Positions 1 through 64,000 of a DNA stretch of 64,000 nt are shown here, one piece after another; positions within the stretch are counted from its first letter, which is position 1; each line of letters opens with the position of its first letter. The notes beneath the pieces are model-generated. The model had not been told where the DNA came from and did no database searches. It was given only the letters and a program-made list of their open reading frames with translations. The position numbers and the translations under genes are program-made. This DNA comes from Phalacrocorax aristotelis. Taxonomy: Eukaryota; Chordata; Aves; Suliformes; Phalacrocoracidae. The stretch lies in contig NC_134280.1 of the NCBI RefSeq assembly GCF_949628215.1, positions 44,852,621 to 44,916,620 on the forward strand, read 5' to 3'.

Positions 1-6
1 TCTCTC

Positions 7-553
7 TGTCCTGGTTTCCTGGTTTCAGCTGAGATAAAGTTAGTTTTCTTACTAGTAGCTGGTGCAGTGCTGTGTTTTGGATTTAGGATGAGAATAATGT
101 TGATAACATACTGATGTTTTAGTTGTTGCTCAGAAGTGCTTACGCTAGTCAAGGAATTCTCAGCTTCCCATGCTCTGCTGGGTGCACAAGAAGCTGAGAG
201 GGAGCACGGCCAGGACAGCTGGCCCAAACTGACCAAAGGGATATTCCATATCATATGACGTCTTGCCCAGTGTATAAGCTATGGGGAGTTGGCCGAGGGG
301 TAGCGATGGCCGTTTGGGGACAGACTGGGCATCGGTTGGCGGGTGGTGAGCAATTGTATTGTGCATTACTTGCTTTGTATCTTATTGCTACTACTACTAT
401 TCTACTTTATTTCAATTATTAAGCTGTTCTTATCTCAACCCATGAGTTTTCTCACTTTTATTCTCCTGACTCTCTCCCCCATCCCACTGGGGTGGTGGGA
501 GTGAGTGGGTGGTTGTGTGGTGCTTAGTTGCTGGCTGGGGTTAAGCCACGACA
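7..553 (+). mobile_element. Solo LTR of an avian ERV-L-like element
   Basis: The segment begins TGTCCTGG and ends CCACGACA, the TG...CA ends of a retroviral LTR. It shares long stretches of order and wording with the LTR at 9662-10265: the early segment ending in GTGCTGTGTTTTGG, the ATTCCATATCAT block, the T-rich stretch before TTCTTATCTCAACCC, and the end TAAGCCACGACA. An ATTAAG near 417 sits where the other LTRs have an ATTAAA poly(A) signal. No internal retroviral sequence follows, so it is a solo LTR. The flanking pentamers CTCTC (2-6) and CCCTC (554-558) differ at one base and may be a decayed target duplication. Orientation is inferred from the other two LTRs. Confidence 0.85.
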
Positions 554-1101
554 CCCTCTCTGCTGCTGCCTGACCCCCTTTCTTTTTTTTTTTTCTTCTT
601 CCACCTCTCCACAGGGCTCCTGATCCCTCTCTTTCTCCACCCCTCTGTGTGGCTCAAAATCCCTGTCTTTTTCTCTCTGGCGTTATTCTTCTGTGTTGCT
701 CTGTCCTGCTCCTCATCCAGCTGTTTCTTGCCTGGTCCCTGTGTCCTGCTCCCTGACCCTATTCCTTTTCCACTCCCTCTCTGTCCTGCTGCCCACCCCA
801 AATCATTTCTCCATCTCCCTCCTGCTCCCTGTCCTTATTTTTCTTTCTCTGTCCTGCTCCCTCTTTCTGCCTCTCTTCCTCTCTCCCTGCTGCTTCTTTC
901 TCCATCCCTGTCCAGATCCCTGCCCCTTTTTCTTTCTTCTTGCTAGCCCTCTGTCCTTTTCCTTGTCCCCACCTTTTCTGTCCTGCAGCCCAGCGCTGTC
1001 TTTTCCGTCTCCCACCTCCCCTGTCCTGCTGCCCAACCCAGTTTTTTTTCCCCTCCATCTCTGTCCTGCTCCTTGTCTTCTTATCTTTGCCCGTCTGACA
1101 G
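554..1101. repeat. Pyrimidine-rich degenerate minisatellite in an intron
   Basis: The + strand is almost entirely C and T, with a loosely repeated motif CTGTCCTGCTCCC or CTGTCCTGCTGCCC recurring near 703, 746, 782, 860, 980, 1021 and 1057 at irregular spacing of roughly 35-80 bp. It ends at a good splice acceptor (CGTCTGACAG, AG at 1100-1101) before the first recognisable exon, so it is probably intronic. Open frames through it on both strands are compositional. Confidence 0.6.
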
Positions 1102-1257
1102 GTGATGTGAAGATGGCCACTAGCAATGTCCTGGTGGCTCTGGCCCGTTCCCACTTCCACTTTGTCATGTCTGAACTCCAGAGCCACCTGAAGGCTGTGA
1201 GGAATATCCCTGATGAGATTATGCTCCTCACCTTGAGCAAAAAGGCCCGCAGCTACG
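1102..1257 (+). pseudogene. MROH-like exon (HEAT-repeat helices)
   Basis: The acceptor is TCTGACAG (AG 1100-1101) and the donor is GTATGG at 1258. It encodes GDVKMATSNVLVALARSHF and continues through MSELQSHLK and IPDEIMLLTL, paired amphipathic helices typical of HEAT repeats. There is no stop inside it. Confidence 0.65.
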
Positions 1258-1660
1258 GTATGGCACCCTTGGCCTCCTGGTTTGGGTAAGGGTCTGTGAT
1301 AAAGGGGAGAAGGGATCCTCGCCCTCCCTAAACACTCTGTGTTGAACTGGGGGACTATGGAGTTGCTGTGCCTCCTTGCTCTGGGCCAGGGTCAGCTGGC
1401 AGCTCTGCCTTACCAGCCCAATCCCAGTTCCTGAAGGGTGGGAACCTGCTGGAGACAAACCTGTGTGGTCTCTGCCCCCTACTGTCCTCCCCATTTCCCC
1501 AAAGGTCTTCCCTGTGTCCCCCTTGAGGAAGGCGGCCCTCCCCATGCCCTCTGGCGTGTCCTGCAAGGCCCAGCAGCCTCAGCCCTGCCAGGGATGGACC
1601 CCCAGTCTCCTGTGCCTCTCACTGACCCTCTCGGTCCCTCTGTCCCTGCTTTTTCTGCAG

Positions 1661-1759
1661 CCCTGCAGTGCATCCCTTTTGTGGGAATGGCGCTGCTCAC
1701 CCTGTGCACCATGCTGAGCTGGGTGAGGAGTGGCCGGATCCTGCACGCCCTCTGCAGTG
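1661..1759 (+). pseudogene. MROH-like exon
   Basis: A strong acceptor (CTTTTTCTGCAG) precedes 1661 and the donor GTGAGT follows at 1760. The frame reads LQCIPFVGMALLTLCTMLS and then WVRSGRILHALCS, ending in phase 1, which joins the next exon at 2293. Confidence 0.65.
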
Positions 1760-2292
1760 GTGAGTGTTGGCTCCTTGGCCAGGGCCCCAGGGGCAGGGGC
1801 TGGGGTGGCCTTCAGTACCTCTATGTGATCTCAGAGGGAACATGGTGGGTGTCAGCCCACAGCAAAGTCAGGCCTTGGTGATCCCAAATGCTGTGAGTGT
1901 GCAGAAAGCACAAGAGAAGCCCAGGAGGTTTCTGCAGGTAGGACATGGCAGTGCTGCATGGTGTAACTCCTGGGTCCCTCCCCATGGTTTCTGTTCCCCT
2001 GCTTTCTTCTGGGATTAAAATCTGTGCTCTGAAAGGCCGTGTGTAAGGGAAGGGGAGGGGATGGGGGAGTGGCCTCTGGGGAGGAGAAGGTGCGATGGGG
2101 AGGAGGATGCAAACAGTAGGCTGTTTGAGTCCAGACACCTCAAGAGCACAAATTGCCCTCAGATCCAGATCTGGTCCTGGGCTGAGCCCTGCCAAGCCTG
2201 GGTCTGTCCTTAAAGCAGGCTTGGGTGAGAGTGCAAGGTACAGTCCCTGCTGCAGACTCTCACATGCTCCCTTTTCCTTTCTCCTGGTACAG

Positions 2293-2444
2293 TTCTGGAA
2301 CAATGGTGAAAAGGAGTCAATACATACTTTGGTAACTGGGAGCAATGCCTCTTCCCTCACAAGGGGGTAGCACAGTTCTGTGAAGCCGCTTACCCGGTCT
2401 TCTGCTATGCCATGGTAAACTGGCTGGACGGCAAGGATGCAGAA
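2293..2444 (+). pseudogene. MROH-like exon with in-frame TGA
   Basis: The acceptor is CTGGTACAG (AG 2291-2292). Joined in phase to the exon ending at 1759, it reads VLEQW, stop, KGVNTYFGNWEQC, then FPHKGVAQFCEAAYPVFCYA and MVNWL. The TGA at 2307-2309 falls in the middle of conserved family wording, so it is a nonsense mutation and not an exon end. The likely donor is GTGAGA at 2445. Confidence 0.65.
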
Positions 2445-2753
2445 GTGAGAGAAGTGCTGCTTGCCATGCCTCGGGCTGCAGTGGGGATGTCCACGTCAGG
2501 GGGTCCATCTGTGCCCAGTGGGGTGCGAGCAGAGGGGCAAGGGGAGGGGGGCTGCCTGGCAGGAAGCAGCCGAGTCCTGGCGCCTTTCTGCAGGGAGGGC
2601 AGCGCTCTCTCCTGTGGATTGAGCCCTTGTCCTGCAGGGCAGAAAGGAAAGGGAAACCCCTCACAGTGGGAAGGGCAGACTGGTGTCCAGGGGATGCGGA
2701 ATGCCAGGCAGACCTTCAGCTCTCCAAGCAGAGCCTCTGCCTTCCCTCTTCAG

Positions 2754-2897
2754 GACAAGCAGGCTGTTCTCAGGGCAGTGATTGCCATGATGAGGGTCCT
2801 TCTGCATGAAGAGCAGCACCGAGAGAATGCCTGGGAGCAGCTCCTCTGGCTCCTGCACCAGTATCAGGAGGTCCGAGACACCTCCCGGGTCACCAAG
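2754..2897 (+). pseudogene. MROH-like exon
   Basis: It is bounded by CCCTCTTCAG and GTGAGG, 144 bp or 48 codons. It starts DKQAVLRAVIAMMRVLLHEE and ends RDTSRVTK. The frame is open, with helix-pair character. Confidence 0.65.
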
Positions 2898-3450
2898 GTG
2901 AGGTGCCGCACAGGGCCCGGTGTGGCTGCTGAGGTGGGTCTGTGCGAGTGCCACAAGGTGCTGGGGAGCTGTGGGGTGCCAGGGGGAGGTGGGAAGCCCT
3001 TAGAGAAGGGACAGGGAGGGCAGAGGAGGCCTGAGGCTTCCTGGGCTCTTTGGGCAAGAAAAGAGCAACCCAGAGGGGGCCATGAGGGAGGTAGGAGTCT
3101 CTGGGGCTCATCTTCTCAGGAAGGGAGGCGTCACCATCTCCCTGGGGCTCTTTGTGTGGGAGGAGCTTTGCCCTAATGCCTGGGGCCACATCCAGTCCTG
3201 GCCAGTGAGGGGCAAGGTGTGATGCGGGATAGTGCCAGGAAACTGAGTTGTCAACACTGGCTCTGTTCAGAGGAAAGAGACCCTCCTAATGGTGCTCTGA
3301 GGGGAGGGCAAACAAACAAAAAGCCCCATGCAGGAGGGTTTGGGGTTTTGCCTGTGAGCTGGTGTTAGGGACTCCCCTTATCACAGATGTGCTGGGTTTC
3401 TCCTTTCCCAAGTGCCTTTAGCCTCCTCTTCCTTCCCTGTTCTCTCATAG

Positions 3451-3543
3451 AGCCTCAGCTATGTCCTGGAGATGCTGGTGGGAGTTCAGACCCCATTCCC
3501 ACAGGGCACAGCTCTTGCCATCAGCACCGCTGTGCACCTCCAA
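3451..3543 (+). pseudogene. MROH-like exon
   Basis: The acceptor is CTCTCATAG and the donor is GTAAGG at 3544; the block is 93 bp or 31 codons. It reads SLSYVLEMLVGVQTPFPQG and then TALAISTAVHLQ, with no stop. The short region 3544-4025 that follows is intron-like and shows nothing else. Confidence 0.6.
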
Positions 3544-5167
3544 GTAAGGCACCGCCGGCCTGGGACCCGCACACCTGATTGCCATGGAGGGGAAAGACCT
3601 GCTGGCTGGCAGGGAAGGAATGGCAGGGCAGGGAGTCTGTCCGCTGGGACCTTCCTGCAGGCCAGGAGCATGCCAGGATTTGTGATCCAGGTGCCACCTT
3701 AAGACTGCAGGAGACCTGATCCTGGCTGATTGGAATGGTCCCGAGGGGCAGCCCAGTTCCCACAGCAATTTCCCTCTTGGCCAAGTCGCAGGAGGACTCT
3801 GGAGCGCAGGCACCCTAAGGGCGGCCTTTTGACAGCTGCTCAGCATCAGCTTCTGGGCAGCCTGGGCTGCTGCAAACCTCTGTGTGTGCCCAGGGCCACC
3901 ATGGGGTGGGCTGGGTTTTGGCTGTGGGTCCTGTGCCCAGGGAGAAGAGAGTGGAGAGCACCATTTCTTTTCAGTCCCTCTCAACACTGATGTGACTTTC
4001 TGTAAAATGGACCTTGTTCCCACAACTCTCTGATGTGACCAAGGAGCCTGTCCCAGCCCATAAGGCAGGACTGTCTCACTGCATCATCCTGCAGGGTAAG
4101 GAGAAGAGACTTGGCGATGCCCGGCTGTGCTGTGGCAGCTCTTTCCCCAACCTTGGTGGTCGGGGGCAGCTACCTGCTAACGCAGAATGCAATTTCTTCC
4201 CCACGGAGATGGTCATGTTTCTATACTGCCAGCTGAGCGGTGGGAGTGAGGCCAGTTGCGTGGCAGCCCTGGGCCTGCTGGGAGTGCTGGCCTGCTCTGA
4301 CGGTCAGTGTCACAGACCAGGGACAAAAGGCAGGGGTTGGGGCTGCTGGGCTGAGAGCAGGAGCGGCCTGAAAGTGGTGCACCTGCACCCAAAAGGAGCT
4401 GCAAAGAGTGGGTCCCCCAGTCAAGCTGACACCCAACGACAGGGCTTGGGCTCTCCCCTGGCAGTTAGAAATGGCGGCACTCCAGGAACGGTGCTCCAAG
4501 CTCAGTAACACAGACCGGCTGGTGAGTGGGCTGGTATGCACAGGAGCTGCTTGTACCGATGCCATTTCTCTCATCCTTTGTGTTGCCTTATTACCGTAGC
4601 TTTCAGTCCCTATAGAGTCTGTGCCTCTAGAAATAGAGTTGCTCCAACTATGCTGCTGCCTCCTGTGAAGTCAGAGTCAGGCCCCGCTTTTCTGTCCCAT
4701 TGGTGTGCAAAAAACTTGGAAACTTCAACGGATCCCTTCTGCCATCAGGGCTGTGCCTCAACACACACCTCTCTGTACCTCTTCCAGCACCTGTGACAAG
4801 GGAGAAGCTGCCCCAGTGCCCAGGTGAGCTGTTTTGGGAAGGGATGGTGCCACCAGGGGAGGCAGAGAAACCCTTTCCCTCGGGGCAGAACTGGGGCTCC
4901 TGGGGAAGCGCTGGCACGTTGCCCAGGAGGTGGGTGATGGCTCCTCCCCAGGAAGAGCTGGCAGAGTGGAATGGGGAGGTCGCTGTGCTCTGTGGGGCAA
5001 ACGTCCATGCAGCCTGGTGCGAAAGCCCAGCCCTGACAGCAGGAGCAAAAGTTTCTGCCATGTGCTCGTCTCCTCTCCACGAGCCAATTCAGAGGTTGCC
5101 CCCAAGCAAAGGTGGCTTCCCTTTGGGTTTTGAACAGGAGTGTTGTAACCACCCTCTCCCCTGGCAG

Positions 5168-5278
5168 GTGCCTCTGGACTTCATCAGGGACCTGCTCAGC
5201 TCTGTCTGCCAGAGCTGCTGGGCATAGGATGTGGCGGCGCACATCTTCACGGAGTTCAGCCGGACCTCGGGCAGACTG
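5168..5278 (+). pseudogene. MROH-like exon with in-frame TAG
   Basis: The acceptor is CCCCTGGCAG and the donor is GTAAGG at 5279; the block is 37 codons. It reads VPLDFIRDLLSSVCQSCWA, stop, DVAAHIFTEFSRTSGRL. TAG at 5225-5227 interrupts a frame that continues sensibly on both sides, supporting pseudogene status. Confidence 0.6.
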
Positions 5279-5878
5279 GTAAGGGCAGAGCAGGACACCC
5301 AGAGCTTTAACCCGTGCCTGGACTGTGCTGAGAGCTCCTGCAGGTGTCCTTGGCCATGGAGAGCTCCACACATTAGGGCCATCAGTGCTGGCACTGCTGT
5401 CAGAGTGGCCTCCAAACGGCCATTCCTCCTGGGTGCCTGTGCTGATGTTGGTCGAGACGTCAGTGGATAATACGGGTTTGCACCCGGGCGTGCCACCTGG
5501 GACTGCGGGGCTGCCTGCACACCCCACGGGCCAAGCTGTGCCCACAGGCACCTTCTGCAAAGCTGCCTTGCAAAGGAAGGGTCTTGTAGGGGCAGGACAT
5601 CCTCCATCCTCAAATGCTCATGGACAATCAGCCAAACACAGCCGGTGCAGACAGGTGGGCCTGGCTACAGGGGTTCTCTGTGGTGTTCTCGTGCTCTGGC
5701 CCTCCAAAGCAAACCCTGCCCATCTGATAGCAGTCTAGGGGCCCACATCCCTTCTGGTAAGGGGACAGGCCATTTGGCTGTCCCTTTGGTGAGCATTTCC
5801 AGCTGGGCAGCCAGGAGATGAAAGCTGGGGATGGCCAAGCTTCCCACTGACTTGCCGAGGATCTTCCCTCTGGCCAGA
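5279..5878. other. Unannotated single-copy-like DNA between pseudogene and satellite
   Basis: I see no exon with good splice sites, no LTR and no tandem repeat here. It is probably intron or flank of the MROH-like locus, and it passes into the first satellite units at about 5879 (AGCAACC). Confidence 0.4.
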
Positions 5879-6488
5879 GCAACCAAAATGTTTACACTAG
5901 CAACCAAGACGGACACCCTAGCAAACCTAAATTGCTGCCAAGCAACCAATATGGCCGCCCTAGCAACCAAGATGGTTGACATAGGTATGAAGTAGGCTGA
6001 CCTAGCAACCAAGATGGCAACCTAGGAAACAAGAATGCTTCCATAGCAACCAGGGTTGCCACCATAGCATCCAAGATTTCTGCTATATTAACCAAGATGG
6101 CAACATTAGCAACCAAGATGGCTGCCATAGAAACCAAGATGGCCATTCTAGCAATCAAAATGGTTGCCATAGCAACCAAAATGTCTTCCATGGCAACCAA
6201 GATGGCCACCATAGAACCCAAATTCGCTGCCATAGCGACCAGCATGGGCACCCTAGCAACTAAGATAGTTGCCATAGCAACCAAAATGGCTGCCCTAATA
6301 GCAAACATGTATGCCATAGCAAGCAAGACAGCTTCCATAGCAAATAAGATGGTGAACCTTGCAATCAAGATGGCACCGTAGCAACCAAGGTGGCCACCCT
6401 AGCAACCCTAAATTGCTGCCATAGCAACCAATATGGCAGCCCCAGCAACCAAGATTGCTGCCTTAGTAAACAAGGTGGTGCCGACTGC
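5879..6488. repeat. 21-bp satellite array, diverged left edge
   Basis: About 29 units of the 21-bp satellite (GCAACCAAGATGG + CTGCCATA) begin abruptly. Units vary widely (AAGACGG, AAAATGT, AGCATGG, AATTCGC) and show no higher-order order, as expected at the edge of an array where unequal exchange is rare. The stretch ends where retroviral reverse transcriptase sequence begins near 6489. Confidence 0.9.
6163..6176. promoter_or_regulatory. RFX/X-box-like inverted repeat (example site)
   Basis: GTTGCCATAGCAAC fits the published RFX half-site rule GTNRCC, 0-3 nt, RGYAAC at every position with a 2-nt spacer. It is one representative; the same 14-mer recurs many times through the array wherever a unit ending ...GGTTGCCATA is followed by GCAACC. 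The sequence match is direct; binding is inferred. Confidence 0.5.
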
Positions 6489-9203
6489 TACCACAACAGT
6501 GCACTGGCTGCAATATCGCACCAACTGACACTCTCTGATTCCTATCCGTGGGGTCATTCATCGACTGGAGAGCCAAGAAGTGATCAGCAAGACCCACTCA
6601 CCCTTTAACAGTCCCATATGGCCAGTGCAGAATTCTAATGGAGAGTGGAGGCTAACAGTAGACTATTGTGGCCTGAACGAAGTCATGCCGCCACTGAGTG
6701 CTGTTGTGCCAGACATGCTAGAACTTCAATACGAACTGGAGTCAAAGGCAGACAAGTGGTATGCCACAACTGATATCGCTAATGCATTCTTCTCAATCCC
6801 TCTGGCAGCAGAGTGCAGGCCACAGTTTGCTTTCACTTGGAGGGGTGTCCAGTACACCTGGAATCGACTGTCCCAGGGGTGGAAACACAGTCCTACCATT
6901 TGCCATGGACTGATCCATAATGCTTTGGAACAAGATGGAGCTCCTGAACACCTTCAATACATTGATGACATCATTGTGTGGGGCAATACAGCAGAAGAAG
7001 TTTTTGAGAAAGGGAAGAAAATAGTCCAAATCCTTTTGAAAGCTGGTTTTGCCATAAAAGAAAGTAAAGTTAAGGGACCCGCACAAGAAATCCAGTTCTT
7101 AGGAATAAAATGGCAAGATGGACATCATCAGATCCCAATGGATGTGATCGACAAAATAGCAGCCATGTCTCCACCAACTAGCAAAAAGGAAACACAAGCT
7201 TTCTTGGGCGTTGTGGGTTTTTGGAGAATGCATATTCCACATTACAGTCTGATCGTAGGCCCTCTCTACCAAGTGACCCGGAAAAAGAATGATTTCAAAT
7301 GGGGCCCTGAGCAACAACAGCCTTTGAACAGATTAAACAGGAAATAGTTCATGCAGTAGCTCTTTGGCCAGTCTGGGCAGGACAAGATATAAAAAATATG
7401 CTCTACACCACAGCCGGGGAGAATGGCCCTACCTGGAGCCTCTGGCAGAAAGCACCAGGGGAGACCTGAGATTGACCCCTAGGGTTTTAGAGTTGGGGAT
7501 ACAGAGGGTCCGAAGCCCGCTATACTCCAACTGAAAAAGAGATATTGGCAGCATATGAAGGGGTTCGAGCTGCTTCAGAAGTGGTTGGTACTTCAGTACC
7601 AGGAGAGCACAGCTGCTCCTGGCACCCCGACTGCCAGTGCTGGGCTGGATGTTCAAAGGAAACGTCCCCTCTACACACCATGCAACCGATGCTAAATGGA
7701 GTAAATGGGTTGCACTGATCACCCAGCGGGCTTGAGTAGGAAACCCCAGTCGCCCAGGAATCTTGGAAGTGATTATGGACTGGCCAGAAGGCAAACACTT
7801 TGGAATATCACCAGAGAAGGCGGTGACACATGCTGAAGAAGCCCCACTGTATGACACACTGCCAGAAAAGGAGAAGCAGTATGCCCTGTTTACTGATGTG
7901 TCCTGTCACCTTGTGGGAAAGCACCGGAGGTGGAAGGCTGCTGTATGGAGTCCTACATGACAAGTCGCAGAAACTGCTGAAGGAGAAGGTGAATCGAGCC
8001 AGTTTGCAGAGGTAAAGGCCATCCAGCTGGCCTTAGACATTGCTGAATGGGAAAAGTGGCCAGTGCTCTATCTTTATACTGACTCCTGGATGGTGGCAAA
8101 TGCCCTGTGGGGCTGGTTACAGCAATGGAAGCAAAGCAACTGGCAGCGCAGAAGCAAACCCATCTGGGCTGCCACATTGTGGCAAGATATTGCTGCCTGG
8201 GTAGAGAATCTGGTTGTGAGAGTTCATCTTGGGGATGCTCACGTCCCCAAGAGTTGGGCCACTGAAGAACATCGAAACAACCAGCAGGTGGATCAGGCTG
8301 CCAAGATTGAAGTGGCTGAGGTGGATCTGGACTAGCAACATAAGGGTGAACTAATTCTAGCTCTGTGGGCCCATGACACCTCAGGCCATCAAGGGAGAGA
8401 TGTAACATACAGATGGGCTCGTGATTGAGGGGTCGACTTGACCATGGATACTATCACGCAGGTTATCCATGAATGTGAAACATGCACTGCAATCAAGCAA
8501 GCAAAGTGGGTAAAGCCTCTGTGGTATGGGGGATGATGGCTGAAGTATAAATATGGGGAGGCCTGGCAAACTGACTGTATTACACTCCCACAAACGCGCC
8601 AAGGCAAGCGCCATGTGCTCACCATGGTAGAAGCAACCACCGGCTGGCTGGAAACATATCCTGTCCCCCATGCCACTGCCTGGAACACTATCCTTGGTCT
8701 AGAAAAACAAGTCCTGTGGTGACATGGCACCCCAGAGAGAATTGAGTCAGACAAAGGGACTCATTTCCGAAACAACCTCATAGACACCTGGGCCAAAGAG
8801 CATGGTATTGAGCAGGTGTATCACATCCCCTATCACGCACCAGCCTCTGGGAAAATCAAAAGATACAATGGACTATTAAAGACTACACTGAGAGCAATGG
8901 TGGGTGGAACATTTAAACACTGGGATACACATTTAGCAAAAGCCACCTGGTTAGTCAACACGAGGGGATCTGCCAAGCGAGCTGGCCCTGCCCAATCAGA
9001 ACACATACTGTGGAAGGGGATAGAGTCCCTGTAGTGCACATAAAAAATATGTAGGGCAAAACAGTCTGGGTTTTTCTTGCTTCAGGCAAAGGCAAACCCA
9101 CTCATGGGATTGCGTTTGCTCGAGGATGTGGGTGATGCTGGAGGATGGAGGAGCCGGGTGTGTACCTCAAGGGGTTTTGATTTTGGGTGAAAACAGCCAA
9201 TGA
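6489..9203 (+). pseudogene. pol: Degenerate ERV-L-like pol remnant (RT, RNase H, integrase)
   Basis: This is a 5'-truncated copy that aligns along its whole length with the intact pol at 15058-18243. It starts just before the reverse transcriptase domain and ends at the homologous stop. The YIDD catalytic box is intact at 6958-6969, and RNase H and integrase segments follow in order. Breaks include a 1-nt deletion near 7318, an insertion of about 11 nt near 7595, and stops at 7467, 7473, 7733, 7958, 8333, 8426, 8534 and 8720. Five of these (7473, 7733, 7958, 8426, 8534), and also 8720, are CGA-to-TGA changes, the signature of methyl-CpG decay. It cannot encode a functional polymerase. Confidence 0.92.
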
Positions 9204-9661
9204 ACTGAATAATATGCTGTTAATTGCTATATAGTGTTGTATGTCATCACTACTATGGTTGTTATATGCCATATCAGTGGTATCTTGGTGGGACTCTCCC
9301 AATTAATAATAACAAATGAACTTTCAATTGAACCAAGCAAAGTGCAGCAGTGAGAGAACAAGAACTACCAGTGCAACGGTGATAGAACAAGGACTGACTT
9401 TAGCATGCAACAATCCAACACCACACACAGCACCTCTCTGAAAGACTCTTACAATGGAGGAGACCCAAAGTCATGGACTAAATGAACTCAATGGACAATT
9501 CACAGGCATTTTACAGGGGTGGTCCATAGACTAGGGGAATGCTAAATGAAAATCTGTATATCCTGTTAAAGGATGAGAAGGTGGGTAGGGATTAGTGAAA
9601 TTGTATTGAATAGTATGGGACCTGAGCATAATGTAAATGATATGGAATAAGGGGTGGATAC
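9204..9661 (+). other. 3' noncoding part of the degenerate ERV
   Basis: This segment matches 18244-18647 of the young provirus in several blocks (for example CATGGACTAAATGAACTCAA near 9473 and TGGAATAAGGGGTGGA before the LTR). It has no env-like frame. The purine-rich AATAAGGGGTGGATA immediately before 9662 is the polypurine tract. Confidence 0.8.
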
Positions 9662-10265
9662 TGTCATGGTTTTAGCTGGGATAGCATTAATTTTCTTTAC
9701 TCTAGCTGGTATAGTGCTGTGCTTTGAAATTAGCATGGAAAAAATTAATGTTGAGATAACGCACAGATGTTTTGGGCTGTTGCTGGGTAGCGCTTGTACT
9801 AGTCAAGGACACTTCTATCTTGCCATGCTCTTCTGGGTGCACAAGAAGCCGGGAGGGGAGGGGGCACAGCTAAGAGAGCGGATTCAAACTGACCAGAGGG
9901 ATATTCCATATCATGTAACATCATGCCGAGTATGTTAACTGGGAGGGGCTGGCCGGGCGAGGGAGGCAGCAATTGCAGCATGGGGACGGGCAGCATCAGT
10001 CAATGGGTGGTGAGCGGTTGTATCATTCATGTTTCTGTGGTTTTTTCCTTTTTTCCTTTCCCTTCCTTTTCCATTTTATTATATTAACATTATTGTCATT
10101 ATTACCATAATTATTATTATTTTATTGTAATTATTAAACGGTGCTTATCTCAACCCACAAGTTCTTTTGCTCGTCCGATTCTCTTCCCCATCCCACAGGG
10201 GTGGGGGGGGAAGAGAGCAAGTGGCTGCGGGGTGTTCACTTGTCAGCTGAAGCTGAACCACGACA
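9662..10265 (+). mobile_element. 3' LTR of the degenerate ERV
   Basis: It begins TGTCATGG directly after a polypurine tract and ends CCACGACA, 604 bp. An ATTAAA poly(A) signal lies at 10133-10138, after a T-rich segment. It is the same LTR family as 7-553 and clearly different from the 498-bp LTRs of the young provirus, although the linked pol genes are related. Satellite units resume immediately afterwards (GATGGCCACC...). The matching 5' LTR is absent. Confidence 0.9.
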
Positions 10266-11314
10266 GATGGCCACCATAGCAACCAAAACGGCTGCCATAG
10301 CAAAGAAGTCAGCTGAGCTAACAACCAGATGGTAGCACTGGCAACCAAGATTGCTGCCCTAGCAACCAATATGGCCATCCTAGCAAACAACATGGCTGCC
10401 ATAGGTACCAGGATGGCTACACTAGCAACCAAGATGTCTGCCTTAGCAAACAAAACGGGTGCCATAGCAACCATGATGTCTCCCCTAGCAACAAACATGG
10501 CTGCCATAGCAACCAATATGGCCACCCTAGCAATCAAGAAGGCTGCCGTAGCAACTAAATACACTGACATAGCAAACAAGATGTCTGCCCTATCAACCAA
10601 GATGACATATTAGGAAAAAAATAGGCTGCCAGAACAACCATGATGGCTGCACTAGAAACCTAGACGGCAGCCTAGCAAGCAACATGGCTGCCCTAGCAAT
10701 TGACATGGACCCCCATACCCAACAAGATGGCGACCCTAGCAATGAAGATGGCTGCCTTAGGAATAAAGATGGCTGACATAGCAACCAAGATGGCCACCTT
10801 AGCAACCAAGGTAGTGGCTGTAGCAACCATGATGGCTGCCCTAACAATAAAGATGTCTACCATAGCAACCAAGGCAGCTATTATAGATAACAAGATGGGC
10901 ACCCCAGTAACCAAGATCGCTGCCACAGCAACCAAATTGGCTGACCTATCAACAAAAATGGCTGCCATAGCAACCGAGATGGCAGCCATACCAACCAAGT
11001 AGACAGGCAATCTAGCAAACAAAACGTCTGATCTGTTAACCAAGATGGCCAACCTAGCAACCAAGATGAATGCCATAGAAACCAAGATGTTAACCCTATC
11101 AACGAAAATGGCTGCTATATTAACCAATATTGCAAACCTAGCGACAAAGATGGCTACCACAAAAGACAAGATTGCTGCCGTAGCAACCAATATGGCCGCC
11201 GTAGAAACTAAGATTGTTGCCATAGCAACCAAAACGGCCGTCCTAGAAACCAAGATTGCCGCCCTAGCAACCAGGATGGCCACACTAACAACGGTAGATT
11301 CCTGCCAAGGCAAC

Positions 11315-11326
11315 CAATATGGCGGC
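11315..11326 (+). promoter_or_regulatory. YY1 consensus-like site (example)
   Basis: CAATATGGCGGC is an exact fit to the YY1 consensus CAANATGGCGGC. It also occurs at 24115-24126. Most units carry the near-match CAAGATGGC followed by TGCC or CGCC. YY1 is a zinc-finger activator, repressor and looping factor; occupancy here is untested. Confidence 0.45.
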
Positions 11327-12586
11327 CGTTGCAACGAAGTTCGCTTCCATAGCAACCAAGATGTTTACACTAGCAACCAAGTAGGCTGACCTAGCAACCA
11401 AGATGGCTGCCGTAGCAACCAGGATGGCTGCCCCTAGAAAACAAGATGGCAGCCATAGAAACAAAGACGGCTGCCATAGCAACCAAGATGGCAAACAGAA
11501 CAACCAACATGGCTTCTATAGCAACAAAGATGGCCGCCGTAGCAACTAAGGCGGTTGCCATAGCAACCAAGGTGGCCACCTTAGCAACAAAGGTGGCACC
11601 CTAGCAATCAGGCTGGCCACACTAACAACGCTAGATTCTTGCCAAAGCAACCAATATGGCGGCCGCAGCAACGAAGTTTGCTTCCATAGCAACCAAGATG
11701 GCTGCCATAGCAACCACGATGGCTGCCTTAGCAAACAAAATGACTATTCCTAGCAACCAAGATGGCCGCCCTAGCAACCAAGTTGTCTGCCATAGCAACC
11801 AAGGTGGCCTCCATAGCAACAAAGATGGCCGCCATAGCAACCAAGATGGCAACGCTAGCAACCAAGATGGCAACCCTACCATTCGAGATGGCTGCCATAG
11901 CAACCAAGTAGACAGGCAATCTAGCAAACAAAATTTCTGATCTGTTAACAAACAAGGCAATCTAGCAACCAAAATGGCTGCTATATTAACCAATATTGCA
12001 AACCTAGCAACAAGGTGGCCAGTTTAGCAACAAAGTTGGCTGCCATAGCAGCCAAGGTGGCCGCCCTAGCAAACAAGATTATAGCCATAGCAACCAAGGT
12101 GGCCGCCTTAGCAACAAATGTGGCACCCTAGCAACCAGGATGGCCACACTAACAACGCTAGATTCTTGCCAAAGCAACCAATATGACGGCCGTAGCAACG
12201 AAGTTTGTTTCCGTAGCAACCAAGATGTTTACACCAGCAACCAAGTCGTGTGACCTAGCAACCAAGATGGCTGCCCCTAGCAACCAAGATGGCTGCCCCT
12301 AGCAACCAAGATGGTCGCCCTAGCAACCAAGATTGCTGCCATAGCAGCCTAAATGGCCACTCTAGCAACCAAAATGGTTGCCATAGCAACCAAGATTGCG
12401 ACCCTAGCAACGAGGATGGCTGCCATAGCAACTAAGATGGCCAATATAGCAGCAAAGATGGCTGTTATAGCGACCAAAATGGCCACCCTAGCAACAAAGA
12501 CGGCTGCCATAGCAACCAAGATGGTTGCCATAGCAACCAAAATGGCTGCTGTAGCAACCAAGATGGATGCTGTAGCAACCAAGATA

Positions 12587-12600
12587 GTTGCTATAGCAAC
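12587..12600. promoter_or_regulatory. Perfect palindromic X-box-like site (example)
   Basis: GTTGCTATAGCAAC reads the same on both strands, a perfect inverted repeat of the RFX half-site AGCAAC. It occurs where a unit ending AGATAGTTGCTATA meets the next GCAACC, and it recurs in most higher-order repeat copies. Confidence 0.4.
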
Positions 12601-12620
12601 CAAGAAGGCGATCCTAGCAA

Positions 12621-12625
12621 CCAAG
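12621..12625. other. Target-site duplication, left copy (CCAAG)
   Basis: CCAAG immediately precedes the 5' LTR and is repeated at 19146-19150 directly after the 3' LTR. Removing the element and one copy restores an ordinary satellite unit, so the insertion is clean. Confidence 0.95.
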
Positions 12626-13123
12626 TGTGCTGGTTTTGGCTGAGAAGGGGTTAATTCTCCTCACTGTGGGGGTCAGCTACCTTTCCAGCTTCCCGCGCTC
12701 TGCCGCGTGGCGTGGCGGGGGGGCTGGGAGGGGCAGGGCCATGGTGGGGGTGGCTGACCCCGACTGGCCAATGGCAGGTTCATTCCATACCATGTGACAC
12801 CATGACCAGTATATTGAGGGGGGGGCAGTGGCAGCGCGGAGGCGGCGCGGCGTCGGGTCGGCGGGCGGCGAGCGGCTGCGGCGCGTGCGGTTTGTTCCGG
12901 CGGTTCGTTCCCCCTCTCTCCTCCCTTCCCCCCTCCCCCGGGGTTTTGCGCCTCTCGTTGTTCTCCTTTACATTGCATTTCTACTGTTGTTTCTTTTAAT
13001 TTTCATTATTAAACTGTTCTTATCCCAACCCACGAGCGTTACCCTTCTGATTCTCTCCCCCATCTACCGGTGGGGGAGTGAGCGAGCGGCTGTGTGGGGC
13101 TGAGCTGCCGCTAAACCACAACA
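12626..13123 (+). mobile_element. 5' LTR of the young provirus
   Basis: It runs from TGTGCTGG to CCACAACA, 498 bp. A TATA-like TATATT lies at 12810-12815, followed by a very GC- and CpG-rich stretch. The poly(A) signal ATTAAA is at 13008-13013, followed by a T/C-rich downstream element. U3, R and U5 limits are inferred from these signals. The low CpG decay in the GC-rich part fits recent insertion. Confidence 0.93.
12810..12815 (+). promoter_or_regulatory. TATA-like box in LTR
   Basis: TATATT precedes a G-run and the CpG-rich segment, about 200 nt upstream of the ATTAAA signal, a plausible core promoter placement. The same box is in the 3' LTR. Confidence 0.4.
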
Positions 13124-13130
13124 GTCTTTT

Positions 13131-13148
13131 TGGCGCCCAACGTGGGGC
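13131..13148 (+). promoter_or_regulatory. Primer binding site, tRNA-Lys(1,2) type
   Basis: TGGCGCCCAACGTGGGGC lies 7 nt after the LTR end and is complementary to the 3' 18 nt of tRNA-Lys(1,2), as in Mason-Pfizer type betaretroviruses. It would prime minus-strand synthesis. Confidence 0.85.
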
Positions 13149-13188
13149 TCAAGGGTTGGAGATAACAACAGCTGCTGGTCCCAGCACC

Positions 13189-15057
13189 ATGTTGTCCTTT
13201 TTGCAGTTGGTGTTAAAAATCGGTGTTGGTTGTTTGAGTCTGCTGTGTTCTGCTGTGATTAGTAATGTTTTGCCTACAAGATTTGTTATACAAACACTCG
13301 TTTTCAGCTTTATCTGGTATTTGGGGTTTTTGCTGAAACCGTTACTGTACTTCGGATACCACCTTGTTGAGGCAATTAGCAATTATACCTCCTCCTCTGA
13401 GAGATTTTATATGGAGGAAATACAGAATAATACCTTTGCAACTTTGTTCTATGATGTCTGTGCCTTTGTTACAACAACGTTTTTGTATCTTGAACATCCT
13501 TGGGTGGTTAAGGTGCACTTATTGTTAGTTTTTGGGCATGTTGTTTTGGTTTTGACTAAGCAACTTAAGAATATCACCCAGAAATCTGCCCCGAGGCTTG
13601 ATAGTTACGAGTGGCAGGGCATGTGGGATAGCATGGGCAAATACCTAGGGCAGTGGGCACCCCCAGTGTTTTGGAGTTTCACCCCCGAGCAAGTGCAGAA
13701 TCCTAAAAAACTAGTAGAATATTTGGAGAAAGTATGTTGTTACGCTGGGAACTCCAGAGAGACACAGATAACTGCAACGTGCTGGGGTCTGGCCCATGCA
13801 TACCGAGCCCTGCTCAACAGTATTCAGTGCCCCCAGGGGGAAGAGAATGTCTCTGAATTGAAATGCAAAGTGACTGGCACTGTAGACAATCCAGCCCTGA
13901 CAGCAGGCACTGCAGCCACTCAAACCCCCACAACAAGTACCGGAGCTAGCTCAGAAAATAAACCCGTACCAGTATCAGTTGCCCCCATACACAAGACGAA
14001 ATATTGGAAGCGGACATCAACTCGTTTAGAACGGGATGATGAAGAACCAGGGCCATCGCGGGGAGAGGAGGGAGAAGTAATAAATGAAATAGAGACCACC
14101 CGATCCCTGTCCTTAAGCGAGTTGCGAGATATGCGAAAAGATTATAGCCGTCGTTCAGGTGAGCACATTGTCACCTGGCTGCTCCGATGCTGGGATAATG
14201 GGGCCAGTAGCCTGGAACTAGAGGGAAAAGAAGCCAAACAATTGGGATCCCTTTCTGGGGAAGGGGGCGTTGACAAAGCAATTGGAAAAAAACCACAAGC
14301 CCTCAGCCTCTGGAGGCGACTCCTGTCTGGAGTGAAGGAAAGGTATCCCTTTAAAGAAGATGTTACATATCGCCCAGGAAAATGGACAACTATGGAGAAA
14401 GGCATCCAGTATCTAAGGGAATTAGCTGTGTTTGAGGTGATTTATGGTGACCTGGATGATCAACGGTCATCCAAAGATCCAGATGAAGCCGAGTGCACAC
14501 GACCCATGTGGCGGAAGTTTGTACGGAGCGCACCATCTTCGCATGCAAACTCATTGGCAGTGATGTCCTGGAAAGATGACGAGACACCAACGGTGGCAGA
14601 GGTGATAGATAGACTCCGGGATTATGACACAAATATCTCTTCCTCGCTTGTCTCTGCTGTGGAGAAACTATCCCAAGAGGTCCAGCAACTCAAAGAAGAT
14701 CTGTCCTACTCCCCACCTCGACAGAGCAGTGTCTCAGCTGTTAGGAATAAGCGTCCTTTGGCTCAAAGAAGGGGATACACACCACGGGCCACCCTATGGT
14801 TCTACCTGCGTGACCACGGAGAGGACATGATGAGGTGGGATGGCAAGCCTACTTCGACCCTACAGGCACGAGTACATGAACTGCAAGGAAGAACAGTCAC
14901 TCAGGGAGGCTCTTCCAGGAAAGCTGCTGCTCCAGTTTCCAGCGAGCAAGTCCCCAGACAGAGGAGTAGAAGCGCAGATTTTATTTCTAAGTGTAATAGA
15001 GGGACTCCTGATTCACATTTACAGGAAGTGAGTTGTGACTGCCATGATCAGGACTAG
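13189..15057 (+). CDS. gag: ERV-L-like Gag with hydrophobic N terminus
   Basis: 622 codons, ending in UAG. The start is taken at 13189 (GCACCATGT), just after the primer binding site; an in-frame upstream ATG at 13078 lies inside the LTR and is unlikely. Residues about 4-28, 32-60, 82-101 and 106-122 are strongly hydrophobic and look like membrane segments, and there is no Gly2 for myristoylation. A low-complexity polar stretch follows (about 230-300). Then comes a capsid-like region, about 305-480, containing GEHIVTWLLRCWDNGA, wording I associate with ERV-L Gag and the Fv1 family. A short coiled coil (about 488-506) and a basic tail complete the protein. No CCHC zinc knuckle is visible. Gag would assemble the particle core. 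The frame has no breaks. The N-terminal segments are unusual for Gag and could instead be a separate accessory domain. Confidence 0.85.
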   Translation: MLSFLQLVLKIGVGCLSLLCSAVISNVLPTRFVIQTLVFSFIWYLGFLLKPLLYFGYHLVEAISNYTSSSERFYMEEIQNNTFATLFYDVCAFVTTTFLYLEHPWVVKVHLLLVFGHVVLVLTKQLKNITQKSAPRLDSYEWQGMWDSMGKYLGQWAPPVFWSFTPEQVQNPKKLVEYLEKVCCYAGNSRETQITATCWGLAHAYRALLNSIQCPQGEENVSELKCKVTGTVDNPALTAGTAATQTPTTSTGASSENKPVPVSVAPIHKTKYWKRTSTRLERDDEEPGPSRGEEGEVINEIETTRSLSLSELRDMRKDYSRRSGEHIVTWLLRCWDNGASSLELEGKEAKQLGSLSGEGGVDKAIGKKPQALSLWRRLLSGVKERYPFKEDVTYRPGKWTTMEKGIQYLRELAVFEVIYGDLDDQRSSKDPDEAECTRPMWRKFVRSAPSSHANSLAVMSWKDDETPTVAEVIDRLRDYDTNISSSLVSAVEKLSQEVQQLKEDLSYSPPRQSSVSAVRNKRPLAQRRGYTPRATLWFYLRDHGEDMMRWDGKPTSTLQARVHELQGRTVTQGGSSRKAAAPVSSEQVPRQRSRSADFISKCNRGTPDSHLQEVSCDCHDQD

Positions 15058-15085
15058 AGGGGCCCTGCCTCCAGCCGGGTGGAGG
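15055..15085 (+). promoter_or_regulatory. Predicted gag-pol stop-codon readthrough element
   Basis: The gag stop UAG (15055-15057) is in the same frame as pol, with no intervening stop. Ten nt downstream, CCTCCA (15068-15073) and TGGAGG (15080-15085) can form a perfect 6-bp stem around the loop GCCGGG. A structured element shortly after an in-frame UAG is how gammaretroviruses make Gag-Pol. Function here is inferred; a pseudoknot with the downstream CCGGGC is possible but weak. Confidence 0.6.
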
Positions 15086-18000
15086 AAAGGGATAACCGGG
15101 CTTACTGGACTGTGTGGATCCGATGGCCTGGCACGTCCGACCCACAGGAGTATAAAGCTTTAGTGGACACCGGCGCACAGTGCACCTTAATGCCATCAAA
15201 CTATATAGGGGCAGAACCCATCAGCATTGCTGGAGTGACAGGGGGATCTCAAGAGCTAACTGTATTGGAGGCCGAAGTGAGCCTAACTGGCAATGAGTGG
15301 CAGAAGCACCCCATTGTGACTGGCCCAGAGGCTCCGTGCATCCTTGGTATAGACTACCTCAGGAGAGGGTATTTCAAGGACCCAAAAGGTTACAAGTGGG
15401 CTTTTGGTGTAGCTGCCTTGGAGACGGAGGAAACTGAACAGCTGTCTACCTTGCCCGGTCTCTCAAAGGACCCTTCTGTGGTGGGGTTGCTGAAGGTCAA
15501 AGAACAACAGGTGCCAATCGCCACCACAACAGTGCACCGGCGGCAATATCGCACCAACAGAGACTCTCTGATCCCCATCCATAAACTCATTCACCAACTG
15601 AGGAGCCAAGGAGTCATCAGTAAGACCCACTCACCCTTTAACAGTCCCATATGGCCAGTCCGGAAGTCTAATGGAGAGTGGAGACTAACAGTAGACTATC
15701 GTGGCCTGAATGAAGTCACTCCACCGTTGAGTGCTGCTGTGCCAGACATGCTAGAACTTCAATACGAACTGGAGTCAAAGGCGGCCAAGTGGTATGCCAC
15801 AATTGATATTGCTAATGCATTCTTCTCAATCCCTCTGGCAGCAGAGTGCAGGCCACAGTTTGCTTTCACATGGAGGGGCGTCCAGTACACCTGGAATCGA
15901 CTGCCCCAGGGGTGGAAACACAGTCCTACCATTTGCCATGGACTGATTCAGACTGTACTGGAACAGGGAGAACCTCCAGAACACCTTCAATACATTGATG
16001 ACATCATTGTGTGGGGCAGCACAGCAGAAGAAGTTTTTGAGAAAGGTGAGAAAATAGTCCAAATCCTTCTGAAAGCTGGTTTTGCCATAAAACAAAGTAA
16101 GGTGAAGGGACCTGCACGAGCAATCCAGTTCTTAGGAATTAAATGGCAAGACGGTCGTCGTCAGATTCCAATGGATGTGATCAACAAAATAGCAGCCATG
16201 TCTCCACCAACTAGCAAAAAGGAAACACAAGCTTTCTTGGGCGTTGTGGGTTTTTGGAGAATGCATATTCCAAATTACAGTCTGATCGTGAGCCCTCTCT
16301 ATCAAGTGACCCGGAAAAAGAATGATTTCAAATGGGGCCCTGAGCAACGACAAGCCTTTGAACAGATTAAACGAGAAATAGTCCATGCAGTAGCTCTTGG
16401 GCCAGTCCGGGCAGGACAAGATGTAAAAAATGTGCTCTACACTGCAGCCGGGGAGAATGGCCCTACGTGGAGCCTCTGGCAGAAAGCACCTGGGGAGACC
16501 CGGGGTCGACCCCTAGGGTTTTGGAGTCGGGGATACAGAGGGTCTGAAGCCCGCTATACTCCAACTGAAAAAGAGATATTGGCAGCATATGAAGGGGTTC
16601 GAGCTGCTTCAGAAGTGGTTGGTACTGAAGCACAGTTGCTCCTGGCACCCCGACTGCCAGTGCTGGGCTGGATGTTCAAAGGAAACATCCCCTCTACACA
16701 CCATGCAACTGATGCTACGTGGAGTAAATGGGTTGCACTGATCACCCAGCGGGCTCGAGTAGGAAACCCCAGTCGCCCAGGAATCTTGGAAGTGATTATG
16801 GACTGGCCAGAAGGCAAAGATTTTGGATTATCACCAGAGGAGGAGGTGACACGTGCTGAAGAAGCCCCACTGTATAACAAACTGCTAGAAGATGAGAAGC
16901 AATATGCCCTGTTCACTGATGGGTCCTGTCGCCTTGTGGGAAAGCACCGGAGATGGAAGGCTGCTGTATGGAGTCCTACACGACAAGTAGCAGAAACTGC
17001 TGAAGGAGAAGGTGAATCGAGCCAGTTTGCAGAGGTAAAGGCCATCCAGCTGGCCTTAGACATCGCTGAACGGGAAAAGTGGCCAGTGCTCTATCTCTAT
17101 ACTGACTCCTGGATGGTGGCAAATGCCTTGTGGGGCTGGCTGCAGCAATGGAAGCAAAGCAACTGGCAGCGCAGAGGCAAACCCATCTGGGCTGCCACAT
17201 TGTGGCAAGATATTGCTGCCCGGGTAGAGAAACTGGTTGTAAAGGTACGGCATGTGGATGCTCACGTCCCCAAGAGTCGGGCCACTGAAGAACATCGAAA
17301 CAACCAGCAGGTAGATCGGGCTGCCAAGATTGAAGTGGCTGAGGTGGATCTGGACTGGCAGCATAAGGGTGAACTATTTCTAGCTCGGTGGGCCCATGAC
17401 ACCTCAGGCCATCAAGGGAGAGATGCAACATACAGGTGGGCTCGTGATCGAGGGGTGGACTTGACCATGGATATTATTGCACAGGTTATCCACGAATGTG
17501 ACACATGCGCTGCAATCAAGCAAGCGAAGCGGGTAAAGCCTCTGTGGTATGGGGGACGATGGCTGAAATATAAATATGGGGAGGCCTGGCAAATTGACTA
17601 TATCACACTCCCACAGACCCGCCAAGGCAAGCGCCATGTGCTTACAATGGTAGAAACAACGACTGGCTGGCTGGAAACATATCCTGTCCCCCACGCCACT
17701 GCCCGGAACACTATCCTGGGTCTTGAGAAACAAGTCCTGTGGCGACATGGCACCCCAGAGAGGATTGAGTCAGACAATGGGACTCATTTCCGAAATAGCC
17801 TCATAGACACCTGGGCCAAAGAGCACGGCATTGAGTGGGTGTATCACATCCCCTATCACGCACCAGCCTCTGGGAAAATTGAAAGGTACAATGGACTGTT
17901 AAAAACCACACTGAGAGCAATGGGGGGTGGGACATTCAAGCACTGGGATACACATTTAGCAAAAGCCACGTGGTTAGTCAACACGAGGGGATCTGCCAAG

Positions 18001-18243
18001 CGAGCTGGCCCTGCCCAGTCAGAAATCCTACATACTGTGGAAGGGGATAGAGTCCCTGTAGTGCACAGAAAAAGTATGCTGGGCAAAACAGTCTGGGTTC
18101 TTCCTGCCTCTGGCAAAGGCAAACCCATTCGTGGGATTGTTTTTGCTCGAGGACCTGGGTGCACTTGGTGGGTGATGCGGGAGGATGGAGAAATCCGATG
18201 TGTGCCTCAAGGGGATTTGATTTTGGGTGAAAACAGTCAATGA
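15058..18243 (+). CDS. pol: Pol polyprotein: protease, RT, RNase H, integrase
   Basis: 1061 codons, open throughout and in frame with gag after UAG. Numbering is from 15058. The aspartic protease has DTGA at residue 37 and a later ILGIDYL. Reverse transcriptase has NGEWRLTVDYRGLN, YATIDIANAFFSIP and the YIDD box at 312-315. RNase H has the acidic quartet D621 (TDGS), E659, D683 (TDSW) and D753. Integrase has zinc ligands H780, H785, C814 and C817, then D847, D906 and E942, the last two with exactly 35 residues between them, followed by a short C-terminal domain. All key catalytic residues are present. No dUTPase domain is evident, although mammalian ERV-L pol often has one. Most likely expressed only as Gag-Pol by readthrough, because no convincing ATG opens the frame. 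It is the intact homologue of the remnant at 6489-9203. Confidence 0.95.
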   Translation, partial: RGPASSRVEERDNRAYWTVWIRWPGTSDPQEYKALVDTGAQCTLMPSNYIGAEPISIAGVTGGSQELTVLEAEVSLTGNEWQKHPIVTGPEAPCILGIDYLRRGYFKDPKGYKWAFGVAALETEETEQLSTLPGLSKDPSVVGLLKVKEQQVPIATTTVHRRQYRTNRDSLIPIHKLIHQLRSQGVISKTHSPFNSPIWPVRKSNGEWRLTVDYRGLNEVTPPLSAAVPDMLELQYELESKAAKWYATIDIANAFFSIPLAAECRPQFAFTWRGVQYTWNRLPQGWKHSPTICHGLIQTVLEQGEPPEHLQYIDDIIVWGSTAEEVFEKGEKIVQILLKAGFAIKQSKVKGPARAIQFLGIKWQDGRRQIPMDVINKIAAMSPPTSKKETQAFLGVVGFWRMHIPNYSLIVSPLYQVTRKKNDFKWGPEQRQAFEQIKREIVHAVALGPVRAGQDVKNVLYTAAGENGPTWSLWQKAPGETRGRPLGFWSRGYRGSEARYTPTEKEILAAYEGVRAASEVVGTEAQLLLAPRLPVLGWMFKGNIPSTHHATDATWSKWVALITQRARVGNPSRPGILEVIMDWPEGKDFGLSPEEEVTRAEEAPLYNKLLEDEKQYALFTDGSCRLVGKHRRWKAAVWSPTRQVAETAEGEGESSQFAEVKAIQLALDIAEREKWPVLYLYTDSWMVANALWGWLQQWKQSNWQRRGKPIWAATLWQDIAARVEKLVVKVRHVDAHVPKSRATEEHRNNQQVDRAAKIEVAEVDLDWQHKGELFLARWAHDTSGHQGRDATYRWARDRGVDLTMDIIAQVIHECDTCAAIKQAKRVKPLWYGGRWLKYKYGEAWQIDYITLPQTRQGKRHVLTMVETTTGWLETYPVPHATARNTILGLEKQVLWRHGTPERIESDNGTHFRNSLIDTWAKEHGIEWVYHIPYHAPASGKIERYNGLLKTTLRAMGGGTFKHWDTHLAKATWLVNTRGSAKRAGPAQSEILHTVEGDRVPVVHRKSMLGKTVWVLPASGKGKPIRGIVFARGPGCTWWVMREDGEIRCVPQGDLILGENSQ

Positions 18244-18647
18244 ACTGAATGGCACAATGTGAACTGCTATATAATACTGTGTGTCACCTCTGTGTTGTAT
18301 CAATGATATCAGAGTACGAGCCTCCCAACCCATGGAAGATCAACTATGAAACAAGCCGTGCAGCAGTGATGGAACGATGACTGACTCGGTATGCAGCAAC
18401 CCAACGCCACACACCATCTCTCCCACCCGGAAAGACTGATACAACAGATGGAGCCCAGAGTCATGGACTGCGTGAACTCAATGGACATTTTAATGGACAT
18501 TTTACAGGGAAGATCCATGAACTAAGGGAATGATGTCTGTGTATTATGTTAAAGGATGGGAAGGGGAGGGGTGGTGGTTGGTACGGTTGTATTGCATCAT
18601 ATGGGACCTGGGCATGGTGTAAATGGTATGGAATAAGGGGTGGAGAA
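18244..18647 (+). other. 3' noncoding region and polypurine tract of the provirus
   Basis: There is no env frame between the pol stop and the 3' LTR. The segment ends in AATAAGGGGTGGAGAA, the polypurine tract that primes plus-strand synthesis, directly before TGTGCTGG. The rest resembles 9204-9661. Confidence 0.85.
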
Positions 18648-19145
18648 TGTGCTGGTTTTGGCTGAGAAGGGGTTAATTCTCCTCACTGTGGGGGTCAGCT
18701 ACCTTTCCAGCTTCCCGCGCTCTGCCGCGTGGCGTGGCGGGGGGGCTGGGAGGGGCAGGGCCATGGTGGGGGCGGCTGACCCCGACTGGCCAATGGCAGG
18801 TTCATTCCATACCATGTGACACCATGACCAGTATATTGAGGGGGGGGCAGTGGCAGCGCGGAGGCGGCGCGGCGTCGGGTCGGCGGGCGGCGAGCGGCTG
18901 CGGCGCGTGCGGTTTGTTCCGGCGGTTCGTTCCACCTCTCCCCTCCCTTCCCCCCTCCCCCGGGGTTTTGCGCCTCTCGTTGTTCTCCTTTACATTGCAT
19001 TTCTACTGTTGTTTCTTTTAATTTTCATTATTAAACTGTTCTTATCCCAACCCACGAGCGTTACCCTTCTGATTCTCTCCCCCATCTACCGGTGGGGGAG
19101 TGAGCGAGCGGCTGTGTGGGGCTGAGCTGCCGCTAAACCATAACA
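18648..19145 (+). mobile_element. 3' LTR of the young provirus
   Basis: 498 bp, the same length as the 5' LTR, with four differences noted: T/C in the GGGGGTGGCTG segment, two changes in the CCCCTCTCTCC segment, and C/T in the terminal CCACAACA versus CCATAACA. TG...CA ends are intact, and it is followed by CCAAG. Confidence 0.95.
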
Positions 19146-22100
19146 CCAAGATGGATGCATAGCAGCCAAGGTGGCCGCCTTAGCAACCAAGATTATAGCC
19201 ATAGCAACCAAGGTGGCCGCCTTAGCAACAAACGTGGCGCCCTAGCAACCAGGATGGCCACACTAACAACGCTAGATTCTTGCCAAAGCAAGCAATGTGA
19301 CGGCCGTAGCAACGAAGTTTGCTTCCATAGCAAACAAGATGTTTACCGTAGCAACCAAGTCGTTTGACCTAGCAACCAAAATGGCTGCCATAGCAACCAA
19401 AATGGCCACTCTTGCAACCGAGATGGCTGACCAAACAACCAAGATGGTAGCCATAGCAACCAAGATGGCGAGCCTAGCAACCAAGATGGCTTCCCTAGCA
19501 ACCAAGTTGTCCAACTTAGCAGCACAGATGGCTGCCATAGTAACCAAAATGGCGACCCTAGCCACAAAGATGGTTGCCATAGCAAAGAGGATGGCCTCAC
19601 TAGCAAACAAAATAGATGCCATAGCAACCAAGATTGCAACCCTAGTAACGAGGATGGCTGCCATAGCAACTAAGATGGCCGCCCTAGCAACAAAGGTGGC
19701 TGCCATAGCAACCAAGATGGCCATTCTGGCAATCAAAATGGTTGCCATAGCAACCAAGATGGCCAATTTAGCAGCAAAGATGGCTGTTATAGCGACCAAA
19801 ATGGCGACCCTAGCAACAAAGATGGCTGCCATAGCAACCAAGATGGTTGCCAAAGCAACCAAAATGGCTGCTGTAACAACCAATATGGATGCCTAGCAAC
19901 CAAGATAGTTGCTATAGCAACCAAGATGGCAATCCTAGCAACCAAGATGGTTGCCATAGCAGCCAAAGTGGCCAGTTTAGCAACAAAGTTGGCTGCCATA
20001 GCAACCAAGATGGTTGCCAAAGCAACCAAAATGGCTGCTGTAGCAACCAATATGGCTGCCTAGCAACCAAGAGAGTTGCTATAGCAACCAAGAGGGCGAT
20101 CCTAGCAACCAAGATGGTTGCTAGCAGCCAAGGTGGCCAGTTTAGCAACAAAGTTGGCTGCCATAGCAACCAAGGTGGCCGCCCTAGCAACCAAGATTAT
20201 AGCCATAGCAACCAAGGTGGCCGCCTTAGCAACAAACGTGGCGCCCTAGCAACCAGGATGGCCACACTAACAACGCTAGATTCTTGCCAAAGCAAGCAAT
20301 GTGACGGCCGTAGCAACGAAGTTTGCTTCCATAGCAAACAAGATGTTTACCGTAGCAACCAAGTCGTGTGACCTAGCAACCAAGATGGCCACGCCAGCAA
20401 CCAAGATGGTTGCCATAGCAGCCAAGGTGGCCAGTTTAGCAACAAAGTTGGCTGCCATAGCAACCAAGGTGGCAGCCCTAGCAACCAAGATGGATGCATA
20501 GCAGCCAAGGTGGCCGCCCTAGCAACCAAGATTATAGCCATAGCAACCAAGGTGGCCGCCTTAGCAACAAATGTGGCACCCTAGCAACCAGGATGGCCAG
20601 ACTAACAACGCTAGATGGTAGCCAAAGCAACCAATATGACGGCCGTAGCAACGAAGTTTGTTTCCGTAGCAACCAAGATGTTTACCGTAGCAAGCTATTC
20701 GGCTGACCTAGCAAACAAGATGGCTGCCCCTAGCAACCAAGATGACTGCCCCTAGCAACCAAGATGGTTGCCCTAGCAACCAAGATTGCTGCCATAACAG
20801 CCTAAATGGCCACTCTAGCAACCAAAATGGTTGCCATAGCAACCAAGATTGCGACCCTAGCAATCAAAATGGTTGCCATAGCAACCAAGATGGCCAATTT
20901 AGCAGCAAAGATGGCTGTTATAGCGACCAAAATGGCCACCCTAGCAACAAAGACGGCTGCCATAGCAACCAAGATGGTTGCCAAAGCAACCAATATGGCT
21001 GCCGTAGAAACCAATATGGCTCCCTAGCAACCAAGAGAGTTGCTATAGCAACCAAGAGGGCGATCCTAGCAACCAAGATGGTTGCCATAGCAGCCAAGGT
21101 GGCCGCCATAGCAACCAGGATTATAGCCATAGCAACCATGATGGTTGCCAAAGCAACAAACGTGGCGCCCTAGCAACCAGGATGGCCACACTAACAACGC
21201 TAGATTCTTGCCAAAGCAAGCAATGTGACGGCCGTAGCAACGAAGTTTGCTTCCATAGCAAACAAGATGTTTACCGTAGCAACCAAGTCGTTTGACCTAG
21301 CAACCAAAATGGCTGCCATAGCAACCAAAATGGCCACTCTTGCAACCGAGATGGCTGACCAAACAACCAAGATGGTAGCCATAGCAACCAAGATGGCGAG
21401 CCTAGCAACCAAGATGGCTTCCCTAGCAACCAAGGTGTCCAACTTAGCAGCAAAGATGGCTGCCATAGTAACCAAAATCGCGACGCTAGCAACAAAGATG
21501 GTTGCCATAGCAAAGAGGATGGCCTCACTAGCAAACAAAATAGATGCCATAGCAACCAAGATTGCAACCCTAGCAACGAGGATGGCTGCCATAGCAACTA
21601 AGATGGCCACCCTAGCAACAAAGGTGGCTGCCATAGTAACCAAGATGTCCATTCTAGCAATCAAAATTGTTGCCATAGCAACCAAGATGGCCAATTTAGC
21701 AGCAAAGATGGCTGTTATAGCGACAAAAATGGGCACCCTAGCAACAAAGTTGGCTGCCATAGCAACCAAGATGGTTGCCAAAGCAACCAAAATGGCTGCT
21801 GTAGCAACCAATATGGCTGCCTAGCAACGAAGATAGTTGCTATAGCAAACAAGACGGCGATCCTAGCAACCAAGATGGTTGCCATAGCAGCCAAAGTGGC
21901 CAGTTTAGCAACAAAGTTGGGTGCCATAGCAACCAAGGTGGCAGCCCTAGCAACCAAGATTATAGCCATAGCAGCCAAGGTGGCCGCCCTAGGAACCAAG
22001 ATTATAGCCATAGCAACCAAGGTGGCCGCCGTAGCAACAAACGTGGCGCCCTAGCAACCAGGATGGCCACACTAACAACGCTAGATTCTTGCCAAAGCAA

Positions 22101-25100
22101 GCAATATGACGGCCGTAGCAACGAAGTGTGATTCCATAGCAACCAAGATGTTTACCGTAGCAAGCTATTCGGCTGACCTAGCAACCAAGATGGCTGCCCC
22201 TAGCAACCAAGATGACTGCCCCTAGCAACCAAGATGGTCGTCCTATCAACCAATATGGCTGCCCTAGCAACCAAGATGGCACCCTAGCAACCAAAAAGGC
22301 TGCCATAGCAACCAAGAAGAATGCCCGAGGAACCAAGATTGCGACCCTAGCAACGAAGATGGCTGCCATAGCAACCAAGATGGCCACCTTAGCAACCAAG
22401 ACGGTTGCCCTAGCAGACAAGGTGGCCAATTTATCAGCAAAGACGGCTGCCATAGCAACCAAGATGGCCGCCGTAGCAACTAAGACAGTTGCCATAGCAA
22501 CCAAGGTGGCCACCTTAGCAACAAAGGTGGCGCCCTAGCAACCAGGATGGCCACACTAACAATGCTAGATTCTTGCCAAAGCAACCAATATGGCAGCCGT
22601 AGCAACGAAGTTTGTTTCCATAGCAACCAAGATGGCTGCCATAGCAACCAAAATGACTACCCCTAGCAACCAAGATGGTTGCCATAGCAGCCAAAGTGGC
22701 CAGTTTAGCAACAAAGTTGGCTGCCATAGCAACCAAGATGGTTGCCAAAGCAACCAAAATGGCTGCTGTAGCAACCAATATGGCTGCCTAGCAACCAAGA
22801 TAGTTGCTATAGCAACCAAGAGGGCGATCCTAGCAACCAAGATGGTTGCTAGCTGCCAAGGTGGCCAGTTTAGCAACAAAGTTGGCTGCCATAGCAACCA
22901 AGGTGGTCGCCCTAACAATCAAGATTATAGCCGTAGCAACCAAGGTGGCCGCCTTAGCAACAAACGTGGCGCCCTAGCAACCAGGATGACCACACTAACA
23001 ACGCTAGATTCTTGCCAAAGCAAGCAATATGACGGCCGTAGCAACGAAGTGTGATTCCATAGCAACCAAGATGTTTACACTAGCAACCAAGTCGTGTGAC
23101 CTAGCAACCAAGATGGCCACGCCAGCAACCAAGATGGTTGCCATAGCAGCCAAGGTGGCCAGTTTAGCAACAAAGTTGGCTGCCATAGCAACCAAGGTGG
23201 CAGCCCTAGCAATCAAGATGGATGCATAGCAGCCAAGGTGGCCGCCCTAGCAACCAAGATTATAGCCATAGCAACCAAGGTGGCCGCCTTAGCAACAAAT
23301 GTGGCACCCTAGCAACCAGGGTGGCCACACTAACAACGCTAGATTCTTGCCAAAGCAACCAATATGACGGCCGTAGCAACGAAGTTTGTTTCCGTAGCAA
23401 CCAAGCTGTTTACCGTAGCAAGCTATTCGGCTGACCTAGCAACCAAGATGGCTGCCCCTAGCAACCAAGATGGCTGCCCTAGCAACCAAGGTGGCCAGTT
23501 TAGCAACAAAGTTGGCTGCCATAGCAACCAAGGTGGCAGCCCTAGCAACCAAGATGGATGCATAGCAGCCAAGGTGGCCGCCCTAGCAACCAAAATGGTT
23601 GCCATAGCAACCAAGATTGCGACCCTAGCAACGAGGATGGCTGCCATAGCAACTAAGATGGCCATTCTAGCAATCAAAATGGTTGCCATAGCAACCAAGA
23701 TGGCCAATTTAGCAGCAAAGATGGCTGTTATAGCGACCAAAATGGCCACCCTAGCAACAAAGACGGCTGCCATAGCAACCAAGATGGTTGCCAAAGCAAC
23801 CAAAATGGCTGCCGTAGCAACCAATATGGCTGCCTAGCAACCAAGATAGTTGCTATAGCAACCAAAAGGGCGATCCTAGCAACCAAGATGGTTGCCATAG
23901 CAGCCAAAGTGGCCAGTTTAGCAACAAAGTTGGCTGCCATAGCAACCAAGGTGGCAGCCCTAGCAACAAAGTTGGCTGAAAGAGCAGCCAAGGTGGCCGC
24001 CCTAGCAACCAAGATTATAGCCATAGCAACCAAGGTGGCCGCCTTAGCAACAAACGTGGCGCCCTAGCAACCAGGATGGCCACACTAACAACGCTAGATT
24101 CTTGCCAAAGAAAGCAATATGGCGGCCGTAGCAACGAAGTTTGCTTCCATAGCAAACAAGATGTTTACCGTAGCAACCAAGTCGTTTGACCGAGCAACCA
24201 AAATGGCTGCCATAGCAACCAAAATGGCCACTCTTGCAACCGAGATGGCTGACCAAACAACCAAGATGGTAGCCATAGCAACCAAGATGGCGAGCCTAGC
24301 AACCAAGATGGCTTCCCTAGCAACCAAGTTGTCCAACTTAGCAGCAAAGATGGCTGCCATAGTAACCAAAATGGCGACCCTAGCAACAAAGATGGTTGCC
24401 ATAGCAAAGAGGATGGCCTCACTAGCAAACAAAATACCTGCCATAGCAACCACGATTGCAACCCTAGCAACGAGGATGGCTGCCATAGCAACTGCGATGG
24501 CCGCCCTAGCAATCAAGATTATAGCCATAGCAACTAAGATGGCCGCCCTATCAACAAAGGTGGCTGCCATAGCAACCAAGATGGCCATTCTAGCAATCAA
24601 AATGGTTGCCATAGCAACCAAGATGGCCAATTTAGCAGCAAAGATGGCTGTTATAGCGACCAAAATGGCCACCCTAGCAACAAAGACGGCTGCCATAGCA
24701 ACCAAGATGGTTGCCAAAGCAACCAAAATGGCTGCCGTAGCAACCAATATGGCTGACTAGCAACCAAGATAGTTGCTATAGCAACCAAGAGGGCGATCCT
24801 AGCCACCAAGATGGTTGCTAGCAGCCAAGGTGGCCAGTTTAGCAACAAAGTTGGCTGCCATAGCAACCAAGGTGGCCGCCCTAGCAATCAAGATTATAGC
24901 CATAGCAACCAAGGTGGCCGCCTTAGCAACAAACGTGGCGCCCTAGCAACCAGGATGGCCACACTAACAACGCTAGATTCTTGCCAAAGCAAGCAATATG
25001 ACGGCCGTAGCAACGAAGTGTGATTCCATAGCAACCAAGATGTTTACACTAGCAACCAAGTCGTGTGACCTAGCAACAATGATGGCCACGCCAGCAACCA

Positions 25101-26451
25101 AGATGGTTGCCATAGCAGCCAAGGTGGCAGCCCTAGCAACCAAGATGGATGCATAGCAGCCAAGGTGGCCGCCCTAGCAACCAAGATTATAGCCATAGCA
25201 ACCAAGGTGGCCGCCTTAGCAACAAATGTGGCACCCTAGCAACCAGGATGGCCACACTAACAACGCTAGATTCTTGCCAACGCAACCAATATGGCTGCCG
25301 TAGCATCCAATATAGCTGCCTAGCAACAAAGATATTTGCAATATCAGCCAAGAGGGCGATCCTAGCAGCAAAGTTGGATGCCATAGCAACCAAGGTAGCA
25401 GCCCTAGCAACCAAGATTATAGCCATAGCAACCAAGGTGGCCGCCTTAGCAACAAACGTGGCATCCTAGCAACCAGGACGGCCACACTAACAACGGTAGA
25501 TTCCTGCCAAAGCAAGCAATGTGACGGCCGTAGCAACGAAGTTTGCTTCCATAGCAAACAAGATGTTTACCGTAGCAACCAAGTCGTTTGACCTAGCAAC
25601 CAAAATGGCTGCCATAGCAACCAAAATGGCCACTCTTGCAACCGAGATGGCTGACCAAACAACCAAGATGGTAGCCATAGCAACCAAGATGGCGAGCCTA
25701 GCAACCAAGATGGCTTCCCTAGCAACCAAGTTGTCCAACTTAGCAGCAAAGATGGCTGCCATAGTAACCAAAATGGCGACCCTAGCAACAAAGATGGTTG
25801 CCATAGCAAAGAGGATGGCCTCACTAGCAAACAAAATAGCTGCCATAGCAACCAAGATTGCAACCCTAGCAACGAGGATGGCTGCCATAGCAACTAAGAT
25901 GGCCGCCCTAGCAACAAAGGTGGCTGCCATAGCAACTAAGATGGCCATTCTGGCAATCAAAATGGTTGCCATAGCAACCAAGATGGCCAATTTAGCAGCA
26001 AAGATGGCTGTTATAGCGACCAAAATGGCGACCCTAGCAACAAAGACGGCTGCCATAGCAACCAAGATGGTTGCCAAAGCAACCAAAATGGCTGCTGTAA
26101 CAACCAATATGGCTGCCTAGCAAGCAAGATAGTTGCTATAGCAACCAAGAGGGCGATCCTAGCAACCAAGATGGTGTCCATAGCAGCCAAAGTGGCCAGT
26201 TTAGCAACCAAGGTGGCAGCCCTAGCAACCAAGATGGATGCATAGCAGCCCAGGTTGCCGCCCTAGCAACCAAGATTATAGCCATAGCAACCAAGGTGGC
26301 CGCCTTAGCAACAAACGTGGCGCCCTAGCAACCAGGATGGCCACACTAACAACGCTAGATTCTTGCCAAAGCAACCAATATGACGGCCGTAGCAACGAAG
26401 TTTGTTTCCGTAGCAACCAAGATGTTTACCGTAGCAAGCTATTCGGCTGAC

Positions 26452-28550
26452 CTAGCAACCAAGATGGCTGCCCCTAGCAACCAAGATGACTGCCCCTAGC
26501 AACCAAGATGGTCGCCCTAGCAACCAAGATGGTTGCCCTAGCAACCAAGATTGCTGCCATAGCAGCCTAAATGGCCACTCTAGCAACCAAAATGGTTGCC
26601 ATAGCAACCAAGATTGCGACCCTAGCAACGAGGATGGCTGCCATAGCAACCAAGATGGCCATTCTAGCAATCAAAATGGTTGCCATAGCAACCAAGATGG
26701 CAATCCTAGCAACCGAGATGGTTGCTATAGCAGCCAAAGTGGCCAGTTTAGCAACAAAGTTGGCTGCCATAGCAACCAAGATGGTTGCCAAAGCAACCAA
26801 AATGGCTGCTGTAGCAACCAATATGGATGCCTAGCAACCAAGATAGTTGCTATAGCAACCAAGAGGGCTGTCCTAGCAACCAAGATGGTTGCCATAGCAG
26901 CCAAGGTGGCCAATTTAGCAACAAAGTTGGCTGCCATAGCAACCAAGGCGGGTGCCCTAGCAATCAAGATTATAGCCATAGCAACCAAGGTGGCCGCCTT
27001 AGCAACAAACATGGCGCCCTAGCAACCAGGATGGCCACACTAACAACGCTAGATTCTTGCCAAAGCAAGCAATATGACGGCTGTAGCAACGAAGTGTGAT
27101 TCCATAGCAACCAAGATGTTTACACTAGCAACCAAGTCGTGTGACCTAGCAACCAAGATGGCCACGCCAGCAACCAAGATGGTTGCCATAGCAGCCAAGG
27201 TGGCCAGTTTAGCAACAAAGTTGGCTGCCATAGCAACCAAGGTGGCAGCCCTAGCAACCAAGATGGATGCATAGCAGCCAAGGTGGCCGCCCTAGCAACC
27301 AAGATTATAGCCATAGCAACCAAGGTGGCCGCCTTAGCAACAAATGTGGCGCCCTAGCAACCAGGATGGCCACACTAACAACGCTAGATTCTTGCCAAAG
27401 CAAGCAATATGACGGCCGTAGCAACGAAGTTTGTTTCCGTAGCAACCAAGATGTTTACCGTATCAAGCTATTCGGCTGACCTAGCAACCAAGATGGCTGC
27501 CCCTAGCAACCAAGATGACTGCCCCTAGCAACCAAGATGGTCGCCCTAGCAACCAAGATGGTTGCCCTAGCAACCAAGATTGCTGCCATAGCAGCCTAAA
27601 TGGCCACTCTAGCAACCAAAATGGTTGCCATAGCAACCAAGATTGCGACCCTAGCAAAGAGGATGGCTGCCATAGCAACCAAGATGGCCATTCTAGCAAT
27701 CAAAATGGTTGCCATAGCAACCAAGATGGCAATCCTAGCAACCAAGATGGTTGCCATAGCAGCCAAAGTGGCCACTTTAGCAACAAAGTTGGCTGCCATA
27801 GCAACCAAGATGGTTGCCAAAGCAACCAAAATGGCTGCTGTAGCAACCAATATGGATGCCTAGCAACCAAGAGAGTTGCTATAGCAACCAAGAGGGCGAT
27901 CCTAGCAACCAAGATGGTTGCCATAGCAGCCAAGGTGGCCAATTTAGCAACAAAGTTGGCGGCCATAGCAACCAAGGTGGCAGCCCTAGCAACCAAGAGG
28001 GATGCATAGCAGCCAAGGTGGCCGCCCTAGCAACCAAGATTATTGCCATAGCAACCAAGGTGGCCGCCTTAGCAACAAATGTGGCGCCCTAGCAACCAGG
28101 ATGGCCACACTAACAATGCTAGATTCTTGCCAAAGCAAGCAATATGACGGCTGTAGCAACGAAGTGTGATTCCATAGCAACCAAGATGTTTACACTAGCA
28201 ACCAAGTCGTGTGACCTAGCAACCAAGATGGCCACGCCAGCAACCAAGATGGTTGCCATAGCAGCTAAGTTGGCCAGTTTAGCAACAAAGTTGGCTGCCA
28301 TAGCAACCAAGGTGGCAGCCCTAGCAACCAAGATGGATGCATAGCAGCCAAGGTGGCCGCTCTAGCAACCAAGATTATAGCCATAGCAACCAAGGTGGCC
28401 GCCTTAGCAACAAATGTGGCACCCTAGCAACCAGGATGGCCACACTAACAACGCTAGATTCTTGCCAAAGCAAGCAATATGACGGCCATAGCAACGAAGT
28501 TTGTTTCCGTAGCAACCAAGACGTTTACCGTAGCAAGCTATTCGGCTGAC
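26452..28550. repeat. Tandem pair, 1029-bp offset (49 units)
   Basis: Sequence from 26452 recurs from 27481 with an offset of 1029 bp (49 x 21). After about 27980 the offset becomes 1070 bp because the second copy has an extra 41 bp (a 20-mer plus a 21-mer). The copies are very similar where compared. Confidence 0.75.
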
Positions 28551-30790
28551 CTAGCAACCAAGATGGCTGCCCCTAGCAACCAAGATGACTGCCCCTAGCA
28601 ACCAAGATGGTCGCCCTAGCAACCAAGATGGCTGCCCTAGCAGCCTAAATGGCCACCCTAGCAACCAAAAAGTCTGCCATAGCAACCAAGAAGAATGCCC
28701 GAGGAACCAAGATTGCGACCCTAGCAACGAAGATGGCTGCCATAGCAACCAAGATGGCCACCTTAGCAACCAAGACGGTTGCCCTAGCAGACAAGGTGGC
28801 CAATTTATCAGCAAAGACGGCTGCCATAGCAACCAAGATGGCCAACAGAACAACTAAAATGGCTTCCATAGCAACCAAGATGGCCGCCGTAGCAACTAAG
28901 ACAGTTGCCATAGCAACCAAGGTGGCCACCTTAGCAACAAACGTGGCGCCCTAGCAACCAGGATGGCCACACTAAGAATGCTAGATTCTTGCCAAAGCAA
29001 CCAATATGGCAGCCGTAGCAACGAAGTTTGTTTCCATAGCAACCAAGATGGCTGCCATAGCAACCAAAATGACTACCCCTAGCAACCAAGATGGTAGCCC
29101 TAGCAACCAAGATTGCTGCCATAGCAGCCTAAATGGCCACTCTAGCAACCAAAATGGTTGCCATAGCAACCAAGATTGCGACCCTAGCAACGAAGATGGC
29201 TGCCATAGCAACTAAGATGGCCATTCTAGAAATCAAAATGGTTTCCATAGCAACCAAGATGGCCATTATAGCAGCAAAGATGGCTGTTATAGCGACCAAA
29301 ATGGCCACCCTAGCAACAAAGACGGCTGCCATAGCAACAAAGACGGCTGCCATAGCAACCAAGATGGTTGCCATAGCAACCAAAATGGCTGCTGTAGCAA
29401 CAAATATGGATGCTGTAACAACCAAGATAGTTGCTATAGCAACCAAGAGGGCGATCCTAGCAACCAAGATGGTTGCCATAGCAGCCAAAGTAGCCAGTTT
29501 AGCAACAAAGTTGGCTGCCATAGCAACCAAGATGGATGCATAGCAGCCAAGGTGGCAGCCCTAGCAACCAAGATTATAGCCATAGCAGCCAAGGTGGCCG
29601 CCCTAGGAACCAAGATTATAGCCATAGCAACCAAGGTGGCCGCCTTAGCAACAAACGTGGCGCCCTAGCAACCAGGATGGCCACACTAACCACGCTAGTT
29701 TCTTGCCAAAGTAACCAATATGACGGCCGTAGCAACGAAGTTTGTTTCCGTAGCAACCAAGACGTTTACCGTAGCAAGCTATTCGGCTGACCTAGCAACC
29801 AAGATGGCTGCCCCTAGCAACCAAGATGACTGCCCCTAGCAACCAAGATGGTCGCCCTAGCAACGAAGATTGCTGCCCTAGCAGCCTAAATGGCCACCCT
29901 AGCAACCAAAAAGTCTGCCATAGCAACCAAGAAGAATGCCCGAGGAACCAAGATTGCGACCCTAGCAACGAAGATGGCTGCCATAGCAACCAAGATGGCC
30001 ACCTTAGCAACCAAGACGGTTGCCCTAGCAGACAAGGTGGCCAATTTATCAGCAAAGACGGCTGCCATAGCAACCAAGATGGCCAACAGAACAACTAAAA
30101 TGGCTTCCATAGCAACCAAGATGGCCGCCGTAGCAACTAAGACAGTTGCCATAGCAACCAAGGCGGCCACCTTAGCAACAAACGTGGCGCCCTAGCAACC
30201 AGGATGGCCACACTAAGAATGCTAGATTCTTGCCAAAGCAACCAATATGGCAGCCGTAGCAACGAAGTTTGTTTCCATAGCAACCAAGATGGCTGCCATA
30301 GCAACCAAAATGACTACCCCTAGCAACCAAGATGGTAGCCCTAGCAACCAAGATTGCTGCCATAGCAGCCTAAATGGCCACTCTAGCAACCAAAATGGTT
30401 GCCATAGCAACCAAGATTGCGACCCTAGCAACGAAGATGGCTGCCATAGCAACTAAGATGGCCATTCTAGAAATCAAAATGGTTTCCATAGCAACCAAGA
30501 TGGCCATTATAGCAGCAAAGATGGCTGTTATAGCGACCAAAATGGCCACCCTAGCAACAAAGACGGCTGCCATAGCAACAAAGACGGCTGCCATAGCAAC
30601 CAAGATGGTTGCCATAGCAACCAAAATGGCTGCTGTAGCAACAAATATGGATGCTGTAACAACCAAGATAGTTGCTATAGCAACCAAGAGGGCGATCCTA
30701 GCAACCAAGATGGTTGCCATAGCAGCCAAAGTAGCCAGTTTAGCAACAAAGTTGGCTGCCCTAGCAACCAAGATGGATGCATAGCAGCCA
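28450..30790. repeat. Tandem duplication, 1241-bp offset
   Basis: About 28450-29545 recurs at about 29690-30790 with a constant 1241-bp offset. It includes the private variants AAGACGTTTACC, CACACTAAGAATGC and GCAACAAAGACGG doubled. Few differences were seen, so the duplication is recent. Confidence 0.8.
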
Positions 30791-33570
30791 AGGTGGCCGC
30801 CCTAGCAACCAAGATTATAGCCATAGCAACCAAGGTGGCCGCCTTAGCGACAAATGTGGCACCCTAGCAACCAGGATGGCCACACTAACAATGCTAGATT
30901 CTTGCCAAAGCAACCAATATGACGGCCGTAGCAACGAAGTTTGTTTCCGTAGCAACCAAGATGTTTACCGTAGCAAGATATTCGGCTGACCTAGCAACCA
31001 AGATGGTCGCCCTAGCAACCAAGATTGCTGCCATAGCAGCCTAAATGGCCACTCTAGCAACCAAAATGGTTGCCATAGTAACCAAGATTGCGACCCTAGC
31101 AACGAGGATGGCTGCCATAGCAACCAGGGTGGCCAACAGAACAACTAAAGTGGCTTCCATAGCAACCAAGATGGCCGCCGTAGCAACTAAGACAGTTGCC
31201 ATAGCAAGCAAGGTGGCCACCTTAGCAACAAAGGTGGCGCCCTAGGAACCAGGATGGCCACACTAACAATGCTAGATTCTTGCCAAAGCAACCAATATGG
31301 CAGCCGTAGCAACGAAGTTTGTTTCCATAGCAACCAAGATGGCTGCCATAGCAACCAAAATGACTACCCCTAGCAACCAAGATGGTTGCCCTAGCAACCA
31401 AGATTGCTGCCATAGCAGCCTAAATGGCCACTCTAGCAACCAAAATGGTTGCCATAGCAACCAAAATTGCGACCCTAGCAACGAGGATGGCTGCCATAGC
31501 AACTAAAATGTCCATTCTAGCAATCAAAATGGTTGCCATAGCAACCAAGATGGCCAATTCAGCAGCAAAGATGGCTGTTATAGCGACCAAAATGGCCACC
31601 CTAGCAAAAAAGATGCCTGCCATAGCAACCAAGATGGTTGCCAAAGCAACCAATATGGCTGCCGTAGCAACCAATATAGCTGCATAGCAACCAATATATT
31701 TGCAATATCAGCCAAGAGGGCGATCCTAGCAGCAAAGTTGGATGCCATAGCAACCAAGGTAGCAGCCCTAGCAAGCAAGATTATAGCCATAGCAACCAAG
31801 GTGGCCGCCTTAGCAACAAACGTGGCGCCCTAGCAACCAGGATGGCCACACTAACAACGCTAGATTCCTGCCAAAGCAAGCAATGTGACGGCCGTAGCAA
31901 CGAAGTTTGCTTCCATAGCAACCAAGATGTTTACCGTAGCAACCAAGTCGTTTGACCTAGCAACCAAAATGGCTGCCATAGCAACCAAAATGGCCACTCT
32001 TGCAACCGAGATGGCTGACCAAGCAACTAAGATGGTAACCATGGCAACCAAGATGGCGAGCCTAGCAACCAAGATGGCTTCCCTAGCAACCAAGGTGTCC
32101 AACTTAGCAGCAAAGATGGCTGCCATAGTAACCAAAATGGCGACGCTAGCAACAAAGATGGTTGCCACAGCAAAGAGGATGGCCTCACTAGCAAAAAAAC
32201 CAGCTGCCATAGCTACCAAGTTTGCGTCCCTAGCAACGAGGATGCCTGCCATAGCAACTAAGATGGCCATTCTAGCAATCAAAATGGTTGCCATAGCAAC
32301 CAAGATGGCCATTATAGCAGCAAAGATGGCTGTTATAGCGACCAAAATGGCCACCCTAGCAACAAAGACGGCTGCCATAGCAACCAAGATGGTTGCCATA
32401 GCAACCAAAATGGCTGCTGTAGCAACAAAGATGGATGCTGTAGCAACCAAGATAGTTGCTATAGCAACCAAGAGGGCGATCCTAGCAACCAAGATGGTTG
32501 CCATAGCAGCCAAAGTAGCCAGTTTAGCAACAAAGTTGGCTGCCATAGCAACCAAGATGGATGCATAGCAGCCAAGGTGGCAGCCCTAGCAACCAAGATT
32601 ATAGCCATAGCAGCCAAGGTGGCCGCCCTAGGAACCAAGATTATAGCCATAGCAACCAAGGTGGCCGCCTTAGCAACAAACGTGGCGCCCTAGCAACCAG
32701 GATGGCCACACTAACCACGCTAGTTTCTTGCCAAAGTAACCAATATGACGGCCGTAGCAACGATGTGTGATTCCATAGCAACCAAGATGTTTACACTAGC
32801 AACCAAGTCGTGTGACCTAGCAACCAAGATGGCCACGCCAGCAACCAAGATGGTTGCCATAGCAGCCAAGGTGGCCAGTTTAGCAACAAAGTTGGCTGCC
32901 ATAGCAACCAAGGTGGCAGCCCTAGCAACCAAGATGGATGCATAGCAGCCAAGGTGGCCGCCTTAGCAACCAAGATTATAGCCATAGCAACCAAGGTGGC
33001 CGCCTTAGCAACAAATGTGGCACCCTAGCAACCAGGATGGCCACACTAACAACGCTAGATTCTTGCCAAAGCAAGCAATATGACGGCCGTAGCAACGAAG
33101 TTTGTTTCCATAGCAACCAAGATGGCTGCCATAGCAACCAAAATGACTACCCTTAGCAACCAAGATGGTCGCCCTAGCAACCAAGATTGCTGCCATAGCA
33201 GCCTAAATGGCCACTCTAGCAACCAAAATGGTTGCCATAGCAACCAAGATTGCGACCCTAGCAACGAGGATGGCTGCCATAGCAACTAAGATGGCCGCCC
33301 TAGCAACAAAGGTGGCTGCCATAGCAACCAAGATGGCCATTCTAGCAATCAAAATGGTTGCCATAGCAACCAAGATGGCCAATTTAGCAGCAAAGATGGC
33401 TGTTATAGCGACCAAAATGGCCACCCTAGCAAAAAAGATGCCTGCCATAGCAACCAATATGGCTGCCGTAGCAACCAATATAGCTGCCTAGCAACCAAGA
33501 TATTTGCAATATCAGCCAAGAGGGCGATCCTAGCAGCAAAGTTGGATGCCATAGCAACCAAGGTAGCAGA

Positions 33571-36500
33571 CCTAGCAACCAAGATTATAGCCATAGCAAC
33601 CAAGGTGGCCGCCTTAGCAACAAACGTGGCATCCTAGCAACCAGGACGGCCACACTAACAACGGTAGATTCCTGCCAAAGCAAGCAATGTGACGGCCGTA
33701 GCAACGAAGTTTGCTTCCATAGCAAACAAGATGTTTACCGTAGCAACCAAGTCGTTTGACCTAGCAGCCAAAATGGCTGCCATAGCAACCAAAATGGCCA
33801 CTCTTGCAACCGAGATGGCTGACCAAGCAACCAAGATGGTAACCATAGCAACCAAGATGGCGAGCCTAGCAACCAAGATGGCTTCCCTAGCAACCAAGGT
33901 GTCCAACTTAGCAGCAAAGATGGCTGTCATAGTAACCAAAATGGCGACCCTAGCAACAAAGATGGTTGCCACAGCAAAGAGGATGGCCTCACTAGCAAAA
34001 AAACCAGCTGCCATAGCAACCAAGATTGCGACCCTAGCAACGAGAATGGCTGCCATAGCAACTAAGATGGCCATTCTAGCAATCAAAATGGTTGCCATAG
34101 CAACCAAGATGGCCAATATAGCAGCAAAGATGGCTGTTATAGCGACCAAAATGGCCACCCTAGCAACAAAGACGGCTGCCATAGCAACCAAGATGGTTGC
34201 CAAAGCAACCAAAATGGCTGCTGTAACAACCAATATGGCTGCCTAGCAACCAAGATAGTTGCTATAGCAACCAAGAGGGCGATCCTAGCAACCAAGATGG
34301 TTGCCATAGGAGGCAAAATGGCCAGTTTAGCAACAAAGTTGGCTGCCATAGCAACCAAGGTGGCAGCCCTAGCAACCAAGATGGATGCATAGCAGCCAAG
34401 GTGGCCGCCGTAGCAACTAAGACAGTTGCCATAGCAAGCAAGGTGGCCGCCTTAGCAACAAACATGGCGCCCTAGCAACCAGGATGGCCACACTAACAAC
34501 GCTAGATTCTTGCCAAAGAAAGAAATATGACGGCCGTAGCAACGAAGTTTGCTTCCATAGCAAACAAGATGTTTACCGTAGCAACCAAGTCGTGTGACCT
34601 AGCAACCAAGATGGCCACGCCATAGTAACCAAAATGGCGACCCTACCAACAAAGATGGTTGCCATAGCAAAGAGGATGGCCTCACTAGCAAACAAAATAT
34701 CTGCCATAGCAACCAAGATTGCAACCCTAGCAACGAGGATGGCTGCCATAGCAACTAAGATGGCCGCCCTAGCAACAAAGGTGGCTCCCATAGCAACCAA
34801 GATGGCCATTCTAGCAATCAAAATGGTTGCCATAGCAACCAAGATGGCCAATTTAGCAGCAAAGATGGCTGTTATAGCGACCAAAATGGGCACCCTAGCA
34901 ACAAAGACGGCTGCCATAGCAACCAAGATGGTTGCCAAAGCAACCAAAATGGCTGCTGTAGCAACCAATATGGCTGCCTAGCAAGCAAGATAGTTGCTAT
35001 AGCAACCAAGAGGGCGATCCTAGCAACCAAGATGGTTGCTAGCAGCCAAGGTGGCCAGTTTAGCAACAAAGTTGGCTGCCATAGCAACCAAGGTGGCCGC
35101 CCTAGCAATCAAGATTATATCCATAGCAACCAAGGTGGCCGCCTTAGCAACAAAGGTGGCGCCCTAGCAACCAGAATGGCCACACTAACAACGCTAGATT
35201 CTTGCCAAAGCAACTAATATGACGGCCGTAGCAACGAAGTGTGATTCCATAGCAACCAAGATATTTACACTAGCAACCAAGTCGTGTGACCTAGCAACCA
35301 AGATGGCCACGCCAGCAACCAAGATGGTTGCCATAGCAGCCAAGGTGGCCAGTTTAGCAACAAAGTTGGCTGCCATAGCAACCAAGGTGGCAGCCCTAGC
35401 AACCAAGATGGATGCATAGCAGCCAAGGTGGCCGCTCTAGCAACCAAGATTATAGCCATAGCAACCAAGGTGGCCGCCTTAGCAACAAAGGTGGCGCCCT
35501 AGCAACCAGGATGGCCACACTAACAACGCTAGATTCTTGCCAAAGCAACCAATATGACGGCCGTAGCAACGAAGTTTGTTTCCATAGCAACCAAGATGTT
35601 TACCGTAGCAAGCTATTCGGCTGACCTAGCAACCAAGATGGCTGCCCCTAGCAACCAAGATGACTGCCCCTAGCAACCAAGAAGCTCGCCCTAGCAACCA
35701 AGATGGCTGCCCTAGCAACCAATATGGCACCCTAGCAACCAAAAAGGCTGCCATAGCAACCAAGAAGAATGCCCGAGGAACCAAGATTGCGACCCTAGCA
35801 ACGAAGATGGCTGCCATAGCAACCAAGATGGCCACCTTAGCAACCAAGACGGTTGCCCTAGCAGACAAGGTGGCCAATTTATCAGCAAAGACGGCTGCCA
35901 TAGCAACCAAGATGGCCAACAGAACAACTAAAATGGCTTCCATAGCAACCAAGATGGCCGCCGTAGCAACTAAGACAGTTGCCATAGCAACCAAGGTGGC
36001 CACCTTAGCAACAAAGGTGGCGCCCTAGCAACCAGGATGGCCACACTAACAATGCTAGATTCTTGCCAAAGCAACCAATATGGCAGCCGTAGCAACGAAG
36101 TTTGTTTCCATAGCAACCAAGATGGCTGCCATAGCAACCAAAATGACTACCCCTAGCAACCAAGATGGTTGCCCTAGCAACCAAGATTGCTGCCATAGCA
36201 GCCTAAATGGCCACTCGAGCAACCAAAATGGTTGCCATAGCAACCAAGATTGCGACCCTAGCAACGAGGATGGCTGCCATAGCAACTAAGATGGCCGCCC
36301 TAGCAACAAAGGTGGCTGCCATAGCAACCAAGATGGCCATTCTAGCAATCAAAATGGTTGCCATAGCAACCAAGATGGCCAATTTAGCAGCAAAGATGGC
36401 TGTTATAGTGACCAAAATGGCCACCCTAGCAACACAGATGGCTGCCATAGCAACCAAGATGGTTGCCAAAGCAACCAAAATGGCTGCCGTAGCAACCAAT

Positions 36501-39500
36501 ATGGCTGCCTAGCAACCAAGATAGTTGCTATAGCAACCAAGAGGGCGATCCTAGCAACCAAGATGGTTGCCATAGCAGACAAAGTGGCCAGTTTAGCAAC
36601 AAAGTTGGCTGCCATAGCAACCAAGGTGGCAGCCCTAGCAACCAAGATTATAGCCATAGCAGCCAAGGTGGCCGCCCTAGCAACCAAGATTATAGCCATA
36701 GCAACCAAGGTGGCCGCCTTAGCAACAAACGTGGCATCCTAGCAACCAGGACGGCCACACTAACAACGGTAGATTCCTGCCAAAGCAAGCAATGTGACGG
36801 CCGTAGCAACGAAGTTTGCTTCCATAGCAAACAAGATGTTTACCGTAGCAACCAAGTCGTTTGACCTAGCAGCCAAAATGGCTGCCATAGCAACCAAAAT
36901 GGCCACTCTTGCAACCGAGATGGCTGACCAAGCAACCAAGATGGTAACCATAGCAACCAAGATGGCGAGCCTAGCAACCAAGATGGCTTCCCTAGCAACC
37001 AAGGTGTCCAACTTAGCAGCAAAGATGGCTGTCATAGTAACCAAAATGGCGACCCTAGCAACAAAGATGGTTGCCACAGCAAAGAGGATGGCCTCACTAG
37101 CAAAAAAAACAGCTGCCATAGCAACCAAGATTGCGACCCTAGCAACGAGAATGGCTGCCATAGCAACTAAGATGGCCATTCTAGCAATCAAAATGGTTGC
37201 CATAGCAACCAAGATGGCCAATATAGCAGCAAAGATGGCTGTTATAGCGACCAAAATGGCCACCCTAGCAACAAAGACGGCTGCCATAGCAACCAAGATG
37301 GTTGCCAAAGCAACCAAAATGGCTGCTGTAACAACCAATATGGCTGCCTAGCAACCAAGATAGTTGCTATAGCAACCAAGAGGGCGATCCTAGCAACCAA
37401 GATGGTTGCCATAGGAGGCAAAATGGCCAGTTTAGCAACAAAGTTGGCTGCCATAGCAACCAAGGTGGCAGCCCTAGCAACCAAGATGGATGCATAGCAG
37501 CCAAGGTGGCCGCCGTAGCAACTAAGACAGTTGCCATAGCAAGCAAGGTGGCCGCCTTAGCAACAAACATGGCGCCCTAGCAACCAGGATGGCCACACTA
37601 ACAACGCTAGATTCTTGCCAAAGAAAGAAATATGACGGCCGTAGCAACGAAGTTTGCTTCCATAGCAAACAAGATGTTTACCGTAGCAACCAAGTCGTGT
37701 GACCTAGCAACCAAGATGGCCACGCCATAGTAACCAAAATGGCGACCCTACCAACAAAGATGGTTGCCATAGCAAAGAGGATGGCCTCACTAGCAAACAA
37801 AATATCTGCCATAGCAACCAAGATTGCAACCCTAGCAACGAGGATGGCTGCCATAGCAACTAAGATGGCCGCCCTAGCAACAAAGGTGGCTCCCATAGCA
37901 ACCAAGATGGCCATTCTAGCAATCAAAATGGTTGCCATAGCAACCAAGATGGCCAATTTAGCAGCAAAGATGGCTGTTATAGCGACCAAAATGGGCACCC
38001 TAGCAACAAAGACGGCTGCCATAGCAACCAAGATGGTTGCCAAAGCAACCAAAATGGCTGCTGTAGCAACCAATATGGCTGCCTAGCAAGCAAGATAGTT
38101 GCTATAGCAACCAAGAGGGCGATCCTAGCAACCAAGATGGTTGCTAGCAGCCAAGGTGGCCAGTTTAGCAACAAAGTTGGCTGCCATAGCAACCAAGGTG
38201 GCCGCCCTAGCAATCAAGATTATATCCATAGCAACCAAGGTGGCCGCCTTAGCAACAAAGGTGGCGCCCTAGCAACCAGGATGGCCACACTAACAACGCT
38301 AGATTCTTGCCAAAGCAACTAATATGACGGCCGTAGCAACGAAGTGTGATTCCATAGCAACCAAGATATTTACACTAGCAACCAAGTCGTGTGACCTAGC
38401 AACCAAGATGGCCACGCCAGCAACCAAGATGGTTGCCATAGCAGCCAAGGTGGCCAGTTTAGCAACAAAGTTGGCTGCCATAGCAACCAAGGTGGCAGCC
38501 CTAGCAACCAAGATGGATGCATAGCAGCCAAGGTGGCCGCTCTAGCAACCAAGATTATAGCCATAGCAACCAAGGTGGCCGCCTTAGCAACAAAGGTGGC
38601 GCCCTAGCAACCAGGATGGCCACACTAACAACGCTAGATTCTTGCCAAAGCAACCAATATGACGGCCGTAGCAACGAAGTTTGTTTCCATAGCAACCAAG
38701 ATGTTTACCGTAGCAAGCTATTCGGCTGACCTAGCAACCAAGATGGCTGCCCCTAGCAACCAAGATGACTGCCCCTAGCAACCAAGAAGCTCGCCCTAGC
38801 AACCAAGATGGCTGCCCTAGCAACCAATATGGCACCCTAGCAACCAAAAAGGCTGCCATAGCAACCAAGAAGAATGCCCGAGGAACCAAGATTGCGACCC
38901 TAGCAACGAAGATGGCTGCCATAGCAACCAAGATGGCCACCTTAGCAACCAAGACGGTTGCCCTAGCAGACAAGGTGGCCAATTTATCAGCAAAGACGGC
39001 TGCCATAGCAACCAAGATGGCCAACAGAACAACTAAAATGGCTTCCATAGCAACCAAGATGGCCGCCGTAGCAACTAAGACAGTTGCCATAGCAACCAAG
39101 GTGGCCACCTTAGCAACAAAGGTGGCGCCCTAGCAACCAGGATGGCCACACTAACAATGCTAGATTCTTGCCAAAGCAACCAATATGGCAGCCGTAGCAA
39201 CGAAGTTTGTTTCCATAGCAACCAAGATGGCTGCCATAGCAACCAAAATGACTACCCCTAGCAACCAAGATGGTTGCCCTAGCAACCAAGATTGCTGCCA
39301 TAGCAGCCTAAATGGCCACTCGAGCAACCAAAATGGTTGCCATAGCAACCAAGATTGCGACCCTAGCAACGAGGATGGCTGCCATAGCAACTAAGATGGC
39401 CGCCCTAGCAACAAAGGTGGCTGCCATAGCAACCAAGATGGCCATTCTAGCAATCAAAATGGTTGCCATAGCAACCAAGATGGCCAATTTAGCAGCAAAG

Positions 39501-39590
39501 ATGGCTGTTATAGCGACCAAAATGGCCACCCTAGCAACACAGATGGCTGCCGTAGCAACCAAGATGGTTGCCAAAGCAACCAATATGTCT
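33571..39590. repeat. Tandem duplication, 3105-bp offset
   Basis: 33571-36675 is followed by a near-identical copy from 36676 to about 39590, all at the same 3105-bp offset. Differences are few (for example a C/A change in the A-run at about 34003 versus 37108, and AGAATGG versus AGGATGG near 35175 versus 38280). The last ~190 bp of the second copy are replaced by another block. Confidence 0.85.
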
Positions 39591-39594
39591 GCCG

Positions 39595-42500
39595 TAGCAA
39601 CCAATATAGCTGCGTAGCAACCAAGATATTTGCAATATCAGCCAAGAGGGCGATCCTAGCAGCAAAGTTGGATGCCATAGCAACCAAGGTAGCCGCCTTA
39701 GCAACAAACGTGGCATCCTAGCAACCAGGACGGCCACACTAACAACGATAGATTCCTGCCAAAGCAAGCAATGTGACGGCCGTAGCTACGAAGTTTGCTT
39801 CCATAGCAAACAAGATGTTTACCGTAGCAACCAAGTCGTTTGACCTAGCAACCAAAATGGCTGCCATAGCAACCAAAATGGCCACTCTTGCAACCGAGAT
39901 GGCTGACCAAGCAACCAAGATGGTAACCATAGCAACCAAGACGGCGAGCCTAGCAACCAAGATGGCTTCCCTAGCAACCAAGGTGTCCAACTTAGCAGCA
40001 AAGATGGCTGCCATAGTAACCAAAATGGCGACCCTAGCAACAAAGATGGTTGCCACAGCAAAGAGGATGGCCTCACTAGCAAAAAAAACAGCTGCCATAG
40101 CAACCAAGATTGCAACCCTAGCAACGAGGATGGCTGCCATAGCAACTAAGATGGCCATTCTAGCAATCAAAATGGTTGCCATAGCAACCAAGATGGCCAA
40201 TTTAGCAGCAAAGATGGCTGTTATAGCGACCAAAATGGCCACCCTAGCAACAAAGACGGCTGCCATAGCAACCAAGATGGTTGCCAAAGCAACCAAAATG
40301 GCTGCTGTAGCAACAAATATGGATGCTGTAGCAACCAAATAGTTGCTATAGCAACCAAGAAGGCGATCCTAGCAACCAAGATGGTTGCCATAGCAGCCAA
40401 AGTGGCCAGTTTAGCAACAAAGTTGCCTTCCATAGCAACCAAGATGGCCGCCGTAGCAACTAAGACAGTTGCCATAGCAACCAAGGTGGCCACCTTAGCA
40501 ACAAAGGTGGCGCCCTAGCAACCAGGATGGCACACACACACTGCTAGATTCTTGCCAAAGCAACCAATATGGCAGCCGTAGCAACGAAGTTTGTTTCCAT
40601 AGCAACCAAGATGGCTGCCATAGCAACCAAGGTGGCAGCCCTAGCAACCAAGATTATAGCCATAGCAGCCAAGGTGGCCGTCCTAGGAACCAAGATTATA
40701 GCCATAGCAACCAAGGTGGCCGCCTTAGCAACAAATGTGGCGCCCTAGCAACCAGGATGGCCACACTAACAACGCTAGATTCTTGCCAAAGAAAGCAATA
40801 TGACGGCCGTAGCAACGAAGTTTGTTTCCATAGCAACCAAGATGTTTACCGTAGCAAGCTATTCGGCTGACCTAGCAACCAAGATGGCTGCCATAGTAAC
40901 CAAAATGGCGACCCTCTCAAGAAAGATTGCTGCCATAGCAAAGAGGATGGCCTCACTAGCAAACAAAATGGCTGCCATAGCAACCAAGATTGCAACCCTA
41001 GCAACGAGGATGGCTGCCATAGCAACTAAGATGGCCGCCCTAGCAACAAAGGTGGCTGCCATGGCAACCAAGATGGCCATTCTAGCAATCAAAATGGTTG
41101 CCATAGCAATCAAGATGGCCAATTTAGCAGCAAAGATGGCTGTTATAGCGACCAAAATGGGCACCCTAGCAACAAAGACGGCTGCCATAGCAACCAAGAT
41201 GGTTGCCAAAGCAACCAATATGTCTGCCGTAGCAACCAATATAGCTGCATAGCAACCAAGATATTTGCAATATCAGCCAAGAGGGCGATCCTAGCAGCAA
41301 AGTTGGATGCCATAGCAACCAAGGTAGCCGCCTTAGCAACAAACGTGGCATCCTAGCAACCAGGACGGCCACACTAACAACGGTAGATTCCTGCCAAAGC
41401 AAGCAATGTGACGGCCGTAGCTACGAAGTTTGCTTCCATAGCAAACAAGATGTTTACCGTAGCAACCAAGTCGTTTGACCTAGCAACCAAAATGGCTGCC
41501 ATAGCAACCAAAATGGCCACTCTTGCAACCAAGATGGCTGACCAAGCAACCAAGATGGTAACCATAGCAACCAAGACGGCGAGCCTAGCAACCAAGATGG
41601 CTTCCCTAGCAACCAAGGTGTCCAACTTAGCAGCAAAGATGGCTGCCATAGTAACCAAAATGGCGACCCTAGCAACAAAGATGGTTGCCACAGCAAAGAG
41701 GATGGCCTCACTAGCAAAAAAACCAGCTGCCATAGCAACCAAGATTGCAACCCTAGCAACGAGGATGGCTGCCATAGCAACTAAGATGGCCATTCTAGCA
41801 ATCAAAATGGTTGCCATAGCAACCAAGATGGCCAATTTAGCAGCAAAGATGGCTGTTATAGCGACCAAAATGGCCACCCTAGCAACAAAGACGGCTGCCA
41901 TAGCAACCAAGATGGTTGCCAAAGCAACCAAAATGGCTGCTGTAGCAACAAATATGGATGCTGTAGCAACCAAATAGTTGCTATAGCAACCAAGAAGGCG
42001 ATCCTAGCAACCAAGATGGTTGCCATAGCAGCCAAAGTGGCCAGTTTAGCAACAAAGTTGGCTTCCATAGCAACCAAGATGGCCGCCGTAGCAACTAAGA
42101 CAGTTGCCATAGCAACCAAGGTGGCCACCTTAGCAACAAAGGTGCCGCCCTAGCAACCAGGATGGCACACACACACTGCTAGATTCTTGCCAAAGCAACC
42201 AATATGGCAGCCGTAGCAACGAAGTTTGTTTCCATAGCAACCAAGATGGCTGCCATAGCAACCAAGGTGGCAGCCCTAGCAACCAAGATTATAGCCATAG
42301 CAGCCAAGGTGGCCGTCCTAGGAACCAAGATTATAGCCATAGCAACCAAGGTGGCCGCCTTAGCAACAAATGTGGCGCCCTAGCAACCAGGATGGCCACA
42401 CTAACAACGGTAGATTCTTGCCAAAGAAAGCAATATGACGGCCGTAGCAACGAAGTTTGCTTCCATAGCAACCAAGATGTTTACCGTAGCAAGCTATTCG

Positions 42501-45500
42501 GTTGACCTAGCAACCAAGATGGCTGCCATAGTAACCAAAATGGCGACCCTCTCAAGAAAGATCGCTGCCATAGCAAAGAGGATGGCCTCACTAGCAAACA
42601 AAATGGCTGCCATAGCAACCAAGATTGCAACCCTAGCAACGAGGATGGCTGCCATAGCAACTAAGATGGCCGCCCTAGCAACAAAGGTGGCTGCCATGGC
42701 AACCAAGATGGCCATTCTAGCAATCAAAATGGTTGCCATAGCAATCAAGATGGCCAATTTAGCAGCAAAGATGGCTGTTATAGCGACCAAAATGGGCACC
42801 CTAGCAACAAAGACGGCTGCCATAGCAACCAAGATGGTTGCCAAAGCAACCAATATGTCTGCCGTAGCAACCAATATAGCTGCGTAGCAACCAAGATATT
42901 TGCAATATCAGCCAAGAGGGCGATCCTAGCAGCAAAGTTGGATGCCATAGCAACCAAGGTAGCCGCCTTAGCAACAAACGTGGCATCCTAGCAACCAGGA
43001 CGGCCACACTAACAACGGTAGATTCCTGCCAAAGCAAGCAATGTGACGGCCGTAGCTACGAAGTTTGCTTCCATAGCAAACAAGATGTTTACCGTAGCAA
43101 CCAAGTCGTTTGACCTAGCAACCAAAATGGCTGCCATAGCAACCAAAATGGCCACTCTTGCAACCGAGATGGCTGACCAAGCAACCAAGATGGTAACCAT
43201 AGCAACCAAGACGGCGAGCCTAGCAACCAAGATGGCTTCCCTAGCAACCAAGGTGTCCAACTTAGCAGCAAAGATGGCTGCCATAGTAACCAAAATGGCG
43301 ACCCTAGCAACAAAGATGGTTGCCACAGCAAAGAGGATGGCCTCACTAGCAAAAAAAACAGCTGCCATAGCAACCAAGATTGCAACCCTAGCAACGAGGA
43401 TGGCTGCCATAGCAACTAAGATGGCCATTCTAGCAATCAAAATGGTTGCCATAGCAACCAAGATGGCCAATTTAGCAGCAAAGATGGCTGTTATAGCGAC
43501 CAAAATGGCCACCCTAGCAACAAAGACGGCTGCCATAGCAACCAAGATGGTTGCCAAAGCAACCAAAATGGCTGCTGTAGCAACAAATATGGATGCTGTA
43601 GCAACCAAATAGTTGCTATAGCAACCAAGAAGGCGATCCTAGCAACCAAGATGGTTGCCATAGCAGCCAAAGTGGCCAGTTTAGCAACAAAGTTGGCTTC
43701 CATAGCAACCAAGATGGCCGCCGTAGCAACTAAGACAGTTGCCATAGCAACCAAGGTGGCCACCTTAGCAACAAAGGTGGCGCCCTAGCAACCAGGATGG
43801 CACACACACACTGCTAGATTCTTGCCAAAGCAACCAATATGGCAGCCGTAGCAACGAAGTTTGTTTCCATAGCAACCAAGATGGCTGCCATAGCAACCAA
43901 GGTGGCAGCCCTAGCAACCAAGATTATAGCCATAGCAGCCAAGGTGGCCGTCCTAGGAACCAAGATTATAGCCATAGCAACCAAGGTGGCCGCCTTAGCA
44001 ACAAACGTGGCGCCCTAGCAACCAGGATGGCCACACTAACAACGCTAGATTCTTGCCAAAGAAAGCAATATGACGGCCGTAGCAACGAAGTTTGCTTCCA
44101 TAGCAACCAAGATGTTTACCGTAGCAAGCTATTCGGCTGACCTAGCAACCAAGATGGCTGCCATAGTAACCAAAATGGCGACCCTCTCAAGAAAGATCGC
44201 TGCCATAGCAAAGAGGATGGCCTCACTAGCAAACAAAATGGCTGCCATAGCAACCAAGATTGCAACCCTAGCAACGAGGATGGCTGCCATAGCAACTAAG
44301 ATGGCCGCCCTAGCAACAAAGGTGGCTGCCATAGCAACCAAGATGGCCATTCTAGCAATCAAAATGGTTGCCATAGCAACCAAGATGGCCAATTTAGCAG
44401 CAAAGATGGCTGTTATAGTGAGCAAAATGGCCACCCTAGCAACACAGATGGCTGCCGTAGCAACCAAGATGGTTGCCAAAGCAACCAATATGTCTGCCGT
44501 AGCAACCAATATAGCTGCATAGCAACCAAGATATTTGCAATATCAGCCAAGACGGCGATCCTAGCAGCAAAGTTGGATGCCATAGCAACCAAGGTAGCCG
44601 CCTTAGCAACAAACGTGGCATCCTAGCAACCAGGACGGCCACACTAACAACGGTAGATTCCTGCCAAAGCAAGCAATGTGACGGCCGTAGCTACGAAGTT
44701 TGCTTCCATAGCAAACAAGATGTTTACCGTAGCAACCAAGTCGTTTGACCTAGCAACCAAAATGGCTGCCATAGCAACCAAAATGGCCACTCTTGCAACC
44801 GAGATGGCTGACCAAGCAACCAAGATGGTAACCATAGCAACCAAGACGGCGAGCCTAGCAACCAAGATGGCTTCCCTAGCAACCAAGGTGTCCAACTTAG
44901 CAGCAAAGATGGCTGCCATAGTAACCAAAATGGCGACCCTAGCAACAAAGATGGTTGCCACAGCAAAGAGGATGGCCTCACTAGCAAAAAAAACAGCTGC
45001 CATAGCAACCAAGATTGCAACCCTAGCAACGAGGATGGCTGCCATAGCAACTAAGATGGCCATTCTAGCAATCAAAATGGTTGCCATAGCAACCAAGATG
45101 GCCAATTTAGCAGCAAAGATGGCTGTTATAGCGACCAAAATGGCCACCCTAGCAACAAAGACGGCTGCCATAGCAACCAAGATGGTTGCCAAAGCAACCA
45201 AAATGGCTGCTGTAGCAACAAATATGGATGCTGTAGCAACCAAATAGTTGCTATAGCAACCAAGAAGGCGATCCTAGCAACCAAGATGGTTGCCATAGCA
45301 GCCAAAGTGGCCAGTTTAGCAACAAAGTTGGCTTCCATAGCAACCAAGATGGCCGCCGTAGCAACTAAGACAGTTGCCATAGCAACCAAGGTGGCCACCT
45401 TAGCAACAAAGGTGGCACCCTAGCAACCAGGATGGCACACACACACTGCTAGATTCCTGCCAAAGCAACCAATATGGCAGCCGTAGCAACTAAGTTTGTT

Positions 45501-45545
45501 TCCATAGCAACCAAGATGGCTGCCATAGCAACCAAGGTGGCAGCC
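39595..45545. repeat. 1635-bp higher-order repeat, about 3.6 tandem copies
   Basis: The boundary segment with GATATTTGCAATATC follows 39595, 41230, 42865 and 44500, exactly 1635 bp apart. Each copy carries the same private features: CGGTAGATTCC (CGATAGATTCC in the first), TAGCTACGAAG, the A-run after CTAGCAAA, and CACACACACACTGCTAG. The fourth copy stops at about 45545. A further partial copy lies at about 46617-48090. Confidence 0.88.
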
Positions 45546-46616
45546 CTACCAACCAAGATGGTTGCATAGCAGCCAAGGTGGCCGCCATAGCAATCAAGAT
45601 TATAGCCATAGCAACCAAGGTGGCCGCCTTAGCAACAAACGTGGCGCCCTAGCAACCAGGATGGCCACACTAACAAAGCTAGATTCTTGCCAAAGCAACC
45701 AATATGACGGCCGTAGCAACGAAGTGTGATTCCATAGCAACCAAGATATTTACACTAGCAACCAAGTCGTGTGACCTAGCAACCAAGATGGCCACGCCAG
45801 CAACCAAGATGGTTGCCATAGCAGCCAAGGTGGCCAGTTTAGCAACAAAGTTGGCTGCCATAGCAACCAAGGTGGCAGCCCTAGCAACCAAGATGGATGC
45901 ATAGCAGCCAAGGTGGCCGCCCTAGCAACCAAGATTATAGCCATAGCAACCAAGGTGGCCGCCTTAGCAACAAATGTGGCACCCTAGCAACCAGGATGGC
46001 CACACTAACAACGCTAGATTCTTGCCAAAGAAAGCAATATGACGGCCGTAGCAACGAAGTTTGTTTCCGTAGCAACCAAGATGTTTACCGTAGCAAGCTA
46101 TTCGGCTGACCTAGCAACCAAGATGGCTGCCCCTAGCAACCAAGATGACTGCCCCTAGCAACCAAGATGTTTACCGTAGCAAGCTATTCGGCTGACCTAG
46201 CAACCAAGATGGCTGCCCCTAGCAACCAAGATGACTGCCCCTAGCAACCAAGATGGTCGCCCTAGCAACCAAGATGGCTGCCCTAGCAACCAATATGGCG
46301 ACCCTAGCAACCAAAAAGGCTGCCATAGCAACCAAGAAGAATGCCCGAGGAACCAAGATTGCGACCCTAGCAACGAAGATGGCTGCCATAGCAACCAAGA
46401 TGGCCACCTTAGCAACCAAGACGGTTGCCCTAGCAGACAAGGTGGCCAGTTTAGCAACAAAGTTGGCTGCCATAGCAACCAAGGTGGCAGCCCTAGCAAC
46501 CAAGATGGATGCATAGCAGCCAAGGTGGCTGCCCTAGCAACCAAGATTATAGCCATAGCAACCAAGGTGGCCGCCTTAGCAACAAACGTGGCACCCTAGC
46601 AACCAGGATGGCCACA

Positions 46617-48090
46617 CTAACAACGGTAGATTCCTGCCAAAGCAAGCAATGTGACGGCCGTAGCTACGAAGTTTGCTTCCATAGCAAACAAGATGTTTAC
46701 CGTAGCAACCAAGTCGTTTGACCTAGCAACCAAAATGGCTGCCATAGCAACCAAAATGGCCACTCTTGCAACCAAGATGGCTGACCAAGCAACCAAGATG
46801 GTAACCATAGCAACCAAGACGGCGAGCCTAGCAACCAAGATGGCTTCCCTAGCAACCAAGGTGTCCAACTTAGCAGCAAAGATGGCTGCCATAGTAACCA
46901 AAATGGCGACCCTAGCAACAAAGATGGTTGCCACAGCAAAGAGGATGGCCTCACTAGCAAAAAAAACAGCTGCCATAGCAACCAAGATTGCAACCCTAGC
47001 AACGAGGATGGCTGCCATAGCAACTAAGATGGCCATTCTAGCAATCAAAATGGTTGCCATAGCAACCAAGATGGCCAATTTAGCAGCAAAGATGGCTGTT
47101 ATAGCGACCAAAATGGCCACCCTAGCAACAAAGACGGCTGCCATAGCAACCAAGATGGTTGCCAAAGCAACCAAAATGGCTGCTGTAGCAACAAATATGG
47201 ATGCTGTAGCAACCAAATAGTTGCTATAGCAACCAAGAAGGCGATCCTAGCAACCAAGATGGTTGCCATAGCAGCCAAAGTGGCCAGTTTAGCAACAAAG
47301 TTGGCTGCCATAGCAACCAAGATGGCCGCCGTAGCAACTAAGACAGTTGCCATAGCAACCAAGGTGGCCACCTTAGCAACAAAGGTGGCGCCCTAGCAAC
47401 CAGGATGGCACACACACACTGCTAGATTCTTGCCAAAGCAACCAATATGGCAGCCGTAGCAACGAAGTTTGTTTCCATAGCAACCAAGATGGCTGCCATA
47501 GCAACCAAGGTGGCAGCCCTACCAACCAAGATTATAGCCATAGCAGCCAAGGTGGCCGTCCTAGGAACCAAGATTATAGCCATAGCAACCAAGGTGGCCG
47601 CCTTAGCAACAAAGTTGGCGCCCTAGCAACCAGGATGGCCACACTAACAACGCTAGATTCTTGCCAAAGAAAGCAATATGACGGCCGTAGCAACGAAGTT
47701 TGCTTCCATAGCAACCAAGATGTTTACCGTAGCAAGCTATTCGGCTGACCTAGCAACCAAGATGGCTGCCATAGTAACCAAAATGGCGACCCTCTCAAGA
47801 AAGATTGCTGCCATAGCAAAGAGGATGGCCTCACTTACAAACAAAATGGCTGCCATAGCAACCAAGATTGCAACCCTAGCAACGAGGATGGCTGCCATAG
47901 CACCTAAGATGGCCGCCCTAGCAACAAAGGTGGCTGCCATGGCAACCAAGATGGCCATTCTAGCAATCAAAATGGTTGCCATAGCAATCAAGATGGCCAA
48001 TTTAGCAGCAAAGATGGCTGTTATAGCCACCAAAATGGGCACCCTAGCAACAAAGACGGCTGCCATAGCAACCAAGATGGTTGCCAAAGC
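46617..48090. repeat. Detached partial copy of the 1635-bp repeat
   Basis: It has the same order and private variants as the 1635-bp repeat (TAGCTACGAAG, CACACACACACTGC, CCCTCTCAAGAAAG) but is separated from copy four by about 1.07 kb of a different block arrangement (about 45546-46616). Confidence 0.75.
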
Positions 48091-48561
48091 AACCAAAATG
48101 GCTGCTGTAACAACCAATATGGCTGCCTAGCAACCAAGATAGTTGCTATAGCAACCAAGAGGGCGATCCTAGCAACCAAGATGGTTGCCATAGCAGCCAA
48201 GGTGGCCAGTTTAGCAACAAAGTTGGCTGCCATAGCAACCAAGGTGGCAGCCCTAGCAACCAAGATGGATGCATAGCAGCCAAGGTGGCCGCCTTAGCAA
48301 CAAACGTGGCGCCCTAGCAACCAGGATGGCCACACTAACAACGCTAGATTCTTGCCAAAGCAACCAATATGACGGCCGTAGCAACGAAGTGTGATTCCAT
48401 AGCAACCAAGATATTTACACTAGCAACCAAGTCGTGTGACCTAGCAACCAAGATGGCCACGCCAGCAACCAAGATGGTTGCCATAGCAGCCAAGGTGGCC
48501 AGTTTAGCAACAAAGTTGGCTGCCATAGCAACCAAGGTGGCAGCCCTAGCAACCAAGATGG

Positions 48562-49547
48562 ATGCATAGCAGCCAAGGTGGCCGCCCTAGCAACCAAGAT
48601 TATAGCCATAGCAACCAAGGTGGCCGCCTTAGCAACAAATGTGGCACCCTAGCAACCAGGATGGCCACACTAACAACGCTAGATTCTTGCCAAAGAAAGC
48701 AATATGACGGCCGTAGCAACGAAGTTTGCTTCCGTAGCAACCAAGATGTTTACCGTAGCAAGCTATTCGGCTGACCTAGCAACCAAGATGGCTGCCCCTA
48801 GCAACCAAGATGACTGCCCCTAGCAACCAAGATGGTCGCCCTAGCAACCAAGATGGCTGCCCTAGCAACCAATATGGCGACCCTAGCAACCAAAAAGGCT
48901 GCCATAGCAACCAAGAAGAATGCCCGAGGAACCAAGATTGCGACCCTAGCAACGAAGATGGCTGCCATAGCAACCAAGATGGCCACCTTAGCAACCAAGA
49001 CGGTTGCCCTAGCAGACAAGGTGGCCAGTTTAGCAACAAAGTTGGCTGCCATAGCAACCAAGGTGGCAGCCCTAGCAACCAAGATGGATGCATAGCAGCC
49101 AAGGTGGCTGCCCTAGCAACCAAGATTATAGCCATAGCAACCAAGGTGGCCGCCTTAGCAACAAATGTGGCACCCTAGCAACCAGGATGGCCACACTAAC
49201 AACGCTAGATTCTTGCCAAAGCAACCAATATGACGGCCGTAGCAACGAAGTTTGTTTCCGTAGCAACCAAGATGTTTACCGTAGCAAGCTATTCGGCTGA
49301 CCTAGCAACCAAGATGGCTGCCCCTAGCAACCAAGATGACTGCCCCTAGCAACCAAGATGGTCGCCCTAGCAACCAAGATGGCTGCCCTAGCAACCAATA
49401 TGGCGACCCTAGCAACCAAAAAGGCTGCCATAGCAACCAAGAAGAATGCCCGAGGAACCAAGATTGCGACCCTAGCAACGAAGATGGCTGCCATAGCAAC
49501 CAAGATGGCCACCTTAGCAACCAAGACGGTTGCCCTAGCAGACAAGG
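48562..49547. repeat. Tandem duplication, 526-bp offset
   Basis: 48562-49021 recurs at 49088-49547 (offset 526). The same block also occurs near 45897, 2665 bp to the left of the first copy; an extra ~86-bp internal duplication (about 46140-46225) is present only there. Confidence 0.7.
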
Positions 49548-52500
49548 TGGTCAATTTATCAGCAAAGACGGCTGCCATAGCAACCAAGATGGCCAACAGA
49601 ACAACTAAAATGGCTTCCATAGCAACCAAGATGGCCGCCGTAGCAACTAAGACAGTTGCCATAGCAACCAAGGTGGCCACCTTAGCAACAAAGGTGGCGC
49701 CCTAGCAACCAGGATGGCCACACTAACAATGCTAGATTCTTGCCAAAGCAACCAACATGGCAGCCGTAGCAACGAACTTTGTTTCCGTAGCAACCAAGAT
49801 GGTTGCCATAGCAACCAAAATGACTACCCCTAGTAACCAAGATGGTTGCCCTAGCAACCAAGATTGCTGCCATAGCACCCTAAATGGCCACTCCAGCAAC
49901 AAAAATGGTTGCCATAGCAACCAAGATTGCGACCCTAGAAACGAGGATGGCTGCCATAGCAACTAAGATGGCAATTCTAGCAATCAAAATGGTTGCCATA
50001 GAAACCAAGATGGCCAATTTAGCAGCAAAGATGGCTGTTATAGCGACCAAAATGGCCAACCTAGCAACAAAGATGGCTGCCATAGCAGCCAAGGTGGCCG
50101 CCCTAGCAACCAAGATTATAGCCATAGCAACCAAGGTGGCCGCCTTAGCAACAAATGTGTCACCCTAGCAACCAGGATGGCCACACTAACAATGCTAGAT
50201 TCTTGCCAAAGCAAGCAATATGACGGCCGTAGCAACGAAGTTTGTTTCCATAGCAACCAAGATGGCTGCCATAGCAACCAAAATGACTACCCCTAGCAAC
50301 GAGGATGGTTGCCCTAGCAACCAAGATTGCTGCCATAGCAGCCTAAATGGCCACTCCAGCAACAAAAATGGTTGCCATAGCAACCAAGATTGCGACCCTA
50401 GCAACGAGGATGGCTGCCATAGCAACTAAGATGGCAATTCTAGCAACAAAGGTGGCTGCCATAGCAACCAAGATGGACATTCTAGCAAACAAAATGGTTG
50501 CCATAGCAACCAAGATGGCCAATTTAACAGCAAAGATGGCTGTTATAGCGACCAAAATGGCCACCCTAGCAACAAAGACGGCTGCCATAGCAACCAAGAT
50601 GGTTGCCATAGCAACCCAAATGGCTGCTGTAGCAACAAATATGGATGCAGTAGCAACCAAGATAGTTGCTATAGCAACTAAGAAGGCGATCCTAGCAACC
50701 AAGATGGTTGCCATAGGAGCCAAAGTGGCCAGTTTAGCAACAAAGTTGGCTGCCATAGCAACCAAGGTGGCAGTCCTAGCAACCAAGATGGATACATAGC
50801 AGCCAAGGTGGCCGCCCTAGCAACCAAGATTATAGCCATAGCAACCAAGGTGGCCGCCTTAGCAACAAATGTGGCACCCTAGCAACCAGGATGGCCACAC
50901 TAACAACGCTAGATTCTTGCCAAAGAAAGCAATATGACGGCCGTAGCAACGAAGTTTGCTTCCATAGCAAACATGATGTTTACCGTAGCAACCAAGTCGT
51001 GTGACCTAGCAACCAAGATGGCTGTCATAGTAACCAAAATGGCGACCCTAGCAACAAAGATGGTTGCCATAGCAAAGAGGATGGCCTCACTAGCAAACAA
51101 AATAGCTGCCATAGCAACCAAGATTGCAACCCTAGCAACGAGGATGCCTGCCATAGCAACTAAGATGGCCGCCCTAGCAACAAAGGTGGCTGCCATAGCA
51201 ACCAAGATGGCCATTCTAGCAATCAAAATTGTTGCCATAGCAACCAAGATGGCCAATTTAGCAGCAAAGATGGCTGTTATAGCGACCAAAATGGGCACCC
51301 TAGCAAGAAAGACGGCTGCCGTAGCAACCAAGATGGTTGCCAAAGCAACCAATATGTCTGCCGTAGCAACCAATATAGCTGCCTAGCAACCAAGATAGTT
51401 GCTATAGCAACCAAGAAGGCGATCCTAGCAACCAAGATGATTGCCATAGCATCCAAAGTGGCCAGTTTAGCAACAAAGTTGGCTGCCATAGCAACCAAGA
51501 TGGTTGCCAAAGCAACCAAAATGGCTGCTGTAGCAACAAATATGGATGCCTAGCAACCAAGATAGTTGATATAGCAACCAAGAGGGCGATCCTAGCAACC
51601 AAGATGGTTGCCATAGGAGCCAAAGTGGCCAGTTTAGCAACAAAGTTGGCTGCCATAGTAACCAAGATGGCCAACAGAACAACTAAAATGGCTTCCAAAG
51701 CAACCAAGATGGCCACCGTAGCATCTAAGACAGTTGCCATAGCAAGCAAGGTGGCCACCTTAGCAACAAAGGTGGCGCCCTAGCAACCAGGATGGCCACA
51801 CTAACAATGCTAGATTCTTGCCAAAGCAACCAATATGGCAGCCGTAGCAACGAAGTTTGTTTCTATAGCAACCAAGATGGCTGCCATAGCAACCAAAATG
51901 ACTACCCCTAGCAACCAAGATGGTTGCCCTAGCAACCAAGATTGCTGCCATAGCAGCCTAAATGGCCACTCCAGCAACAAAAATGGTTGCCATAGCAACC
52001 AAGATTGCGACCCTAGCAACGAGGATGGCTGCCATAGCAACTAAGATGGCCGCCCTAGCAACAAAGGTGGCTCCCATAGCAACCAAGGTGGCCATTCCAG
52101 CAATCAAAATGGTTGCCATAGCAACCAAGATGGCCAATTTAGCAGCAAAGATGGCTGTTATAGCGACCAAAATGGCCACCCTAGCAACAAAGACGGCTGC
52201 CATAGCAACCAAGATGGTTGCCAAAGCAACCAAAATGGCTGCTGTAGCAACCAATATGGCTGCCTAGCAACCAAGATAGTTGCTATAGCAACCAAGAGGG
52301 CGATCCTAGCAACCAAGATGGTTGCTAGCAGCCAAGGTGGCCAGTTTAGCAACAAAGTTGGCTGCCATAGCAACCAAGGTGGCCGCCCTAGCAATCAAGA
52401 TTATAGCCATAGCAACCAAGGTGGCCGCCTTAGCAACAAACGTGGCGCCCTAGCAACCAGGATGGCCACACTAACAACGCTAGATTCTTGCCAAAGCAAC

Positions 52501-55029
52501 CAATATGACGGCCGTAGCAACGAAGTGTGATTCCATAGCAACCAAGATATTTACACTAGCAACCAAGTCGTGTGACCTAGCAACCAAGATGGCCACGCCA
52601 GCAACCAAGATGGTTGCCATAGCAGCCAAGGTGGCCAGTTTAGCAACAAAGTTGGCTGCCATAGCAACCAAGGTGGCAGCCCTAGCAACCAAGATGGATG
52701 CATAGCAGCCAAGGTGGCCGCTCTAGCAACCAAGATTATAGCCATAGCAACCAAGGTGGCCGCCTTAGCAACAAATGTGGCACCCTAGCAACCAGGATGG
52801 CCACACTAACAACGCTAGATTCTTGCCAAAGAAAGCAATATGACGGCCGTAGCAACGAAGTTTGTCTCCGTAGCAACCAAGATGTTTACCGTAGCAAGCT
52901 ATTCGGCTGACCTAGCAACCAAGATGGCTGCCCCTAGCAACCAAGATGACTGCCCCTAGCAACCAAGATGGTCGCCCTAGCAACCAAGATGGTTGCCCTA
53001 GCAACCAAGATTGCTGCCATAGCAGCCTAAATGGCCACTCTAGCAACCAAAATGGTTGCCATAGCAACCAAGATTGCGACCCTAGCAAAGAGGATGGCTG
53101 CCATAGCAACCAAGATGGCCATTCTAGCAATCAAAATGGTTGCCATAGCAACCAAGATGGCAATCCTAGCAACCAAGATGGTTGCCATAGCAGCCAAAGT
53201 GGCCACTTTAGCAACAAAGTTGGCTGCCATAGCAACCAAGATGGTTGCCAAAGCAACCAAAATGGCTGCTGTAGCAACCAATATGGATGCCTAGCAACCA
53301 AGAGAGTTGCTATAGCAACCAAGAGGGCGATCCTAGCAGCCAAGATGGTTGCTAGCATCCAAGGTGGCCAGTTTAGCAACAAAGTTGGCTGCCATAGCAA
53401 CCAAGGTAGCAGCCCTAGCAACCAAGATGGATGCATAGCAGCCAAGGTGGCCGCCCTAGCAACCAAGATTATAGCCATAGCAACCAAGGTGGCCGCCTTA
53501 GCAACAAACGTGGCGCCCTAGCAACCAGGATGGCCACACTAACAACGCTAGTTTCTTGCCAAAGCAAGCAATATGACGGCCGTAGCAACGAAGTTTGCTT
53601 CCATAGCAACCAAGATGTTTACCGTAGCAAGCTATTCGGCTGACCTAGCAACCAAGATGGCTGCCCCTAGCAACCAAGATGACTGCCCCTAGCAACCAAG
53701 ATGGTCGCCCTAGCAACCAAGATGGCTGCCCTAGCAACCAATATGGTACCCTAGCAACCAAAAAGGCTGCCATAGCAACCAAGAAGAATGCCCGAGGAAC
53801 CAAGATTGCGACCCTAGCAACGAAGATGGCTGCCATAGCAACCAAGATGGCCACCTTAGCAACCAAGACGGTTGCCCTAGCAGACAAGGTGGCCAATTTA
53901 TCAGCAAAGACGGCTGCCATAGCAACCCAGATGGCCAACAGAACAACTAAAATGGCTTCCATAGCAACCAAGATGGCCGCCGTAGCAACTAAGACAGTTG
54001 CCATAGCAACCAAGGTGGCCACCTTAGCAACAAAGGTGGCGACCTAGCAACCAGGATGGCCACACTAACAATGCTAGATTCTTGCCAAAGCAACCAACAT
54101 GGCAGCCGTAGCAACGAACTTTGTTTCCGTAGCAACCAAGATGGTTGCCATAGCAACCAAAATGACTACCCCTAGCAACCAAGATGGTTGCCCTAGCAAC
54201 CAAGATTGCTGCCATAGCAGCCTAAATGGCCACTCTAGCAACAAAAATGGTTGCCATAGCAACCAAGATTGCGACCCTAGCAACGAGGATGGCTGCCATA
54301 GCAACTAAGATGGCAATTCTAGCAATCAAAATGGTTGCCATAGCAACCAAGATGGCCAATTTAGCAGCAAAGATGGCTGTTATAGCGACCAAAATGGCCA
54401 AACTAGCAACAAAGATGGCTGCCATAGCAACCAAGGTGGCAGCCCTAGCAACCAAGAGGGATGCATAGCAGCCAAGGTGGCCGCCCTAGCAACCAAGATT
54501 ATAGCCATAGCAACCAAGGTGGCCGCCTTAGCAACAAATGCGTCACCCTAGCAACCACGATGGACACACTAACAATGCTAGATTCTTGCCAAAGCAAGCA
54601 ATATGACGACCGTAGCAACGAAGTTTGTTTCCGTAGCAACCAAGATGTTTACCGTAGCATGCTATTCGGCTGACCTAGCAACCAAGATGGCTGCCCCTAG
54701 CAACCAAGATGACTGCCCCTAGCAACCAAGATGGTCGCCCTAGCAACCAAGATGGCTGCCCTAGCAACCAAAATGACTACCCTTAGCAACCAAGATGGTT
54801 GCCATAGCAACCAAGATTGCGACCCTAGCAACGAGGATGGCTGCCATAGCAACTAAAATGGCCGCCCTAGCAACAAAGGTGGCTGCCATAGCAACCAAGA
54901 TGGCCATTCTAGCAATCAAAATGGTTGCCATAGCAACCAAGATGGCCAATTTAGCAGCAAAGATGGCTGTTATAGCGAACAAAATGGCCACCCTAGCAAC
55001 AAAGATGGCTGCCATAGCAACCAAGATGG

Positions 55030-57190
55030 TTGCCAGAGCAACCAGTACGGCTGCCGTAGCATCCAATATAGCTGCCTAGCAACAAAGATATTTGCAATAT
55101 CAGCCAAGAGGGCGATCCTAGCAGCAAAGTTGGATGCCATAGCAACCAAGGTAGCAGCCCTAGCAACCAAGATTATAGCCATAGCAGCCAAGGTGGCCGC
55201 CTTAGCAACAAACGTGGCATCCTAGCAACCAGGACGGCCACACTAACAACGGTAGATTCCTGCCAAAGCAAGCAACGTGACGGCCGTAGCAACGAAGTTT
55301 GCTTCCATAGCAAACAAGATGTTTACCGTAGCAACCAAGTCGTTTGACCTAGCAACCAAAATGGCTGCCATAGCAACCAAAATGGCCACTCTTGCAACCG
55401 AGATGGCTGACCAAGGAACCAAGATGGTAACCATAGCAACCAAGATGGCGAGCCTAGCAACCAAGATGGCTTCCCTAGCAACCAAGGTGTCCAACTTAGC
55501 AGCAAAGATGGCTGCCATAGTAACCAAAATGGCGACCCTAGCAACAAAGATGGTTGCCATAGCAAAGAGGATGGCCTCACTAGCAAACAAAATAGCTGCC
55601 ACAGCAACCAAGATTGCAACCCTAGCAACGAGGATGGCTGCCATAGCAACTGTGATGGCCGCCCTAGCAACAAAGGTGGCTGCCATAGCAACCAAGATGG
55701 CCATTCTAGCAATCAAAATGGTTGCCATAGCAACCAAGATGGCCAATTTAGCAGCAAAGATGGCTGTTATAGCGACCAAAATGGCCACCCTAGCAACAAA
55801 GACGGCTGCCATAGCAACCAAGATGGTTGCCAAAGCAACCAAAATGGCTGCTGTAACAACCAATATGGAGGCCTAGCAACCAAGAGAGTTGCTATAGCAA
55901 CCAAGAGGGCGATCCTAGCAACCAAGATGGTTGCCATAGCAGCCAAAGTGGCCAGTTTAGCAACAAAGTTGGCTGCCATAGCAACCATGATGGTTGCCAA
56001 AGCAACCAAAATGGCTGCTGTAGCAACCAATATGGCTGCCTAGCAACCAAGATAGTTGCTATAGCAACCAAGACGGCGATCCTAGCAACCAAGATGGTTG
56101 CCATAGCAGCCAAGGTGGCCAGTTTAGCAACAAAGTTGGCTGCCATAGCAACCAAGGTGGCAGCCCTAGCAACCAAGATGGTTGCATAGCAGCCAGGTGG
56201 CCGCCCTAGCAACCAAGATTATAGCCATAGCAACCAAGGTGGCCGCCTTAGCAACAAATGTGGCACCCTAGCAACCAGGATGGCCACACTAACAACGCTA
56301 GATTCTTGCCAAAGCAACCAATATGACGGCCGTAGCAACGAAGTGTGATTCCATAGCAACCAAGATATTTACACTAGCAACCCAGTCGTGTGACCTAGCA
56401 ACCAAGATGGCCACGCCAGCAACCAAGATGGTTGCCATAGCAGCCAAGGTGGCCAGTTTAGCAACAAAGTTGGCTGCCATAGCAACCAAGGTGGCAGCCC
56501 TAGCAACCAAGATGGATGCATAGCAGCCAAGGTGGCCGCCTTAGCAACAAATGTGGCGCCCTAGCAACCAGGATGGCCACACTAACAACGCTAGATTCTT
56601 GCCAAAGCAACCAATATGACGGCCGTAACAACGAAGTTTGTTTCCGTAGCAACCAAGATGTTTACCGTAGCAAGCTATTCGGCTGACCTAGCAACCAAGA
56701 TGGCTGCCCCTAGCAACCAAGATGACTGCCCCTAGCAACCAAGATGGTCGCCCTAGCAACCAAGATGGCTGCCCTAGCAACCAATATGGCGACCCTAGCA
56801 ACCAAAAAGGCTGCCATAGCAACCAAGAAGAATGCCCGAGGAACGAAGATTGCGACCCTAGCAACGAAGATGGCTGCCATAGCAACCAAGATGGCCACAT
56901 TAGCAACCAAGACGGTTGCCCTAGCAGACAAGGTTGCCAATTTATCAGCAAAGACGTCTGCCATAGCAACCAAGATGGCCAACAGAACAACTAAAATGGC
57001 TTCCATAGCAACCAAGATGGCCGCCGTAGCAACTAAGACAGTTGCCATAGCAACCAAGGTGGCCACCTTAGCAACAAAGGTGGCGCCCTAGCAACCAGGA
57101 TGGCCACACTAACAATGCTAGATTCTTGCCAAAGCAACCAATATGGCAGCCGTAGCAACGAAGTTTGTTTCCATAGCAACCAAGATGGCT
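55030..57190. repeat. Dispersed block, copy 1 (5621-bp offset)
   Basis: About 2.2 kb that recurs at about 60651-62811 with a constant 5621-bp offset. Part of it (from about 55080 to 56030) also recurs 2496 bp downstream, at about 57576-58526, giving a three-copy series with 2496- and 3125-bp steps. Confidence 0.75.
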
Positions 57191-60100
57191 GCCATAGCAA
57201 CCAAAATGACTACCCTTAGCAACCAAGATGGTTGCCCTAGCAACCAAGATTGCTGCCATAGCAGCCTAAATGGCCACTCCAGCAACCAAAATGGTTGCCA
57301 TAGCAACCAAGATTGCGACCCTAGCAACGAGGATGGCTGCCATAGCAACTAAGATGGCCGCCCTAGCAACAAAGGTGGCTGCCATAGCAACCAAGATGGC
57401 CATTCTAGCAATCAAAATGGTTGCCATAGCAACCAAGATGGCCAATTTAGCAGCAAAGATGGCTGTTATAGCGACCAAAATGGCCACCCTAGCAACAAAG
57501 ATGGCTGCCATAGCAACCAAGATGGTTGCCAACGCAACCAATATGGCTGCCGTAGCATCCAATATAGCTGCCTAGCAACAAAGATATTTGCAATATCAGC
57601 CAAGAGGGCGATCCTAGCAGCAAAGTTGGATGCCATAGCAACCAAGGTAGCAGCCCTAGCAACCAAGATTATAGCCATAGCAACCAAGGTGGCCGCCTTA
57701 GCAACAAACGTGGCATCCTAGCAACCAGGACGGCCACACTAACAACGGTAGATTCCTGCCAAAGCAAGCAATGTGACGGCCGTAGCAACGAAGTTTTCTT
57801 CCATAGCAAACAAGATGTTTACCCTAGCAACCAAGTCGTTTGACCTAGCAACCAAAATGGCTGCCATAGCAACCAAAATGGCCACTCTTGCAACCGAGAT
57901 GGCTGACCAAGCAACCAAGATGGTAACCATAGCAACCAAGATGGCGAGCCTAGCAACCAAGATGGCTTCCCTAGCAACCAAGGTGTCCAACTTAGCAGCA
58001 AAGATGGCTGCCATAGTAACCAAAATGGCGACCCTAGCAACAAAGATGGTTGCCATAGCAAAGAGGATGGCCTCACTAGCAAACAAAATAGCTGCCATAG
58101 CAACCAAGATTGCAACCCTAGCAACGAGGATGGCTACCATAGCAACTGCGATGGCCGCCCTAGCAACAAAGGTGGCTGCCATAGCAACCAAGATGGCCAT
58201 TCTAGCAATCAAAATGGTTGCCATAGCAACCAAGATGGCCAATTTAGCAGCAAAGATGGCTGTTATAGCGACCAAAATGGCCACCCTAGCAACAAAGACG
58301 GCTGCCATAGCAACCAAGATGGTTGCCAAAGCAACCAAAATGGCTGCTGTAACAACCAATATGGAGGCCTAGCAACCAAGAGAGTTGCTATAGCAACCAA
58401 GAGGGCGATCCTAGCAACCAAGATGGTTGCCATAGCATCCAAAGTGGCCAGTTTAGCAACAAAGTTGGCTGCCATAGCAACCATGATGTTTGCCAAAGCA
58501 ACCAATATGGCTGCTGTAGCAACCAATATGGCTGCCTAGCAACCAAGATAGTTGCTATAGCAACCAAGACGGCGATCCTAGCAACCAAGATGGTTGCCAT
58601 AGCAGCCAAGGTGGCCAGTTTAGCAACAAAGTTGGCTGCCATAGCAACCAAGGTGGCAGCCCTAGCAACCAAGATGGATGCATAGCAGCCAAGGTGGCCG
58701 CCCTAGCAACCAAGATTATAGCCATAGCAACCAAGGTGGCCGCCTTAGCAACAAACGTGGCGCCCTAGCAACCAGGATGGCCACACTAACAACGCTAGAT
58801 TCTTGCCAAAGCAAGCAATATGACGGCCGTAGCAACGAAGTGTGATTCCATAGCAACCAAGATATTTACACTAGCAACCAAGTCGTGTGACCTAGCAACC
58901 AAGATGGCCACGCCAGCAACCAAGATGTTTGCCATAGCAGCCAAGGTGGCCAGTTTAGCAACAAAGTTGGCTGCCATAGCAACCAAGGTGGCAGCCCTAG
59001 CAACCAAGATGGATGCATAGCAGCCAAGGTGGCCGCCCCAGCAACCAAGATTATAGCCATAGCAACCAAGGTGGCCGCCTTAGCAACAAATGTGGCACCC
59101 TAGCAACCAGGATGGCCACACTAACAACGCTAGATTCTTGCCAAAGCAACCAATATGACGGCCGTAGCAACGAAGTTTGTTTCCGTAGCAACCAAGATGT
59201 TTACCGTAGCAAGCTATTCGGCTGACCTAGCAACCAAGATGGCTGCTCCTAGCAACCAAGATGACTGCCCCTAGCAACCAAGATGGTCGCCCTAGCAACC
59301 AAGATGGCTGCCCTAGCAACCAATATGGCGACCCTAGCAACCAAAAAGGCTGCCATAGCAACCAAAAAGAATGCCCGAGGAACCAAGATTGCGACCCTAG
59401 CAACGAAGATGGCTGCCATAGCAACCAAGATGGCCACCTTAGCAACCAAGACAGTTGCCCTAGCAGACAAGGTGGCCAATTTATCAGCAAAGACGGCTGC
59501 CATAGCAACCAAGATGGCCAACAGAACAACTAAAATGGCTTCCATAGCAACCAAGATGGCCGCCGTAGCAACTAAGACAGTTGCCATAGCAACCAAGGTG
59601 GCCACCTTAGCAACACAGGTGGCGCCCTAGCAACCAGGATGGCCACACTAACAACGCTAGATTCTTGCCAAAGCAACCAATATGGCAGCCGTAGCAACGA
59701 AGTTTGTTTCCATAGCAACAAAGATGGCTGCCATAGCAACCAAAATGACTACCCCTAGCAACCAAAATGGCTGCTGTAGCAACCAATATGGTTGCCTAGC
59801 AACCAAGATAGTTGCTATAGCAACCAAGAGGGCGATCCTAGCAACCAAGATGGTTGCCATATCAGCCAAGATGTCCAGTTTAGCAACAAAGTTGGCTGCC
59901 ATAGCAACCAAGGTAGCAGCCCTAGCAACCAAGATTATAGCCATAGCAGCCAAGGTGGCCGCCCTAGCAACCAAGATTATAGCCATAGCAACCAAGGTGG
60001 CCGCCTTAGCAACAAACGTGGCGCCCTAGCAACCAGGATGGCCACACTAACATCGCTAGATTCTTGCCAAAGCAACCAATATGACGGCCGTAGCAACGAA

Positions 60101-60650
60101 GTGTGATTCCATAGCAACCAAGATGTTTACCGTAGCAACCAAGTCGTGTGACCTAGCAACCAAGATGGCTGCCATAGTAACCATAATGGCGACCCTAGCA
60201 AGAAAGATGGTTGCCATAGCAAAGAGGATGGCCTCACTAGCAAACAAAATAGCTGCCACAGCAACCAAGATTGCAACCCTAGCAATGAGGATGCCTGCCA
60301 TAGCAACTAAGATGGCCGCCCTAGCAACAAAGGTGGCTGCCATAGCAACCAAGATGGCCATTCTAGCAATCAAAATGGTTGCCATAGCAACCAAGATGGC
60401 CAATTTAGCAGCAAAGATGGCTGTTATAGCGACCAAAATGGCCACCCTAGCAACAAAGACGGCTGCCATAGCAACCAAGATGGTTGCCAAAGCAACCAAA
60501 ATGGCTGCTGTAACAACCAATATGGAGGCCTAGCAACCAAGAGAGTTGCTATAGCAACCAAGACGGCGATCCTAGCAACCAAGATGGTTGCCATAGCAGC
60601 CAAAGTGGCCAGTTTAGCAACAAAGATGGCTGCCATAGCAACCAAGATGG

Positions 60651-62811
60651 TTGCCAGAGCAACCAATATGGCTGCCGTAGCAACCAATATAGCTGCCTAG
60701 CAACAAAGATATTTGCAATATCAGCCAAGAGGGCGATCCTAGCAGCAAAGTTGGATGCCATAGCAACCAAGGTAGCAGCCCTAGCAACCAAGATTATAGC
60801 CATAGCAGCCAAGGTGGCCGCCTTAGCAACAAACGTGGCATCCTAGCAACCAGGACGGCCACACTAACAACGGTAGATTCCTGCCAAAGCAAGCAACGTG
60901 ACGGCCGTAGCAACGAAGTTTGCTTCCATAGCAAACAAGATGTTTACCGTAGCAACCAAGTCGTTTGACCTAGCAACCAAAATGGCTGCCATAGCAACCA
61001 AAATGGCCACTCTTGCAACCGAGATGGCTGACCAAGCAACCAAGATGGTAACCATAGCAACCAAGATGGCGAGCCTAGCAACCAAGATGGCTTCCCTAGC
61101 AACCAAGGTGTCCAACTTAGCAGCAAAGATGGCTGCCATAGTAACCAAAATGGCGACCCTAGCAACAAAGATGGTTGCCATAGCAAAGAGGATGGCCTCA
61201 CTAGCAAACAAAATAGCTGCCATAGCAACCAAGATTGCAACCCTAGCAACGAGGATGGCTGCCATAGCAACTGTGATGGCCGCCCTAGCAACAAAGGTGG
61301 CTGCCATAGCAACCAAGATGGCCATTCTAGCAATCAAAATGGTTGCCATAGCAACCAAGATGGCCAATTTAGCAGCAAAGATGGCTGTTATAGCGACCAA
61401 AATGGCCACCCTAGCAACAAAGACGGCTGCCATAGCAACCAAGATGGTTGCCAAAGCAACCAAAATGGCTGCTGTAACAACCAATATGGAGGCCTAGCAA
61501 CCAAGAGAGTTGCTATAGCAACCAAGAGGGCGATCCTAGCAACCAAGATGGTTGCCATAGCATCCAAAGTGGCCAGTTTAGCAACAAAGTTGGCTGCCAT
61601 AGCAACCATGATGGTTGCCAAAGCAACCAAAATGGCCGCCCTAGCAACCAATATGGCTGCCTAGCAACCAAGATAGTTGCTATAGCAAACAAGACGGCGA
61701 TCCTAGCAACCAAGATGGTTGCCATAGCAGCCAAGGTGGCCAGTTTAGCAACAAAGTTGGCTGCCATAGCAACCAAGGTGGCAGCCCTAGCAACCAAGAT
61801 GGTTGCATAGCAGCCAGGTGGCCGCCCTAGCAACCAAGATTATAGCCATAGCAACCAAGGTGGCCGCCTTAGCAACAAATGTGGCATCCTAGCAACCAGG
61901 ATGGCCACACTAACAACGCTAGATTCTTGCCAAAGCAACCAATATGACGGCCGTAGCAACGAAGTGTGATTCCATAGCAACCAAGATATTTACACTAGCA
62001 ACCAAGTCGTGTGACCTAGCAACCAAGATGGCCACGCCAGCAACCAAGATGGTTGCCATAGCAGCCAAGGTGGCCAGTTTAGCAACAAAGTTGGCTGCCA
62101 TAGCAACCAAGGTGGCAGCCCTAGCAACCAAGATGGATGCATAGCAGCCAAGGTGGCCGCCTTAGCAACAAACGTGGCGCCCTAGCAACCAGGATGGCCA
62201 CACTAACAACGCTAGATTCTTGCCAAAGCAACCAATATGACGGCCGTAACAACGAAGTTTGTTTCCGTAGCAACCAAGATGTTTACCGTAGCAAGCTATT
62301 CGGCTGACCTAGCAACCAAGATGGCTGCCCCTAGCAACCAAGATGACTGCCCCTAGCAACCAAGATGGTCGCCCTAGCAACCAAAATGGCTGCCCTAGCA
62401 ACCAATATGGCGACCCTAGCAACCAAAAAGGCTGCCATAGCAACCAAGAAGAATGCCCGAGGAACCAAGATTGCGACCCTAGCAACGAAGATGGCTGCCA
62501 TAGCAACCAAGATAGCCACATTAGCAACCAAGACGGTTGCCCTAGCAGACAAGGTTGCCAATTTATCAGCAAAGACGTCTGCCATAGCAACCAAGATGGC
62601 CAACAGAACAACTAAAATGGCTTCCATAGCAACCAAGATGGCCGCCGTAGCAACTAAGACAGTTGCCATAGCAACCAAGGTGGCCACCTTAGCAACAAAG
62701 GTGGCGCCCTAGCAACCAGGATGGCCACACTAACAATGCTAGATTCTTGCCAAAGCAACCAATATGGCAGCCGTAGCAACGAAGTTTGTTTCCATAGCAA
62801 CAAAGATGGCT
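60651..62811. repeat. Dispersed block, copy 2 (5621-bp offset)
   Basis: Second copy of 55030-57190. Shared private variants include AATATGGAGGCC, GCAGCCAGGTGGCC (a shortened unit) and AAGGTTGCCAATTTATC. The copies diverge after about 62811. Confidence 0.75.
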
Positions 62812-64000
62812 GCCATAGCAACCAAGATGGTTGCCAAAGCAACCAAAATGGCTGCTGTAGCAACCAATATGGATGCCTAGCAACCAAGAGAGTTGCTATA
62901 GCATCCAAGAGGGCGATCCTAGCAACCAAGATGGTTGCTAGCAGCCAAGGTGGCCAGTTTAGCAACAAAGTTGGCTGCCATAGCAACCAAGGTAGCAGCC
63001 CTAGCAACCAAGATGGTTGCATAGCAGCCAAGGTGGCCGCCCTAGCAACCAAGATTATAGCCATAGCAACCAAGGTGGCCGCCTTAGCAACAAACGTGGC
63101 GCCCTAGCAACAAGGTTGGCCACACTAACAACGCTAGTTTCTTGCCAAAGCAAGCAATATGACGGCCGTAGCAACGAAGTGTGATTCCATAGCTACCAAG
63201 ATATTTACACTAGCAACCAAGTCGTGTGACCTAGCAACCAAGATGGCCACGCCAGCAACCAAGATGGTTGCCATAGCAGCCAAGGTGGCCAGTTTAGCAA
63301 CAAAGTTGGCTGCCATAGCAACCAAGGTGGCAGCCCTAGCAACCAAGAGGGATGCATAGCAGCCAAGGTGGCCGCCCTAGCAACCAAGATTATAGCCATA
63401 GCAACCAAGGTGGCCGCCTTAGCAACAAATGTGGCACCCTAGCAACCAGGATGGCCACACTAACAACGCTAGATTCTTGCCAAAGCAACCAATATGACGG
63501 CCGTAGCAAGGAAGTTTGTTTCCATAGCAACCAAGATGTTTACCGTAGCAAGCTATTCGGCTGACCTAGCAACCAAGATGGCTGCCCCTAGCAACCAAGA
63601 TGACTGCCCCTAGCAACCAAGATGGTCGCCCTAGCAACCAAGATGGCTGCCCTAGCAATCAATATGGTACCCTAGCAACCAAAAAGGCTGCCATAGCAAC
63701 CAAGAAGAATGCCCGAGGAACCAAGATTGCGACCCTAGCAACGAAGATGGCTGCCATAGCAACCAAGATGGCCACCTTAGCAACCAAGACGGTTGCCCTA
63801 GCAGACAAGGTGGCCAATTTATCAGCAAAGACGGCTGCCATAGCAACCAAGATGGCCAACAGAACAACTAAAATGGCTTCCATAGCAACCAAGATGGCCG
63901 CCGTAGCAACTAAGACAGTTGCCATAGCAACCAAGGTGGCCACCTTAGCAACAAAGGTGGCGCCCTAGCAACCAGGATGGCCACACTAACAACGCTAGAT

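Follow-up and report, generated by a model that had tools for sequence, protein, structure and literature searches.

Organisation of the locus

We analysed a 64,000-bp window of the shag genome (Phalacrocorax aristotelis, contig NC_134280.1, positions 44,852,621 to 44,916,620), which holds MROH2B-like exons, two endogenous retroviruses (ERVs) and tracts of one short-unit satellite (Table 1). The first exon is of the HEAT-repeat type (PF23221, E = 9.3e-9), and three further candidates each fall below the cut-off alone; joined, the four matched PF23221 (E = 1.9e-16) and, short of the cut-off for that family, PF23210 (2e-5). These exons stand to the left of the satellite arrays, and MROH2B is not specific to birds. 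Against the PDB, the MROH-like translation had one weak match (E = 0.07). Near the left end of the window, an LTR-like stretch is about 72% identical, in two pieces, to positions 9664-10265.

The young ERV lies inside the satellite. Its LTRs (12626-13123 and 18648-19145) are identical at 494/498 positions (99.2%), and both flanks carry CCAAG, likely the 5-bp target duplication. A paralogue of the empty insertion site is contiguous near position 47180. The element has RT and integrase matches in Pfam and ORFs of 659 and 1054 codons, and its LTRs presumably resemble those of passerine ERVs. Assuming about 2e-9 neutral changes per site and year, the four differences in 498 positions would date the insertion to about 2 million years ago. 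The second ERV is shorter and older, carries an RT match and sits between the two relic arrays; it is 87.1% identical to the young ERV over 3254 bp, from mid-pol on.

Table 1. Features of the 64,000-bp window
Feature	Position	Strand	Basis or remark
LTR-like stretch	17-553		two pieces
MROH2B-like exon	1104-1283		PF23221
Candidate MROH2B-like exon	1663-1758		below cut-off alone
Candidate MROH2B-like exon	2754-2897		below cut-off alone
Candidate MROH2B-like exon	3451-3543		below cut-off alone
Small relic satellite	5873-6478	+	TRF, profile, piece comparison; about 29 units
Second ERV	6477 to about 10265		RT match
Relic satellite	10265-12030	+	TRF, profiles, piece comparison; most pieces without a near-identical partner
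Satellite immediately left of the young ERV	12031-12625	+	TRF, piece comparison; near-identical to main array
Young ERV	12626-19145	+	LTRs, flanks, empty-site paralogue, Pfam on pieces
Main satellite array	19146-64000	+	TRF, profile decomposition, diagonal self-comparison; extends to window end
Recent duplication (lag 3105 bp)	33571-39583	+	4 mismatches in 2908
Tandem higher-order repeat (1635 bp)	39338-45548	+	copies about 99% identical

Units and turnover of the satellite

TRF reported the main array as a tandem repeat at 19146-63982 with a period of 21/42 bp, corresponding to about 2136 units of 21 bp (array length divided by 21), and found satellite outside it at 5873-6478 and 10265-12625. 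Aligning the array (19146-64000) to a cyclic profile gave, as its best description, a 42-bp dimer of an A unit (ACCAAGATGGCTGCCATAGCA) and a B unit (ACCAAGATGGCCACCCTAGCA). The profile fit itself imposes the A/B alternation; independent backing for the dimer comes from the TRF score (28571 at 42 bp vs 11228 at 21 bp), and the profile score was also better for the dimer than for the 21-bp unit. Plain autocorrelation leaves the two periods unseparated (0.616 at 42 and 0.619 at 21 bp). Mean unit spacing is 20.98 bp, with numerous 20- and 22-bp units, and the array carries 169 one-base deletions and 147 one-base insertions against the unit. Counting fragments, 192 distinct forms occur among 1090 A segments and 216 among 1089 B segments. 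The consensus unit also contains AAGATGG, an ATG in good start context, of which there are 502 copies.

The main array undergoes active turnover and homogenisation. Diagonal self-comparison yielded 676 near-identical segment pairs (at least 96% identity over 250 bp) covering 98.7% of the array, with duplicated blocks up to 99.9% identical. These pairs include higher-order repeats, namely the 3105-bp duplication and the 1635-bp repeat (39338-43913 vs 40973-45548; 37 mismatches in 4576 positions). Such mosaic, near-identical copies show that the satellite grows by block exchange and duplication. We then compared 120-bp pieces by the highest ungapped identity they reached with the main array, whose own pieces served as the reference (median 0.99; 75 sampled). 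The satellite immediately left of the young ERV reached a median of 0.975 (8 pieces), and the relic tracts gave 0.77 (10265-12030; 28 pieces, range 0.58-0.94) and 0.76 (5873-6478; 9 pieces).

YY1-like and RFX-like motifs

The preliminary description regarded each unit as a YY1 core followed, at the junction to the next unit, by an RFX X-box. The consensus does include both, as CAAGATGGC and, in the A unit, GYTGCC-AT-AGCAAC, but not every unit carries them: among the about 2136 units, exact copies on the + strand numbered 199 for CAAGATGGC and 182 for the strict X-box, GTNRCCN0-3RGYAAC. The source for this rule also describes a functional form with one strong half, RGYAAC, and a degenerate half (PMC3414849). 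The core AANATGGC occurs 493 times on the + strand, and the full YY1 consensus CAANATGGCGGC, cited as the parent of the unit's motif, has a single exact copy in the array. The strict X-box was absent from the - strand, and its spacer was 2 bp in 162 of the 182 copies and 1 bp in 20. The relaxed form GYNRCCN1-3RGYAAC was likewise confined to the + strand (793 vs 0), and AGCAAC was found 1471 times on the + vs 46 times on the - strand. In 20 first-order Markov sequences the mean counts over both strands were 0.6 for CAAGATGGC, 15 for AANATGGC, 0 for CAANATGGCGGC, 0.9 for the strict X-box and 67 for AGCAAC; in 50 such sequences the relaxed X-box averaged 3.3. A dyad is present in the A consensus and absent from the B consensus, and among the about 2136 units the dyad patterns G[CT]TGCCATAGCAAC and GTTGCN4GCAAC were counted 285 and 160 times, respectively.

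Using YY1 and RFX position weight matrices (PWMs), we detected 757 YY1-like and 923 RFX-like sites in the array at p < 1e-4 (35% and about 42% of units, respectively), and 244 and 584 at 1e-5. Non-satellite sequence gave YY1/RFX counts of 2/1 in 1-5800, 0/0 in 6500-10230 and 0/1 in 12626-19145. RFX sites fell within A units in 631/896 cases (70%) at 1e-4, a total that differs from 923 because the threshold was rounded for A/B assignment, and in 420/584 at 1e-5; the corresponding figures for YY1 were 422/757 and 96/244. A PWM scan against shuffled units, put forward earlier as one way to check the motifs, came out in favour of both. When only dimers free of indels were kept (730 of about 1068), 57% had a YY1 and 78% an RFX site at 1e-4, and for neither motif did any of 1000 column permutations attain the mean best score or the hit fraction of the real dimers. 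The best permuted fraction was 0.53 for YY1, near the real 0.57, and 0.31 for RFX, where the real value was 0.78. The resemblance to YY1 and RFX sites exceeds composition chance for these two motifs, which were chosen after sight of the sequence, so that the permutation result is uncorrected for the choice.

Overlap and helical phase of the sites

A fixed 21-bp alternation of the two motifs had also been proposed. The register itself is well kept, with steps between sites being multiples of 21 bp in 80% (YY1) and 85% (RFX) of cases and exactly 21 bp in 236/756 and 294/895, but the two motifs often share bases. At 423/757 YY1 sites, an RFX match begins 7 bp after the YY1 start, which for sites of 12 and 14 bp means a 5-bp overlap, and AANATGGC overlaps a relaxed X-box in 231/493 copies. 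One base common to both motifs is C in the YY1 consensus but T in the strict X-box; in A units it is C at 0.52 and T at 0.39, and the consensus C is the second X-box base. Since the matches overlap, the two factors would compete. Coherence at a 10.5-bp phase (YY1/RFX) was 0.94/0.93 over 500 bp, 0.78/0.76 over 2 kb and 0.25/0.23 over 10 kb, and this decay contradicts the placement of all sites on one helical face for thousands of units.

Conservation and recent mutation

Windowed information content ranked the YY1 window 39th of 42 in A units and 27th of 42 in B units, and the X-box window 10th and 26th; values were high across TGCCATAGCAACCAA, and the YY1 stretch of A units had some of the lowest. 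We further identified 156 recent private mutations at 37,568 sites, calling them only at sites on which three or more near-identical copies were unanimous and dropping the rest. The trinucleotide-corrected observed/expected (O/E) ratio was 0.97 for TAGCAAC (95% CI 0.72-1.28), 1.02 for CAAGATGGC (0.81-1.28) and 0.74 for variable positions (0.49-1.07). Other pseudocounts gave 0.94, 0.99 and 0.71, respectively, and six more filter settings, some requiring just two copies, gave 0.93-1.12 for TAGCAAC and 0.84-1.02 for CAAGATGGC. Recent mutations were thus not depleted in TAGCAAC or CAAGATGGC in a test that a depletion of about 30% could escape. Likewise, recent changes at half-site G/C positions (28/5313) did not differ from those at seven other G/C positions (60/12428; Fisher P = 0.73), a comparison that left out the A/B-variable G12 (8/1782). 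Non-CpG rates across the 21 positions were slightly uneven (P = 0.027 against uniformity), and the recent rate per position correlated with long-term divergence in one of seven runs (Spearman 0.54, P = 0.011). There were 56 transitions vs 100 transversions (27 vs 33 at the strictest setting). This correlation and the few transitions suggest that conversion between units probably adds to point mutation.

The CpG observed/expected ratio is 0.37 in the array, compared with 0.20 in 1-5800. Recent changes at CpG (12/1507) were only about twice as frequent as other recent changes in the array (144/36061). Low germline methylation could possibly account for the array figures.

Over the longer term, half-site G/C positions diverged at 462/6415 (7.2%) in the main array, whose copies are not independent in these counts, vs 19-31% in other classes; the relic arrays gave 69/337 (20.5%) vs 18-29%. 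Parsimony on dimer clusters, with six A/B-variable columns set aside, assigned 3.2 changes to each half-site G/C position vs 5.7 elsewhere with 52 clusters (P = 0.031), and 1.7 vs 4.6 with 31 clusters (P = 0.005). Given the noise in trees built from 42-bp units and an A/B alignment that is itself a fit, this retention is suggestive only. AGCAAC is the conserved core, with less loss in the main array than in the relics. Its long-term retention, to which founder effects or biased amplification may equally have led, is the only result to favour, in a suggestive way, an RFX-related or other core-specific cause.

Interpretation and alternative explanations

On balance we favour a structural reading, namely a short-unit satellite under active homogenisation that has an RFX half-site as its core and no required YY1 or RFX function. 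The array grows and turns over as blocks measuring between a few hundred bp and several kb are exchanged and duplicated. Its most stable element is the RFX half-site TAGCAAC, which a variable left arm completes to an X-box dyad in A units. If the satellite is accessible, binding by RFX proteins would be probable. The YY1-like CAAGATGGC would be a weaker and more variable neighbour overlapping the X-box, so YY1 and RFX would tend toward mutual exclusion and not toward paving one face. Any biological effect would most likely be factor-assisted chromatin packaging of the array, by analogy with mouse pericentromeric repeats.

Some long-term retention of the half-site is nevertheless a point against a purely neutral account. 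We regard it as doubtful that the satellite is kept and amplified through RFX dimers on X-boxes and half-sites, with YY1 incidental, whether by seeding heterochromatin or by transcription in testis. The strand bias of AGCAAC, the confinement of X-boxes to the + strand and their predominant 2-bp spacer would fit such a role, as would a half-site that is retained in the main array, lost in relics and less changed than other G/C positions; however, recent half-site mutations are undepleted, and the A consensus prefers C where the strict X-box has T. In a more elaborate form, which we hold to be unlikely, biased amplification would keep the core half-site or X-box in the living array and let it go in relics, making the array an RFX-dependent chromatin platform with YY1 as a competing switch. 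The RFX core would then distinguish the living array much as the CENP-B box does living alpha satellite. A joint YY1-plus-RFX composite acting as a sink, a loop or a DXZ4-like boundary platform seems very improbable. Both motifs beat the column permutations and largely keep the 21-bp register, but more than half of the YY1 sites overlap an RFX match by 5 bp, phase is gone over kilobases, the YY1 window ranks low in conservation and the full YY1 consensus occurs once.

The dyad might instead reflect an avian-satellite layout with a 21- or 41-bp period, favoured for DNA structure or for a satellite-binding protein other than RFX, with the X-box incidental. The chicken W sate-21 offers a precedent in its 21-bp unit, CNM-like dyad and divergent higher-order repeats (PMC9974502), but its arms share no sequence with those of the shag satellite, and the dyad here is confined to the A consensus. 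Single-strand folding of five sequences was not clearly above shuffles (z from 0.82 to -1.42), which speaks against hairpin or cruciform drive, and in the first 250 dimers there was no special 10.5-bp signal of bent DNA, the real value being reached by 33% (WW) and 62.5% (AA/TT) of 200 permutations. We judge such a layout an improbable explanation. A coding tandem repeat appears extremely unlikely: heptapeptide frames are open on both consensus strands, a 21-bp period preserves the frame and array ORFs reach 231 aa, but the one-base indels are frequent, and no stop-free run exceeds 234 codons on one strand or 241 on the other, vs about 1800 in indel-free dimers in shuffled order. Origin of the satellite from an MROH exon was also set aside, as a gapped 19-column match near position 1110 scored 27, the 95th percentile of 200 shuffles.

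If RFX binds, the locus would offer X-boxes by the hundred and more than 1000 half-sites in one natural array, on which the idea that satellites evolve around transcription-factor sites could be tested directly. If it is not bound, it would serve as a warning that a satellite consensus may mimic a regulatory composite carried by a minority of units.

Comparison with known satellites

No published YY1/RFX satellite or matching bird satellite was named among the matches listed, which is not proof of absence. Four unit-derived 14-mers had no match in the main texts of 5.39 million papers; the exact two-unit pattern occurred 0 times in viral and prokaryote contigs, a result of little bearing on birds, and Rfam at gathering thresholds gave 0 matches in the window. 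Macrosatellites have monomers of kilobase length, whereas the basic unit of the shag satellite is 21 bp and its kilobase blocks are secondary duplications. DXZ4, a tandem array to which the preliminary description likened the satellite for YY1 binding, reportedly binds CTCF (PMC3491370). For mouse pericentromeric repeats it has been hypothesised that iterated transcription-factor binding outside genes aids heterochromatin (PMC4363358); the likeness lies in repeated factor sites, which in the shag are predicted ones.

The closest parallels are in the chicken, in CNM, a 41-bp repeat of acrocentric centromeres with dyad symmetry and higher-order repeats, and the W-linked sate-21 with the sequence TTTTCnnnnnGAAAAnnnnnn (PMC9974502). 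The shag period of 21 or 42 bp is of the CNM and sate-21 kind (21 or 41-42 bp). By description, CNM is alike in its period near the 42-bp dimer and its higher-order repeats, and its dyad may have a counterpart in the A consensus. With sate-21 the shag satellite has in common the 21-bp unit, divergent higher-order repeats, large arrays and, possibly, the dyad. The sate-21 sequence given in that source is absent from the shag consensus, and its arms are TTTTC/GAAAA, whereas those of the shag satellite are G(C/T)TGCC/AGCAAC, with the dyad in the A consensus only. In layout, the shag satellite resembles chicken W sate-21, with a different sequence.
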